Shown here piece after piece: positions 1-49,016 of a stretch of DNA of 49,016 nucleotides. Position 1 is the first letter of the stretch; each line of letters starts with the position of its first letter. The stretch covers positions 1 through 49,016 of the IMG/VR virus record IMGVR_UViG_3300029914_000039; one strand, written 5' to 3'. The translations under genes and the position numbers were made by a program. The DNA comes from a virus. A model generated the notes under the pieces. That model had not been told where the DNA came from. It did no database searches and saw only the letters and a list, made by a program, of their open reading frames with translations.

Positions 1-309
1 CAGGACATGTGGTTGTTCATCTTGGAGAACGTGAAGAAGACGCAGTTGTGCCGGTTGAAGGAGGAGTGCCGGCGACTGGTCCGGGAGAAGGTTGAGGATC
101 GAGGTGCGTTGCACCGAGCCTTGGATGACCTAGTGCAGTTGAAGTTGATCCGCAGGAGGTATGAGAAGTCTTGGGATGAGGTGTGGGTGAACCCCGAGGC
201 TGTTCACCCTTATGGGCTCAAAGGAAATGCCTTGACGGACGCCATTGCTTCTTTCTATGCCGGGACCATGACCGATGACCCGGGCCCGATGATGAGGAGA
301 GAGCCATGA
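1..309 (+). CDS. winged-helix DNA-binding protein, 5'-truncated by window edge
   Basis: The frame is open from the first base; an ATG lies at 7, but the upstream codons are also open, so the gene probably begins outside the window. The visible part (about 100 aa) has the helix-turn-helix pattern LHRALDDLVQLKLIRRR followed by a strand ending VWVNPEAV and then LKGNA. This is the recognition helix, wing and N-P pattern of RepL/MarR-like winged helices of plasmid and phage replication or regulatory proteins. The stop overlaps the next start by 4 bp (ATGA), so it is translationally coupled to a run of small genes. A role in early regulation or replication initiation is inference. The family call is moderate; the partial status is likely because the first helices of the fold are missing. 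Confidence 0.6.
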   Translation, partial: QDMWLFILENVKKTQLCRLKEECRRLVREKVEDRGALHRALDDLVQLKLIRRRYEKSWDEVWVNPEAVHPYGLKGNALTDAIASFYAGTMTDDPGPMMRREP

Positions 310-518
310 CGGGCGCTGGAGTATTCACCCAGGTCAGGGACCTCTTCGCCACCCTGCCTGACCCAACTACGAACTGGTGCGTCTTGAACTGGGAAGAGTA
401 CGCGGCCCTTGGGGGCACCGAGGATGGCTGGAACAGGTTGGCTGCATGTGCTTTAGACGAGAACGACCGCGACGACACCCTGCACCTTCTGTGCACTCAC
501 CATGAGGAGAAACCATGA
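306..518 (+). CDS. small hypothetical protein (70 aa)
   Basis: Acidic 70-aa protein starting at the ATG that overlaps the preceding stop by 4 bp; its own stop overlaps the next ATG in the same way. It is rich in Trp, Leu and acidic residues and has a C-terminal Cys/His group (LLCTHHEE) that could bind a metal but does not form a recognisable finger. No family recognised. The overlapping starts and stops on both sides support it as a real member of the early small-gene operon. Confidence 0.6.
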   Translation: MTGAGVFTQVRDLFATLPDPTTNWCVLNWEEYAALGGTEDGWNRLAACALDENDRDDTLHLLCTHHEEKP

Positions 519-787
519 CCTTCACCCAATCTGCCTGCCAGATACCTAAGAACAAGATCGCCAACCTGATCAACTCCTACTGGAGAGCGGTCAATGAAGC
601 GGCTGCGGCCAAACAGAAAACCAGGGACCTCACCTTGGAGATGGCCGAAATGGCTGTTGAACTGGGGATGTCCCAGAGTGCCATAGTCGGTGGCGCCCGA
701 CCTGAAGTTTTCCTGGATGGGTTTCTGGCTGGCGCAGGCGTCCTCCCCCTCGCTCGCACCACATCCAAGGAAGGGGACTTGTCATGA
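515..787 (+). CDS. small hypothetical protein with helical core (90 aa)
   Basis: 90-aa protein with ATG in a 4-bp overlap with the upstream gene and an AGGAG-like site (gaggagaaacc) just before the start. The middle (VNEAAAAKQKTRDLTLEM AEMAVELGMS) is strongly helical, and the segment after it (MAVELGMSQSAIVGG) resembles a short helix-turn-helix, but too weakly for a functional call. No family recognised; coupled by a 4-bp overlap to the next gene. Confidence 0.6.
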   Translation: MTFTQSACQIPKNKIANLINSYWRAVNEAAAAKQKTRDLTLEMAEMAVELGMSQSAIVGGARPEVFLDGFLAGAGVLPLARTTSKEGDLS

Positions 788-969
788 GCAACGTATACGT
801 CACTTTCGAGCCGGCGACACCCTACCTCATGAACCTCAAGGTGGCCCTTGGCGGCATCGACCAGGACATTAAGGCACTCCGTGAGACGCAGGAAAGGCTG
901 GGGGAAGGGCTCAAACTGCTCTGCGAGACCAGGGATGCCATCAAGAACTCAATTGCCAGGATGGGGTAG
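784..969 (+). CDS. small coiled-coil hypothetical protein (61 aa)
   Basis: 61-aa protein whose residues 20-58 form an amphipathic helix with heptad-like spacing of Leu/Ile (IKALRETQERLGEGLKLL). ATG overlaps the previous stop by 4 bp. Likely a small oligomeric accessory protein; no family recognised. Confidence 0.55.
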   Translation: MSNVYVTFEPATPYLMNLKVALGGIDQDIKALRETQERLGEGLKLLCETRDAIKNSIARMG

Positions 970-971
970 CC

Positions 972-1085
972 ATGATCCAGCGTCTGATCGGACTCGCCAA
1001 GTTTTTGGTTATTGCCGGCGCCATGCTAGTGGCTATTCTGTTTGCGCCTCCTCTGCCCGAGGATGAACCCGAAGGAGACCAGTAG
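972..1085 (+). CDS. 37-aa single-span membrane miniprotein
   Basis: Starts at ATG 972, two bases after the previous stop, and ends immediately before the next ATG at 1086. The product has a short basic N-terminus (MIQRLIGLAKF), one hydrophobic helix of about 17 residues (LVIAGAMLVAILFAPP) and an acidic tail (EDEPEGDQ). The exact fit between neighbours and the clear membrane helix argue for a real gene. Function unknown; small phage membrane proteins of this kind may act in host takeover or superinfection exclusion, which is speculation here. Confidence 0.5.
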   Translation: MIQRLIGLAKFLVIAGAMLVAILFAPPLPEDEPEGDQ

Positions 1086-1364
1086 ATGAATGCGCGGGAG
1101 AAACACCAAGGGGACGAGTCGGGGTGGTGCGCCCTGTGCGGCGAGATCACCCGGACCAAGAACTGTGCCGACAAGGCAGGCAACCCCGAGATTTGGGTCT
1201 GCCGTAGCTGCTGGAAGCCTAGTTTCCTGGTTGACCTGGTGGAAGCCAAGAACCGGGTCAGGGAACTGGAGTCCATCTTCGCTACCTGGAACGACTGGTT
1301 CAAGGGTGGGCCCTACCGCATCGAGGAAGACCAGATTGGTAACCGTCAGACCGGCCCAACGTAA
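1086..1364 (+). CDS. small zinc-finger protein
   Basis: 92-aa protein beginning directly after the preceding TAG. It carries two Cys pairs, CALCGE (residues 16-19) and CRSCW (near residues 40-43), separated by about 20 residues: a treble-clef or zinc-ribbon style metal site. The rest is a charged helix (VEAKNRVRELESIF). Such proteins in phage early regions usually bind nucleic acid or host enzymes, but no specific family is recognised. The alternative +1 frame at the same position is Arg/Ser/Pro-rich and looks like a shadow. Confidence 0.6.
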   Translation: MNAREKHQGDESGWCALCGEITRTKNCADKAGNPEIWVCRSCWKPSFLVDLVEAKNRVRELESIFATWNDWFKGGPYRIEEDQIGNRQTGPT

Positions 1365-1398
1365 TTAATTAATTTCTATTTTCTTTGGAGAATTAATT
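1362..1398 (+). promoter_or_regulatory. AT-only island with flanking AATTAATT repeats around a ribosome binding site
   Basis: An abrupt AT-rich stretch in GC-rich DNA: TAATTAATTAATT at 1362-1374 and AATTAATT at 1391-1398, with TTTGGAG at 1384-1390 between them and the ATG at 1399 directly after. The two blocks are complementary, so the leader could fold into a weak A-U hairpin with the Shine-Dalgarno in the loop and the start codon at the stem foot. Regulatory meaning is inference; it could equally be a promoter element. Confidence 0.3.
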
Positions 1399-1638
1399 AT
1401 GGACTTCATGGAAGTGAACCTGGCCGACATCACCCTCCTGGAAGCAGGGGGGGTGATCACCGATCTCAGGGATGCTCTTAACCGGGCCCAGGTCCAGGTG
1501 GCTGCTGCGGGGTTCATTCGTCCGGGGTCCAAGGTTACCGTTCTCCTGCACCGACCCGAGGTGGACAAGGTTCTGCATGTGCAGTCCGTGGACTTCAAGA
1601 AGGACGGCGTGGTCATCCATGCCACTGAGGGGGTCTGA
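1399..1638 (+). CDS. small hypothetical protein (79 aa)
   Basis: 79-aa protein with a TTTGGAG ribosome binding site seven bases before ATG 1399. The N-terminal half is helical and acidic; the C-terminal half alternates hydrophobic residues (SKVTVLLHRPE, VLHVQSVDF, DGVVIHA) and looks like a small beta sheet. No family recognised. Confidence 0.55.
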   Translation: MDFMEVNLADITLLEAGGVITDLRDALNRAQVQVAAAGFIRPGSKVTVLLHRPEVDKVLHVQSVDFKKDGVVIHATEGV

Positions 1639-1640
1639 CT

Positions 1641-1805
1641 ATGTGGGAGGTCACTGAACACCCCAAGGGACAACCACCACGAGCCAGCGTGGCTCATGAC
1701 CCCAAGGAAGTGAATATGCTCCTGCGGCTCACCCCGGAGCAGGGTTACTACACCATCAACCGGGTCCAGGCTACCCACCATGCCCAGACACTGGAGACAT
1801 CGTGA
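1641..1805 (+). CDS. 54-aa hypothetical protein
   Basis: Starts at ATG 1641, two bases after the previous stop (TGACTATG). Encodes MWEVTEHPKGQPPRAS... ending THHAQTLETS. Short, with no metal motif or membrane helix. Its stop codon overlaps the GTG of the next small gene (tcGTGA), which fits the coupled arrangement of this operon. Function unknown. Confidence 0.4.
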   Translation: MWEVTEHPKGQPPRASVAHDPKEVNMLLRLTPEQGYYTINRVQATHHAQTLETS

Positions 1806-1957
1806 AATTCACCATCGAAAAGTATGTTGACCCGGGCCTATGGATGTTCGGCATTGTGTCGATCATCTACCCCGGGACAAGCGAGAGGACATGGGCAATC
1901 CACGTTTGGAACCGCGCCCTCATTTTGTTCCCCAAGTCCAAAGGATACCGACTATGA
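1802..1957 (+). CDS. 51-aa hypothetical protein, GTG start
   Basis: GTG at 1802 overlaps the previous stop by 4 bp, and the TGA at 1955-1957 overlaps the next ATG at 1954 by 4 bp. The product (MKFTIEKYVDPGLWMF...FPKSKGYRL) is aromatic-rich with a short hydrophobic stretch (WMFGIVSIIY). Overlap at both ends is the main support. Function unknown. Confidence 0.4.
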   Translation: MKFTIEKYVDPGLWMFGIVSIIYPGTSERTWAIHVWNRALILFPKSKGYRL

Positions 1958-2244
1958 AGGAATGGCGCGTCTATTCAAAGCAAGAACCAGGGTCCGACCA
2001 CCGGGGGGTCATCATCTGGTGGCCGGCCTGGGACGAGCGCGAGGCCAAGGATTGGTTTCGGGAGAACGTGGAGGGTTCAACCCCAGACCATTTCTATTTT
2101 GGAGCCACTTTGGAACTGGCGGAATTTGAGTCTGACCTAGAGAGGGCCATCCGTGAACGGGACGAAGCTCGCACCCGGGTCGCGGAACTGATCGCCACCG
2201 AGCGTGAAAACGAAAAACTCTGGAAGTGCCTTGGCAACCGTTGA
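1954..2244 (+). CDS. hypothetical protein with C-terminal coiled coil (96 aa)
   Basis: Start taken at ATG 1954, which overlaps the stop of the preceding small gene; a longer frame reaching to 1840 is open but lies inside other genes. The N-terminus is Trp-rich (MKEWRVYSK, IIWWPAWDERE), and residues 50-90 form a charged heptad-repeat helix (FESDLERAIRERDEARTR). It is the last gene before the 2245-2451 regulatory gap. Family not recognised. Confidence 0.55.
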   Translation: MKEWRVYSKQEPGSDHRGVIIWWPAWDEREAKDWFRENVEGSTPDHFYFGATLELAEFESDLERAIRERDEARTRVAELIATERENEKLWKCLGNR

Positions 2245-2262
2245 TCTTGTCAAGATGCAGTA

Positions 2263-2279
2263 GTCAAGGATTCCTTGAC
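2263..2279. promoter_or_regulatory. 17-bp palindrome, candidate operator
   Basis: GTCAAGGA-T-TCCTTGAC is a perfect inverted repeat with 8-bp arms and a one-base centre, typical in size for a dimeric helix-turn-helix repressor. A related half (CTTGTCAAG) sits just upstream at 2246-2254. Two winged-helix proteins are encoded on either side of the gap and are candidate ligands. Confidence 0.4.
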
Positions 2280-2325
2280 ACCTCGGTTCACCCTTCCCGA
2301 ACGCGCAAGCGTGATCGCAAGCGGT

Positions 2326-2355
2326 AACCCGCCAGCAAATCGGCTCTGGTGGGTT
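2326..2355 (+). other. 10-bp-stem hairpin
   Basis: AACCCGCCAG (2326-2335) pairs with CTGGTGGGTT (2346-2355), with one G-U in RNA and a 10-base loop. It is not followed by a T-tract, so it is a weak candidate for an intrinsic terminator and more likely a structured leader element. Confidence 0.35.
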
Positions 2356-2404
2356 GTGCTGAACAAAACCCGCTATCAGAAACGGAAAGACTCTTGAGGG
2401 GGTC

Positions 2405-2432
2405 TTGCGGTCAGGGCGAACTGGAGTATTCT
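2405..2432 (+). promoter_or_regulatory. sigma70-like promoter candidate
   Basis: TTGCGG (2405-2410), 16-bp spacer, TATTCT (2427-2432), ending about 20 bp before the GTG at 2452. The spacing and the hexamers resemble the better candidate at 36192-36219. Moderate match only. Confidence 0.35.
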
Positions 2433-2451
2433 TTAATCACATGGAGGGAAC

Positions 2452-2763
2452 GTGATTCACGATTTGAGTCCGATGACGCCGCAGAAAGCCATGGGTTGGC
2501 TAGAAGACAGGGTGGCCTTGAAGTCCCCCGAAGCCGAAATGATCAAGAACATCATCAAGACCTTCAGCCATCAGGCCAGATTGTATGAAATATCGGCCCG
2601 CACTGCACTGAACGTCCTGCGGATCCACCAGGACGACCCTTCGATCCCCAAGGACGCGCTTCTGGCGGTCCTGGCACCCATCAAGGTCATCATCGCCCAA
2701 TACCCAACCGCACCCAACGGCCACAAGCCGGCCACTGGGCCCGTCCAAGAACCGGGGTCCTGA
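2452..2763 (+). CDS. hypothetical helical protein (103 aa), GTG start
   Basis: GTG at 2452 follows ATGGAGGGAAC, a strong ribosome binding site at good distance. The 103-aa product is almost entirely helical, with MGWLEDRVALKSPEAEM and a repeated Leu/Ile spacing; the C-terminal 20 residues are Pro/Gly-rich and disordered. It is the first gene after the control region. Family not recognised. Confidence 0.55.
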   Translation: MIHDLSPMTPQKAMGWLEDRVALKSPEAEMIKNIIKTFSHQARLYEISARTALNVLRIHQDDPSIPKDALLAVLAPIKVIIAQYPTAPNGHKPATGPVQEPGS

Positions 2764-2764
2764 C

Positions 2765-2983
2765 ATGCTGCACCACGGCTGCGAATGCCCCACTTGCCGG
2801 TTCAAGGACTTCAACTATGAGCAGATGAAGGACCACGCCATCCTGAAGAACGCTCTCTTGTTGGAGGCGGCTCAATATCTGGACGAGGCCGGTCTGCATG
2901 AACCGGTTGAGCCGACTAAAGGGTTGGTTGTGGCTCCGGAACTGAGTTTGGCTTCACGGCTTCGAGCCGCTGCGAGGATTTGA
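2765..2983 (+). CDS. small protein with CxCPxC zinc-binding N-terminus (72 aa)
   Basis: 72-aa protein beginning one base after the previous stop. The first 15 residues contain MLHHGCECPTCRF, a compact His/Cys knot that could bind zinc, followed by an amphipathic helix and a short conserved-looking tail (SLASRLRAAARI). Function unknown. Confidence 0.5.
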   Translation: MLHHGCECPTCRFKDFNYEQMKDHAILKNALLLEAAQYLDEAGLHEPVEPTKGLVVAPELSLASRLRAAARI

Positions 2984-2985
2984 CC

Positions 2986-3273
2986 ATGGGCAATGTCGTC
3001 ATCAACGAGAAGGCGTGGGCTGATACCCTCAAAGACATCCCCATGATCGAGGTCCAAGCCTTCCTGGCCTTATCCCTGACGGCAGACAAGGACAACCGGC
3101 TGACCTTCAGGACCATGGACATGGTGGAGAAGTGCGGTCTGTGCCGAGTGACTTTCTTCCGGGCCTTGAGGGACCTTGAGAAGCGAGGTATGGTGACGGT
3201 CCATTCCCGGTTGTCCGGTCCTGGTGGCGTTACGGAAGTGACCCTCAACAAGTGGTGGGCGAAGGTGATCTGA
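2986..3273 (+). CDS. winged helix-turn-helix protein (95 aa)
   Basis: The helix-turn-helix reads LTFRTMDMVEKCGLCRVTFF (about residues 39-58), continues RALRDLEKRGMV as the recognition helix, then a two-strand wing with a Gly-Pro-Gly turn (VTVHSRLSGPGGVTEVTLN). This is the classic replication-initiator/MarR winged-helix layout and resembles the product at the left window edge. ATG 2986 was preferred over the TTG at 2980 because GAGG at 2974-2977 lies 8 bases from the ATG but only 2 from the TTG. It immediately precedes the small terminase gene, so a role as a switch regulator between early and late genes is possible (inference). Confidence 0.65.
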   Translation: MGNVVINEKAWADTLKDIPMIEVQAFLALSLTADKDNRLTFRTMDMVEKCGLCRVTFFRALRDLEKRGMVTVHSRLSGPGGVTEVTLNKWWAKVI

Positions 3274-3274
3274 G

Positions 3275-4021
3275 ATGACCACCCCATCCGGCCCAGTGGG
3301 CAAACTCAGCCTCACCCTCCAGGACGCCATGGGCAACTGGTTCATGGAGAACCCGTGCATGGGCAGGGGTGATGTCAGGGCCGAGGTGACAATAGAAGCC
3401 CTCCAGCGAACCGAAACAGCCGACTACTGGGTGATCAACCGGAAGAGACTCTACCGGGCCGATGTCATGGAACTCATGCTCGACCTGACCTGTTCAGGTT
3501 TCTCGATCCCGGCCATCCTCGCCATGCCCGGGATGCCCAAGAACCGGACCTACATCACCTGGATCAACGAATACAAGGTGTTCGCGGATCTCATGGATGC
3601 CTCCGAGCAGATGCGGGCGTTGATCCTATCGGAGCAGGCCCTGGAGATCATGGACGACACGAACGATCCCACGGGTAAGCAGGCTTTCAGGGACAAGACT
3701 CGGGCCGAACTGCGCATGAGGATGGCCGAAGTTTTGCACACCAAGCGGTATGGCAAGAAACAGATGGTGGATGTGACCCACCATAACGATGACCTTTCCT
3801 CCCCCGAGGTTTGGTCCAGGTTCCGTTCGGTGCTGGTAACCCACGCAGAGATGATCGAGTCGGCCACGGGCATCAAGATTCTGGTGCCTTCCGAGGTCCA
3901 GGACGCGCAAATCGTAAGACCAGATGAAGAAGGTTTCTTCGAGGCTCCAGATGTTCAAACGCTGGGCATGGAAGGTCATGCCCCTTCCGAAAGCGACTGG
4001 GAAGACAATCTCAAACTGTAG
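3275..4021 (+). CDS. terS: terminase small subunit
   Basis: 248-aa protein placed before the large terminase. Its middle (about residues 75-120) has the HTH pattern GFSIPAILAMPGMPKNRTYITW followed by a helical linker (KVFADLMDASEQMRALIL) and EIMDD. This is the pattern of Sf6/G20c-type small terminases, where the HTH binds the packaging site and the following helices build the ring. The C-terminal 50 residues are acidic and disordered, as expected for the segment that contacts the large subunit. The start ATG at 3275 follows the previous TGA by one base. In the family the protein selects phage DNA and stimulates the motor. The large subunit lies 2 kb downstream, with lysis genes in between, an unusual but known arrangement. 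Confidence 0.75.
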   Translation: MTTPSGPVGKLSLTLQDAMGNWFMENPCMGRGDVRAEVTIEALQRTETADYWVINRKRLYRADVMELMLDLTCSGFSIPAILAMPGMPKNRTYITWINEYKVFADLMDASEQMRALILSEQALEIMDDTNDPTGKQAFRDKTRAELRMRMAEVLHTKRYGKKQMVDVTHHNDDLSSPEVWSRFRSVLVTHAEMIESATGIKILVPSEVQDAQIVRPDEEGFFEAPDVQTLGMEGHAPSESDWEDNLKL

Positions 4022-4030
4022 GAGGCGGTA

Positions 4031-4351
4031 GTGGCGAAGGGCAGAATTGAGATCCCGCTCCAGATGTTCAAGGGGGCCCGGGTCTATGTGAACTTTGACC
4101 ACGAAGGTCAAGGAGGTGCCTATTGCCGAGCCTACGAAGACAAGTCCCACTCCTACTATGTGAAGATGGGGTTCGATCTAAATTACATAGACCCAGGTAG
4201 GTTCATCGTCTTCCTGGTCCATGAATGCGTCCATGCCGTTCAATTTATCTCCAAGCACTACGAAATTCGTGACGATGAATTCGATGCCTACTTGGTGGAT
4301 ATGTTGGTCGATGAAGTCCTTCGCCGCAAACCAGAACTCAGAACGAGGTGA
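4031..4351 (+). CDS. HExxH mini-zincin, putative metallopeptidase-like protein
   Basis: 106-aa protein with GTG start preceded by TAGGAGGCGGTA. Residues 57-68 (RFIVFLVHECVH) contain HECVH at 64-68 on a hydrophobic helix, and DDEFDAY at 81-87 supplies a downstream Glu/Asp that could be the third zinc ligand, as in minimal gluzincins. The upstream part forms a beta-rich sheet (RVYVNFDHEG). Similar tiny zincins occur in many phages beside packaging genes; their substrate is not established. Possible roles are processing of a virion or host protein, or simple metal binding. The motif is clear, catalytic activity is inference. Confidence 0.6.
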   Translation: MAKGRIEIPLQMFKGARVYVNFDHEGQGGAYCRAYEDKSHSYYVKMGFDLNYIDPGRFIVFLVHECVHAVQFISKHYEIRDDEFDAYLVDMLVDEVLRRKPELRTR

Positions 4352-4354
4352 ACC

Positions 4355-4540
4355 GTGGCCCTGTACTGTTACAAGTGTCCCAAATGCGAACACATCGATG
4401 AGTTGATGCGGCCCATGTCTGAGGCCGATGAACCCCATGAGTGTTCTCAGTGCGGGGCAACCACCCAGCGCGTCATGTACCCAGGATGCATTTTCGACAT
4501 TCCTGGCTTTCGCAATGGGCAGAACGTCACCATTGACTAG
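4355..4540 (+). CDS. FmdB-like zinc-ribbon protein
   Basis: 61-aa protein with a GTG start 3 bases after the previous stop. It has CYKCPKCEH (residues 5-11) and CSQCGATTQRVMYPG (near residues 30-44): paired CxxC knuckles with the spacing and aromatic/Met context of the FmdB/CxxC_CxxC_SSSS regulatory zinc ribbons common in bacteria and phages. Probably a small nucleic-acid or protein-binding zinc ribbon. It sits between the mini-zincin and the lysozyme in a tight operon. Confidence 0.65.
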   Translation: MALYCYKCPKCEHIDELMRPMSEADEPHECSQCGATTQRVMYPGCIFDIPGFRNGQNVTID

Positions 4541-4548
4541 GAGAAGCC

Positions 4549-4992
4549 ATGAACCCATCCCCCAACGCCGCCACCTTCGTTGCCCAGTTTGAGGGGTTTT
4601 CGGACACGGCCTACCTCTGCCCTGCTGGTGTGTGGACCATCGGGTACGGCACCACGGTCTACCCAGGAGGGGCCCGCGTCACCCAGGGAGATACCTGCAC
4701 TGAGGGGCAGGCCCAGGCTTGGCTCCAGAACGATTTGGCCGGCGCCGGAGCGGCTGTGGCCCGGGAGGTCAAGGTGGATCTGACCCAGAACCAGTTCGAT
4801 GCCCTCACCAGTTTCGTCTACAACCTGGGTGCTGGTGCCCTCCAGTCCAGCACCTTGCTCCGTCTCTTGAACGAGGGTGACTACGCCGGCGCCGTGGCCC
4901 AGTTCCAGTTCTGGGTCCATGGTGGGGGGAGGGTTCTCCCGGGTCTCGTCAAGCGCCGTGCTGCCGAAGCCGAACTGTTCCAGACCGCGTAG
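4549..4992 (+). CDS. endolysin, GH24 lysozyme
   Basis: 147-aa muramidase of the T4/P22/P21 lysozyme family, which cleaves the beta-1,4 bond between MurNAc and GlcNAc in peptidoglycan at lysis. The N-terminal catalytic block is FEGF (Glu15), then C24 and T30 before IGYGT: the E-8-(D/C)-5-T spacing of the family, with Cys at the position of T4 Asp20. The segment LTQNQFDALTSFVYNLG (residues 78-94) and LVKRRAAEAELF near the C-terminus are also diagnostic. There is no signal peptide or signal-anchor helix, so export needs a holin. Length is typical of the family. GAGAAGCC before ATG 4549 is a plausible ribosome binding site. Confidence 0.92.
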   Translation: MNPSPNAATFVAQFEGFSDTAYLCPAGVWTIGYGTTVYPGGARVTQGDTCTEGQAQAWLQNDLAGAGAAVAREVKVDLTQNQFDALTSFVYNLGAGALQSSTLLRLLNEGDYAGAVAQFQFWVHGGGRVLPGLVKRRAAEAELFQTA

Positions 4993-5006
4993 GGTGATAA
5001 TGGGGC

Positions 5007-5117
5007 ATGATGTGCCCCGACCCTTACTGGCCAGATCCCTACGAGGAAACCCCTTACGACATCCCCTATCCCAAGGAAGGAGGCACCGATGGCTACGATC
5101 CTGAAGACCCTGGCTAA
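5007..5117 (+). CDS. 36-aa Pro/Tyr/Asp-rich miniprotein (tentative)
   Basis: ATG 5007 opens a frame MMCPDPYWPDPYEETPYDIP... of 36 codons between the lysozyme and the membrane protein at 5089, overlapping the latter by 29 bases in another frame. Composition (Pro, Tyr, Asp, Glu) is unlike translated noncoding DNA here, but the ribosome binding site is weak. Could be a real minigene or chance. Confidence 0.3.
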   Translation: MMCPDPYWPDPYEETPYDIPYPKEGGTDGYDPEDPG

Positions 5118-5367
5118 GTGGCTTGATTCGACGGACCACACCAAGGAACTCTACGACTTGGCATTCATCGGGACGGTGGTTCTGGTCTGGTTTTGGTTGG
5201 GCCATGGCGTCTACAAGGGCAAGGGCTTCACAGAGGGGTGGAACCAAGCCCTGCTTACCTTGTTTGGGGCAGTCGGTCTCATCAAGGGCAACGGGGCATG
5301 GGCCAACCGTGATCGAGGCAACCAGCCTCCAGAGTCGCTTAACCCGAACAGTGGAGGTAACGCATGA
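5089..5367 (+). CDS. putative holin / small membrane protein
   Basis: 92-aa protein with a very strong ribosome binding site (AAGGAAGGAGGCACCG before ATG 5089). It has two hydrophobic segments, LAFIGTVVLVWFWLGHGVY (residues 23-41) and ALLTLFGAVGLIKG (about 53-66), with a polar, charged C-terminal tail. Size, two membrane segments and position between the endolysin and the spanin-like gene match a class II holin. Holins form the inner-membrane lesions that release the soluble endolysin. Sequence alone cannot prove it; a second candidate membrane protein lies at 26209. Confidence 0.55.
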   Translation: MATILKTLAKWLDSTDHTKELYDLAFIGTVVLVWFWLGHGVYKGKGFTEGWNQALLTLFGAVGLIKGNGAWANRDRGNQPPESLNPNSGGNA

Positions 5368-6008
5368 GCATCATCGGCCAAGTCCTGCCCAAGTGGGCCT
5401 TCCCTGTCACGGTGGCCGCGATCCTGATTGCGGTAGGGGTCGGCGCTTTCTCCTGCCGGGAGAGTGCCAAGGTGAAGTATGCCGAAGCCCAGGCTAAGGT
5501 GGACCAGCACAAAGCAGATCAGGATGCCAAGGTGGCTGAGGCGCTGAACAAGAAGAATGCAACCCAGGCAGCCACAACCAAGGACGACGACGCCAAGGCT
5601 CCAGACGTAGCCCAGAAGGTTGCACAGGCCCGCGCAGCCGTTGCCCGGGCCCAGGCCAAGGAACCAACCCCGCCCCCCCCTACGCTCCCCGGAGAACCGC
5701 AGCCGGCCACTCAGCCAGTGGACATCGCCGCACTGGTAGCGGAGCGGGACGCTCTAAAAGTGTTGGTGAAGGCGCAGGAATACGAAATTACCCTTGATCA
5801 CACCCGCATCCAGGACCGAGACAAGCAGATCGCCACGCTGATCCTGTCAGACGCCTCTTGGCACTCAGCCTATGACAACGAAAAAGCGGCCAATGTGCAG
5901 AAGGATGCCGTGATCGCCTCGCAAAAAGGGCTCCTGGTTGCAGCGAAGCTCAAATACGGGGCAGGAGGTCTCCTGACAGGGTATTTGGCCGGGAAACTCA
6001 GCAAATAG
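5364..6008 (+). CDS. spanin-like inner-membrane protein (Rz-like)
   Basis: 214-aa protein overlapping the putative holin by 4 bp. An N-terminal membrane helix (FPVTVAAILIAVGVGAF, residues 13-29) is followed by Cys31, an Ala/Lys/Gln-rich helical stretch, a Pro-rich hinge (TPPPPTLPGEPQP, near residues 101-113) and a predicted coiled coil (ALVAERDALKVLVKAQ to about residue 190). This is the i-spanin design: an inner-membrane anchor with a periplasmic helix that fuses the two membranes in Gram-negative lysis. No separate o-spanin lipoprotein was found inside or after the gene. The Cys after the hydrophobic segment lacks a good lipobox, so a unimolecular spanin is only a weak alternative. The gene contains a run of eight C (near 5673). 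Confidence 0.55.
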   Translation: MSIIGQVLPKWAFPVTVAAILIAVGVGAFSCRESAKVKYAEAQAKVDQHKADQDAKVAEALNKKNATQAATTKDDDAKAPDVAQKVAQARAAVARAQAKEPTPPPPTLPGEPQPATQPVDIAALVAERDALKVLVKAQEYEITLDHTRIQDRDKQIATLILSDASWHSAYDNEKAANVQKDAVIASQKGLLVAAKLKYGAGGLLTGYLAGKLSK

Positions 6009-6029
6009 CACCAACCGGGAAGGCCCAAT

Positions 6030-8009
6030 ATGGTACGCCATGATCACCTCGCCCCAATCCAAGAGGGCTTGGATCTATCCAAGGTGTTTTTGCAGAACGA
6101 GGCCGAAAGCGCCTTGTGGAATATGGGTATCTCCAAGAAACCATATGCATCACAAGTGGAAATTTTGAACTCGCACTGTAAAATTCTGGCCTATTTTGGT
6201 GCCAACCGATGCCTTGGGCTAGAAACCGAAGTAAGAATGGTCGATGGAGAGGTAAAATTAATCAGAGACATGGTAGTAGGGGACAAAATACTTGCTTTCG
6301 ATTTCACGAAGCGAGATTTTGTCCCTTCGACCGTCGAAGAGGTCTACCACAACGGGTTCAAGAAGGTTTTCCGGTGGTCATGGTGCATTCGTGGGCAGTC
6401 AGGTTACCTGGATTGCACTAGAAGCCACAAGGTTTGCGTGATGTATCCCAAGACCGGGCGTATCGCCATGGTCAGGGTCGGCAGGGCCGTGTCTGACCAG
6501 TTACCGGTGGTCGTTTGGGGGCCCAATGGTTCACCAGAGTTGACCTACCTCAATAGATCCAGCGCCTCCGCTGAGTTTGTGGAGACGATGGACCTCCGTA
6601 TCGATCACCCCGACCATGTGTTTATTGGAAATTCCGTTGCAATCTCAAATTCTGGGAAAACCCACACAGCTATGGTCAAGTGCGGTTGGGATGCGACGGG
6701 CATCTACCCGGAGTGGTATAGGGGGCCCAAGACGGTTCGGGGTATTGATGCTTGGGTGATGGGTGACACGGGTGAGAATACCCGTGATACCGCCCAGCGG
6801 AAGTTGTTCGGGCCTGACTCCGAGCGCCCAGGGTGGACCGACAAGCCTTTCAAGGAAGCCTTGATTGGATCGAAATACATCATCGGTAAGCCATCCCGTA
6901 AATCTGCCCCATCCGGTTCTTTCGACACGGTTCGGGTCAAACATGTCCCTAGTGATACGATCAGCACCCTGACTTTCAAGTCGCACAAGATGGACCGGCA
7001 GGCCCTAGCCTCCTGGCACGGCGCCCGGGTCTACATCGATGAGGAACCCAATGTGGACATCCTCATGGAGATGATCGCCCGGGTGGCCGACGACCGAGGG
7101 CAAATCTTTGTAGCCTTGTGCCCATTGGATGGCATGACCCCTACAGTCAAGTGGCTCATCAACACTGCTGAGTCCGATCCTGACCTGGTCAAACTCTGCT
7201 ACCTGACCCACCTGGAGGCCGAACACCTGGATCCCGCCGAGAAGGCGGCGATGCTTCGCATGTTCGCTTCCAACCCGGCCATGCTCATTGCCCGAACCGA
7301 GGGGCGCGTGGTGCAGAACCATGGGCTGATCTTCCCCTTCCCGGCCCAGGACATCATGTATGACCCGAACAAGATTTCTATCCCAGACCGTTGGCCGCGC
7401 CTGGGAGGCGCAGACGTTGGCTGGAGGCACCCCTGGGGTGCGGGAGCAGCCGCACGTGACCCGATGTCCGATGTGATCTACGTCTACGCCACCTACGAGC
7501 AGGCTGAGAAACCCTACCGCTACCACCACACCCAGTTGCTCGAATGGGGCGACAACATGACGTTCATGATCGACCCTGCTGCCAACCAGGCCAACCAGGC
7601 TACCGGGGAGAGGATCCTTGAGGGACTGTGGAAGATGGCCCACGGCGAGCACTGGGCCGAAATCCCCGAGGAGCAAAGGAAATACATCAAGGCCGACAAC
7701 TCGTTCCTCCCCGGCATGGATGAGATGTGGCAGAGATTTGACTCCGGGAGACTAAAGTTTTCCCGAAATCTGCGGACCCTGATGGAGCAGTATGAGTCCT
7801 ACGGATGGAACAAGGACGGTGATGGACCCAAGGCGGAAACCCCAGACTTGAAATTTGACGTAATCACTTCTGTTCGCTACCTGGTCAAAGGAATGGTCCA
7901 GTACGGGCACCCTTTGGACCGGGCGCCGTGGCAAGACCCGGGCGATTTCGAGAGTGAAATTAATATTCAAGACTGGAAGCCGTTCCGAGCGGGAAGGCAA
8001 AACAGATAA
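6030..8009 (+). CDS. terL: terminase large subunit, interrupted by a mini-intein
   Basis: 659-aa precursor; removal of the 147-aa intein gives a 512-aa packaging ATPase/nuclease. The Walker A motif is rebuilt across the splice junction: YFGANR (55-60) joins SGKT (208-211) to give GANRSGKT. Walker B is ARVYIDEEP (about 330-338). The RNase H-like nuclease shows GGADVGWRHP (Asp near residue 460), FMIDPAA (near 512) and LKFDVITS (near 609), which are the three acidic positions expected for cutting the concatemer. GGAAGG precedes the ATG at 6030. It lies directly before the portal gene, its docking partner. Until the intein splices, the ATP site is broken, so packaging depends on splicing. Which terminase subfamily (P22- or T7-like) is uncertain. 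Confidence 0.92.
   Translation: MVRHDHLAPIQEGLDLSKVFLQNEAESALWNMGISKKPYASQVEILNSHCKILAYFGANRCLGLETEVRMVDGEVKLIRDMVVGDKILAFDFTKRDFVPSTVEEVYHNGFKKVFRWSWCIRGQSGYLDCTRSHKVCVMYPKTGRIAMVRVGRAVSDQLPVVVWGPNGSPELTYLNRSSASAEFVETMDLRIDHPDHVFIGNSVAISNSGKTHTAMVKCGWDATGIYPEWYRGPKTVRGIDAWVMGDTGENTRDTAQRKLFGPDSERPGWTDKPFKEALIGSKYIIGKPSRKSAPSGSFDTVRVKHVPSDTISTLTFKSHKMDRQALASWHGARVYIDEEPNVDILMEMIARVADDRGQIFVALCPLDGMTPTVKWLINTAESDPDLVKLCYLTHLEAEHLDPAEKAAMLRMFASNPAMLIARTEGRVVQNHGLIFPFPAQDIMYDPNKISIPDRWPRLGGADVGWRHPWGAGAAARDPMSDVIYVYATYEQAEKPYRYHHTQLLEWGDNMTFMIDPAANQANQATGERILEGLWKMAHGEHWAEIPEEQRKYIKADNSFLPGMDEMWQRFDSGRLKFSRNLRTLMEQYESYGWNKDGDGPKAETPDLKFDVITSVRYLVKGMVQYGHPLDRAPWQDPGDFESEINIQDWKPFRAGRQNR
6210..6650 (+). 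other. mini-intein inside the terL P-loop
   Basis: 147 codons, precursor residues 61-207. The N-terminal splice residue is Cys61 (CLGLETEVRM, block A). Block B is CTRSHKV (T130xxH133). The block F-like region reads MDLRIDHPDHVFIG, and the intein ends VAISN with extein Ser208 as +1 nucleophile. No homing endonuclease domain is present. The penultimate residue is Ser rather than the usual His. By eye the DNA is more AT-rich than the flanking exteins (for example 6229-6290), as expected of an acquired element. The insertion point between GANR and SGKT is a known hot spot for inteins in P-loop proteins. Confidence 0.88.
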
Positions 8010-8071
8010 AACCTTGACGATGTGATAGGCATTTTTGTCCCCTGGGTTTAGCATGGTCCTGGAGGGTCTAA

Positions 8072-10267
8072 ATGGCTATCGGGCAAGGACTCAGTTCCAT
8101 GGCACCAGCGAAGGTCCCGGGAACGCCTGCCGGCTCAGTCCTCCAGACCGCGCCTACGGGCTCGATGATGCAGGTGACTCCACCGAACTACGGGCCCAAT
8201 GCCCCGGCTTTGCCTGATGGCCCGGTGGGTGAAGAACCCATGTTCGAGGAGAAAGAGATCGATGCCGTGCATAAATTGCTCGGATCGTTCTACCAAGAGA
8301 TCGACTTGGCCGACTACGGGCGTCGAGAAAAAGAATCCAAGTGGATGAAGATCAATAAATACAATGCCGGCAAGGATGTGAACGAGCCGCAGGATGGGTA
8401 TGAGGAAAGCACGTTCTTCTACCGCCGTCTTCCTCGTTTGATCCAGATCGCCAAGGCCAAGTTGTTCAAGAATGTCTGGCCGATTCAGGGCCGGCCATGG
8501 GAGATCAAACCCTCCCCTCGCAACGACCCGCAGAGGATGTCGCCAGAGGAACAAGAACTGCGCATCCGGCATCTCCGCGAGGAATATGAAGACATTCATG
8601 AAGCCATGGAGATGGAAAACTTCATGGACGACATGACCCAGTTCATCGCCACCTACGGTTCAGCGGTGGTCTATGGACCTGTCCAGATTTCCAACCCTCG
8701 CCTGCGCTTCCAGGATGGCTCCGATGTGATCGAGGCGGAAGATAAGGCCAAGCCGATGTGGACCATGTATGACCCCCAGTGGGTCTACCCTGATCCCAAC
8801 GGCAAGAAGGCACAGGAAATGGAGTACGTTCATTTCCACCATGTGTGGTCTGGGCACCAACTCCGTTCCCTCCAGGAAGACCCAACCTTTATTGCCAGTG
8901 AAGTGGCCGATCTTATTCACGATATGCCATTCGGAGATTGGGCCGGCAATCTAAAACGGTGGGAAATAGCACCTTTCATTACCAATGTGTCAAATGCTGC
9001 GCTCAACCGGTATGTGGTCTGGATGCGAGTGGGCATCCTTACGAAAGACGCGCTGGAAGACCTGGGCCAGAAGTTCCCCCACCTCAAAGATTTGGACAAG
9101 ACCCAAACCAAGGATATGACGGACTCCATCTGGGAGATTTGGTTCTGTCAGAAGCACATCCTCAAGATCAGCAAGCGCAAGTTCCAGCCCTGGAAGATGC
9201 CCGTCAACTTTGTGCCCTTCAGGCGTGACCCGGGCTCCATCTTCGGCATCGGCGTAGGTGAGAGCGCCCTTGAAGTGGTCGAGATGCTGGTCAATGTGGT
9301 CCGCTCCATCGATGACGACATGGCCGACACCTCCGGGTTCCAGGCGATGATCGATGCAGCCGGCGTCGAGAATAAGGATCTCCGGGTTCGCGGTCGCAAG
9401 ACCTGGATCTATCGGAACAAGGGCGTGAACCGGAAGGAAGGCCCCAGCGGTAAACCCGTGGAATTTTTCAAGGTGCCCAGCAACCTGGAGCACCTGATGG
9501 CTTGCTACAAGCTATTTGAATCCATGTTACCCATCGTGACTGGCGTGACCGAGGCGGCAACCGGGCTGGACATGGGTTCTGGAGTGCGTACGGACAACAT
9601 GGCCAATGCTGTCTGGGCCAGTTTGGAAGAGTTCATCCGAGACACGGTTGGCAATTGCGACCGCTATTGGTGGAAGCCTCACCTCCGCGATGCCTACCAG
9701 TGGATCCAGGATTTCTACCCAGACTGGGAGAAATACAAGGTTGAGGCCGACCTTCTGGTCCAGGGTGTGCGCGGAGCCCTGAAACGGGAGATCGTGGGAC
9801 AGAGGGTCCGCGAGTTCTTTAACGAGTCTCGCCAGGTTCAGCAACCGGATTGGATGGACGAGGTTGAAATGCTGAGGGCCATCGCTGAGGGCCTGGGCCT
9901 TGACCAAGAGAAGGCCGTCCTCACCCCAGAGCAGTTTGTGGAGAAGACGAACCTCAAGGCGAAGCAGGCGCAGATCCAGGCGCAGGCGGGTAGGGACCCC
10001 AACAAGGCCGAACAGGGCAAGCAGAGGGCGCAGATGTCCAAGCAGGATGCCCAATTGAAGGCGTTCACTGGCATTCCCGAAAACGCCGAGACGGTCAAAC
10101 TCGCTGCCTTCCGTAAATTGGCCGAAGAGACGGGTCTCATGACCCCCGAGTTGAAGATGGCGCTGGACCAGTCCATGCCGATGGCCATCCACCGGGACGT
10201 AGCCAAGCACAACGCCCAAGACCCGAACAACCCGACCCCCGAGGAGGCGCCCAATGCCCAGGCATAA
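8072..10267 (+). CDS. portal protein
   Basis: 731-aa protein directly after the large terminase, close in length to the P22 portal and longer than T7-type connectors. A disordered Pro/Gly/Met-rich N-terminus (about 60 residues) precedes the mixed alpha/beta core. The stretch MVNVVRSIDDDMADTSGFQA (about residues 410-430) and GVTEAATGLDMGSGVRTDNM (about 490-510) are typical of portal clip/stem regions in P22-like podoviruses. A long helical, Gln/Lys/Ala-rich C-terminal barrel follows (KAKQAQIQAQAGRDPNKAEQ). The portal forms the dodecameric DNA gate at one capsid vertex. GGAGGG lies 8 bases before ATG 8072. The last codons overlap the next gene by 14 bases. Confidence 0.85.
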   Translation: MAIGQGLSSMAPAKVPGTPAGSVLQTAPTGSMMQVTPPNYGPNAPALPDGPVGEEPMFEEKEIDAVHKLLGSFYQEIDLADYGRREKESKWMKINKYNAGKDVNEPQDGYEESTFFYRRLPRLIQIAKAKLFKNVWPIQGRPWEIKPSPRNDPQRMSPEEQELRIRHLREEYEDIHEAMEMENFMDDMTQFIATYGSAVVYGPVQISNPRLRFQDGSDVIEAEDKAKPMWTMYDPQWVYPDPNGKKAQEMEYVHFHHVWSGHQLRSLQEDPTFIASEVADLIHDMPFGDWAGNLKRWEIAPFITNVSNAALNRYVVWMRVGILTKDALEDLGQKFPHLKDLDKTQTKDMTDSIWEIWFCQKHILKISKRKFQPWKMPVNFVPFRRDPGSIFGIGVGESALEVVEMLVNVVRSIDDDMADTSGFQAMIDAAGVENKDLRVRGRKTWIYRNKGVNRKEGPSGKPVEFFKVPSNLEHLMACYKLFESMLPIVTGVTEAATGLDMGSGVRTDNMANAVWASLEEFIRDTVGNCDRYWWKPHLRDAYQWIQDFYPDWEKYKVEADLLVQGVRGALKREIVGQRVREFFNESRQVQQPDWMDEVEMLRAIAEGLGLDQEKAVLTPEQFVEKTNLKAKQAQIQAQAGRDPNKAEQGKQRAQMSKQDAQLKAFTGIPENAETVKLAAFRKLAEETGLMTPELKMALDQSMPMAIHRDVAKHNAQDPNNPTPEEAPNAQA

Positions 10268-10538
10268 TCAGACGCCCGAGGACATCAAGGAAACCCTCCA
10301 GGACCGGTTCAAGGAATGCTACGGCATCGATGCCGGTACGGCTGCGGTCTTGTTCAACAATATGGCTTTGAAAACCATGCTTGAGCATATGTACCGAGAA
10401 ACGATGGAAGGGTTGTTGGAATGTCCAAACCTCGCAGTGGATGGGCCCCGTATCCAGGGCCAAGCACAACTACTCAACACCCTGCTTGAGATCCCCAAGG
10501 AGATCGAGCAGATTCAGACAGCCAACGATTTGGACTGA
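10254..10538 (+). CDS. small helical protein between portal and scaffold (94 aa)
   Basis: 94-aa all-helical protein (EDIKETLQDRFKECYGID, MALKTMLEHMYRETMEGLLE) whose ATG lies inside the end of the portal gene, so it is translationally coupled. Position in podovirus head clusters suggests an assembly helper or minor head protein. Family not recognised. A small hairpin (CCAGG-ATAAC-CCTGG, 10548-10562) follows it. Confidence 0.6.
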   Translation: MPRHNQTPEDIKETLQDRFKECYGIDAGTAAVLFNNMALKTMLEHMYRETMEGLLECPNLAVDGPRIQGQAQLLNTLLEIPKEIEQIQTANDLD

Positions 10539-10578
10539 TCCGGGTCGCCAGGATAACCCTGGTCCCCGTCAGTCATTT

Positions 10579-10709
10579 GGAGCAACACAATGGCAGATAA
10601 GACGTTCAAAGAACCGAAACCCTCTCCCAACGATCAGGCGGGTCTGGACATTCTTGCCCAGGCTGGCTTTGTTCGTGACCCGGAGACAGGGCAGATGGTT
10701 CATCAGGAA
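10579..10709 (+). repeat. inverted duplication, copy 1 (scaffold gene 5' end)
   Basis: Matches the reverse complement of 37394-37522. Bases 10622-10709 are identical to the partner over 88 bp. The homology continues through the start codon and ribosome binding site (GGAGCAACACAATGG at 10579-10593) with a 2-base gap and a few substitutions. Confidence 0.9.
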
Positions 10710-11723
10710 AGTTTTCAGGGCGGCGATGACACGACCAACGATCCCGGGAACCCTTTCGGCTCGGAAGGAACTGTCGAAACCGTCCACACGGTCATCCCAG
10801 GCCAAGACCGGCTGGAGGTAGGCGAGGACGATCCCCTTCCCACCGAAGAAGTGGCAGAGGAATCCGCACCACCCCAGAAGCCCATCAAGGATGGGGCCCA
10901 GACCGAAGAAGGGCTGGCCAAGCGGGAGTCCGATGCCCGCGAAGCACAGAGGGCCATGGGCAAAGCCCAGGCGAAACTGGAAGCCACGCTCGCTCAGGTC
11001 AACAAGAAGTTTGGCGACCTCGATGAGCAGATCCAGAGGCTTTCTACCCTCCAGGTTACGTCTGGTGGCATCCCCACCGACCTAAACCCTGCTGATGCGG
11101 CCACGGTCACGCAGTATCGGGAGGACTACCCTGAAGCCATTGGGGTCATGGAAGCCCTGATCGCCCCCCTGTACCAGATCATCGGAGACCTGCGGGAGCA
11201 GGTTAAGGCAGTCGTCCAGAACCAGGGCCAATTCTTCTCCAAGATGAAGGAGGAGGAAGTCTTCAGCGGGATTTACCATAAGATCCCGAAGGAGAAGGTA
11301 GCGTCCCTCACCACGGACCCCGTTTTCCTGGATTGGTTGGCAAGCAAGCCCCCAGTCAAGGGTAAGTACTACGTGGATGTGCTCAACAATACGAGCAGGT
11401 ACACGTCCGAAGAGGCGCTTGATGTGTTCAAGGATTTTTCCAGGGACACTGGCGTTGACCTAGGCCTGAACGGGAAACCGGCGCGAGTCGCCCACCCCAT
11501 GGACACTGCCCCCAGAGTCCGAACCGGAAGTGCGCTCCCGCCACCTCCCTCACTTCAACCTGAAACCCCCACGGAAGACACCCCTCTGTCGCTCGCCGAA
11601 CTGGCCACTTTTGGAAGAGACCTCCAGAACGCCAGAACGGAACGGGAGCGGGAAGTCCTCCGCAAACGCTTTGCCGCATCCACGATCAACATTGACGGGC
11701 GGAATGCTCCGCAGTTCGCCTAG
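10590..11723 (+). CDS. capsid scaffolding protein
   Basis: 377-aa acidic, low-hydrophobicity protein immediately upstream of the major capsid gene. It is rich in Glu, Gln, Lys and Pro, with a long predicted coiled coil (AQRAMGKAQAKLEATLAQV, about residues 115-150, and further helices to about 230) and a C-terminal helix rich in Arg/Glu (RTEREREVLRKRF) near residues 350-362, like the capsid-binding helices of P22/T7 scaffolds. Scaffolds guide procapsid assembly and leave before maturation. The first 40 codons, including the ribosome binding site, are duplicated in inverted orientation at 37394-37522. Ribosome binding site: GGAG 8 bases before ATG 10590. Confidence 0.8.
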   Translation: MADKTFKEPKPSPNDQAGLDILAQAGFVRDPETGQMVHQESFQGGDDTTNDPGNPFGSEGTVETVHTVIPGQDRLEVGEDDPLPTEEVAEESAPPQKPIKDGAQTEEGLAKRESDAREAQRAMGKAQAKLEATLAQVNKKFGDLDEQIQRLSTLQVTSGGIPTDLNPADAATVTQYREDYPEAIGVMEALIAPLYQIIGDLREQVKAVVQNQGQFFSKMKEEEVFSGIYHKIPKEKVASLTTDPVFLDWLASKPPVKGKYYVDVLNNTSRYTSEEALDVFKDFSRDTGVDLGLNGKPARVAHPMDTAPRVRTGSALPPPPSLQPETPTEDTPLSLAELATFGRDLQNARTEREREVLRKRFAASTINIDGRNAPQFA

Positions 11724-11762
11724 TTGTTGACGGGATCCGGCACCACCTGAAAGGAATCCATC

Positions 11763-12734
11763 ATGGCCATTATCCGCGATCCCAACCCCAGCCCAATGAC
11801 GGGCGTCACCGACTCCAGCCAGCCCCTCTTGATCGAACAGATCGTGGAAGGTCTGACCATGGACATCATGCGCCGGGAGTCCTTCCTGGGCCGCATCGCC
11901 AACACGGAAGCGCTGAAGAAGCTCGAAAACTTCGGTGACACCATCACCTTCCGCATCCTCAATCCCCCCCCGATCATGCCCTACATCATGAACCAGGATC
12001 TGGTTCCCACGGCCACGACCGGCAACAACTTCTCCATCACGGTCAACAACGCCTTCTACGGCTACCCGACCCTCGACCCCATCGACATCAAGCAGATCAA
12101 CGTGCCGCTCATGGGCAACCTGGCGCGTATGCTGGCCGATGCCCACGCCGAGAACGAGTACAACGTGGTCGTCTCCGGCCTGATCACCACGGTTTATGGC
12201 GCCACCGTCATGAACTACGAAGGCCAGGTCCCCGGCACGGTCGCCTACAACCCCACCACCCCCATCACCCCGGCTTCGACCTCCAGGACGGACGCCGCTG
12301 ACTACATCGTCAACCAGTTCATCAGCGCCCGCAAGGCTTACAACCAGCTTGCGATCCCGCGCAAGGGCCGGTACGCGATGGTCAATTCCGATGTGGAACA
12401 GATCCTGCTCGAAAGCGACCAGTTCACCTACCAGATCAGCGGCGAGCAGAACCGGAAGGCCATCGAAGACGGCGATTTCGGCATGAAGGTGGCCGGCTTC
12501 GACATCATCGTGACCGACTCCATCCCCACCGCCACCTACAACGGCCAGACCAACATCGCGCAGTGCGTGCTCGGGCACCAGAATGGGCTGGGCTTCATTC
12601 GCCAGCTCATGGAGACCGACATCAACTTCAAGATGCAGACCAAGTTCAACCGCGCTTGCCGGCAGTTGGACGTTTTCGGCTACGGTCTCAGCGACTCCCG
12701 CTACATGGGCGCTCTCCCGGTCAAGGTGGCCTAA
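11763..12734 (+). CDS. major capsid protein (HK97-fold)
   Basis: 323-aa protein directly after the scaffold. It shows the beta-rich, Asn/Pro/Gly-rich composition and motifs of podovirus coat proteins: RRESFLGRIANTEAL (residues 37-51), GDTITFRILNPP, then the P-domain/beta stretch, KGRYAMVNSDVEQILLES near residue 203, and the C-terminal GFDIIVTDSIP. Codon use is strikingly uniform (mostly C-ending codons, for example atc, acc, ttc, aac), much more biased than in neighbours, as expected for the most abundant virion protein. AAAGGAATCCATC provides the ribosome binding site. A hairpin follows the gene. Confidence 0.85.
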   Translation: MAIIRDPNPSPMTGVTDSSQPLLIEQIVEGLTMDIMRRESFLGRIANTEALKKLENFGDTITFRILNPPPIMPYIMNQDLVPTATTGNNFSITVNNAFYGYPTLDPIDIKQINVPLMGNLARMLADAHAENEYNVVVSGLITTVYGATVMNYEGQVPGTVAYNPTTPITPASTSRTDAADYIVNQFISARKAYNQLAIPRKGRYAMVNSDVEQILLESDQFTYQISGEQNRKAIEDGDFGMKVAGFDIIVTDSIPTATYNGQTNIAQCVLGHQNGLGFIRQLMETDINFKMQTKFNRACRQLDVFGYGLSDSRYMGALPVKVA

Positions 12735-12751
12735 CCCCACCCATTGCGGTC

Positions 12752-12781
12752 CCTGGAGGGTGGTCGGTTCCATCCTCCAGG
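12752..12781 (+). other. hairpin downstream of the capsid gene
   Basis: CCTGGAGG (12752-12759) and CCTCCAGG (12774-12781) form a perfect 8-bp stem with a 14-base loop, 17 bp after the capsid stop. No T-tract follows, so it is more likely an RNA-stability or processing element, or a partial terminator that lowers expression after the capsid, than a full terminator. Confidence 0.4.
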
Positions 12782-12806
12782 CCCGCCCCCTCTCAAAGAG
12801 GCATCA

Positions 12807-13226
12807 ATGTTCAAGCAAGAAGGCATGGAAGACTTCAGGAAGGTGGCTGCTAATACGGTCGCCATCAAGTACAAGAGCGGCAAGCCCATGTTGCTCCGAT
12901 CCGACTACCCGACTTCCCTGCTAAACCAGGGTGTGTCGATCCCCATGTGGGACCTGATGGTCAAGCGGGTTCTGGACGAACCCAAAATGGGCGGCATCTG
13001 TATCTCGGAAGACAGCGAAGAAGGCCAGGAGATCCTGAACGGTACGCCAACCCAGAGCGTAACCCAGGAATTCCTGCTCGGCCTGGGCGACAAGCGGCTC
13101 CGCGAGTTCGCGGAACTGTATGGCGTCAAGGTCAACGAGCGCAACTCCACAAGGTCCGTGGCGCTCAAGGTCCTGTCGGCCATCGCTGACGGCGCCAAGC
13201 CCAAGGAAACTCCACAAGCCGTGTAA
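12807..13226 (+). CDS. hypothetical head-region protein (139 aa)
   Basis: Start chosen at ATG 12807 with AAAGAGG five bases upstream; the frame is open back to a TTG at 12744 but that segment overlaps the post-capsid hairpin. The product is mixed alpha/beta with a basic N-terminus (KVAANTVAIKYKSGKPMLL) and helical C-terminus (DKRLREFAELYGVKV). It lies between the coat and the first connector protein, the place of head-completion or minor head proteins in podoviruses. No family recognised. Confidence 0.6.
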   Translation: MFKQEGMEDFRKVAANTVAIKYKSGKPMLLRSDYPTSLLNQGVSIPMWDLMVKRVLDEPKMGGICISEDSEEGQEILNGTPTQSVTQEFLLGLGDKRLREFAELYGVKVNERNSTRSVALKVLSAIADGAKPKETPQAV

Positions 13227-13238
13227 CGGGGTCCAAAC

Positions 13239-13913
13239 ATGTTCGCCTACGAATATATCCGCGACAGAATCGACCCGATGCGCCCAGACCTCAAGGGCCG
13301 CATGGGGCAATTGGCCTTCCAGGTCGCGGCTAGACGTTTGGCGACAGAGACGCTGGACCTCCAGGAAGAGGTAATTTTCCTCGCTACTGCCGGCTCTGTT
13401 TACACCCAGATTTACACCCCGGATGTGGACTGGAGGGTCGCTCTCTATATATTCAAGGCGGAATACCAGAAGCCAGATGGCCATTACCACCCGCTGCCCC
13501 TGTTCAACCAGGACGCGCTGAGGGATCTGACCAAGCACACGCACAACGACTCCGGCGACATGAAAGGCTACACCTCTGTTGACGGGAATTTCTGGCCTAA
13601 CCGACCTCCCGCAATCGACACCCAGATTCGTGCATGGGTCGCCTACAAACCAATTGGCGACTTTGACGAAGTTGATTTCGGGCCTGACTACGAGGACGCT
13701 CTGATCCAGGGCGCCCTCGCCCATCTGCTCAGACTACCCGGCGAGCATAGAGACCCCCAGGGGGCCGAAACTGCCGAGGTCAGATTTGAGTCCGAATGCT
13801 CACATCTCCGGGGGATCAACCTGATCGGTGATGTGGGGTATTCTAGAGCTTCAGAGAAGCCCCGCAAACATCACTTCGGGGGTGCCATGCGCTCCAACAT
13901 GCTGAGGTATTAG
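13239..13913 (+). CDS. head-tail adaptor-like protein
   Basis: 224-aa protein following the capsid block. A helical, basic start (YIRDRIDPMRPDLKGRMG), a central region WRVALYIFKAEYQKPDGHYH, and a helical C-terminal part (DYEDALIQGALAHLLRLPGE followed by acidic residues) recall the helical-bundle adaptors that sit under the portal (P22 gp4 / T7 gp11 / SU10 adaptor types). The identification rests mainly on position and the late helix (ALIQGALAHLLRL). Adaptors connect the portal to the tail nozzle. Less certain than the product at 16346. Confidence 0.5.
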   Translation: MFAYEYIRDRIDPMRPDLKGRMGQLAFQVAARRLATETLDLQEEVIFLATAGSVYTQIYTPDVDWRVALYIFKAEYQKPDGHYHPLPLFNQDALRDLTKHTHNDSGDMKGYTSVDGNFWPNRPPAIDTQIRAWVAYKPIGDFDEVDFGPDYEDALIQGALAHLLRLPGEHRDPQGAETAEVRFESECSHLRGINLIGDVGYSRASEKPRKHHFGGAMRSNMLRY

Positions 13914-13914
13914 G

Positions 13915-14097
13915 ATGAAGGCTCCCGTCTATCCCCATAGCGACACCACCTTGGGCAGAGATATGCGGGATTGGGAGGAGAAACACCCTGACCTATGGCA
14001 CTGCGAAGGTAGATACGGCTATCACGATGGCCCGTGCAACAGCTTCCCTTGTTCCAAGGTGCTCATCCACCCTGACGACCCCTGGAAGGAGAAGTGA
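13915..14097 (+). CDS. 60-aa hypothetical protein with Cys/His cluster
   Basis: ATG 13915 follows the previous TAG by one base. The product contains HCEGRYGYHDGPCNSFPC, a His/Cys group that could bind zinc, and is rich in Trp, Asp and Pro. It is coupled to the ATP-grasp gene, whose start overlaps its stop. Function unknown. Confidence 0.5.
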   Translation: MKAPVYPHSDTTLGRDMRDWEEKHPDLWHCEGRYGYHDGPCNSFPCSKVLIHPDDPWKEK

Positions 14098-16346
14098 TGC
14101 CACGCAAGATCCTGGTAGTGTCCAATTTTGGGGTCAGTGGTGAACTTGCCAAGCGGCTGATGGCCGAAGGGAACCAGGTCCGCTATTACATCGAGGATGA
14201 GCACTCCAAAGACATCAACAATGGGCTGATTCAAAAGCTCAAGGAATGGAGGTCATCTGTTCCTTGGGCAGACCTTGTAATCTTCGATGACGCGAACTTC
14301 GGTGAGGTATGCGAGGAGTTGCGCGAGGACGGCAAGGCTGTGGTTGGGCCCAGCCCCTACTCTGACAAACTGGAAATGGACCGTGGCTTCGGCCAAGAGG
14401 AGATGAAGCGGGCCGGCATGTCTGTGCTCCCCGACTGGAACTTCAAGTCTCTGGACCAGGCCATCGCCTTCGTGAAGAAGAACCCGGGCCGGTATGTGGT
14501 CAAGCCTTCCGGCAAGGCCCAGGACGAGAAGGCCCTGACCTACGTGGGCAAGATGGATGACGGTTCAGACATCGTTTCCACCCTGGAAATCTACAAGAAG
14601 AAGTGGTCCGGTAAGATCAAAGAGATTCAGGTCCAGACCTTCGCCAAAGGGCGGGAGGTGGCCATCGGCGCTTTCTTCAATGGTGAGAAGTTCATGCTGC
14701 CGGCGTTCCTGAACTTTGAGTACAAGAAACTCATGAACGACGACCTCGGCGTAAATTGTTATTCAGGCGACACAGAAGTCCTGACCTACGATGGGTGGAA
14801 GTTTTGGCCTGATGTTACGGAGGACGACTATATTTGCACACTGAAAGACGGGAAGATTGTGTTTGACCGTCCAGATGCGCTGATGTCCTACGATTTTTCG
14901 GGCGAGATGATGTCCTGGAAAAGCCCCACGGTGGACATCATGGTTACGCCAGAACACAACATGTATGTGCAGGACGACCATTCCCGAAAAGCGTTTTACT
15001 TTGAGAAGGCGCAATACTCATCGACACAAAAAAGAAATATTCTCAGGGGTGGGGGCATCTGGGAAGGGGTTGACGACAGAGGCCAACTTCCATCTTTTTA
15101 CAAGGGGACCATGGAGTCATGGGCCGCTCTGGTAGGAATTTACATAGCGGACGGAAACGCAAAACTGCGATCGCTACAATTTGGGAATTGTCCAGCGCAC
15201 AAGAGAGATGTGTTTATTCAAATAGCCGAGAACGCTGGGTACAAAGCAAAAATGTATGGGAAAGACTTATATATAAATTCGCGTGAACTAGCTGTACATT
15301 TCAAGTCGTTTGGGCACTCACATCAAAAACGTGTTCCACAATGCATAAAGAATGGATCAGTATCCACCATCCTTTCATTCCTTAGTGGATATGGGGCGGG
15401 TGACGGAACGACCGGAAGCACCATGGTTTATACAACTGTTTCAAGGATTTTAGCTGATGATCTCCAGGAGATGCTCCTAAAGATCGGAAGGTATGGCTCC
15501 ATAAAGGTTCGCGATAGAATGGACGAGTCCCACTACCTCAACGGGTCATTGGTAATTAGTAACTATCCCGAAATAAATATCACCAGGAACGAATCTAGGG
15601 TCAAAGCTCTCCTTTCACCAGAGTTCTTTAGACCTGTTCCATATGTAGGCAAGGTCTATTGCGCCACGGTCCCTTCACATGTCATGTATGTGCGAAGGAA
15701 CGGCAAAGCATCATGGCAAGGCAATAGCGGAGAAATGGGGACTTTGGGACGGTGGGTCACGGATGACTGCCCGCTTTACCAGGAGACCTTGAAGAAGATG
15801 GAACCGCTTATGCGGGGTTCTGGGTACCACGGTTACCTGGACCTGAACTGCATTGCCACCAAGGAGGCCATCTACCCCCTAGAATTCACCCCCCGCTTCG
15901 GCGTCCCGACTATCTGGCTCCAGATGGAAGGCATCAACTCCAAACTTGGGGACTTCTTCTACGCGATGGGCGCCGGTAAGCATTTCAACCTGGACACGGA
16001 ACCCGGGCTCCAGATGTGCGTAGTCGTGGCCGTCAGCCCATTCCCCTTTGAGGACCCGCAGGCGTTCAAGAAATACTCCGAGGGGAAGGAACTTCAGTTC
16101 AAGGACCCGACTATCGGTGGCATCTACCTGGCCGATGTGAAGATGGATGGCGACCGGTTCGTCCTAGCTGGCAATTCTGGGTATGCCTGCGTATGTGTAG
16201 GCAAGGGCATGACCTTTGAGGAATGCAAGGAAGACACCTACAAGAAGGTGAAGTCCATCGACCTCCCCGACATGTTCTACCGGACGGACATCGGGCACAA
16301 ATGGAACAAGGATCGTGATCTGCTGGAAGCCTGGGGGTGGCTTTAA
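14097..16346 (+). CDS. PurD-like ATP-grasp ligase interrupted by a LAGLIDADG intein
   Basis: 749-aa precursor (426 aa after splicing). The N-terminus MPRKILVVSNFGVSGELAKR is a Rossmann-like preATP-grasp fold. GPSPYSDKLEMDRGFGQEEM then RAGMSVLPDW and YVVKPSG follow the PurD (phosphoribosylamine-glycine ligase) pattern, in which the ATP-grasp lysine lies in VKPSG. The spliced GVN-SGEMG corresponds to the PurD GPNTGGMG loop, and LEFTPRFGVP carries the metal-binding Glu/Asn-type block. ATP-grasp enzymes join a carboxylate to an amine using ATP. Here, inside the connector gene cluster next to a glycosyltransferase, a role in modifying a virion protein or a host polymer is inferred rather than purine synthesis. 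ATG 14097 chosen because AGGAG lies five bases away; GTG 14094 is the alternative. Confidence 0.75.
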   Translation: MPRKILVVSNFGVSGELAKRLMAEGNQVRYYIEDEHSKDINNGLIQKLKEWRSSVPWADLVIFDDANFGEVCEELREDGKAVVGPSPYSDKLEMDRGFGQEEMKRAGMSVLPDWNFKSLDQAIAFVKKNPGRYVVKPSGKAQDEKALTYVGKMDDGSDIVSTLEIYKKKWSGKIKEIQVQTFAKGREVAIGAFFNGEKFMLPAFLNFEYKKLMNDDLGVNCYSGDTEVLTYDGWKFWPDVTEDDYICTLKDGKIVFDRPDALMSYDFSGEMMSWKSPTVDIMVTPEHNMYVQDDHSRKAFYFEKAQYSSTQKRNILRGGGIWEGVDDRGQLPSFYKGTMESWAALVGIYIADGNAKLRSLQFGNCPAHKRDVFIQIAENAGYKAKMYGKDLYINSRELAVHFKSFGHSHQKRVPQCIKNGSVSTILSFLSGYGAGDGTTGSTMVYTTVSRILADDLQEMLLKIGRYGSIKVRDRMDESHYLNGSLVISNYPEINITRNESRVKALLSPEFFRPVPYVGKVYCATVPSHVMYVRRNGKASWQGNSGEMGTLGRWVTDDCPLYQETLKKMEPLMRGSGYHGYLDLNCIATKEAIYPLEFTPRFGVPTIWLQMEGINSKLGDFFYAMGAGKHFNLDTEPGLQMCVVVAVSPFPFEDPQAFKKYSEGKELQFKDPTIGGIYLADVKMDGDRFVLAGNSGYACVCVGKGMTFEECKEDTYKKVKSIDLPDMFYRTDIGHKWNKDRDLLEAWGWL
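14757..15725 (+). other. full-length intein with LAGLIDADG homing endonuclease
   Basis: 323 codons (precursor residues 221-543). It begins CYSGDTEVLTYDGW (block A) with TPEH in block B. Two LAGLIDADG motifs are present: ALVGIYIADGN (block C) and FLSGYGAGDGT (block E), each keeping an Asp that would bind the catalytic metal. The end is VMYVRRNGKASWQGN, followed by extein Ser. The penultimate residue is Gly rather than His. The DNA is clearly more AT-rich and uses rarer codons (ata, aaa, tta) than the exteins. The endonuclease looks intact, so this element could still be mobile. Confidence 0.88.
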
Positions 16347-16984
16347 TGAGCACTCTGGCGGAACTGGAAGATGACGTTCGTGACTTCGTTGGGCCCGGGG
16401 TCTACTACCGTTTCTTTCTCCCGGCTGGGTCTACGGAATGGGTGGACTATGCCATCAAGTTCGCCTGCCGTCAGATTTGCTGCCTAATGGGCCTGACCCG
16501 GCTGGACATCATGTGTACGCCCAGCAACAACCAAATAATCATTCCTGGAGATTCAATCAAGGTGGTCTCCTGCCAGTCTCGGTGGACAAACTCAGGGGGG
16601 GCTCCGGTGGGCAAGATTCTGTTGGAAAGCACGATCCAGATTGAAGACCAGAAAAACGCGAACTGGAGGTCCAGGACCGGCTATCCCACGGTCTGGATCC
16701 AGGCTTCGGGCTACGCCATCCTCCTGAATGGTCAGCCCCCTTCCAATTCGGTCTTGGTTGGGTATATCCAGGACCCGACCCCGATGGTCAACCCCACGGA
16801 TACCCCTGACCCGCGCATCCCGGCCTACTTCCATCAATATCTGAAGTTTGCGGCTGCTGCTTGGCTCTTGTCGCAGGCAGGGCAGACCCAGGACATCAAG
16901 AAGGCGAGCGAGCATTTCGCCAAATTCACCAACGGAATCGGCGTTGGAGCCATACCTCTTGCTAATGTAGATGTGCGGAGGTAA
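16346..16984 (+). CDS. head-tail adaptor / connector protein
   Basis: 212-aa protein. It starts with LAELEDDVRDFVGPG, has a beta domain in the middle (NNQIIIPGDSIKVVSC; IQIEDQ; YPTVWIQASGYAILLNG), and ends in a helical bundle IPAYFHQYLKFAAAAWLL followed by KASEHFAKF, the hallmark of the phage adaptor family (SU10 adaptor, P22 gp4-like). ATG 16346 overlaps the preceding TAA by one base and has GGGGGTGG upstream; GTG 16337 is an alternative. The related N-terminus of the product at 18155 suggests two connector components. It probably lengthens the portal and stops DNA leakage. Confidence 0.65.
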   Translation: MSTLAELEDDVRDFVGPGVYYRFFLPAGSTEWVDYAIKFACRQICCLMGLTRLDIMCTPSNNQIIIPGDSIKVVSCQSRWTNSGGAPVGKILLESTIQIEDQKNANWRSRTGYPTVWIQASGYAILLNGQPPSNSVLVGYIQDPTPMVNPTDTPDPRIPAYFHQYLKFAAAAWLLSQAGQTQDIKKASEHFAKFTNGIGVGAIPLANVDVRR

Positions 16985-16987
16985 CAC

Positions 16988-18151
16988 ATGAACCCATCCA
17001 TCGTTTTAACGATGATCGTCAGAAATGAAGCCCGTGTTCTGCCTAGAAGTTTGGCTTCTTTCCGCGCCCTGGGTAAGACCGGGTGCGATCTGGCGTATGC
17101 CATCGTTGACGGTGGGTCCACCGACCATTCCATCGAGATCATCGAGCGGGAGATGGTCGGGACCAAGGGTCGGGTCCAGATGGTCCCCCAACCTCAGCCT
17201 TTGGACGACTTCTCTGCGGCCAGAAACGCATCCATTGAACTGGCCCGCCCCCTGGCTGGCTGGATGTTCATGCTGGACGCCGACGATGAAATCGTGGTCG
17301 ATCCTGGGTTCAAGATGCCCGACTTGGACGCCATCGGGGTCGGTGGGTTCGCCATCAAGGTCAGGTTTGGGAGTGATGAATTCTACCGTCCTGCCTTGGT
17401 GAAGTCTTCTCTCCCATGGCATTACGAGGGTGAACTTCATGAGCATATCGAATGCACTGGGGGGTCGCCTATCCCTCGTCTTGAGGGCATCCATATCCTG
17501 GTCCACCCGGGCGAAGGGTCAAGGAGCGCAGACCCCCGCCAGAAGTTCCTGAACGATGCACTAGTGCTGCGCAAGGCACTGGAGAAGAAACCCGGAGACC
17601 CCCGCAACCTGTTCTACCTGGCCCAATCTCTTCGGGACGCAGGTGAGTTGAACGACAGCCTCGCCGTCTACGAGGAGCGGGGCAACATGATGGCGGCATG
17701 GGACGAGGAGACCTACTTCGCCTTGCTCCAGATCGCCAGAATCAAGGCCGCACTAGAACTGCCCTTGGATGAGGTCCAGGAAGCCTACCTGCGAGCCTTC
17801 AACTTTCGGCCGACCCGCGCCGAAAGTCTTGGGTTTCTGGCTGAATACCTTCGTCTGAAGGGGAAGTTCACCTCTGCTGCTTACTTCGCCCATGCAGCTA
17901 TGCAGATCCCCAAGCCCGGGGATGTCCTTTTCGTGGGCTGTGACTGGTACGAGTGGCGGGCCGAGGACGAGTTTTCGGTCGCCTGCTTCTATCTTGGAGA
18001 CCCCGGGGCCAGCAAGCGGGCATGTTTGAGCCTTCTGACCAACCCCAAACTACCTGCCGCCCACTGGGAGCGGGTAAACAAGAACCTGGCCTTTGCCAAC
18101 GAAGCATTGAGCCGCCTCACCCACCCGAAACAGGAACCCGTGAGCGTATGA
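16988..18151 (+). CDS. family 2 glycosyltransferase with TPR-like C-terminus
   Basis: 387-aa protein. The N-terminal GT-A domain shows LTMIVRNEARVLPRSLASF, the nucleotide-binding VDGGSTD (residues 40-46) and the metal-binding DADDE (97-101). The WHYEGELHEHIE segment (about residues 142-153) is typical of GT2 enzymes fused to tetratricopeptide repeats. Residues 190-370 are helical pairs (RNLFYLAQSLRDAGELNDSL; ALLQIARIKAAL) that resemble TPRs. It would transfer a sugar from a nucleotide donor. Its place inside the connector cluster suggests glycosylation of a virion protein or of host surface sugar; the acceptor cannot be told. No signal peptide, so it is cytoplasmic. Confidence 0.8.
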   Translation: MNPSIVLTMIVRNEARVLPRSLASFRALGKTGCDLAYAIVDGGSTDHSIEIIEREMVGTKGRVQMVPQPQPLDDFSAARNASIELARPLAGWMFMLDADDEIVVDPGFKMPDLDAIGVGGFAIKVRFGSDEFYRPALVKSSLPWHYEGELHEHIECTGGSPIPRLEGIHILVHPGEGSRSADPRQKFLNDALVLRKALEKKPGDPRNLFYLAQSLRDAGELNDSLAVYEERGNMMAAWDEETYFALLQIARIKAALELPLDEVQEAYLRAFNFRPTRAESLGFLAEYLRLKGKFTSAAYFAHAAMQIPKPGDVLFVGCDWYEWRAEDEFSVACFYLGDPGASKRACLSLLTNPKLPAAHWERVNKNLAFANEALSRLTHPKQEPVSV

Positions 18152-18154
18152 GCC

Positions 18155-18562
18155 ATGGACTATCTGGAGATCCAAACAGCGACCCAGGCACTCCTGGCAG
18201 AGTTGTCTCCAGGATCGTCTTCGTTTGATAGCCAGTATCTGAAGGCCATCCAGTGGGCACAGGAGCAGATTTGCACGTTCATGGGCCTATCCTATGTAGA
18301 GGCGTTCGTAGCATGGTCAGGGGTCACGGGCCCGACTAGCGAAGTTGTGACCACAGTGGTCATCCCTGATGATGCAATCAGCGTTGTCCGAGTGCTCTAC
18401 GCCATGGCCCCGAACTATATGGACGGTGGATCAGCTTCGACCTCCTCTTGGATGGGATCGGTCGATGGTGGTTCAGCCAGCACTACCCTTTGGGCTGCTT
18501 ACCTCGATGGGGGCAGTTCCCAAACTACGACCGAAATTAATTCAGTTGTTGGTTACCCGTAG
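18155..18562 (+). CDS. connector-associated protein with 14-residue repeats (135 aa)
   Basis: 135-aa protein. The N-terminal half (MDYLEIQTATQALLAELSPG, FDSQYLKAIQWAQEQICTFMG) resembles the opening of the adaptor at 16346. The C-terminal part has three 14-residue repeats: MDGGSASTSSWMGS, VDGGSASTTLWAAY and LDGGSSQTTTEINS (18419-18544). Likely a minor connector or nozzle component with a repeated Ser/Thr-rich segment that could be glycosylated by the neighbouring enzyme (speculation). No exact family recognised. Confidence 0.55.
   Translation: MDYLEIQTATQALLAELSPGSSSFDSQYLKAIQWAQEQICTFMGLSYVEAFVAWSGVTGPTSEVVTTVVIPDDAISVVRVLYAMAPNYMDGGSASTSSWMGSVDGGSASTTLWAAYLDGGSSQTTTEINSVVGYP
18419..18544 (+). 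repeat. three 42-bp imperfect tandem repeats
   Basis: Three in-frame 42-bp units starting at 18419, each coding (M/V/L)DGGS(A/S)... within the 135-aa connector-associated protein. The DNA units have diverged in third positions, so the repeat is selected at protein level and not very recent. Confidence 0.7.
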
Positions 18563-18570
18563 GAGCAACC

Positions 18571-19356
18571 ATGGCCACGACCTTGTACGGATTCACTTGG
18601 GTAGGGGACGATGAGCCGTCGGTTGGGGTTCTTCCCGGCCAACACTGGTACCAGCCTACCGCTGGGACCGAATCAATCCGAGACTCCACCAATTCCGTGT
18701 GGAATTACCTTATTTCCTCGGATCAGACCAATGGGGGGCTGGTGGCACAGTCGGGTTCGGTTGTGACTGGCCCCATTCTGAATATCCCGAACTACCTGCC
18801 GACGACCAACCCCAACGCAATCGGGAACATGACCGTCAATGGGTTCCCAGTGGCCCTCCAGACCGACTTGGCCACAATGGTCCAGCAGATGAACGCCAAC
18901 ATGGCGAACCTGGTCAGATCACAGTTTCTATCGAACTTTAGCCAAACAGCGGTGGCTGAGAACATCGCCTTCTACAGTGAAGTGGTTACCACAACGGTTG
19001 CCAATATCGGTGTGGGTTACTTCTCTGGGCAGACAGACTATGGTTCTGGTGCGCCCACCTTGGCCCAGGCCCAGGCCATCTGCACCACCCAGGGTCGCAC
19101 CTTCCAAGGTATCCCTATCCCCTTGCCTGTTTTCTCGTCTGACGGTCTGACGGCTACCCCCAATCAGCTAGCCGGCTACGGCTGGAGCATGGTCCAGTGG
19201 CCGATCCATGTCGGTTCAGGCGGAGGTGAGTACCAGTATTATATTCAGGAACTTTCGGACACCCCCAGGCTCCTTTGCGGGTATTGGTCGAATGGTGACA
19301 CCCCTTCCGGCACGGATGCAGTGAGGATCTTGATCTGGGCGCTCGCAACGAGGTAA
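18571..19356 (+). CDS. virion structural protein, unknown (261 aa)
   Basis: 261-aa protein rich in Thr, Ser, Asn, Gly and Val with beta-type spacing and almost no Lys or Cys, as usual for tail or decoration proteins. A helical stretch (ALQTDLATMVQQMNANMANL, about residues 90-109) sits in the middle. The start has TAGGAGCAACC before ATG 18571. Between the connector proteins and the large tail protein, it is likely a tail component; no family recognised. Confidence 0.6.
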   Translation: MATTLYGFTWVGDDEPSVGVLPGQHWYQPTAGTESIRDSTNSVWNYLISSDQTNGGLVAQSGSVVTGPILNIPNYLPTTNPNAIGNMTVNGFPVALQTDLATMVQQMNANMANLVRSQFLSNFSQTAVAENIAFYSEVVTTTVANIGVGYFSGQTDYGSGAPTLAQAQAICTTQGRTFQGIPIPLPVFSSDGLTATPNQLAGYGWSMVQWPIHVGSGGGEYQYYIQELSDTPRLLCGYWSNGDTPSGTDAVRILIWALATR

Positions 19357-19359
19357 AAA

Positions 19360-22014
19360 ATGCCGAATTCATTCAGGGTCAACATCACAGGCGGGATCGA
19401 TGCGGTAGGCGATCTGGCCCTTGGTGACGGCAAGCACGTTGCCTACATGGAGAACCTGGATGTTCGGGGCGGGAAAGCGATGCCCTTCAACTTGCCCTTG
19501 GTGAACCCCAATGTATCCGTCCCCACGGATGCCGTGCAGGTTTATGCTTACCGGTCTCGCTTGTATTTCAGCCCTAAGCGTCGGGACTACGCTGCGGAGT
19601 TCATCCAGAGCCGAGAGAGGGTGTATTGGACCGAATATGGTGGGCATCCCATGAAATTCATAGGCGCTTCCCAGGACGATGTGGGCGCCACGGTCCCTCT
19701 GGGCACGGCTGCGCCCCTGGCCCCTCCTGGTGTGGCCATCGGATCGCATGTGTCCCCCAACAATATCCAAGCCATCACCACTGACGGTGGCGGGCAATTG
19801 GCGAGTGGGACCAGCGTGTCCTTCCGCCTGGCGTACCAGACGGCGTACGGGGTCCTTCCCCCAAGCGGGTCCATCCAGTCCGTGGTCACTACGGATTCGT
19901 CCCTAATCACGGTTGTTTGGGATAACCCGACCATTCTGAATGTGCAAATCACTGGGGTTCAGGTGTTCGTGGGGATCACGGGCGGGGATGAGGTGTATTT
20001 CACCACTCTTCTACCCGATGTCACCCGGTTCATTTACTCCGGCAACACTTCTGGCAGCGGTGCTCCGGCCACGGCTTACGACCAGTCACTTTCCTACCAA
20101 TACTGCACGACCTACACCCGGAATGTGATGGGGGTCGTTGACGAAAGCGGGCCCTCCTCGCCATCGCCCATCTTCCAGTCCTCATCCTCCAGGCTTTTGA
20201 CCTTCGACCCATCGGTTGAGGGCCTTTTGAGTTCACCGAACCTCGTCACCTGGGGGAGCCCCTTCTGTATGACCCAAATAGGGTCTGGAACGCCAGGGTA
20301 TGGGGTCGGCAACGCCCTAACCGTGAGTTCCATCGTCTCCGACCCAGACACAGGGAACATCGTTTGCACCTTTTCTACCAACCACTACTTCTACAACGGC
20401 CAGAGAATCATCATTGCAGGGTGTAGCCCAGACCCATTTGGTGGAGAACCCGTCCCTATTGAGGTTTTAGCCCCCAGCATCACCGATCTGACCCCGGCGC
20501 CGATGCTCAACTACTGCCTACTGTCGGTGGCAGCTGGGTTTACGGCCCCAGGTGCAGGCTTGACCGGGGTGACGGCCTACGCCGTGCCATCGGTGCAGAT
20601 CGAGTCTATGAGCTATCTCCCTCAGGGCGGGTCTATCGCCGTGCAGACCGTTACCCCCAACACTTTCGGGGTCGAATCGGTCTGGTTCAGCGGCATGTAT
20701 GACGAGGGGTGGAACAACCAATTGATCCCCGTCCTCCCTGACCCCATCAACGACTACCAGTTCTTCGTGGACAGCAAAGCAATGCCGGCCTTGGTGCTTG
20801 GAGCCTCTGGGTTGTCCTTCAACGCGATAGGGGGGACAGCCACGGCGTCTCTGGCGGTGAACCTGATCAACCTGTTAGGCGCAACAGGGACTGCCCCGAT
20901 CATCGGAGACATCCTCTACTTCGATACCACCTTGACTGGCCCAACCGGATCGACTTCCAGCGTCCAAGGTGCCTTCCCTGTTCTGGCAACACCTTCTGGG
21001 TCGCTGCTAATCAACACCTTCGCCAACGGCATGACCGGGGCTTCGGGAGGGACCGGGCCGGCTGGCGGTTTCCAGTTCATCCCATTCAACGACTACCTCC
21101 AATACCGGAATGTCTACCGGGCCGGGGGCACGGAAAACTTCCAACTCTGCCAGAAACTTCCACTGAATGTCCTGTCTGCGCTCGATGTCGTCCCCGACCA
21201 AGGGCTGGGTGTGGTCTTACCCACCCTCTACACCGAGAATGGGGTAGACGTAGTTGTGGCCCCGGCTCCGTTTGGCCTGGTTGGCCTGATCCAGCATTAT
21301 GGGATGGGCTTTGCGTGGGATCCAGCCAGCAACAATGTCCGGTGGACCATCACGGGTAACATGGACGCCTGGCCGGCAGAATTCTTCTATGACGGCATCC
21401 CGAACCGGATCCTCGGGCTGGCCGACTTCGACCAAGCCTGCTGCGTGTTCTGCGAGGATGGAGTCTACCGAGGAGACGGGACTGACCCGACCAACCTCCT
21501 GTGGCACAAGACCAAGGCTTCACCATGCAGAGCGGGCGGGAGCATCCAGTTCCTAAAGAACCGGATCATCTACCTGTCCGATGAAGGGCTGACTTCGTTT
21601 GACGGGCAGAATTCCCAGAGCCTGACCGATCTCAAGATCCCTGCCGACTTCTGGCTAGCTAATTCTGCCTATTTGGCTGGGTCCAACCCTGGTTCCTATC
21701 TTGTGCCACCTCTCCAGAATGCGGCCTACGAACGATTGAGGGGAATCGACCTGCCGGCTGTATCCCCACCTTCTACGATGCCCTATTTGGTGTCCAGAAC
21801 GACCCAGCGCCAGGGTATCCGCAGTTTTGTAAAATATGGGCGTTACTACCTGTATTGGGGAGGCGATTTCTCTGAATTCGCTGCCCAGACCATGATCATG
21901 GTGGACTTCTCTTCTCCGGGGTCTCCAATTGTAAGCATTGGGGTGAAGGCCCAGGATGCCTTCGTGGATGAACTGGAACGAGTCCATATGCTGTTAATAT
22001 CTCAAACAGAGTGA
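19360..22014 (+). CDS. tail hub/nozzle-like beta-rich protein (884 aa)
   Basis: 884-aa protein rich in beta strands. The opening FRVNITGGIDAVGDLALGDG and the later strand-turn repeats, DFDQACCVFCEDGVYRGDG (about residues 685-703) and RIIYLSDEGLTSFDGQ (about 730-745), resemble the blades of the beta-propeller in P22 gp10 / T7 gp12-type nozzle proteins. Between these lie fibronectin-like strands (GTSVSFRLAYQTAYGVLPPSG). It would form the distal tube through which DNA is ejected. The length is greater than P22 gp10, with an inserted Thr/Gly-rich region around residues 480-560. Confidence 0.6.
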   Translation: MPNSFRVNITGGIDAVGDLALGDGKHVAYMENLDVRGGKAMPFNLPLVNPNVSVPTDAVQVYAYRSRLYFSPKRRDYAAEFIQSRERVYWTEYGGHPMKFIGASQDDVGATVPLGTAAPLAPPGVAIGSHVSPNNIQAITTDGGGQLASGTSVSFRLAYQTAYGVLPPSGSIQSVVTTDSSLITVVWDNPTILNVQITGVQVFVGITGGDEVYFTTLLPDVTRFIYSGNTSGSGAPATAYDQSLSYQYCTTYTRNVMGVVDESGPSSPSPIFQSSSSRLLTFDPSVEGLLSSPNLVTWGSPFCMTQIGSGTPGYGVGNALTVSSIVSDPDTGNIVCTFSTNHYFYNGQRIIIAGCSPDPFGGEPVPIEVLAPSITDLTPAPMLNYCLLSVAAGFTAPGAGLTGVTAYAVPSVQIESMSYLPQGGSIAVQTVTPNTFGVESVWFSGMYDEGWNNQLIPVLPDPINDYQFFVDSKAMPALVLGASGLSFNAIGGTATASLAVNLINLLGATGTAPIIGDILYFDTTLTGPTGSTSSVQGAFPVLATPSGSLLINTFANGMTGASGGTGPAGGFQFIPFNDYLQYRNVYRAGGTENFQLCQKLPLNVLSALDVVPDQGLGVVLPTLYTENGVDVVVAPAPFGLVGLIQHYGMGFAWDPASNNVRWTITGNMDAWPAEFFYDGIPNRILGLADFDQACCVFCEDGVYRGDGTDPTNLLWHKTKASPCRAGGSIQFLKNRIIYLSDEGLTSFDGQNSQSLTDLKIPADFWLANSAYLAGSNPGSYLVPPLQNAAYERLRGIDLPAVSPPSTMPYLVSRTTQRQGIRSFVKYGRYYLYWGGDFSEFAAQTMIMVDFSSPGSPIVSIGVKAQDAFVDELERVHMLLISQTE

Positions 22015-22024
22015 GGAGTTTGTC

Positions 22025-24004
22025 ATGGGCCCGATCACTGAAATCCAATTGCGCAGAGACACGGCGGCGAACTGGACCGCATCTAACCCTATTTTGGCCC
22101 TTGGGGAAATTGGCATCGAAACGGACACCCGACAAAATAAACTTGGCGATGGTGTTTCGGTTTGGTCGGTCCTCCCTTATTGGATGATGTCCATTGCCAC
22201 CCTAGCCGGTGCCACAGGCGCAGCGGATGTCGGTTACCTCCCCTCTGGCACCGGAGCCGTGGTCACGAACGTCCAGGCGAAGTTGCGCCAGACAGTGAGC
22301 GTGCTGGACAAGGGTGCCGTAGGCGATGGCTCTACGAATGACACTTACGCGTTCCAAAATGCCATCAACGAAGCCGGCGCCACGGGGTTCAGCACGGTTC
22401 TTGAGTGCGCCCCTGGCAAAACCTATATGTGCAACACGCTGACTCCCAAGAGCAACGTCACCATCGATCTTCACGGCTCTACTATCAAACTTATCAGCGG
22501 CACGAATGCCCTTCTTTTTGATGGGACAGGAACGCCAGGAACGACCTTTCAGATTCAAAACGGCACCCTAGACATGAATATGGCTGGGAATCAGATTAAT
22601 TACAACATGTGCGCGGGCGGAGCATGGTTCGTTGGCTGGCAATTTATAAGATTTAAAAATATGATATTGCAGAATGCCTACCGTTCGGCACTAATTCTCA
22701 ACAACTGTACGGACTTTGACCTGGATGGTTTGACCTTCCTTAATTGCGGCGTCAACGTAAACGGGCAGTTCTGCACTTGCATTGAGATGGTTGCCGGGTC
22801 ATCGCGCGGGAAGGTGAAAAACATTTATGCTAATAATGTTTGGGGTTTCGGTCTGAACGTCTCAGGGAATACCTCCACCAACAGCCAAATGAACGTCACT
22901 ACCACTACGGGGTCCCCAAACCTGACGGTAAATAGCTATACGGGTGCGACCCCGGCAATAGGCAATACGGTGGTAATCCCCGGTTTTGTGGCGGGTACAA
23001 CCATCGCAAGCGGCACGTATCCCAACTTCGTCCTTAGCACCAACAGCCTCTATGGTGTCACTGGGCAAACGGGAGTTACCCGCGCATCTATCACTGCTGG
23101 CGTATATGACATCGATATTGAGAATGTGGAGCTAAACAACTTCACGCAGAACGGAAATGCCATCGGGATCACCTACACGGCTGCTAATCGGTGCTCTCTC
23201 AAGAACTTCGTTACGAATGGCGTGGATGGGGTTTGTGTGGAGATCAATGCGTCATCCTTCGTTACCGCACAGAATATCCTTGCTAACGGATGCTCAAAGT
23301 CGGCTTTGCAATTTGGCGACAACGGAACGGGCATCACGAACACCAACTTGGTGATTGACAACTTCACTTCCATCAATGGGACATACACCTACTCGATTTT
23401 CCTCAACATGATCCAGAACTCCCGGTTCTCCAACATGATTCTCGACAAAGCCTGGACTACTGGAGGTTCCTCCCAATATTATGGCTGGAACGACCGGAAT
23501 AACCTCATCACCGACACAAAAGTGAATACCAATGCTTTCAATGCGGCAACTTATTACTACAAATGGGCTCTTGAACGGGTCCAATTCCTGGATTTCTACG
23601 TCGAATATTTGAGCGGCAATACGACCAGAATCACCAATGCACCCGCCACCCCCTATGGACAGTTTACGCAAAGCAACTGGTCCCAGGTCCTCAACGGGGG
23701 CGTGCTCAATATTAATTTGAACGAATGGAATACCATGGGATCAACCGGGCAATGTTCTGGAAAGATCATGGTCAACAGCCTTTTGCAAGGCAATCAAAGC
23801 TCGTACCAGGAGCAGACGTTCGTCGTAAGCAATACCCCTAACGGGAACCTTGGCACCCTTAACGCCTGTGATAACGCTGGGACTGCCAGGCGGATCACAA
23901 TCGCTGCCAACGGAACCACAACCAACGGACCAGGATTGACGCTGACCAACTCAACAGGCGTGACACTCAAGGTCGCCTGGGTTTGCGAAATTATAGGTAA
24001 CTAG
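22025..24004 (+). CDS. tailspike / receptor-binding protein (Mtd-N head, beta-helix body)
   Basis: 659-aa protein. Residues 1-50 ([42 protein letters not shown]) match the Mtd-type N-terminal module used by many phage fibres to attach to the virion. At residue 90 the stretch [20 protein letters not shown] is the classic entry to a pectate-lyase-like right-handed beta-helix. The body shows repeated short strands with Asn/Gly/Thr ladders up to about residue 530, followed by a smaller C-terminal beta domain. Such spikes bind and often cleave host surface polysaccharide. No catalytic residues can be assigned by eye, and no variable repeat of a diversity-generating retroelement is recognised. Ribosome binding site: GTGAGGAGTTTGTC before ATG 22025. 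Confidence 0.85.
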
Positions 24005-24036
24005 CATCACCCGCAAAGAACACTATAGGATCCCCT

Positions 24037-24699
24037 GTGACCGTTCGGTTCCCATCGATCCCTGACAATTCCCGGGAAGCAATCAACCGGGCGCTACAGG
24101 AATTGGCCAAAACGATTGCGGGTAGCACGGCGCAGACGCCGGGAAAGGCTCAGAAGCCAGTCTCGGTGAATGTGGAGGTAGGGGTCAGCCCATCGAAAAC
24201 TGGGCAAATTGGCCCCGTTGGACCGGCAGGGCCTCGTGGTGGGACCGGACCCATTGGTCCTATCGGACCCACTGGTCCCACGGGTGCGGCATCTACGGTT
24301 CCAGGTCCCACTGGTGCGGCAGGTTCCACTGGTGCGGCAGGTTCCACTGGTGCGGCAGGTCCCACTGGTGCGGCAGGTCCCACGGGTGCGGCAGGTCCCA
24401 CGGGTGCGGCAGGTCCCACGGGTGCATCCTACAGCCGATCAGTGTTCGTCATCTCCATCGGGGCTACTGGGGCAACCGGGTCGAATGATTTTATCTACTT
24501 GTGCTCTGCCTCTCTCGTATTCGTCATGCCTACTGCGGTTGCAAATTCCAGCCTCTACACGGTCACTGCGGGGATGTCGTCTACAGTCACGGTCAATTTC
24601 ACCTCTGGGCAGACAGCGAATGGTTACTCCTCGCTGACCCTGAATCCAGGGACTTCGCTTGATTTCGAGTCTGACGGCTCCAAATGGTGGATCAAATGA
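24037..24699 (+). CDS. collagen-like virion protein
   Basis: 220-aa protein with GTG start. Residues 60-130 are uninterrupted Gly-X-Y triplets ([20 protein letters not shown] and then GPTGAA repeats), a collagen-like triple-helical stalk. The N-terminal 50 residues are helical and probably trimerise or attach ([18 protein letters not shown]). The C-terminal 75 residues form a small beta domain ending SDGSKWWIK, similar to trimeric tips found on phage collagen fibres. It directly follows the tailspike and likely forms a second fibre or a chaperone-tip protein. The repeat DNA is an 18-bp tandem array (24303-24426) that can expand or contract. Confidence 0.8.
24303..24426 (+). repeat. 18-bp tandem repeat (about 6.9 copies) coding GPTGAA
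   Basis: Six near-identical units of AGGTCCCACTGGTGCGGC-type sequence and a partial seventh. Adjacent units are identical in pairs, which points to recent slippage or unequal recombination and likely length variation of the collagen-like stalk. Confidence 0.9.
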
Positions 24700-25502
24700 G
24701 CTACACACCAATGCCCCCACTTGGACAAACAGGTATGGCCGGGTCCTTACCTGTCGTCATAGCCAGCGACGACAAGGTGGCAACCACCACCTTTGACGGA
24801 TCAGGTAACGCCATCAATTCTGTGTCTGCCGGCACGGGGCAAAACGGGCTCATGGTGGCGCTAGGAGCCACCAACTACGTGTCCAGTTCAAACAATTCCA
24901 GCACCGCCCAGTTAGCCGCTGGGGCTACCTTCGCTGGGGTTATCGAGTCGATCTTCAACCAGCCGTCGCTTTCCCTGCTCTTGACCTCGGACCAGCCGGG
25001 GGTCTTGACCCTGTTCCAGTACATAGACGCTGGCGGAACGTGCATAGCCGATTCGTGGGCTTTCCCCATCGCAACGGGCGTCCCCTTCTGCCGTTCTTTC
25101 ACTATCAACGGGAACTTCTTCAACCTGACCTTCAAAAACACAGGGACGCAAACCACAACGACCCTGAACATCAATGCAGCCTACGGGATCATTGAAAATG
25201 TAGACGGGCTGGGGAACCTGGCGGTAGGTATTGGTGGGGTAGGCGGGGCGGCTCTGGTTCTTGGCCAAGCACAGGCGGCGACAAGCCTCCCGGTGGTTAT
25301 GGCCTCCAACCAAACGCCGATACCCCATATTGATGCGGGCAATGGGGAGGGCCAGATAAATGAACTCATGAGCCAAATACTAATGGAAATCAAGATAGCC
25401 AACATCCAAAGGGCAGAAATGCTGCGCTTGCTAGGGCCACCCGGGGCTCAGGCAGATGATCCAGCCATCTACCGGGCAGACCCGTCCATATTCCGCGTCT
25501 AG
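24696..25502 (+). CDS. virion structural protein with SLPVVxAS motifs (268 aa)
   Basis: 268-aa protein. ATG 24696 overlaps the previous stop by 4 bp and was preferred over ATG 24684. It contains [10 protein letters not shown] (residues 17-26) and [14 protein letters not shown] (about 195-208), a motif that recurs in phage fibre and baseplate-type proteins. The middle is beta-rich, and the last 55 residues are helical ([20 protein letters not shown]). Its position in the fibre block suggests a decoration or fibre-associated component. Exact family not known. Confidence 0.6.
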
Positions 25503-25511
25503 GAGAATCCA

Positions 25512-26138
25512 ATGCAAACCTTCAACCTCATCGGTCAGACCACCAACACTTCTCTCCCACAGGGGGGGCAGCAGCAACCCAGAGGCGGGAAGCTCGGGGA
25601 AACAGTTATGCAGGAATTGCATGGCCGCTACTACGAGACCACCTACAACAAGGCCATGTTCTCCGCAGCCAACCAGGCAGCCATGACCACATCTGCGGCC
25701 CTCAACACCACTTACACGGGGCTTTCCCTCAGCAACCCGATCAACAGCAACGTCAACCTGGTGCTGTGCAAGGTGGGCGTGGCGGCTATCCTGGCCCAGA
25801 CCAGCCCGCTTGCCGTGGGTCTCTTGGCAGGCATCAACACCGGGACCAACGTAACCCACACCACGGCCTTGACCCCGGCCAGCAACTTCATCGGCCAGCC
25901 AGCGGGCCAGGGCAAGGCTGACTCTTCGGCCACCCTGACCGGGACTCCGGTTCTGCTCCAACTCCTGGGAAGTTTCGGGACGGGCGCCACCACCGTTGAC
26001 CAAGCCGATGCCTTCACTGTGGACCTTGAAGGAAGCATCGTCATCCCTCCTGGGGGCTATGTCGCCCTCTATACGTCCGTGGCCTCTGCTGCCAGTTCCC
26101 TTCTTGCCTCGTTCTCTTGGGAAGAAGTCCCCGTCTAA
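25512..26138 (+). CDS. virion structural protein, unknown (208 aa)
   Basis: 208-aa Thr/Ala/Gly/Leu-rich protein with a hydrophobic but not membrane-type beta composition; the C-terminal half (AFTVDLEGSIVIPPGGYVAL) has the jelly-roll-like strand pattern seen in phage decoration proteins. AGGAGAATCC precedes ATG 25512. Located in the virion block. No family recognised. Confidence 0.55.
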   Translation: MQTFNLIGQTTNTSLPQGGQQQPRGGKLGETVMQELHGRYYETTYNKAMFSAANQAAMTTSAALNTTYTGLSLSNPINSNVNLVLCKVGVAAILAQTSPLAVGLLAGINTGTNVTHTTALTPASNFIGQPAGQGKADSSATLTGTPVLLQLLGSFGTGATTVDQADAFTVDLEGSIVIPPGGYVALYTSVASAASSLLASFSWEEVPV

Positions 26139-26208
26139 TTGATGGGGGGGGTGAGCAACAATCGACCGGGCGACCAACCAGTGTTGTAATAGAGATAGGA
26201 GGCAAAAG

Positions 26209-26484
26209 ATGCCGGAGAACTTCGAGACTTGGTTCATGCGGGGGTTGGTCGGCGTCCTTATTGTCGGTGTTTGGTGGTTCTTTACCCGGGACCAGCGAGC
26301 AATCGGGGCAACACTGGATGGAGTAAAGGATGCGCTGGGGGGGTTGGATCGGACCCTCACGGAACTTCGGGTTACCATTGCCAAGGAATACGTTACCTGG
26401 GACGACCTTGGGAAGCATTGCGACTCCAAAGGGCATTCTTTTGGTGAACGAAGGTCAACCGCCAGAGAGAAAAGACAACCATAA
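26209..26484 (+). CDS. single-span membrane protein, possible holin/antiholin
   Basis: 91-aa protein with strong ribosome binding site (ATAGGAGGCAAAAG). One membrane helix (GLVGVLIVGVWWFF, residues 12-25) is followed by a helical cytoplasmic or periplasmic tail (ALGGLDRTLTELRVTIAKEY) ending in WDDLGKHC. The N-terminal span plus amphipathic tail recalls small phage membrane proteins associated with lysis regulation. It lies inside the virion block, far from the lysozyme, so a structural or exclusion role is equally possible. The preceding gap contains a run of eight G (near 26145). Confidence 0.45.
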   Translation: MPENFETWFMRGLVGVLIVGVWWFFTRDQRAIGATLDGVKDALGGLDRTLTELRVTIAKEYVTWDDLGKHCDSKGHSFGERRSTAREKRQP

Positions 26485-26513
26485 TTAGGCAGTTCCTACC
26501 CACGGAGGTTCGG

Positions 26514-27065
26514 ATGTCCACCACCCCTTTCACATGGCAAACAGCAGCGTTCACCGGTTCCACCAAGGGCACCATCCTGACCGCAGGCGTCCCCTCGTCT
26601 GGGGCCATCGCTAACGGGAATGTTCTCGGCTCAAGCGGTCTCCTGGTAACCGCCACCATCGGCACCCAGTTGACCGGTACCACGGGCGGCACGGGGACCT
26701 ACAACGTGGCTGGGCTCCCCCCCCTCGTCCAGAGCACTGGGCTCACCGCCCAGCCGATGACCACTGCGGCCACGTTCACCACCGCCACCGGGCAGAGCCA
26801 GGGGCAGGTTGCGCCGGCCAACGCCAAGCAGGCGACCATCATTGCCTACATGGGTGCCACGGCAGGCAACGCTACGGTTTCCGTAGTTGGGTCCGTGGAC
26901 GGTGGGACACACAACGTCACCCTGGGGTCATTCATGCTGACTGGGGCCAACGCCATCGGGTCCTACACTATGCCGTCCCAGGAAACCCTTTTCTACGACA
27001 CCATCGCTCTGAACATCACCGCCCTCACGGCGGGCCAAGTTGCCGGTTTCGTCCGATACCGGTAA
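26514..27065 (+). CDS. virion protein paralogue A (183 aa)
   Basis: 183-aa Thr/Gly/Ala-rich protein. It shares an arrangement with the next gene: TAAFTGSTKGTIL at the start, GTQLTGTTGGTGTYNV (about residues 50-65), TTATGQSQGQ, and GSVDGGTHNVTLGSFMLTGANA (about 127-148). The TGTTGGTGTYxV loop recurs in phage tail and decoration proteins. Likely an Ig-like or jelly-roll decoration protein. Its relation to the neighbour shows a tandem duplication. Ribosome binding site ACGGAGGTTCGG. Confidence 0.55.
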   Translation: MSTTPFTWQTAAFTGSTKGTILTAGVPSSGAIANGNVLGSSGLLVTATIGTQLTGTTGGTGTYNVAGLPPLVQSTGLTAQPMTTAATFTTATGQSQGQVAPANAKQATIIAYMGATAGNATVSVVGSVDGGTHNVTLGSFMLTGANAIGSYTMPSQETLFYDTIALNITALTAGQVAGFVRYR

Positions 27066-27109
27066 GAACCCAGCAATCCCGCTGGAACAACGTCTTTTGG
27101 AGGTGAGCA

Positions 27110-27715
27110 ATGAGCACGAAACAGTTTCAGTTCCCGGGAGCGGCTTTCACCGCCACCATCTCTGCCACGGGGGGCACCCCTGGCGCCGTGATGTCGGTTT
27201 CCGGTGTCGCCTCTGGCACCCTGGCCCCTGGCCAGAATGTCGTGGGCGTCACCCCTGCCGCCAACACCATCGCCGGCCAGCTTTCCGGCCCGACCGGTGG
27301 CACCGGCACCTACCAGTTGCAGTCCCTGCCCCAGTCGCCGTTCACCAGCAACGCGACCGGCACTTCCTACACCTCGTTCGGTGCTTCCACCACCGCCGCC
27401 ACCACGCAGGGCCAGTCCGGTTTCTTGGGCTCGATGCCCTACGATACCGCAGTGGTCGCCGTGTGGATGGGCCCCACGGGCGGCACGACCTGCACCGCCA
27501 CGGTCGCCGTCCAGGGTTCGATTGACGGGGGTGCTCACTACCAGACCCTGACGACCCTCTACCTGACCGGCGCCAACAACATGCAGAGCTACCCGCTGGC
27601 GGCTCCCTACAACATGTACGACTCCCTCGCCGTCAACGTGACCGCCATGAGCGGGACGGGCGAAACGGTCGGCGGCGCCGTGCGCTTCGCGGCCAAGGCC
27701 CCTGCTGGCGTGTAA
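27110..27715 (+). CDS. virion protein paralogue B, probably highly expressed (201 aa)
   Basis: 201-aa protein related to the preceding one (FPGAAFTATISATGG, QLSGPTGGTGTYQL, GSIDGGAHYQTLTTLYLTGANN). Its codon use is almost entirely C-ending (gcc, acc, ttc, ctc), the same bias seen in the major capsid gene and unlike the neighbouring genes. Strong ribosome binding site (TTTTGGAGGTGAGCA). This points to a very abundant virion component, such as a head decoration or cement protein, or a multimeric fibre. The function is inference; the paralogy and codon bias are visible. Confidence 0.6.
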   Translation: MSTKQFQFPGAAFTATISATGGTPGAVMSVSGVASGTLAPGQNVVGVTPAANTIAGQLSGPTGGTGTYQLQSLPQSPFTSNATGTSYTSFGASTTAATTQGQSGFLGSMPYDTAVVAVWMGPTGGTTCTATVAVQGSIDGGAHYQTLTTLYLTGANNMQSYPLAAPYNMYDSLAVNVTAMSGTGETVGGAVRFAAKAPAGV

Positions 27716-27732
27716 CCTGAACCGAGGCAGCG

Positions 27733-28176
27733 ATGGCCCTCATTGATCCGTACGACCCCTATATTGCAGCGGGGACTTCGTTCTCGCGCTTGGCCCCGCA
27801 GGGGACCGGGACGCAATTGGTGTATGCGACTTTCAATGAGGGCCGTCGAACCTTGCTCCCGTTTGTGGACACGGGCTTGATGTACCCGGGGCAAGGCGGG
27901 GCCATGGGCGACCCTGCCCTGTTCCGGTATTTCTATGGAATCCGTTTCGGTGGGGCCGGGAAACTCTACCTGCGCGTCATGGTGGACAACCGGGAAGCAT
28001 CCCGTGGTTTTGTGACACTGGTTGAGGATGCCTACGGTTCCAACTACATGAGACTGCCCAGGGGCGAGGCGGGGTATGGCATCAGGCTCCAGATTGTAGG
28101 TTTGGCTTGGTGGAGATACTTTGAGATCGACTGGGATCCGGTCGTGAACGATGAGCAGGAGGGCCACGAACCATGA
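27733..28176 (+). CDS. hypothetical virion-block protein (147 aa)
   Basis: 147-aa beta-rich protein with LALIDPYDPYIAAG-like opening, several aromatic/Gly segments (FRYFYGIRFGGAGKLYLRV) and an acidic end. Overlaps the next gene by 4 bp. Possibly a small structural or assembly protein; family not recognised. Confidence 0.5.
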   Translation: MALIDPYDPYIAAGTSFSRLAPQGTGTQLVYATFNEGRRTLLPFVDTGLMYPGQGGAMGDPALFRYFYGIRFGGAGKLYLRVMVDNREASRGFVTLVEDAYGSNYMRLPRGEAGYGIRLQIVGLAWWRYFEIDWDPVVNDEQEGHEP

Positions 28177-28649
28177 TCACCCATCTGGTCGAAATGGCTG
28201 GGCATAATGCCGAGATGTTCACGCGGGAAGGCGCCCGTGGGTTCGTCTATGGCATGGAAAGCTGCATCAAATCCGCTCCGCAGGTTGAGATCAAGGTCGA
28301 ACACTACTTCGCAGAAGGTCTCTACATGCGGAAGATTTTCATTCCTGCGGGCCTGGCCTGGACCGGGAGGGTCCATAAGCAGGACGACCTCCAGATTATT
28401 TTCTACGGTGAACTGGCGATCTTGACCGAGGACGGGTTCAAGAGGTTCACCGGGCCCGACCAGTTCACCAGCAAGAGGGGGGTGAAACCTTTCGCCGTGT
28501 CTTATCAGGACACGTTGTGGGCGACGGTCCATCACACTCATCTGACTGACCTGGATGAGATCGAGAAGGAACTGTTTGAGGACGAGGAATCGCTTGTCGA
28601 TTTTGCTTCAGGTCAAGTTAAGCAGGAGGCGCTTCCATGTCAGGCATAA
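28173..28649 (+). CDS. cupin-like protein (158 aa)
   Basis: 158-aa protein whose middle forms the strand order of a small cupin: HYFAEGLYMRKIFIPAG, then WTGRVHKQDDLQIIFYGELAI and VHHTHLTDLD. The two characteristic blocks (GxxW..H.....; then Tyr/Glu strands) are visible, with a helical acidic tail. Phage cupins of this type occur next to ejection or fibre genes; their substrate is not known. The stop region overlaps the next start by 13 bases. Confidence 0.55.
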   Translation: MITHLVEMAGHNAEMFTREGARGFVYGMESCIKSAPQVEIKVEHYFAEGLYMRKIFIPAGLAWTGRVHKQDDLQIIFYGELAILTEDGFKRFTGPDQFTSKRGVKPFAVSYQDTLWATVHHTHLTDLDEIEKELFEDEESLVDFASGQVKQEALPCQA

Positions 28650-29380
28650 TCGCAGCCACTACGGTAGGAACCGCATTCAACATCTATTCGGGCATCGCAC
28701 AAGGCAAGGCAGCTAAAAACGCTGAGAACGCTCAAGCGGCTAGCTTGGCCGCCAACCAGGGCATCGCTTCTCAGGTGAAACTGCAAGAGGACCAATTGGG
28801 CTACACCCCGCTCAAAAAGCAGGAGCAGGAGGACCAGAGCCTGGGCCTCACCCCCCAGGGGCAGATGGCCATGGACCGATTCAAGGCGGATATGGCGCAG
28901 AGCAATGCCCAAATTGCTGCCCAGGCGCCCACGGTGGGCTCTGGAGTGTCGGGGGCCAGGTCTCTGACCAACCAGTTCCGTCAGGCCCAGGGGGTGGCCT
29001 CGATCAACCTGGAAGACTTGGCCGGCAAGAAGAATAATCTCCGGTCGGACATTGCCATGGGGGTGCAAACGCCCGGATGGTCCAATATCGCCACGGGAGC
29101 CAACACCCAGCAGGCCAATCTCCAGGGCCAGATGGCACAGCAGGCTAACCAGAGACAGCAGAGCGCCTATGGGGCAGCGGCAACCGGCCTTCTTGGCCTT
29201 GCCGGCGCCTATGGCGGGATGGACACTGACCTTGACGGTAACCCTCCGCAGGCGTCCAACACCAACCTGGATACCAACTCGATTAACCAGACCCCGGGGC
29301 TAATCCCCCAGCGGCAACAGATCGTTCTTCCTGGTTCTGTGGACCCCAACGACCAATTGCCATTCGCCCTTCCAGGATAG
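28637..29380 (+). CDS. internal virion (ejection) protein 1, T7 gp14-like
   Basis: 247-aa protein that starts with a short hydrophobic, Ala/Gly-rich helix (IIAATTVGTAFNIYSGIAQG) followed by a long Gln/Ala-rich helical region (NAENAQAASLAANQG, AMDRFKADMAQSNAQIAAQ) and a disordered Asn/Pro C-terminus. Composition, size and position upstream of two larger helical proteins match the smallest of the three podovirus ejection proteins. These pass through the tail and form the trans-envelope channel. ATG 28637 overlaps the end of the previous gene. Confidence 0.65.
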   Translation: MSGIIAATTVGTAFNIYSGIAQGKAAKNAENAQAASLAANQGIASQVKLQEDQLGYTPLKKQEQEDQSLGLTPQGQMAMDRFKADMAQSNAQIAAQAPTVGSGVSGARSLTNQFRQAQGVASINLEDLAGKKNNLRSDIAMGVQTPGWSNIATGANTQQANLQGQMAQQANQRQQSAYGAAATGLLGLAGAYGGMDTDLDGNPPQASNTNLDTNSINQTPGLIPQRQQIVLPGSVDPNDQLPFALPG

Positions 29381-29389
29381 GAGTCAACC

Positions 29390-30952
29390 ATGCCAATCAG
29401 TCTTGCACAGGGTTTAGGCGAGGGTCTTGTCGGGATGAGCGCAGCCTACAGCAACGCCCAGAAAGAAGCCGAGGACCGCAAGCGTAAGCAGGCTCAGGAA
29501 GATACCCAGGCCCAGCGACAGGACCAAATGTGGCAGGAGCGCACCGATACCCAGAACGCTGAAGCCATTGAAGCCCGCCATAAGTTGACCCAGATCGCGG
29601 ACCCGTCCAACCCCTACTGGAAGATCCACGACTGGAAGGAACAGGCTCTCAACCAAGCCGAACCCACCAACCCGAAGCCGGTCCAGAACGCGCCCAACCC
29701 CGTGGGCATCGCCAGTATCAAGTTGCCCGATAACCAGGTTGGACCGCCTGCCCCGGCACCCCGGGACGCTGCCCATGCACCTTCTATGGCGGATCAGACC
29801 AAGGCTTTGGGCATCCCCCCACCTGAATGGCAGGGCCCCACTGATCCCGAGTTCAACCAAGCGGATCGGCAGTACCGAGCGCTGAACAAGGAAATAGGGA
29901 CCGGCATAGCCAGGATTCACGATGCAGCCGGAGGCGACCAAGCCAAAGAGAACCGGATGCTTACCGCCTACTACAAAATCAAGCAGCCAGAGATCGACAA
30001 GTTGGATCAGGACATTCAGGCTTACGGGCAGAAGGCGCAGTCTCAGATTGTGACGGCGAGAGCCAACCAGTTTGTGGACGAGTTGGATAATGCTGCCACC
30101 CGCCCAGAGGTCATTGAAGAGATGTATGGCCCTGGCGCCAAGGCTGGTACCGACAGTCGGACTGGGCTTCAAGGGGTCATCCTGCCAGACGCAGACGGTA
30201 CCTTTATTGGTGGTGATGTGGTGCTCGCCAAAAGGATGAGGGAAGCAGGGCTCATGGACGCTAAGGAATACGGCAAGATCCAGATGGAGAACGCCAAGGA
30301 CATCGCCAACATCATCAAGCAGAAAGGGATCGACAGCACCAAGATCGCCGCTGCCCAGCAGCCGCACGTGAGCATTTCCGTCCACCCGGAAGGCAACAAC
30401 GCCAAGATCCAGGAAGCCGAGGCGCTGAAACGGAATGCCGAGGACCAAGCGCGAGCCGATGGCAAGAAGCCCAAGGAAGTTGCCGAGGCTGGGCGAGCTG
30501 CCTACGGGCGACACCTAGCCAACCCAGAGAACCGAACCGAGGGTTTGCAGAATGCCGCCCTCCAGAGACTTCAACAGGCCGGCAAAAAGGAAACAGCGGG
30601 CCGTGTGCAGTCCTGGATTAAGGCCGCTGTGCAGAAGGACCCATTGGGTGGGGAGGCCAAGGAAATGATCAGCCCGAAGGAGGCTCTGAACCAGTTCCTG
30701 CGTTTCTCCAAGGAAGACCCCGATGCTGCCATTGCCTATCGTGGCGGACTCACTGAGCATCTGGGAACCGAGATCGACGCCTACCTCGACAAGAAGGGCA
30801 AAGAATCTAGCCCAGTCAAGAGCGAGGCAGCGGACAAACCGACCTCCACTAAGACTGCGGGCAAACCGGACACCATCAAGACCAAGGACGGGCGCGATGC
30901 CTACCTGTGGTCTGATGGGAAATACCACACCTCCGGTCCTGAGAAGAAATAG
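29390..30952 (+). CDS. internal virion (ejection) protein 2
   Basis: 520-aa, very hydrophilic protein rich in Lys, Gln, Glu, Ala. Long helical segments (KEAEDRKRKQAQEDTQAQ; KIQEAEALKRNAEDQARAD) and a disordered C-terminal tail ending DGRDAYLWSDGKYHTS. No membrane segment after the first 20 residues. It lies between the gp14-like and the giant ejection gene, as expected for the middle ejection protein (T7 gp15 / P22 gp20-like by position). AGGAGTCAACC precedes ATG 29390. Confidence 0.6.
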   Translation: MPISLAQGLGEGLVGMSAAYSNAQKEAEDRKRKQAQEDTQAQRQDQMWQERTDTQNAEAIEARHKLTQIADPSNPYWKIHDWKEQALNQAEPTNPKPVQNAPNPVGIASIKLPDNQVGPPAPAPRDAAHAPSMADQTKALGIPPPEWQGPTDPEFNQADRQYRALNKEIGTGIARIHDAAGGDQAKENRMLTAYYKIKQPEIDKLDQDIQAYGQKAQSQIVTARANQFVDELDNAATRPEVIEEMYGPGAKAGTDSRTGLQGVILPDADGTFIGGDVVLAKRMREAGLMDAKEYGKIQMENAKDIANIIKQKGIDSTKIAAAQQPHVSISVHPEGNNAKIQEAEALKRNAEDQARADGKKPKEVAEAGRAAYGRHLANPENRTEGLQNAALQRLQQAGKKETAGRVQSWIKAAVQKDPLGGEAKEMISPKEALNQFLRFSKEDPDAAIAYRGGLTEHLGTEIDAYLDKKGKESSPVKSEAADKPTSTKTAGKPDTIKTKDGRDAYLWSDGKYHTSGPEKK

Positions 30953-30961
30953 GAGGGTAAC

Positions 30962-33900
30962 ATGTCTAACCCCAAGGTCCAGGACCCCGAGATCGTAGAC
31001 GATGCTGCTCCCTTGCCCATCCCTCTTGCCCCATCGCATGGCCCTGCTGTGCCCCTGGTGGCATCCCACCGCCCTTCCGCCACTACCACAGGCAACCCAT
31101 TCAACAAGGGCCCCCTGGCACCACGCCAGAAGAAGGAACCCGAAGGTTTGCAGTCTACGGGCGGGGGCAAGATTGGCTCTCTGACCAGTTCGACCGCGAC
31201 ATCCGTAGGCGGGGTCAAGGATCTGCTGGGGCGAACAGTGGCCTCTGCCGGGGAAAGTCTGTTTAGCACTCTGGGGTTGCCTCAGAAGGCGGCTAAGGTG
31301 TGGGACCGGGTGAAGCAGGAACACCCCGTTTTCGCTGATCTGGTTGGCCGGTCTGCTCCGGGTATGAACCTGGGTCTTGATCTAGCCCTCAAGACGGTTG
31401 GCCCCATGCTCCCCGAGAAAGATTTTGTTACGCCGGTCATCAAGGCGGCAGATGAAACCTTGGAACGGCTGGGCATCCACAAAGACACAGCCATGGGGCA
31501 AGTAGGCGAGACCGTGGGTGGCATCTCTGGTGGCGTGACTAAGGCTTCTGTCCTGGGCCCGGTGGCACTGCCCTTCTTCGCTGTCGAGGGTGGCATAGAC
31601 AAGACGGTTCAGGCTTTGGACGGAGGCAGTTCTCTGAACAGGTCTCTCGCCGCTGGAACGGTTAATGCCCTGACTGCTGCCACGATCATGAAGTTGGCCG
31701 GTGGCAACCCAAAGGCAGGCGAAGCTGTCTACAATTCGTTCCTTAAACTAGCAGCGAAGAAGGCAGCCACAGGGACAGGCATGGGCACTGCCTTTGGTGC
31801 TACTGATTTGGCCATAGACAAGTTCATCCTGAACAAGAACATGACCTGGGGCCAGGCCGGCCATTCGATGCTGAGCTCCATCAAAACGATGCTGGGGTAT
31901 GAACTGGCCGGTGGCATCAAGCCGGCCAGGATGCTGTTTGAGGGGAAGCAGATCGCGGGTCAGTATGCATCTCCAGAAGATGCCCATGCCGACATCGTGC
32001 CCAAACTGGTGGATGCCTACGCCTCTGGGGACAAGAAAGAGATCGACCGTCAATACGCTAAGCATCAAGCCGTCGTCTACGCCCAGCAGGCAGGCATCCC
32101 ATTCAAGGGGGCCAAGGCCGTTTCTGGCGCCGAGCAAATACCTCATGCCCTACGTGTGGTTGAGGCATCCAAACCTACAGAGGAGGCTACCAATGCCAGC
32201 GAAGTCGAAGGCACAACTCCGGTGGGTGAACAGCCCGGCGGGGCACAAGGCCCTGGGGGAGAAGGGCGTGAAGGAGTGGGACAAGGCGTCGAAGGGGAAG
32301 CATCTCCCGGAGAAGGTGAAGCACCCAAAGAAAAAGGCAAGACGCTAGACGAGATGGCTCCGACCATTCCGGCTGCACTGAAGGACCGGTTCCAGGAGGA
32401 CGTTGCCGCCGGTAAGCGGCACGATGCCGATCTGGCCGACCTGGAAGCCGAAGCCCAGCGCCGGGAGGGAATCTTCCGCAAGAAGATCAAGCAGAGGGTC
32501 TTCGCCGCCAAGGGAGGGAAGGGAAAGCCCCCCTCCGAGAAGGAGATCGACGCCTTCATCCAGCGGGATGCCAAGAGCAAGGACGAACATGATGCCATCC
32601 AGTCCCGGAAGGTTTTCATCGAGGTTCAGCGGGAAGCCAACGAGAAGGCCAGAGAAGCAACCGCAGAGAAGTGGCGCAAGGTTGTCCCGGAAACGCAGGG
32701 GCAGGAGCCGGAAGCCGAGGAACCGAAACCCGCGAGTGAAGCGCCTACCGCCGTTCCCGAGGCTCCGGAAGAGAACCCCGAACCGGCGAAGGCTGAGGAA
32801 CCTGTCCGGGCCCCTGAAAAAAAAGAGGAACCCAAGGTTGAAAAGCGGGTGAAGGGAGAGAAGGTCAAGGTCACCTCTCCCCCTCCCCCTGTGATACAGC
32901 AGCAGCAGACTCCCGCTGCTGCCGCGCCCGGCACCGGGGCTCCGATCCCTGCCGCCCTCCAAGGGAAGCGTCGGGTCGGCGACACCTTCTTCATGGATCC
33001 GTCCGAGATGGTGGTGGATCCTGAGCCCAAGGGCACTGAGCCCAAGGACACTGAGGCCAAGGAACCCGTTGCCGAGAAGCCCAAGGCCAAGACTCCGTTT
33101 AAAAAGGAACAGCCTAAACCCGAAGAACCAAAGCGGCCCGTTACCGTGCAAGCGGAACGTACGTTGCCCAAGGAACTGTCTTCGGCCAAGCCTCGTTTCA
33201 ACGTGGGCATGAACAGTTACCTGCCTGTATTTGAGAACCCCATCGACAAGGCTTTGTTCATCGTTGCGCAGAAGACGCCCAGCAAGTCGGACGCCAAATA
33301 CATGGATTGGCTGCGAAGCCATTTCCCAGAGAACAGCGACGAAGAAATACGTAGCATGGGGTCCAAGGTCAGGGGCGAGATCAAGAGGTTAGCCAAGGGG
33401 GAGGCAGGCACCATCGCCATCCCTGACCAGGGACATGCCGAAAACCCCGGAGAGGTTAAGATCACCCCTAGAGCCAAGGCCAAAGAGAAGGTCCAGGAGA
33501 CACTTCCGGGGGACGAGAACAGTGCCGCTCGCCACCAGGCTTACCAGAACGGCGTTACTCCAGATTCGTCCACAGAAGACATCGTGGCCGCTGCCGTCAC
33601 GCCACCAAAGTCCATGGTTGACCCAGAACGTGGTGCCGTGAGTGTCGCCCTGCCCGACAAGGCAGATGTCGGTAAGGTCTTGGAAACCATCTGGGACCGC
33701 ATCAAAGATGGGTTCAAGGGACTTGGCCCAAGTCCAAATGATCGGGTGCGCAAAGCCACGGCCATGCTGAACATGTACGAATCTCTGGCCAAGGCCAACC
33801 GGGTGCAGATGCCGTTTATTGAAGGCCGCCCTGACCCAGAGGTTGCCTCGTCCATGATCGGTGGCAGGCCGCCCTTGCTCGAAAAAGATTCCAATGTGTC

Positions 33901-36187
33901 CGTGCTGGGCCAGAGTTTCCGATCCCCGCACTTCCTTGGGCCCGGGGAACGTGCCTATATCATCGACCGCATCATCGCTGACAGCCACGAAGCATCTCTC
34001 ACTGACGCCCACTCCAGGGTCGTCCGAGACACCCTCAAAAAAGAGGGGATCAAGGATGATTCGGAGATGATCGACAAACGCATGTCGCCTCTCCACGACG
34101 AAATCACCAAATTGGTGCGCCGGCTCGCCCCCCTCACAGCACAACGCCGTAGCAAGGAAGCAGAACTTCTCAAACAGAGGCGACGGGTTAGCCAGCACAT
34201 CCTTCGTGATATGGAAGAACGCGCCCAGGCCAGGGGCAAGAAACTGGACCACGACGATCTGCTCAAGGCCATGGACAAAGCAGAGAAGGCCCCCGAGGTC
34301 CAGGCTGCAAAATCGGATCTCGCCTTGTTCGATAGCGTCCACCAGCAGGACATGGAAGCCGACATCATCGCCAAGAACGACCTCTACGATAAGGCTCAGA
34401 AAGAGATTCGTGACATCGCCAAGGTCTCCCCCGATACCCGGGTGGCCCTTTGGATGGAGCCAGAAGCCAAGCGCCCGTATTGGCTCGAAGAAATGATGAA
34501 GCCCAACGAGATCAGAGCCGCCGAGCGCCTGACGGAACTGAACGCCAAATTCCGAGACGCCGGCAAGAAAGTGGGCCTCGCTATGCGAAACGAGGAATAC
34601 ATCACGCACCTGTTCAGGCCAATGGAAGCCTACCTTGCGGAGACCACCGCAGAAGGTCGTAAGGCCCTTCAGGAAGTCCTCGACTTCCAGCACCGGGACG
34701 ATGCCAGCATGAACCTCATGCCCAGTGTCCATGCAGCCATGAGCTACTACATCCCAACCATTTCCAGGAAACTTGCGCGTCAACCCCTGCTCAACAAGTG
34801 GATGGGGCAACTCAACGACCAGGGGCAGAACGCTTACCAGGACCCCAACAGTAAGTTCTACGCCAAGAACTTCGGTGACTGGCTGGAACGAGAAATCAAG
34901 GAAATGCAGTACCCACCGCACCCTGATGTGGTAGACCGGACCTTGGGATGGATCAAACAGGCTGAGATGACCAAACTATTGGCCGCAAATCCCAGGGTCG
35001 GCGTGAAACACGCCGTGTCCAAACTGGCGAACAACTTAGCCTTCCACCGTTCCTACACTGCCCCAGCCATGGGCGAGTATATGGTCAACCTCGCCCGCAG
35101 GGCCGAGAACCTTCCGCTGATAGGCACAGCATTCAAGAACACGACCGGCAGGGTTCTAGACCTTACCGGGCACCTCAGCGCCGAGGACCAGGCCAAGGTC
35201 CAGATTCTCATGTCCAATCTGGTGCAGCGCCGGCAGATCATGGCCGCGCTGAACGAAGACCCGCTGATGGCCAAATACCAGCAGCCTTTGTTCAATTCGT
35301 TCTTCGGGCACGGAGCCCGGGGCATGGCCGAGAACGTGTTCAAGGGAGCCAGGAAGGTCAAGCGTATCGCGGGGTTCCCTGTGTCCCAGATCGAGGCCAT
35401 GGAGAATTTCGTCAACGTGGCAGCTTCCCTCCAGAGAGGCCAGGATGTCGGTCTGTCCCAGGAGGATCAGATCCGTGGAGCCATCGGGAACATCCTGGAT
35501 ATCTCCCAGCGTGGCGGGGCAGACGCTTCCCGGTTCACCAAAAGCAAGGTGGGTGCGTTGACGGCCCTTACGCAGACGCCTACCAAGATGTACGAACTCT
35601 ACGCCCAGACCATCAAACGCGCCGTTAAGGGCGAGAAGGACATCTATGGGACCACTGGAGCAACCGACCTGATCTCCATGATGGCCGTTCATGGAGCCCT
35701 GATCGCCTTGGGGGAGAAGTCCGGGAAGATGGTTGGGAAGCGAGGGCTAAAACTCTACCACATGCTTTACCACCCACCCGCAATGAACCCAGAGGTGGCC
35801 AGTAAATACGCACAGTACGCCTACCACGAAGCCATGGCCCATTCCGGGGTCGGTGGGAAGCAGCATGAGCGCGAGGCGCTGAGGCTCAAACTTTCGGGAG
35901 ACGGGGATATTCGTAATTTGATAACCCTGAGCACTATTGGTGATATTGGCAGCGACATCAAAAACCTTTCCAATGCGCCGATGGCTTTTGCTAAGGGCTT
36001 GCCTGCCGTCCAGCAGTGGGCAGCCCTGGCAGGCAAGGTCCCCCACTCGTACGAATCCAAGTTGCATTACTTGGCCGGCGTGAAGTCAGAGGACTACGAG
36101 AAGCGCATGGAGAACCTAAGCGTGATGAAGGGGAAGAAGGAATACCTCAACCAGCAGAGGAAGGCAAAGCGTCCCTTGAACGAGTGA
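30962..36187 (+). CDS. giant internal virion / pilot protein (1741 aa)
   Basis: The longest gene of the window, last of the ejection trio. Residues 150-330 contain Gly/Ala-rich hydrophobic helices (GETVGGISGGVTKASVLGPV, TLALMKLAGG-like blocks) that could insert in membranes. Residues 418-460 are Gly/Glu-rich, and 575-735 are a Pro/Glu/Lys-rich linker (AEEPKPASEAPTAVPEAPEE, EPEPKGTEPKDTEAKEPVAE), probably extended. Residues 960-1740 are helical and soluble with coiled-coil stretches. The design fits a T7 gp16-like ejection protein, but no lytic-transglycosylase motif was seen at the N-terminus, so peptidoglycan digestion must come from elsewhere or be absent. No polymerase or methylase motif is visible. 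Strong ribosome binding site: AGGAGGGTAAC. Confidence 0.65.
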   Translation: MSNPKVQDPEIVDDAAPLPIPLAPSHGPAVPLVASHRPSATTTGNPFNKGPLAPRQKKEPEGLQSTGGGKIGSLTSSTATSVGGVKDLLGRTVASAGESLFSTLGLPQKAAKVWDRVKQEHPVFADLVGRSAPGMNLGLDLALKTVGPMLPEKDFVTPVIKAADETLERLGIHKDTAMGQVGETVGGISGGVTKASVLGPVALPFFAVEGGIDKTVQALDGGSSLNRSLAAGTVNALTAATIMKLAGGNPKAGEAVYNSFLKLAAKKAATGTGMGTAFGATDLAIDKFILNKNMTWGQAGHSMLSSIKTMLGYELAGGIKPARMLFEGKQIAGQYASPEDAHADIVPKLVDAYASGDKKEIDRQYAKHQAVVYAQQAGIPFKGAKAVSGAEQIPHALRVVEASKPTEEATNASEVEGTTPVGEQPGGAQGPGGEGREGVGQGVEGEASPGEGEAPKEKGKTLDEMAPTIPAALKDRFQEDVAAGKRHDADLADLEAEAQRREGIFRKKIKQRVFAAKGGKGKPPSEKEIDAFIQRDAKSKDEHDAIQSRKVFIEVQREANEKAREATAEKWRKVVPETQGQEPEAEEPKPASEAPTAVPEAPEENPEPAKAEEPVRAPEKKEEPKVEKRVKGEKVKVTSPPPPVIQQQQTPAAAAPGTGAPIPAALQGKRRVGDTFFMDPSEMVVDPEPKGTEPKDTEAKEPVAEKPKAKTPFKKEQPKPEEPKRPVTVQAERTLPKELSSAKPRFNVGMNSYLPVFENPIDKALFIVAQKTPSKSDAKYMDWLRSHFPENSDEEIRSMGSKVRGEIKRLAKGEAGTIAIPDQGHAENPGEVKITPRAKAKEKVQETLPGDENSAARHQAYQNGVTPDSSTEDIVAAAVTPPKSMVDPERGAVSVALPDKADVGKVLETIWDRIKDGFKGLGPSPNDRVRKATAMLNMYESLAKANRVQMPFIEGRPDPEVASSMIGGRPPLLEKDSNVSVLGQSFRSPHFLGPGERAYIIDRIIADSHEASLTDAHSRVVRDTLKKEGIKDDSEMIDKRMSPLHDEITKLVRRLAPLTAQRRSKEAELLKQRRRVSQHILRDMEERAQARGKKLDHDDLLKAMDKAEKAPEVQAAKSDLALFDSVHQQDMEADIIAKNDLYDKAQKEIRDIAKVSPDTRVALWMEPEAKRPYWLEEMMKPNEIRAAERLTELNAKFRDAGKKVGLAMRNEEYITHLFRPMEAYLAETTAEGRKALQEVLDFQHRDDASMNLMPSVHAAMSYYIPTISRKLARQPLLNKWMGQLNDQGQNAYQDPNSKFYAKNFGDWLEREIKEMQYPPHPDVVDRTLGWIKQAEMTKLLAANPRVGVKHAVSKLANNLAFHRSYTAPAMGEYMVNLARRAENLPLIGTAFKNTTGRVLDLTGHLSAEDQAKVQILMSNLVQRRQIMAALNEDPLMAKYQQPLFNSFFGHGARGMAENVFKGARKVKRIAGFPVSQIEAMENFVNVAASLQRGQDVGLSQEDQIRGAIGNILDISQRGGADASRFTKSKVGALTALTQTPTKMYELYAQTIKRAVKGEKDIYGTTGATDLISMMAVHGALIALGEKSGKMVGKRGLKLYHMLYHPPAMNPEVASKYAQYAYHEAMAHSGVGGKQHEREALRLKLSGDGDIRNLITLSTIGDIGSDIKNLSNAPMAFAKGLPAVQQWAALAGKVPHSYESKLHYLAGVKSEDYEKRMENLSVMKGKKEYLNQQRKAKRPLNE

Positions 36188-36191
36188 CCCC

Positions 36192-36219
36192 TTGCCCGAA
36201 CTCCAGCATCGCCTATACT
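36192..36219 (+). promoter_or_regulatory. sigma70-like promoter for the GT9 unit
   Basis: TTGCCC (36192-36197), 16-bp spacer, TATACT (36214-36219), starting just after the ejection gene stop. It separates the glycosyltransferase unit from the late operon. A long structured leader follows before the first start at 36391. Confidence 0.45.
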
Positions 36220-36390
36220 GACCTTGTTGGAGTAGAGCCCAGCACAAGCCACATCTCGCCCATCCCGGCCATCGTCCTCCTTGCCCATGCAACATGGGGC
36301 TCTACCAAGGGGGAGTGGCCGGGACTTTTGCCCAGTCAGGGGCAACGTGCCCGAAAATCCATCCACTGATCTTGTCCATATGGAGGGACT
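36220..36390 (+). promoter_or_regulatory. structured 5' leader with competing hairpins
   Basis: About 170 bases without a gene, holding several inverted repeats: TAGAGCCC (36233-36240) with GGGCTCTA (36297-36304); CCGGCCA (36265-36271) with TGGCCGG (36316-36322); CCCATG (36284-36289) with CATGGG (36293-36298); TTGCCC (36328-36333) with GGGCAA (36340-36345). The first two pairs interleave (pseudoknot order), and GGGCTCTA shares bases with CATGGG, so at least two folds exclude each other. That is the design of an attenuator or riboswitch-like leader; ligand unknown, function inferred. TATGGAGGGACT is the ribosome binding site at its end. Confidence 0.4.
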
Positions 36391-36501
36391 ATGAACCGAT
36401 CCGAAGAAGCCCTAGAAAAGATCGCCAAACGCATGTGGTGGATCTCGTTTTGGCTATTCATGATTGCGTTTCTGATGCCCAACCCGTGGTGTCGCAAATG
36501 A
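36391..36501 (+). CDS. 36-aa single-span membrane miniprotein
   Basis: ATG 36391 has a strong ribosome binding site (TGGAGGGACT). Product MNRSEEALEKIAKRMWWISF then WLFMIAFLMPNPWCRK: a charged N-terminus followed by one aromatic-rich membrane helix. Its TGA overlaps the ATG of the glycosyltransferase by 4 bp. It may tether or assist the enzyme at the membrane, or act in superinfection exclusion; both are guesses. Confidence 0.6.
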   Translation: MNRSEEALEKIAKRMWWISFWLFMIAFLMPNPWCRK

Positions 36502-37358
36502 GAGACATCTACATCGCTAGGGGCTCTGGGCTCGGGGACGTTCTCATGCTGGCCGGCGCGGCGAAGGCTATCTCTGCCCGTGGGTTCAACGTACACCTGG
36601 GGACCATGCCGGAATTCGAGCCGTTGCTACGCCTATGCCCGCACATTGCCTCCATCAACACTGGCTACTGCGGCTGGTATAAGTGCCTGGATGATTGCCT
36701 GTATGGCATAGCCGGGGTTCACCAGACAGATGCCTACCTGAAGGCGCTGGGTGTCGAGGAACCAGACCCTGAGATGAAACGGATCGAGCTTCGACCAGAC
36801 ATCAATGCCCAGACGGCCATCGAACCCCTGGTTCATGGTCCACACCTCGCTGTTTTGCACCCAGCTCTGACCGACCCCAACCGGACTTGGCCCATGGCAC
36901 ACTGGCAACGCTTGGCCGATCTGCTCAAGGAGTCCGGTTACACGGTCGTCCAGATCGGGCGTGATGGCCACAACAAGGGCGCCCACACCTTAAACGGTGT
37001 GGTCCAGGCCACCAACCTACTGAGCCTCACAGAGACGCTGGAGATGATCAGGGCGTCCGAAGTATTCATCTCCACGGACTCAGGGCCGGTGCAACTGGCC
37101 GGCGCCACCAAGACCCGTATGGTGGTGATCTACTCTTCGGTAGACGGTCGGCACAGGATCCCCTTTGGATCCAACGCTGCCATCGTCCAGGCACCTTGCG
37201 CCATGGCCGGTTGCTACCGGTTCATGCATGAGCCTTCGATCTGGCAAGAACATGTCAAGCCGGATCTGAATGATACCTTCCAGTTCTGGTGCCCAGCCAA
37301 GGACAACTACGGGTGCCTTGGCCGGGTCACGCCAGAAATGGTGATGAGCGCGATCTAG
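36498..37358 (+). CDS. family 9 glycosyltransferase (heptosyltransferase-like)
   Basis: 286-aa GT-B-type enzyme. RGSGLGDVLMLAGAAKAI (residues 8-25) is the N-terminal acceptor-loop motif of the RfaF/WaaC heptosyltransferase family. HPALTDPNRTWP and HWQRLADLLKESGYTVVQIG form the start of the donor domain, and ISTDSGPVQLAGAT (near residues 192-205) is the conserved TDSG..HLA donor-binding block. Such enzymes add sugars to the LPS core. In a phage this suggests alteration of the host surface (exclusion of rivals) or glycosylation of phage parts. ATG 36498 was chosen by its 4-bp overlap with the upstream miniprotein; the frame is open further upstream to 36294 through the leader. The stop (36356-36358) overlaps the stop of the convergent minus-strand gene. 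Confidence 0.8.
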   Translation: MRDIYIARGSGLGDVLMLAGAAKAISARGFNVHLGTMPEFEPLLRLCPHIASINTGYCGWYKCLDDCLYGIAGVHQTDAYLKALGVEEPDPEMKRIELRPDINAQTAIEPLVHGPHLAVLHPALTDPNRTWPMAHWQRLADLLKESGYTVVQIGRDGHNKGAHTLNGVVQATNLLSLTETLEMIRASEVFISTDSGPVQLAGATKTRMVVIYSSVDGRHRIPFGSNAAIVQAPCAMAGCYRFMHEPSIWQEHVKPDLNDTFQFWCPAKDNYGCLGRVTPEMVMSAI

Positions 37359-37753
37359 AGGTGCAGTTCCGCAGGGATGGCTTCGACAGCGGATTCCTGA
37401 TGAACCATCTGCCCTGTCTCCGGGTCACGAACAAAGCCAGCCTGGGCAAGAATGTCCAGACCCGCCTGATCGTTGGGAGAGAGTTTCTGTTCTTTGTACG
37501 TCTTATTCCATTGTGTTGCTCCCATCATGGCCTTCCCTACATCGGCCTTGGCCTTGTCTTCTGCTTTCAGCAATAGTTTGTGGATGCCGGTGAACAGTGC
37601 CTTGATCTCCTCCTCGCGGTTGGTGATGGCCGCTTTTTCTTTGGTCTCCCACGTTTCCAGACGGGCCTTGAGTTTGCCGATCCAGACCCAAAACGGGGCG
37701 CCCAGGAAGAGACCGGCGATGACGGAAATGACGATGATGAGCAGGATGTTCAC
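37355..37753 (-). CDS. membrane-anchored protein with scaffold-derived C-terminus (132 aa)
   Basis: GTG start at 37753 overlaps the upstream stop by 4 bp, with AAGAAGG before it. An N-terminal membrane helix (MNILLIIVISVIAGLFLGAPF) is followed by a charged helix (KLKARLETWETKEKAAITNR) to about residue 75. The last third (SPNDQAGLDILAQAGFVRDP and ETGQMVHQES) is identical to residues 12-41 of the scaffold protein on the other strand. The shared DNA includes the scaffold ribosome binding site and start codon, here read in a different frame before a 2-base gap restores the common frame. The stop is shared as CTAG with the plus-strand glycosyltransferase. Function unknown. Confidence 0.65.
   Translation of the reverse strand: MNILLIIVISVIAGLFLGAPFWVWIGKLKARLETWETKEKAAITNREEEIKALFTGIHKLLLKAEDKAKADVGKAMMGATQWNKTYKEQKLSPNDQAGLDILAQAGFVRDPETGQMVHQESAVEAIPAELHL
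37394..37522 (-). repeat. inverted duplication, copy 2
   Basis: Reverse complement of 10579-10709. 37394-37481 is identical over 88 bp; the rest has a 2-base gap and a few substitutions. It encodes the C-terminal half of the 132-aa membrane-anchored protein. Confidence 0.9.
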
Positions 37754-38025
37754 TGGACGCCTTCTTCAGAGGTGAGCGCGGGGGCCTCGATGGGGGCCGG
37801 CTCGGGTTCGGGGATGGTTTCGGGTTCAGGGGTCGGGTCAGGTGCCGGGTCGGTCGGTTCTTCAGTGGGCAAGGCTTCGTCTTCCACGGGCGGTTCTTCG
37901 TTCAGGAAGACAGGTTCAGCGATGGCCTGGAGTGGGCACAGGCACCACCAGGCGGGCCCTCCGCAGGACTGCATGGCTGCATCCAGGGGGACGATCTTCT
38001 TGCCGCAGTTCGGACATGTTTCCAT
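37750..38025 (-). CDS. small zinc-ribbon protein with Pro/Glu-rich tail (91 aa)
   Basis: Start at ATG 38025 with CTGGAGGACTCA upstream (GGAGG six bases away). The frame is open further upstream to a TTG at 38202, but that TTG is the -35 box of the promoter. The product begins METCPNCGKKIV (CPNC) with further Cys (CGGPAWWCLC), a compact zinc-binding head, followed by a Pro/Glu/Thr tail (PTDPAPDPTPEPETIPEPEP). Coupled by a 4-bp overlap to the membrane-anchored protein. Function unknown. Confidence 0.6.
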   Translation of the reverse strand: METCPNCGKKIVPLDAAMQSCGGPAWWCLCPLQAIAEPVFLNEEPPVEDEALPTEEPTDPAPDPTPEPETIPEPEPAPIEAPALTSEEGVQ

Positions 38026-38173
38026 TGAGTCCTCCAGGCCCGGGATGGGCATCAGACGCTTTAGTTTACACGCAGCAAAGCAACCCAGCCTCGCGTGTGT
38101 GGGTTGCCGTGCTTCGGGGTCCGAATCACTCAGCGCGACGGGTTCCCCAGCGGAACTCCAACGGGCCTGGTAA
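38026..38173 (-). promoter_or_regulatory. untranslated leader with 8-bp-stem hairpin
   Basis: About 140 bases from the promoter to ATG 38025 on the minus strand. GCAACCCA (38080-38087) and TGGGTTGC (38100-38107) form a perfect 8-bp stem with a 12-base loop, extendable by outer GTG/CAC pairs. No T-tract follows, so it is a structured leader rather than a terminator. No other gene seen. Confidence 0.4.
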
Positions 38174-38202
38174 AGTATAGGTCGTTTAATCGAGTAGGTC
38201 AA
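38174..38202 (-). promoter_or_regulatory. strong sigma70-type promoter
   Basis: On the minus strand: TTGACC (38197-38202), 17-bp spacer, TATACT (38174-38179), one mismatch from consensus in the -35 and one in the -10. An AT-rich stretch (38211-38234, ATTATAAATAAT type) lies upstream and could serve as an UP element. Drives the zinc-ribbon and membrane-anchored genes toward the convergent junction at 37355. The best promoter match in the window. Confidence 0.7.
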
Positions 38203-38232
38203 TAGTGCCGAGTTGATTATTTATAATTGATA

Positions 38233-38625
38233 TCACTCGTCTTCACCATCGGACTCATCTTCTCGCCCCTGGGTCACTTCGGGGTTTTCTTCCACCTCCC
38301 GGTCAGGGGAACCGGCGTCTTCGTCCCGGTCATTGTCCATTGAGCGGGGTTCGTAGTCTGGGGTCATGGCGGCAAGCCTTTCTCTGAGGTTCTTCATGCT
38401 TGATAGCAACTGGTTGGGGCTGTTGGCGTTGAAGGTCATGCCATGTCGGCTGGCGATCTCGGCCAATTCTTCCAGGCGGGTCTTGGGTCTTGGGCCGATG
38501 AACTCCACGCCGGCCAGCATGTGTTCGGCCATACGGGACATGCCTTGGACGCGCCGATGGGATCTCGGCATCTTGATCAGTCCGACAGAGGCCATCCAGG
38601 ATGGTTTGAGTTTCACTTCTTGCAT
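38233..38625 (-). CDS. hypothetical basic-to-acidic protein (130 aa)
   Basis: 130-aa protein with ATG 38625 preceded by AAGGAGACTGAACC. The first 60 residues are basic (LKPSWMASVGLIKMPRSHRR), the last 35 strongly acidic (MDNDRDEDAGSPDREVEENP). A central helix (LEELAEIASRHGMTF). Could bind nucleic acid or a basic partner; family not recognised. Confidence 0.55.
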   Translation of the reverse strand: MQEVKLKPSWMASVGLIKMPRSHRRVQGMSRMAEHMLAGVEFIGPRPKTRLEELAEIASRHGMTFNANSPNQLLSSMKNLRERLAAMTPDYEPRSMDNDRDEDAGSPDREVEENPEVTQGREDESDGEDE

Positions 38626-38960
38626 GGTTCAGTCTCCTTGAGCCTGATATGGGTTCGTTCGATGAGAACCTGATGGATTTCGTCCAGAATCCCGCCACCT
38701 TTTTCCACCCAGTGCCAGTCCAAAATGCGGTCATGCATGGCCTTGAACACCTGGACCTCTTCGACCGGTCGGGCGTAGTAGCATTTCTTGCCATCGACAA
38801 ACAGGGTATTCCCCTGCCGGCGCCAGAAAAGCATCCACCCCAGGGCGGCGCACTGCAAGTCCTCTTCTGGGGTGTCCCAGATAAACAGCGGGTTGGTTAG
38901 ATGCGCAGGGTAAAGCGGAGCAACCCCTAGATCAAGGCCCGACTCCCAATCGTCTTCCAT
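38613..38960 (-). CDS. hypothetical protein (115 aa)
   Basis: 115-aa protein, ATG 38960 with AAAGGAGATCAGAG upstream. Mixed alpha/beta with several Trp residues (ALGWMLFWRRQGN), a Lys/Tyr strand (LFVDGKKCYYARPVEEVQVF) and a helical end. Overlaps the following gene by 13 bases. No family recognised. Confidence 0.55.
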   Translation of the reverse strand: MEDDWESGLDLGVAPLYPAHLTNPLFIWDTPEEDLQCAALGWMLFWRRQGNTLFVDGKKCYYARPVEEVQVFKAMHDRILDWHWVEKGGGILDEIHQVLIERTHIRLKETEPCKK

Positions 38961-39051
38961 CTCTGATCTCCTTTGCTGCTTTTAAAAACTGTACCATTGC
39001 GAACTCGTACGCCGTTTTGCCTTCTGGTGTGTTAATCCATAGCGGCGGCAA
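38932..39051 (-). CDS. 39-aa miniprotein, TTG start (tentative)
   Basis: TTG at 39051 follows CAAGGGATGAA, a good ribosome binding site. The product PPLWINTPEGKTAYEFAMVQ then FLKAAKEIRDGRRL looks protein-like (amphipathic helix, mixed composition), and its end overlaps the next gene by 29 bases. It starts just after the hairpin element and could be the remnant of a longer gene whose 5' part was replaced by that element. Real translation is uncertain. Confidence 0.4.
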   Translation of the reverse strand: MPPLWINTPEGKTAYEFAMVQFLKAAKEIRDGRRLGVGP

Positions 39052-39156
39052 TTCATCCCTTGGCGGTTGACTTCATCCCCGGCCTGAACGCCGGGGCTTT
39101 CCGCCCCCTCTCGCCTCTCCCCCTTGGCGGGTAAGAGGCGGTGAAGAAGAGCTGGC
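39052..39156 (-). ncRNA. IS200/IS605-type right end / omega-RNA-like scaffold without transposase (candidate)
   Basis: On the minus strand, a CGCCTC/GAGGCG stem (39112-39117 with 39135-39140), then GGAAAG, then the hairpin CCCCGGC-GTTCAG-GCCGGGG (39077-39096), then GATGAAGTCAA (ending at 39067). This order (subterminal GC hairpin, GATGAAG, TCAA terminus) is how the right ends of many IS200/IS605-family elements and the 3' ends of TnpB-associated guide RNAs look. No tnpA, tnpB or iscB gene is visible nearby. The segment is bracketed by a 10-bp direct repeat CCCTTGGCGG (39057-39066 and 39121-39130). It may be a relic, a mini-element or a stand-alone guide-like RNA; chance resemblance is possible. 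Confidence 0.35.
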
Positions 39157-39945
39157 TCATCTGATCTCCCTTAAGGCATGGAACTGTCTCAGGAGGTCAT
39201 CCTTGCGTTCCTGGGCCATGTTCCGGGTGTAGTCCAACTCCCACTTGAACTGGGTCTCCATGATCTCCCAGGATCTTGCGGGAGGGTGGTAGCCCTGGTC
39301 TAGCCACTGCTTCCACATGATCAAATGTTCGGCCACGAACTTACCTTGGCCGTAGCCCTCGGACTCTGTGTGGGAATCGCCGTGGAACCGAATATCCAGC
39401 GAACGTCCTGTAACCGTCATGGCGTTGGTCCTGGAAAGAACGTCCACAAAGAACATCCAGTCGCCGCTGACGTAGTTGTAGTTGCCCATCAACGGCAGGT
39501 ATTCGCTGCGAAACACGGTCCCCATCATGGGGCATTGGTGGTGGGCGAAGATGTCTTCAAAGGTCACGGTCCTTGACGCTCCTTCCATCCAACTCACGCC
39601 GGCCTCGGGGTGGGCATCCAGAAGTTCAATGCATGGTCGCAGAGCCCCAGGAAGCAGGCGGTCATCATCGCACATGGTCGTTGCGTATTCCCCAGCGGCG
39701 TTCTCTCTGAGAATGCGTGATGCTTCTGGCAGGTTGTTCTCATCCAACCGCCACCATCTGAACCGGGTGTACCCCAGGGACTTCAGGTAGTCCGATGTCT
39801 CTGGGGTGCTGCCGTTGTCCACGATGAGCAGTTCCAGGTCAACATCCTGCGTCAGAATTGAGGCAACGGCCTCGGGTAGCCACTGGATCCTGGGATGTTC
39901 GGGACTGTGCCACGTGGACATCAAGACTGAGATTTTAGGGTTCAT
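39157..39945 (-). CDS. family 2 glycosyltransferase
   Basis: 262-aa GT-A enzyme. ISVLMSTWHSPEHPR and AVASILTQDVDLELLIVDNG (with VDNGST at residues 42-47) form the nucleotide-binding strand and loop; CDDDR (92-96) is the DxD metal site; GDWMFFVDVL (about residues 178-187) and DIRFHGDSHTE lie where GT2 enzymes have the acceptor-side motif. The ATG 39945 was chosen over further upstream in-frame codons because those lie within the terminator stem and the previous gene's antisense. It would transfer a sugar from UDP/GDP-sugar; acceptor unknown. It is isolated: a terminator sits directly upstream, so it needs read-through or an unseen promoter. Confidence 0.8.
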   Translation of the reverse strand: MNPKISVLMSTWHSPEHPRIQWLPEAVASILTQDVDLELLIVDNGSTPETSDYLKSLGYTRFRWWRLDENNLPEASRILRENAAGEYATTMCDDDRLLPGALRPCIELLDAHPEAGVSWMEGASRTVTFEDIFAHHQCPMMGTVFRSEYLPLMGNYNYVSGDWMFFVDVLSRTNAMTVTGRSLDIRFHGDSHTESEGYGQGKFVAEHLIMWKQWLDQGYHPPARSWEIMETQFKWELDYTRNMAQERKDDLLRQFHALREIR

Positions 39946-39954
39946 CACACCCAC

Positions 39955-39993
39955 CAAAAAAGAGGAGGGCCGGGATTCACATCCTGACCCTCC
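39955..39993 (-). terminator. intrinsic terminator
   Basis: On the minus strand: GGAGGGTC (39986-39993) pairs with GGCCCTCC (39964-39971), with one G-U; the inner GGAT-GTGA-ATCC extends the stem; TCTTTTTT (39956-39963) follows. Classic Rho-independent terminator between the 56-aa gene and the glycosyltransferase. Confidence 0.8.
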
Positions 39994-40012
39994 AGAACTG
40001 TGGCTGGTTGAG

Positions 40013-40183
40013 TTACTTGTTCGGCTTGGGATCCTTCCGAAATTCCCGTTCTGGGGTGGGCTGGGTATTCGGCTGAAAGATCGGATCCGCATCCCGTTCG
40101 ATGCCCAGGTTGTGCGTGTACCGCATGTAGGCCGCTGGGTCCGCAGGGTCGAACGGCGGGGGGCAGGGCTTCTTCTCGGCCAT
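40013..40183 (-). CDS. 56-aa Pro-rich hypothetical protein
   Basis: ATG 40183 with GTGAGGGACC upstream, seven bases after the previous stop. MAEKKPCPPPFDPADPAAYM then RYTHNLGIERDADPIFQPN: soluble, Pro/Asp-rich, probably extended. It ends just before the intrinsic terminator, which supports it as the last gene of its transcript. Function unknown. Confidence 0.5.
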   Translation of the reverse strand: MAEKKPCPPPFDPADPAAYMRYTHNLGIERDADPIFQPNTQPTPEREFRKDPKPNK

Positions 40184-40189
40184 GGTCCC

Positions 40190-40384
40190 TCACTTCCCCT
40201 TGGCAGACGAGTCCTTGACGCCGTTGAGCTTGTACTTCGTGGTCGCCTTCTTGACCTTGATGGGCTTGCTCCCGGGCTTGGGGAGGGTGTCCATGGCCGG
40301 CTTGTTGGCCATCTTGTTGCCCTTGCTGCTGTGCTTGGGCGCCTTCATCGACTGACTTCCGTTGAGAAAACCTGACTTCGCCAT
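40190..40384 (-). CDS. 64-aa Lys-rich basic protein
   Basis: ATG 40384 with ACGGAGGCCAGCG upstream (GGAGG six bases away); an in-frame ATG at 40435 has no such site. Product MAKSGFLNGSQSMKAPKHSS then KPIKVKKATTKYKLNGVKDS: more than 20 percent Lys, no acidic cluster. It probably binds nucleic acid or is a small basic virion or DNA-associated protein. No family recognised. Confidence 0.55.
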   Translation of the reverse strand: MAKSGFLNGSQSMKAPKHSSKGNKMANKPAMDTLPKPGSKPIKVKKATTKYKLNGVKDSSAKGK

Positions 40385-40453
40385 CGCTGGCCTCCGTGGA
40401 ATTAGGCCGGGAACCCCCCAGCAAGGGTCCTGCAATGGAACCTATTGTATGCC

Positions 40454-40936
40454 TCATAGTGTTATCTCGGAGTCGGAAATAAAAACCTCAAGGTAGGGCT
40501 TTCGTCCATTGGGAAGGGGAGCGTTCTTGACTTCCAACCGTAGGTGGTCGTCATCATCGTCCAGGATGAGCCCGTGGCCAATCCGATCCCTGACCCACGG
40601 CTGGCCGGATTTCGCGCCACCCTTGTAGATCCCAGACTCATGCTTCGATGGCCTAAGAACATCCACCACTACCTTGACGCTGGAATAAAGGTTATCTCGG
40701 TCGAGTTTCTTGATCCCGTGGCGCAGGATAGTCACCCAGCGCTTCCCAGAGGGCCGGGTGATGTCTAGGAACCCATCGGCACCCCTGACCAGATAGAACC
40801 ACTCCAGAAGCACCTGGTGGTATCTGGCCCAGTGCATACGCAGGAGGATGTTGCCCGACTTGGGCACCTGGGGAATGCTTAGGCACCAGGTGCCCTTGCC
40901 CGTTTCTCGGTCAGGTTCAGAGTGCATCAAGGACAT
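40454..40936 (-). CDS. RusA-like Holliday-junction resolvase
   Basis: 160-aa protein (an in-frame GTG at 40972 would add 12 residues; ATG 40936 preferred because GTGGGGATCT precedes it and the upstream miniprotein ends just past it). The N-terminal strand WCLSIPQVPKSGNILLRMHW resembles the RusA IPQ..N..R.hw opening; KKLDRDNLYSSVKVVVDVL (about residues 76-94) has the D-x-D-N metal site, and LILDDDDDH (123-131) the second acidic cluster. RusA enzymes cut four-way junctions symmetrically, here presumably to resolve recombination or replication intermediates made by the Bet annealase upstream. Good motif match. Confidence 0.7.
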   Translation of the reverse strand: MSLMHSEPDRETGKGTWCLSIPQVPKSGNILLRMHWARYHQVLLEWFYLVRGADGFLDITRPSGKRWVTILRHGIKKLDRDNLYSSVKVVVDVLRPSKHESGIYKGGAKSGQPWVRDRIGHGLILDDDDDHLRLEVKNAPLPNGRKPYLEVFISDSEITL

Positions 40937-41028
40937 AGATCCCCACTTTTGGGCAAGATCAGTGATTGACACCGAGGGCTTTGCGAACCTGCTTCGTGCC
41001 CATGGGCGTAAATTTTCAGGTTCGACAT
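40927..41028 (-). CDS. 33-aa miniprotein upstream of the resolvase
   Basis: ATG 41028 has a near-perfect Shine-Dalgarno (AAGGAGGGCAA). MSNLKIYAHGHEAGSQSPRC then QSLILPKSGDLCP. Its TGA lies 8 bases inside the resolvase ATG 40936, so it may act as a coupling leader peptide. Function unknown. Confidence 0.4.
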   Translation of the reverse strand: MSNLKIYAHGHEAGSQSPRCQSLILPKSGDLCP

Positions 41029-41088
41029 TTGCCCTCCTTGGGCGGGATGGATCTTGGATAGGATCAAGCCTGGGTGGGGTTTAGGACA

Positions 41089-41385
41089 CTAGCGATTGTT
41101 GGTTAGGGCACGGCGAACAACGGCTTCGCGCATTTCAGGTTCGATGCCCGCGAGGAAGAACTGAGGACCGTTCATGATGGAATCGACGCACTGATCACGC
41201 TCCAGATCCTGGATGTCCTCGACCATGAGGAAGAAGGGACCAGCGATGTCCTCGGCTTCAGCCTGGGTTTCAACCCGGTCCACCACCATGAACACCGCCT
41301 CCTCCTTGGGGTGCTGGAGCACTACCATCCATGGACGGTTCAGGTAGAGGGGCGGGTTTTCTTTTTTGACGATTACCCATTCCAT
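41089..41385 (-). CDS. hypothetical alpha/beta protein (98 aa)
   Basis: 98-aa protein with perfect ribosome binding site (AAAAGGAGGACCC) before ATG 41385. Beta strands MEWVIVKKENPPLYLNRPWM and AVFMVVDRV, then helices (ETQAEAEDIAGPFFLMVEDI). Acidic, cytosolic; family not recognised. A 36-bp direct repeat copy ends just upstream. Confidence 0.6.
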   Translation of the reverse strand: MEWVIVKKENPPLYLNRPWMVVLQHPKEEAVFMVVDRVETQAEAEDIAGPFFLMVEDIQDLERDQCVDSIMNGPQFFLAGIEPEMREAVVRRALTNNR

Positions 41386-41397
41386 GGGTCCTCCTTT

Positions 41398-41433
41398 TGG
41401 ACATTACGCGATTTGGATGAGGGGCCGGATCTG
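41398..41433. repeat. 36-bp direct repeat, left copy
   Basis: TGGACATTACGCGATTTGGA... through CCGGATCTG is identical at 42274-42309, exactly 876 bp away, and the two copies flank the pentapeptide-repeat gene. On the minus strand each copy encodes the end of a tiny frame (QIRPLIQIA followed by stop); here it closes a 16-codon frame starting at 41454. Confidence 0.9.
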
Positions 41434-41468
41434 AACCCAGGCTCCAAGGTTCATGGTTTTGGACCTGA

Positions 41469-42245
41469 TCAGGCCGTGGCCTGGGTTGGATGTTCAGCGG
41501 CCCATTTCGCGGCCATGCGCTCGGCCTCGGCGCGGGTAAAATTGTAGGCGCGGCCGCGCTGTTCGCACGATTCAGAGCCATCGTCTGGAAACTCGTTGGG
41601 GTTGCTAGTTCGGATGCCTCCGATGGCATCCCACTCGGCCAGGGATTTCCACAGGCACCCCATGCGGACCCAGGGCACCCCGGAATCCGTTACCACGGCC
41701 CAGCATTGGTATGTGTAGAGGCCAGAAAACACGGCCATGGCAGCGATTTTACCGGCATCGCGCAGGGTGGCACCGATCAGGTTGGCACCGCGCAGGTTGG
41801 CACCGCGCAGGTCGGCATCGCTCAGGTTGGCACCGCGCAGGTCGGCATCGCTCAGGTTGGCCCCGCTCAGGTTGGCACCGATCAGGTCGGCATCGCGCAG
41901 GTCGGCATCGCTCAGGTTGGCCCCGCTCAGGTTGGCACCGATCAGGTCGGCATCGCGCAGGGTGGCACCGATCAGGTTGGCACCGCGCAGGTTGGCACCG
42001 ATCAGGTCGGCACCGCTCAGGTCGGCCCATCTCAGGTCGGCCCCGCGCAGGTCGGCCCCGCGCAGGTTGGCCCCGATCAGGTTGGCCCCGCTCAGGTCGG
42101 CCCATCTCAGGTCGGCCCCGCGCAGGTCGGCCCCGCGCAGGTTGGCCCCGATCAGGTTGGCCCCGCTCAGGTCGGCCAAGCAGCCATTTTTGTGAGAGGC
42201 CAGCGCGGTGGCCAGTTCGTCAGGGGTGTATTTTTGCATCGCCAT
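41469..42245 (-). CDS. pentapeptide-repeat protein (258 aa)
   Basis: N-terminal helix ([20 protein letters not shown]) followed by about 28 pentapeptide repeats A(D/N)LxG/x (for example [20 protein letters not shown]), which fold into a right-handed quadrilateral beta-helix. Residues 165-258 form a separate alpha/beta domain ([40 protein letters not shown]) known from other phage pentapeptide proteins. Such proteins can mimic DNA and act on gyrase or other enzymes, or act in defence or anti-defence; no specific role can be assigned here. The repeats are highly alike in DNA, so copy number may vary. Confidence 0.8.
41757..42178 (-). repeat. 15-bp tandem repeats coding pentapeptides
   Basis: Near-identical 15-bp units (of the CAGGTTGGCACCGCG type on the plus strand), including longer duplicated blocks such as 42004-42093 against 42079-42168. 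Indicates recent block duplication inside the pentapeptide gene. Confidence 0.85.
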
Positions 42246-42273
42246 GGTGGCTCCATTGGTGGGGTGGTGCAGA

Positions 42274-42309
42274 TGGACATTACGCGATTTGGATGAGGGG
42301 CCGGATCTG
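42274..42309. repeat. 36-bp direct repeat, right copy
   Basis: Identical to 41398-41433. It lies between the pentapeptide gene start (42245) and the next gene (42348) and covers the end of a 23-codon frame. Confidence 0.9.
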
Positions 42310-42351
42310 CTTCCAGGTCTGTTTTTCTTTGGCTTCGGATTGCTTACTCAT
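42280..42351 (-). CDS. 23-aa minigene ending in the direct repeat (tentative)
   Basis: ATG 42351 overlaps the stop of the 441-aa gene by 4 bp; product [20 protein letters not shown] then QIA. The last nine residues are the same as those of the 16-codon frame 41404-41454 at the other repeat copy. Probably either a coupling minigene or the tail of an ancestral gene copied with the repeat. Confidence 0.3.
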
Positions 42352-43673
42352 GGGATCAACACCTTGTCATCCTCGGTGCGGAGGCGCGGGGGTTCAGACA
42401 CAACCGGGCCCATGCCAGTCTGGGACAGGATGCAGTCCATGCTCCCGGCCACATTAATGACTTCCTTCAACGCTTTCTTGAACACCTCCCACGATGCGGT
42501 CTTGTCAGGGGCCAGGGCAAGGTCGCGCACGGCGGAACCGGTGGCAGCTTCGATATTGGCGATGGTCACTTCGACCATGGGGCTCAGGGCGCCGGCTTCG
42601 TCGTTTTCGTGCCTGCCCCTCAACTCCAGGTGCGCAGCCCGCAGCGCCAGCCGGTCCAGGCTGTTTTTCAGAGACTGGATCGTATCGACCGGGAAGGAAT
42701 CTTCGGCCACCAGGATCATCTCCACCACGGAGCAGAGGCGTCCCAGTTCCTCGCTGGCGAAATGGGCGAACTTCTGACAGGACGGGAAGACCTTCTTGCC
42801 TCCCTTGTTTACGGTCGGGGCGAAGTCCGCAGGGGCCAGTTCCTTGGCCGCTTCCCGGTCCTTGGCCCCAGTCCCCTTGGGCCGACCTGGCTTGCGCTTC
42901 TCGACCGGTTCCAGATCGGCCTGCACCTTGCCAGCGTTCGCGTCCAAGTAAGCCTGGGCTGCGGCTTCGACCGCCGGGTTACCGGCGCCATGGACAATGC
43001 TGATGGAGTTTTCGGGTTCAGGGAGGAGGCTACCTGCTTCGGAATCGAAGGTTGGAGGTTCCGGGTCATTGGCCGGGGCATCGAAGTCCATGTCGAAGGT
43101 GTCATCGGCAGGGACCTCGGACTCGGGGATCCATTCTTCTTCGGTGACAGGAACGGTCCCGGTCTTCTCGGCCAGGGAAAACTCCGGTTCGGGCATTAGA
43201 TCAGTGATGGCCTGCCAAGACTTCCTGAAGGCCGGCCAGAGGTCATTGTTGGTGGCGTCCTGGAAGCGGGTGCCGATCACAGCACGAAACTCTTCAATAG
43301 CCCGGGGCCACTGGAAGTTCCAGGTCATGGTCTCGCCGTCATCCTCCACATCCAGCAGGCACGGGTGCATGAGCATCTTGTGGGCCATGGCCCAGGCGCA
43401 GCGGTTGGCGTGGAGTGCGTCTGCCAACTTGTAGACCTTGGGGTCTTTGGGAAACTCTTTGCAGGTGCATTCATTGAGGAAGGGAGTGGTCTGGACGGTG
43501 ATGCCGGCCTGGTCCCAGATCAGGCTGGGTTCGCTGGGGAAGTCGGTGGCGAACAGGCCCATAATGGCCAGGGCGTTGTGGGTGACATCGTGTTCCTTCT
43601 GGAGAAGGAGAAACCCCTTCAAATGGGCCAGGATCTTGGGGTGGTTGGCGGCAAGTTCCGCTGTGGTAGGCAT
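42348..43673 (-). CDS. hypothetical protein with AT-hook motif (441 aa)
   Basis: 441-aa acidic protein. Residues 1-160 are mixed alpha/beta (ELAANHPKILAHLKGFLLLQ, CTCKEFPKDPK with three Cys near 69-71), 165-240 is acidic and disordered (EEEWIPESEVPADDTFDMDF), and KRKPGRPKG (about residues 262-270) is an AT-hook that binds the minor groove of AT-rich DNA. The C-terminal third is helical (SFPVDTIQSLKNSLDRLALR). It lies between the resolvase/pentapeptide block and the replication loader, so a DNA-associated role is likely; no family recognised. Starts directly after the previous TAA. Confidence 0.6.
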   Translation of the reverse strand: MPTTAELAANHPKILAHLKGFLLLQKEHDVTHNALAIMGLFATDFPSEPSLIWDQAGITVQTTPFLNECTCKEFPKDPKVYKLADALHANRCAWAMAHKMLMHPCLLDVEDDGETMTWNFQWPRAIEEFRAVIGTRFQDATNNDLWPAFRKSWQAITDLMPEPEFSLAEKTGTVPVTEEEWIPESEVPADDTFDMDFDAPANDPEPPTFDSEAGSLLPEPENSISIVHGAGNPAVEAAAQAYLDANAGKVQADLEPVEKRKPGRPKGTGAKDREAAKELAPADFAPTVNKGGKKVFPSCQKFAHFASEELGRLCSVVEMILVAEDSFPVDTIQSLKNSLDRLALRAAHLELRGRHENDEAGALSPMVEVTIANIEAATGSAVRDLALAPDKTASWEVFKKALKEVINVAGSMDCILSQTGMGPVVSEPPRLRTEDDKVLIP

Positions 43674-44030
43674 TTATCCCTCCTCTGAGGTAGAACGGTT
43701 GCGGGCATTAGCCCGTGCTCGGTTGATCCTGGCTTCCTTCTCTTGGAGGTACCGTTCCCGAATGGGTTGGACCAGGACATTGAAGATGGCGTCTTGCCGC
43801 ATCATCTCGGCCTTTTCGCAGTAGGCTGACCCACAGGTAGCGACTGGAATAATTACGGTGGAGAGAGATGTTGACGGGTTCACTGGTGGGTGAATGATAT
43901 GCGGGTTGGGTGGGACGGTTCTGATGGTACGGTAAGTGTATGCCTCTGCCCCGCACACATAGCAGATGAAATACTGGTCCTTGGGGACATCCGGCCTACG
44001 TGGTGGGAAGGCTTCTGCCAGGGGTCGCAC
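43674..44030 (-). CDS. small zinc-binding protein (118 aa), GTG start
   Basis: GTG at 44030 with AAGGTGACGTA upstream, overlapping the loader stop by 1 base. CYVC (residues 23-26) and CGSAYC (about 66-71) form a likely four-Cys zinc site. A basic helix follows (RERYLQEKEARINRARANAR). The zinc site plus basic tail suggests nucleic-acid binding next to the helicase loader. Family not recognised. Confidence 0.55.
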   Translation of the reverse strand: MRPLAEAFPPRRPDVPKDQYFICYVCGAEAYTYRTIRTVPPNPHIIHPPVNPSTSLSTVIIPVATCGSAYCEKAEMMRQDAIFNVLVQPIRERYLQEKEARINRARANARNRSTSEEG

Positions 44031-44764
44031 TACGTCACCTTATGCAAACGAAGATCGGGTAGACCGTTGGGAATCATTGCGTCTGGGGAAAGCCCTGTGA
44101 GGCGGCTAACCAGTCTGTAACCATAGAAAGTTGATTTCTCCATGTCCTCCAGACACCGGTTGCTGGTCCAGAACACACGGCACTCCCAGTTGTAAAGTTC
44201 ATCAACTAGAAGTTCCAACTGTTCCGTGGTGTAGCTCCCCTCCTTGATGGACTCCATCCCCAGGTCATCCAGGATAAGGACTCTGCTTTCGGCGTCTCGG
44301 GTGGCCCAATGGACCAACGCCTCGACCGAAGCCTGGGGATCAAGCCATTCCCTGCGGCTGGCGAAAGACTTCATCTTGGAGGCGTATGCCGGCCAACCAA
44401 CCCACTTGAACTGGGTCTTGGGCTTGGGGTGGACCACTCGGTAACCCTCAAATGACCTGTCTGACGATTCCTCCATCCGGCTAGGGCCCGCATCGGTCCA
44501 GTCCCGGACCAATGTGCTCTTGATGGCCTGGACGATGGCGCAGGACTTCCCAATACCACCTTCACCAACCAGGCCGAACGGTTGGGCAGGGAAGGACTGG
44601 AAGCACTTCAGCGCATGTATTTCCTTGGGAACACGGTTGGGGACTGCTTTCTGCAACCTTGGTGGGACGCCCATCTCCATGAGCGCCGTATGCATTTTGG
44701 ATGAGAACCCATCGGCCATTTCGGATTCAAAGGTTTCCTCGAATTCCAAGTTTTTGGCCATCAT
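44030..44764 (-). CDS. DnaC-like helicase loader (AAA+ ATPase)
   Basis: 244-aa protein from ATG 44764, one base after the previous stop; an in-frame ATG at 44821 (preceded by AAGGG) would add 19 Pro/Ala-rich residues and overlap the upstream gene by 56 bases. Walker A FGLVGEGGIGKS (about residues 63-74), Walker B VLILDDLG (162-169) and sensor-1-like FWTSNR (198-203) are clear, with ESIKEGSYTTEQLELLVDEL between them as in DnaC/IstB ATPases. DnaC-type loaders place the replicative helicase on DNA, directed by the neighbouring replisome-organizer-like protein. No phage helicase is visible, so the host DnaB is the likely client (inference). Confidence 0.85.
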   Translation of the reverse strand: MMAKNLEFEETFESEMADGFSSKMHTALMEMGVPPRLQKAVPNRVPKEIHALKCFQSFPAQPFGLVGEGGIGKSCAIVQAIKSTLVRDWTDAGPSRMEESSDRSFEGYRVVHPKPKTQFKWVGWPAYASKMKSFASRREWLDPQASVEALVHWATRDAESRVLILDDLGMESIKEGSYTTEQLELLVDELYNWECRVFWTSNRCLEDMEKSTFYGYRLVSRLTGLSPDAMIPNGLPDLRLHKVT

Positions 44765-44765
44765 C

Positions 44766-45215
44766 CTATTCTGCGTGGGACCGGGAAAGAAGGCGGCTGT
44801 TGCTGGTGGCAGGGGCATCATTAATCCCTTCAGGGGGTAGGTTCATGGGGAGGAAGGAGCGACCGTCAAGCCACTTGACTAGCTGGGGCAGATATTTGTC
44901 CTCGCTGGTCTTGGCCTTGAGCCTTGCGGCAGCAGTGAGGATCATACCGTCCGTGGCACCTTCCTGAAGGACTTCCATGTAGAGGGTGGCGGTATCAGAG
45001 GGTTTGAAGTTCTTGGTGCGTCCAAAGAGCCCCGCAACCCGCCAGTAAGCATCGTAGTGGTCTCCAAGGATGTCCTGAATCGATGGCCCTTTGGGGGTTT
45101 CTGCCTTGGGGACTTTGATCTTCTTCTGCTTCACTACTGTTTTTGCGCCTTCCCCTGTGATGGGGATCAAAAATAGGCAGTGGGGGCAGCTCAAATATTT
45201 TTCTTCCCGTGCCAT
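44766..45215 (-). CDS. replisome-organizer-like protein with N-terminal zinc knuckle (149 aa)
   Basis: Start at ATG 45215, six bases after GAGG; GTG 45221 is the alternative. LSCPHCLFL near residue 10 is half a zinc ribbon. The rest is a helical domain (HYDAYWRVAGLFGRTKNFKP, GMILTAAARLKAKTSEDKYL) ending PQLVKWLDGRSFL, the pattern found at the C-terminus of phage replication initiators that recruit the loader. Adjacent to the DnaC-like gene, which supports the call. Specific family uncertain. Confidence 0.55.
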   Translation of the reverse strand: MAREEKYLSCPHCLFLIPITGEGAKTVVKQKKIKVPKAETPKGPSIQDILGDHYDAYWRVAGLFGRTKNFKPSDTATLYMEVLQEGATDGMILTAAARLKAKTSEDKYLPQLVKWLDGRSFLPMNLPPEGINDAPATSNSRLLSRSHAE

Positions 45216-45245
45216 TCCCACCTCTTTCTAGGATAGTAGGTTGCT

Positions 45246-45575
45246 TTATTCCCTGTCCCCAGGGCGTTGAACGGTTTGGGCCAAGGTGAGTTGGCCCTTG
45301 ATCTCACGATCATTGACCACACAGAAAGCAGGTAGTCCGACCCCCGTAATCAAAACTTCAGCCCCTTGGGTGATCCACGACAGGGCTTTGATGTTGGCTT
45401 CGCCCTGAACGATAACCCTTTCCTTGAACGGGACGTAGGCCCTCTTGCCTGTGCGGTCCCAGGTTGCACCCTGAACCAACACCTTGAACAAGAGCCAAGG
45501 CAGAGGGTCGGAGCCAGAACCATCGATGGAAACAACGATGCCTCCGATGATGCGATGGGAAACATTGATAGTCAT
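45246..45575 (-). CDS. OB-fold ssDNA-binding-like protein (109 aa)
   Basis: 109-aa protein with a five-strand OB-type pattern: IIGGIVVSIDGSGSD, WLLFKVLVQGATWD, AYVPFKERVIVQGE, then EVLITGVGLPAF. The W..F.V.V and I.V.G...I spacing recalls phage single-strand-binding proteins. Placed between the Bet annealase and the replication proteins, it probably binds ssDNA for both. The acidic C-terminal tip typical of SSB is short (QRPGDRE), so the call is tentative. ATG 45575 overlaps the previous stop by 4 bp. Confidence 0.5.
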   Translation of the reverse strand: MTINVSHRIIGGIVVSIDGSGSDPLPWLLFKVLVQGATWDRTGKRAYVPFKERVIVQGEANIKALSWITQGAEVLITGVGLPAFCVVNDREIKGQLTLAQTVQRPGDRE

Positions 45576-45838
45576 CGTGCCGTCTCATGGGTGGCCGACA
45601 AGAACCCGTGGCACAAGAGCGACTTCCCGGTGTCCTTCACCTGGTATAGATGACCGAAACAGGTGAAAAAGTCGAGGGGGTCCAGAACCTCGTCAAAATT
45701 GAGATCAGGCACCCTCTTGAGGATCAAGAACGGGACCAGCCGTGTGTCTTCGTGGTGGTTGAGCTTGATCAACTCGTAGGTGTGGTCCTTGATTTGGAGG
45801 CGGTCCCCCGGGGACAGGTTAGGGATCAGGATGCTCAT
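45572..45838 (-). CDS. small hypothetical protein (88 aa)
   Basis: 88-aa protein directly after the Bet gene, three bases after its stop. Beta-rich start (LSPGDRLQIKDHTYELIKLN) then LVPFLILKRV and an aromatic C-terminal half with two Cys (FTCFGHLY, LLCHGF). Could be a small OB- or Tudor-like domain; family not recognised. Its stop overlaps the OB-fold gene start. Confidence 0.55.
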   Translation of the reverse strand: MSILIPNLSPGDRLQIKDHTYELIKLNHHEDTRLVPFLILKRVPDLNFDEVLDPLDFFTCFGHLYQVKDTGKSLLCHGFLSATHETAR

Positions 45839-45841
45839 GGG

Positions 45842-47137
45842 TTATCCAATCTTCAGCCGGTTGACCATGTTCTGCATCCCGGTAGCGAGCATGAGTTTCT
45901 TCTCGTCTGGGTGTTCGGTGCCGGTGAACATGATGTCGCGTAGCACCTGATCACGCATCTCCAGGGTCTTGGTTTTGGCCGTGGCAGGGTCGATGCCTTG
46001 TTTCTCGTAAGCGGTCTGGAAGCGCATGCAGGATGCCTTCAGCGCCTCGGACGCAGACTTGGCGTATTCCGGGGAACCGGGCTGGGGTAGATCACCAGTG
46101 GGATTCTGGATCCCACCCTGCCCCACCTCGGGAGTCTGGGTCGTATGGGTCGTCGCAGGCGATGTAGTGGTGGTAGGGTTTCCGGGTTCCTTGGCCGCAG
46201 CCTGAGCGGCCTTTGCCTTGGCCTTTGCCGCACCCGCCTTCAGCACTTCGATCTGGTTTGCCATATCGGTCAAAACGGTCTTGGCCGGTTCGGGCCCGTT
46301 CTTCCGGTCTCGCCACTTCTGAGACTCGCCGTTGAACAAGTCGGGATGTCCTCCGTCCTTGAAGGCATAGTAAAGGTCGGTCCCCAGCATGGAAAACGCT
46401 CCCCGCTCAGAGATGCCCCAACCACGGTCGTCTTTGAGCCCAACAACGGGCTCTGCATCGATGATTTCAGGTTCCTGGGTGGTCGGCGGCAAAGAGGGTA
46501 AAGAAGCTCGGGGGCGGCCTTTGGCTGGGGTCGGGTTGTCATCTTGGTTGTCTGCCTGGTCCATCTCTTCCTTGGTGTATAGCCCCGAAAGTTCTTGAGG
46601 GAAAGCCTTACGCAGCCCCAGGGCTTCCGCAACCTTGGATATCATGCCGCTGGGCATCTTCGCCCACATTGGGGTCAACCCACCGTCCTTCTTGGTCTGT
46701 TTGTATTCGGACCAGACGGCGACCCCCCACATGGGTTCCTTGAAGTCACGGCGCAGGATACCAACCTTTGCCGCAGCGGGGGGTTTGGAGTCGAGCCAAA
46801 CATCGACCCACTCTTTCCCATCTGCGGTCCAGAACGGTCCCACTTGACCAGCGTATTTGCCGGTGCGTTCCGCGACTAGACGCTGCCCGTCGATGCTGGT
46901 CTGGACCCCCATGATTTCCTTTTGCTGCCTGGCGTCCCACCTCTTGATGGCGTAAATCTGACGGGCGAATGGGTCTAGCCCGGTACGTTGGCAGACTTGG
47001 ACGAACAACGCCAGTTCGTCATCCGTGGACCCCACGCAGATAGTCCGCTTGATGAGGTCCACCTTCTCTGGGGAGAATTCTCCAGCAGAGGTGTTCACTT
47101 GCGCTGACTGCACTATGTTCAACTGCCCGTTCATCAT
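45842..47137 (-). CDS. bet: Bet/RecT-family ssDNA annealing protein
   Basis: 431-aa recombinase. [72 protein letters not shown] and the [20 protein letters not shown] block are the diagnostic path of the lambda Bet family, in order over residues 25-200. These proteins anneal complementary single strands in phage recombination. Residues 205-431 are an extension: Pro/Thr-rich linker ([16 protein letters not shown] near residues 320-335) and a helical C-terminal domain. No exonuclease partner is visible in the window; it may lie past the right edge. AGGAGGCCG precedes the ATGATG at 47137. Confidence 0.92.
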
Positions 47138-48141
47138 CGGCCTCCTAGCCTGATTTCTTCTTTGATCTTCAGCCCTGGATACTTCCCGGGCTCAACCTTC
47201 GTGATGTCGCCGTGGAGAGTCGCCTTGAGGTATTTCCCCAGGGCATTGAGTTTGGACGGGTCAGGTGAGCAGTGGATCCGCTCCACTTCTCCCTCATTGA
47301 CCACCTCGACCACCCACAGGTAGGACGTTCGGCTGCCAACGGCGGTAACAGGAGCCACGTAGTTGGGCATAACGACTTCGGGCATAACGACCCTCTGCGG
47401 GGCCAACGCCACGTTGCGCATGGATTCCTTGACATCTTCCCTGGCAGCAGACACCGAACCCTCCATGAGCGCGGCAAGGAAAGGGTCCTCTTCGACCTCG
47501 GCCAGTTTCTCCTTGGCCGCTTCTAGTTCGGCTCTGGCTGAATCTTCCGCTTCCCTGACCAGACGTTGGCGTTCTTTCTCTGCCTCAGCCTCCAGACGCA
47601 GGCGTTCCGTTTCCTGGGCTCGGAGTTGTTCGCGCTCCCGCGTTTTGAAGGCGAGCATCGGCTGCTCGTAGCGGGCGATCTCGGCGTCAACCAGAGCCGT
47701 GGCGTCCTTGAATTTGCCATCGATGTAGCGCCCCAGATCCAGAACGGGCTCTTTGAGCTTCTTCCGCTTGGACTCAAGTTCCGACTTGATGGATTTCAGG
47801 GAGGCATACCCCTTGTCTGCTTCCTGGTAGTCATCGGCAGTGTTGACAACCACCACTTGGCCCTTGGCCGGCAGGACCAGACCGGTTACCGCCCTGTCAG
47901 CCTCGGCCCGGATGGCAACCGGCGCCAGATCGGCAGGGACGATCTCGCCAACCTGTGCCTTCACTTCTGCCAGCTTCTCCATCGGGAGGATGAATTCGGC
48001 CTCAGCCATGAGCTGCTCGTCAGTCGGGTTCGACTTGAGAAAGTCTGGTTTCGAGTAGAGGTGGTTCCGCTGCGCCTTGTACTCATCGCCTGGCAATAGC
48101 GTGCGTATCCGGTCGCGTACGTCTTCGTGCGCTTTAGCCAT
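47134..48141 (-). CDS. coiled-coil accessory protein of the recombination module (335 aa)
   Basis: 335-aa protein whose stop overlaps the Bet start by 4 bp. After a helical start, residues 90-230 form a long coiled coil ([40 protein letters not shown]-type heptads), followed by a small beta domain ([20 protein letters not shown]). The I/K-E-x-x-R-K-x-L-K-x-P turn resembles the DUF1351-type proteins found next to phage RecT genes. It probably supports the annealase or its nuclease partner; no catalytic motif visible. AGGAGGCCACAC precedes ATG 48141. Confidence 0.6.
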
Positions 48142-48159
48142 GTGTGGCCTCCTGTATTC

Positions 48160-48188
48160 AGTGTATGGTTTTATCTGGTATCGCGCAA
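48160..48188 (-). promoter_or_regulatory. sigma70-like promoter upstream of the recombination operon
   Basis: On the minus strand: TTGCGC (48183-48188), 17-bp spacer, TACACT (48160-48165), about 20 bp before ATG 48141. Sits in the 57-bp gap between two co-oriented genes. Moderate match. Confidence 0.4.
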
Positions 48189-48198
48189 GGCTATTATT

Positions 48199-48588
48199 TC
48201 ACCAATCGCCAAGGACAGCATTGACCTTTTCGTTGATCCACACGGCGTTGGCCCGTTCCGTGTTGTCTTCCTCTGTGTCTGATTGGTCTAAACATTCAAT
48301 CTGCGTCTTGCTGAAAACCTGGATGCAAACAAGCGCATCTCGGTAGCGGGTCTTCTCACCCTTCTCCACTTCAAGCGTCGCCTCCAGTCCCGCGACCCTG
48401 GCGACCAACTGCCGCTCCAGGGTGCTGGCGACCGTCAGCCGACACTTGAGAGCATCGGTTTCCGCGACCTCGGCGTCATACAGAGACAAGACATAGCCAA
48501 GATCCCGATGGCAGAATTTCCACGCCGGGTTGTCATCCTTGGGGTTCGCGCTGGCATGGGCGGCACGAATTTGTTTCAGTTCAGGCAT
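48199..48588 (-). CDS. hypothetical coiled-coil protein (129 aa)
   Basis: 129-aa protein, ATG 48588 with CAGGAGACGCT upstream. A basic start (LKQIRAAHASANPKDDNPAW), then a heptad helix (ALKCRLTVASTLERQLVARV, GLEATLEVEKGEKTR), then an acidic helix. Function unknown; probably part of the early transcript upstream of the recombination genes. Confidence 0.55.
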   Translation of the reverse strand: MPELKQIRAAHASANPKDDNPAWKFCHRDLGYVLSLYDAEVAETDALKCRLTVASTLERQLVARVAGLEATLEVEKGEKTRYRDALVCIQVFSKTQIECLDQSDTEEDNTERANAVWINEKVNAVLGDW

Positions 48589-48608
48589 AGCGTCTCCTGG
48601 ACAGGTGC

Positions 48609-49016
48609 CTACTTGATGACTTTGAAACCCTTCGGAATTTTGATGCCCTTGAGGTCGCAGCCCCTGAGATCCAGGTAGCCGCCGATCGTGGTGGGCAGCG
48701 TGATGCCCTTGAGGTCGCAGCCCCTGAGATCCAGGTCGCCGCCGATCGTGGTGGGCAGCGTGATGCCCTTGAGGTCGCAGCCCCTGAGATCCAGGTAGCC
48801 GCCGATCGTGGTGGGCAGGGTGATGCCCTTGAGGTCGCAGCCCCTGAGATCCAGGGATCCGATCGTGGTGGGCAGCGTGATGCCCTTGAGGTCGCAGCCC
48901 CTGAGATCCAGGTAGCCGCCGATGGTGGTGGGCAGCGTGATGCCCTTGAGGTCGGAGTCCCTGAGATACAGGTCGCCGCCGATCGTGGTGGGCAGGGTGA
49001 TGCCCTTGAGGTCGCA
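48609..49016 (-). CDS. LRR-like 20-residue repeat protein, 5'-truncated by window edge
   Basis: The gene enters from the right edge and ends with TAG at 48609-48611. It encodes near-identical 20-aa repeats of the form DLKGITLPTTIGGYLDLRGC, ending DLKGIKIPKGFKVIK. The L-x-LPxxIGG-x-LxLxxC spacing is the short leucine-rich-like solenoid seen in various phage and bacterial repeat proteins. At least six repeats are visible, one shortened to 19 aa (48841-48897, Gly-Tyr replaced by Ser). No start codon is in the window. Function unknown; such solenoids often bind proteins. The almost identical DNA of the units means recent expansion. Confidence 0.75.
   Translation of the reverse strand, partial: CDLKGITLPTTIGGDLYLRDSDLKGITLPTTIGGYLDLRGCDLKGITLPTTIGSLDLRGCDLKGITLPTTIGGYLDLRGCDLKGITLPTTIGGDLDLRGCDLKGITLPTTIGGYLDLRGCDLKGIKIPKGFKVIK
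48640..49016 (-). repeat. 60-bp tandem repeat array
   Basis: Units of exactly 60 bp (one of 57 bp) with only a few substitutions between copies, continuing off the right edge. Encodes the 20-residue solenoid repeats. Confidence 0.92.

Follow-up and report, generated by a model that had tools for sequence, protein, structure and literature searches.

The internal proteins of phage T4 carry a common capsid-targeting propeptide, that of IPII being identical to that of IPIII (PMC9026906), and CpmB of SaPI1 has the RIIK coat-binding motif of the 80alpha scaffold (PMC5644958). Illegitimate recombination mediated by RecET is established according to Shiraishi et al. (2002), as cited in PMC2327257, and Red/RecET proteins recombine sequences that are 22-30% diverged (PMC2327257). 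We analysed a 49,016-bp IMG/VR virus record from an uncultivated phage (the window, meaning the whole of this stretch of DNA), in which the 5′ end of a putative capsid scaffolding gene recurs in inverted orientation, 27 kb away, inside a gene for a small predicted membrane protein. We consider it likely that a single short inverted duplication, specific to this lineage and produced by illegitimate recombination, gave rise to an in-frame chimera, one that is probably neutral. Related records are 57-60 kb in length, so the genome is likely to be incomplete. A tandem array of about six 60-bp units (48562-49016) closes the contig on the right, and the assembly probably stops inside it. The related record IMGVR_UViG_3300035661_000073 (G008) has a 127-bp direct terminal repeat (L030:1-127 and L032:17757-17883) and on that account is probably a complete genome of 57.9 kb. 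No tRNA or Rfam features were found, a host search of GTDB genomes did not find a homologue of the coat protein, and a profile of the large tail-region protein matched two records only, both already among the relatives compared.

The donor lies within a gene order (portal/adaptor-like gene, small ORF, scaffold, coat) conserved in the relatives that cover the region, and comprises the following features:
8072-10267, portal/adaptor-like gene (phrog_332)
10254-10538, small ORF between the portal/adaptor-like gene and the putative scaffold
10579-10709, plus strand, donor segment with the scaffold ribosome binding site (GGAG), ATG and codons 1-40, delimited by blastn and present in the same context in contigs L003, L004 and L005
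10590-11723, plus strand, putative capsid scaffolding protein of 377 aa (P0001), the donor, assigned from synteny and a predicted coiled-coil/helical body
10622-10709, plus strand, 88-bp arm of an exact repeat, encoding scaffold residues 12-40
11763-12734, P22-coat-like major head protein (phrog_267)

P0001 is called a putative scaffold since the name rests on synteny and on its predicted helical/disordered make-up: it stands after the portal and before the coat, and it matches no known scaffold profile or structure (no PHROG match, no Pfam match above cutoff, no PDB homologue and weak Foldseek matches only). Its homologues in about ten relatives show 37-57% identity, and the coat proteins there are 66-83% identical. 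The donor locus is intact, in the standard order and with no rearrangement, in the three independent short contigs listed above (99.96-100% identity). The cultured phage collection held no nucleotide match to either locus, and tblastn returned none for the scaffold and one chance-level match for the recipient (E 0.7).

In nearly all relatives with that end, the scaffold N-terminus carries a recognisable form of the motif [S/P]xNDQAxLDxLxxxGIxxDPxTG, which is most diverged in G007. Conservation is 0.44 across scaffold residues 10-30 versus 0.24 in the linker that follows, and AlphaFold predicts a helix at residues 13-24 and a hairpin at 27-29/36-38, followed by disorder from 40 to 103 (pLDDT about 30). 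A conserved, unnamed N-terminal mini-module (NDQAxLDxLxxLGIxxDPxTG; positions 10590-10710, with homologues in the sequences L038, L011, L030, L033, L060, L061 and L062) is thus marked off in this scaffold family, a disordered linker of variable sequence lying between it and the scaffold body, and in one clade the extra insert GFQVxVDAxGKATV follows it. Either the donor or the recipient protein could serve to find the binding partner of this module.

Direct sequence comparison established that the 88 bp at 10622-10709 on the plus strand match the reverse complement of 37394-37481 without a mismatch, exactly as a preliminary description of this DNA had claimed. This is the longest non-tandem exact repeat within the window, the runner-up measuring 36 bp, and at an expectation of roughly 49016^2 x 4^-88 the earlier statement that it lies beyond chance holds. 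Comparable repeats in the relatives were only tandem, collagen-like or pentapeptide arrays, plus one 127-bp terminal repeat. The homologous block is longer than the exact arms; blastn aligned 10579-10709 with 37522-37394 at 96.2% with 2 gap positions, bearing out the claim that similarity continues through the scaffold ribosome binding site and ATG with a 2-base gap, and a repeat search returned 97% arms at 10597-10709 and 37394-37506. Donor and copy differ by three substitutions and one 2-base gap, all of them in the opening 43 bases of the alignment, with no difference over the remaining 88. In a crude test with a uniform expectation, the clustering of these four events in the first 43 of 131 bp has a p of about 0.01. 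Each substitution (TTC>TAC, CCG>CAG and CCC>CTC) changes an amino acid, and there are no synonymous differences in 43 codons. Scaffold codon 40 is the last codon in the exact repeat, which stops at its third base.

The recipient locus comprises the following features:
36294-37358, plus strand, convergent glycosyltransferase family 9-like gene (Pfam PF01075, 6e-14)
37355-37753, minus strand, recipient ORF of 132 aa (P0002) with a GTG start, supported by translation, codon usage and AlphaFold
37394-37522, minus strand, inserted copy of 129 nt, equal to 43 codons, read in the frame of the scaffold past the 2-base gap, from blastn and translation
37394-37481, minus strand, second 88-bp exact arm, encoding recipient residues 92-120
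37752-38024, minus strand, upstream partner ORF of about 90 aa, with an ATG at about 38024, GGAGG upstream and a coding score of 0.26 in one minus frame

Judged from its sequence the recipient is a real coding ORF, its unique part having a codon-usage log score of 0.43 in the annotated frame versus ≤0.11 in the other five. The protein consists of an N-terminal predicted transmembrane (TM) segment, a long helix, the scaffold-derived module (residues 79-120) and a 12-residue tail. AlphaFold, folding it without an alignment, predicted helices at residues 2-17, 19-89 and 96-104 and strands at 107-109 and 116-118, with moderate confidence (pLDDT about 60-75). The frame assignments made earlier were right: the recipient reads GGA GCA ACA CAA TGG, and the copied scaffold start now reads ATG GAA TAA, by which a free-standing peptide from the copied ribosome binding site and ATG was rejected. 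The identical protein segment previously put at 30 residues exists and is 29 residues long, scaffold residues 12-40 corresponding to recipient residues 92-120. We also rejected derivation of the 12-residue tail from a longer, internally deleted copy; it matches downstream scaffold DNA at 13 of 15 bp, but shuffled sequences reach that score 11% of the time. The GTG of the recipient overlaps the TGA of the upstream partner ORF (GTGA), to which it is apparently translationally coupled. This partner has a cysteine-rich start (CPNC...CLC), an acidic Pro-rich tail and a weak zinc-ribbon similarity below cutoff.

At its other end the recipient stop overlaps the stop of the convergent family 9-like glycosyltransferase gene, which has a homologue at another place in G008. 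The recipient's unique 78 residues gave no significant match in the relatives compared or, through peptide patterns from the N-terminus, in IMG/VR. The unmatched unique part, together with a neighbouring glycosyltransferase that is absent or elsewhere in relatives, places the recipient site in variable accessory DNA. Peptide-pattern searches of IMG/VR with the glycosyltransferase and with the neighbour at 40454-40972 found no relative. A glycosyltransferase family 2 gene lies between virion genes at 16988-18151, and its G008 homologue is placed differently (41060-42124), so that glycosyltransferases seem to be mobile accessory genes. Further repeats in the window include an array with a 15-bp period (41678-42251) in a pentapeptide-repeat protein (41469-42245, minus strand), with similar arrays in G008, G016 and G017, and an 18-bp collagen-like repeat (24209-24445) in an ORF at 24037-24699 after a tail-spike-like gene, similar to one in G011 near 24.4-25.1 kb.

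To place the shared segment among the relatives we utilized a motif HMM built from their scaffolds and run on all of their ORFs, including those of records of 57.9, 60.3, 57.3 and 45.6 kb. It matched the scaffolds and one ORF of the window and nothing else above noise, the copy scoring 51.1 bits and the donor 49.4 bits. The relatives carry the motif on scaffolds only, which does not fit a capsid-targeting peptide of the T4 kind, common to several head-associated proteins and conserved among relatives. No second copy was found in the four long related records (46-60 kb), whole-record searches of relatives with the recipient matched scaffolds only, and no relative carrying the recipient gene, with the insert or without it (an empty site), was found among the relatives and IMG/VR; among the sequences compared the chimeric junction occurs in this phage only. 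Of the two high-identity copies, one lies in its conserved, ancestral setting and the other in a new one, as expected of a duplication by illegitimate recombination. Since the N-terminal motif sits on the scaffold in relatives, in conserved gene order, the scaffold is identified as the donor, and on sequence comparison we regard the direction, from scaffold to membrane gene, as settled.

A gene-fusion event, as proposed earlier, is supported by an identified donor, a coding recipient and a junction in one phage, while the description of it as recent has to be qualified. The copy differs from the donor by about 2.3% substitutions, compared with about 0.02% SNPs (5 in 23.3 kb) between this genome and four same-population contigs over the head genes. 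The duplication therefore probably predates the spread of the population, unless error-prone synthesis or conversion made the first 43 bp.

In the proposed sequence of events, a fragment of about 131 bp containing the scaffold ribosome binding site, start codon and first 40 codons would have been copied into the 3′ part of the membrane-protein gene on the opposite strand, either by a RecT-type protein annealing a single-stranded fragment or by template switching in replication. Two candidate recombination genes are encoded in the window:
45842-47137, minus strand, RecT-like single-strand annealing protein (phrog_2780, 4e-69), candidate agent of the rearrangement
47134-48141, minus strand, RecE-like/exonuclease candidate adjoining RecT, with weak matches (phrog_10477, 8e-4; phrog_7655, 0.056)

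The 2-base gap, arising at or after insertion, abolishes the copied start and brings the copy to 129 nt, in the frame of the recipient, the C-terminal part of which is now the predicted helix/beta-hairpin module of the scaffold N-terminus. The left breakpoint looks arbitrary, as a ribosome binding site and start codon are useless inside another gene, and the new C-terminus, placed as it is at the extreme 3′ end of an accessory gene, is presumably neutral for the most part. A 36-bp exact direct repeat (41398-41433 and 42274-42309, 876 bp apart) flanks the minus-strand pentapeptide-repeat gene, each copy supplying the ending QIRPLIQIA-stop plus TGTCCA to one of two different mini-ORFs (of 23 and about 15 aa). 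It represents another short duplication or else a regulatory element common to both; as a dispersed duplication it would mean that such events may recur in this genome. Homologous recombination between the arms would invert 26.7 kb and, given the shared frame, join the membrane segment in one protein with the body of the scaffold.

Clustered substitutions are not predicted by a single plain duplication, whereas they would follow from a divergent donor or from gene conversion at a later time. The copy could accordingly have come from, or been partly converted by, the scaffold allele of a co-infecting related phage through homeologous recombination, its first third then carrying foreign residues. 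Such an origin would suit the changes being gathered at one end and the divergence that Red/RecET proteins tolerate, and F>Y and P>L, out of the three changes, give the residues that a second clade of relatives has at these positions (DYKxPKLS). The nearest relative with that end, G006, however has P rather than L, the DNA of the second clade is no close match to the copy, the variant peptide QKLSPNDQ was found in no other IMG/VR contig, and two one-base changes can reach Y and L by chance; we consider a foreign allele improbable. A chimeric recipient locus or mis-joined inverted repeat is marginally less probable still. The earlier concern over an assembly artefact is reduced at the donor locus, which is independently confirmed and syntenic, and persists for the recipient locus, covered by one contig only of a metagenome assembly, where repeats of 88 bp are known to invite misjoins. 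Against misassembly, the copy carries substitutions and a gap that set it apart from the donor and so is not the donor read out twice, and the ORF crosses both junctions with good codon usage to a stop overlapping that of the convergent gene.

Selection rather than chance may also have fixed the module, the membrane protein using it to bind the partner of the scaffold (portal, coat, protease or scaffold itself) and so holding early procapsids at the membrane or titrating that partner; we regard this as unlikely. The copy ends at scaffold residue 40, just where the module is predicted to pass into the linker, which is mildly suggestive of a selected module, and the copied piece may be a unit able to fold alone and bind something, by luck or selection. 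The alternative raised earlier, a shared peptide that would recruit both proteins to one partner, is made somewhat more plausible by this boundary. Helix and hairpin are predicted for the recipient as well, the scaffold counterpart is more conserved than its linker, the motif is intact and scores as well as the donor, the positive residues that follow the TM segment would suit a cytoplasmic C-terminus, and the T4 and SaPI1 proteins offer precedents. Intactness would however be expected without selection in a copy that has no synonymous change, the model confidence is moderate and the recipient model used no alignment, and no relative reuses the module, which is limited to one phage. A functional tether through the scaffold-derived module appears rather unlikely on these predictions, and quite unlikely is its more specific form, in which the module on a membrane-anchored coiled-coil protein would act as a tether or decoy, nucleating procapsids at the inner membrane or titrating a partner, for example against a co-infecting relative.

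An inverted duplication, lineage-specific and mostly neutral, would be of an ordinary kind as an event, though its result is exceptionally easy to read, a snapshot of a new chimeric phage gene forming in which donor, recipient, frame-restoring indel and loss of the start codon are visible in one genome. It resembles the mosaicism of lambda Red/RecET-type systems in that a short segment is joined to unrelated sequence without a site-specific signal in a genome encoding a RecT-type protein, but differs in being intragenomic, inverted, 131 bp long and in frame inside another gene, with a presumed mechanism. As in T4 IPI-IPIII (PMC9026906), an N-terminal head-assembly peptide is shared between proteins of a single phage, although here the second protein is predicted to be membrane-anchored and carries the peptide, 29-42 aa in length, at its C-terminus, in one phage and with putative targeting only. 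SaPI1 CpmB (PMC5644958), like the recipient, is a second protein carrying a scaffold motif; CpmB however belongs to a satellite, is a scaffold in its own right and reproduces the coat-binding C-terminus, whereas the present locus places a scaffold N-terminus on the phage's own TM protein.

Follow-up and report, generated by a model that had tools for sequence, protein, structure and literature searches.

How does a hairpin of the kind that marks the ends of IS200/IS605 transposons come to lie in a phage operon, in a record from which both genes of such transposons are missing? The stretch of DNA analyzed here (the window) is the whole of IMG/VR virus record IMGVR_UViG_3300029914_000039, 49,016 nt in length, which by gene content is a phage contig (terminase, head–tail adaptor and major head protein are encoded). 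A protein encoded at 41469–42245 (minus strand) has several repeated stretches; its matches are PHROGs without a known function and, at a weak level, a family of tail fibres. The hairpin is on the minus strand, between the gene for a family-2 glycosyltransferase upstream (39157–40092, minus strand; PF00535, E 1.2e-12) and the next gene of the operon. In a first-pass annotation, made from the sequence alone, it was taken for an IS200/IS605 right end or for part of an omega-RNA, the guide RNA of TnpB nucleases, with neither transposase nor TnpB nearby. That absence extends to the entire 49-kb record, in which profile searches found neither PF07282 (TnpB) nor PF01797 (TnpA, the Y1 transposase). 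We consider it highly probable that the unit is a terminal-only remnant of an IS200/IS605 element (a palindrome-associated element, PATE), which would have arisen by a deletion from hairpin to hairpin and which probably lies in a small phage gene.

Read on the minus strand from 39134 to about 39049, the order of the unit and its borders is TTAC/CCGCCAAGGGGGAGAGGCGAGAGGGGGCGG-AAAG-CCCCGGC-GTTCAG-GCCGGGG-ATGAAGTCAA/CCGCCAAGGGATGAATTG, where the slashes mark the edges of the unit. TTAC (39131–39134), with C next to it, corresponds to the left target and cleavage tetranucleotide of IS608 (C_L), and AAAG (39097–39100), at the foot of the hairpin, to its left-end guide (G_L, as opposed to G_R, which is GAAT; PMC5934647). 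Between them is a left linker of 30 nt (39101–39130), which has CCG at its start and GGCGG at its end, as in relatives. The subterminal hairpin (39077–39096) has a 7-bp stem and the loop GTTCAG, with GGCGGAAAG directly 5′ of it, and is followed by the tail ATGAAGTCAA (39067–39076) with the right-end tip TCAA (C_R). If TTAC is taken as the border, the inserted unit comprises 64 nt (39067–39130), which can also be counted as 54 nt and a duplication of 10 bp, since the direct repeat CCGCCAAGGG is present both after TTAC (39121–39130) and after TCAA, on the target side (39057–39066). The hairpin, tail and direct repeat of the first-pass annotation are exact. The motif is more than chance: a single site in the window combines AAAG, a stem of at least 7 bp and TCAA 4–8 nt further on, and 150 simulated windows matched to it in dinucleotide composition had no such site. 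Folding of the full 136-nt stretch departs only mildly from expectation (z −1.87).

The same motif is found beside tnpB and tnpA in annotated elements, which bears out the IS200/IS605 layout that had been proposed from the letters. When a 201-bp segment was compared by blastn with 7.3 Gb of plasmid sequence, the matches were short hairpin regions of IS200/IS605 elements; those at tnpB/tnpA elements had E values of 9e-5 and 3e-4. Five haloarchaeal plasmids have the hairpin 3′ of a gene for TnpB or a transposase, at a distance of 12–25 nt; a Streptomyces plasmid has it at the left end of a tnpA–tnpB pair; and one Acidianus virus and one Komagataeibacter phage have it 5′ of a gene annotated as transposase. 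The hairpin core is present in 25 viral contig stretches; among 20 records checked, TnpB was present in 11. The GATGAAGTCAA variant of the tail had no match when 257 Gb of genomes were scanned for the exact pattern; it is therefore rare and shared with just one viral contig. A covariance model (R1), built with the window left out, matched the window at 39114–39067 with 54.1 bits, the next site scoring 17.7; because the window's own core had led to the members of the model, this score is partly circular and backs the flanks more than the core. The second match (17051–17077, minus strand; 17.7 bits, E 0.025) consists of CTTACCCAGGGCGCGGAAAG in a glycosyltransferase gene, lacks a hairpin and is probably due to chance. 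A solitary hairpin is also present in the Sulfolobus plasmid pHVE14 (L005, 1910–1985), with GGGGGCGGAAAGCC upstream and GAGGAAGTCAG downstream; 14 nt of its left flank are shared with the window, and no tnpB is annotated in the 4.5-kb stretch examined.

Which end of an element does the hairpin represent? In IS608, the left target TTAC goes with the guide AAAG and the right tip TCAA with the guide GAAT, TTAC/C being preferred (PMC5934647). Elements in which both ends could be seen (from Streptomyces, L056; from Allochromatium, L004; and a mini-element, L089) have left ends of the form TTAC/C(C)...AAAG-hairpin-GATGRA and right ends of the form GAAT-hairpin-RGTCAA. Left ends that are annotated or linked to tnpB likewise have AAAG-hairpin-GATGRA, and TCAA is absent from them. 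The window has the left-end target, the left-end guide and the right-end tip TCAA on a single hairpin. Judged by these motifs, the unit is not a plain right end and would be classed as a single-hairpin, terminal-only unit; of the earlier “right end”, the tip stands, whereas the target and the guide are those of a left end. A fragment of the right end of an IS605/IS1341 element, its upstream part lost by ordinary decay, would explain the match of both tail and hairpin to right ends, and in haloarchaea such ends have GGAAG where the bacterial TCAA-tipped ones examined here have GAAT. This explanation is nevertheless improbable, as the bacterial right ends with TCAA tips do have GAAT, the window has AAAG and TTAC/CCG in left-end order, and the two-sided layout is common to many independent single-hairpin units. 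Three further loci (L045, L006 and L062) had been considered as omega-RNAs 5′ of tnpB; a left-end reading suits them better, because the three both-ended elements show both ends and because one copy, at 340500 of a 619-kb viral contig, runs into a truncated tnpB.

Eleven other single-hairpin units, of 45–51 nt, were tabulated from other viral contigs. Together with the window they have in common a target TTAC/C or TGAC/C, one hairpin, and TCAA 6–7 nt past the hairpin. The 619-kb contig (IMGVR_UViG_3300022719_000283; 618,736 bp) has 11 IS605-end matches (L063, L069, L073, L077, L081, L084, L087 and L089–L092), six of which are single-hairpin units; a single-hairpin unit at 51754 of the contig has the other guide, GAAT. 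Further matches are left ends, including the 340500 copy, and a two-hairpin mini-element of about 255 bp (L089, 597013–597270), and the contig encodes three TnpB and one TnpA. Guides and tails are mixed in this contig in a way that looks like separate crossovers. The contig is unusually rich in IS605 ends and could be host DNA classed as viral; at 226000–230000, a serine-recombinase-like gene adjoins a TnpB-like gene, an IS607-like arrangement. In a prophage (L050), two single-hairpin units 700 bp apart (11537–11590 and 12238–12290) are alike in their left parts and differ in their flanks and right tails. One of the two directly follows the stop codon of a single-strand-binding-protein-like gene. 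Plasmid pAt1 of Allochromatium tepidum (L004, about 2463–2545) has a two-hairpin mini-element of about 75 nt, comprising the left hairpin, GATAGC, the right hairpin and GTCAA, which is an apparent intermediate between the full element and the single-hairpin form.

Such units could originate from a full or two-hairpin element in which the near-identical hairpins of the left and right ends recombine. Recombination would remove everything between the hairpins, leaving one single-strand hairpin, flanked 5′ by the left target and guide and 3′ by the right tip, an event comparable to the birth of a solo LTR. This has been described in Haloquadratum, where 52-bp “terminal-only” elements were explained by deletion between the palindromes at the two ends of a PATE or a tnpB element, and are possibly still mobile (PMC3119063). 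The window unit fits this kind closely. Like the Haloquadratum forms (HqIRS46 and the core-deleted forms of ISHwa23, 52 bp; PMC3119063), it has a single near-terminal palindrome, related to IS605-type ends, with the left target TTAC/C on one side and the right tip TCAA on the other; these units are about 50–65 bp and gene-free, and a deletion from the left hairpin to the right one is the explanation given for them. At 64 nt, the window unit is too short for a transposase gene, and none is present. It differs from the Haloquadratum elements in being in a tailed-phage contig, in its linker, 16 nt longer, and in its 10-bp direct repeat. An autonomous IS200/IS605 element would have tnpA or tnpB between two ends; the unit shares TTAC/C, AAAG, the subterminal hairpin and TCAA with IS608 and IS605 but has one hairpin rather than two and neither gene. 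The plasmids of Borrelia also have free-standing IS605 stem loops, i.e., end hairpins without transposase, near the 3′ ends of genes (PMC2775950), but these are separate left or right stem loops, whereas the window has both end types on one hairpin. REP sequences mobilised by TnpA_REP (PMC8266576) are likewise short non-autonomous hairpin units from the world of Y1 transposases; the record analyzed here, by comparison, lacks PF01797 and has a single copy of the unit. A non-autonomous element or relic, one of the options of the first-pass annotation, is supported. The unit encodes nothing, and would at most be a DNA substrate for TnpA supplied in trans.

The left linker is 30 nt in the window, compared with 14–15 nt in relatives of the TTAC type and 11–17 nt in all single-hairpin relatives; because it is 16 nt longer than in the closest relatives, the boundary is uncertain and TTAC may be fortuitous. 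IS200/IS605 elements make no target duplication, so the 10-bp direct repeat is unexpected for such an element; it is present at both edges, and the boundary is ambiguous. Within the surplus 16 nt, the CCGCCAAGGG of the target side recurs and the left flank is approximately repeated in inverted form, and an imperfect inverted repeat, CGCCTCTTACCC/GGGGGAGAGGCG, spans the left junction (39112–39140; arms 39112–39123 and 39129–39140, 83% complementary). Possibly, repair or fold-back at the left junction gave rise to the surplus, although other histories would do so too. A 10-bp target duplication by a transposon of another type was considered and rejected, as it leaves the IS605 anatomy unexplained.

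What did the unit enter? An ATG at 39160, preceded by the ribosome-binding-like AAGGGAG, overlaps the stop codon of the glycosyltransferase gene (ATGA) and opens a small ORF, MSQLFFTASYPPR... (39121–39160, minus strand), which is then frame-shifted by the unit. When the flanks were joined in silico at the direct repeat, taking out 64 nt, an ORF of 54 codons was restored that reaches into the start of the next gene; its 3′ part, ending in DELPPLWINTPEGKTAYEFAMVQFLKAAKEIRDGRRLGVGP before the stop codon, would be at 38932–39056 (minus strand). Downstream of the unit, only the frame of the restored ORF is open. The restored ORF has a codon score of 2.8, a value that exceeds the wrong-frame 99th percentile (−5.4) and that real genes also have. 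Because joining at the 10-bp repeat restores the frame, the unit probably interrupts a small gene of the phage operon, and most likely inactivates it; the empty site is predicted to read TTACCCGCCAAGGGATGAATTG, with the 54-codon frame open. Neither phages, plasmids and viral contigs nor Pfam yielded a relative of the restored protein (best PHROGs E 0.15), and searches with the glycosyltransferase, the flank pattern and the protein found no related phage with an empty site or intact small gene, nor, in the first two, any relative of the phage. The connector gene as query brought up three short fragments alone, which are identical to it and do not cover 39 kb. As no intact homologue was found, disruption of the gene is supported rather than proven.

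Could the hairpin instead be the 3′ end of an omega-RNA or miniature guide RNA carried by the phage, with CCGCCAAGGGATGAATTG... as the guide, redirecting a TnpB of the host or of a rival in trans? Hairpin and tail resemble the right ends of tnpB elements, which, notably in haloarchaea, encode the 3′ part of the omega-RNA, and the terminal hairpin followed by GANGANGTCA is like the 3′ scaffold of TnpB omega-RNAs and HgcC (RF00062). TTAC also stands before a partial copy of the would-be target. An Rfam scan at gathering cut-offs, however, matched no family, including the omega-RNA models (RF03065, HgcC and HEARO); the best sub-threshold match, exactly over hairpin and tail, was HgcC, which scored 18 bits where 50 are required (E 0.08), and the upstream scaffold and TnpB are absent. 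The guide tetranucleotide is of the left-end type, and known omega-RNAs are, to our knowledge, longer than 64 nt. The 41 nt after TCAA, the would-be guide, had no match among sequenced phages, the sequences after TCAA have nothing in common among the other single-hairpin units, and the intact empty site to which the guide would correspond is where the element itself inserted. A working guide RNA carried by the phage, which the first-pass annotation had entertained, is unsupported and unlikely, and its redirection of a TnpB in trans very unlikely indeed.

A transcription terminator or regulatory hairpin of the phage itself, with no tie to transposons, would suit a hairpin that is compact, rich in GC and placed between two genes of an operon. 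Yet a T-run, which together with a GC hairpin makes an intrinsic terminator, is absent, a scan for promoters and terminators listed nothing at the hairpin, and both the flanking motifs and the similarity to the ends of tnpB elements would be left unexplained, making this reading very unlikely as well.

Terminal-only remnants of IS605 have already been described, and the window unit is an ordinary one rather than a new guide-RNA system. Its significance is that such remnants, known from Haloquadratum, occur in tailed-phage and other viral contigs too. Single-hairpin units can mimic stand-alone guide RNAs of TnpB and can mislead surveys of “orphan” omega-RNAs. To distinguish remnants from omega-RNAs, a simple rule is to look for mixed left-end and right-end features, i.e., the guide (AAAG versus GAAT) and the tip TCAA.
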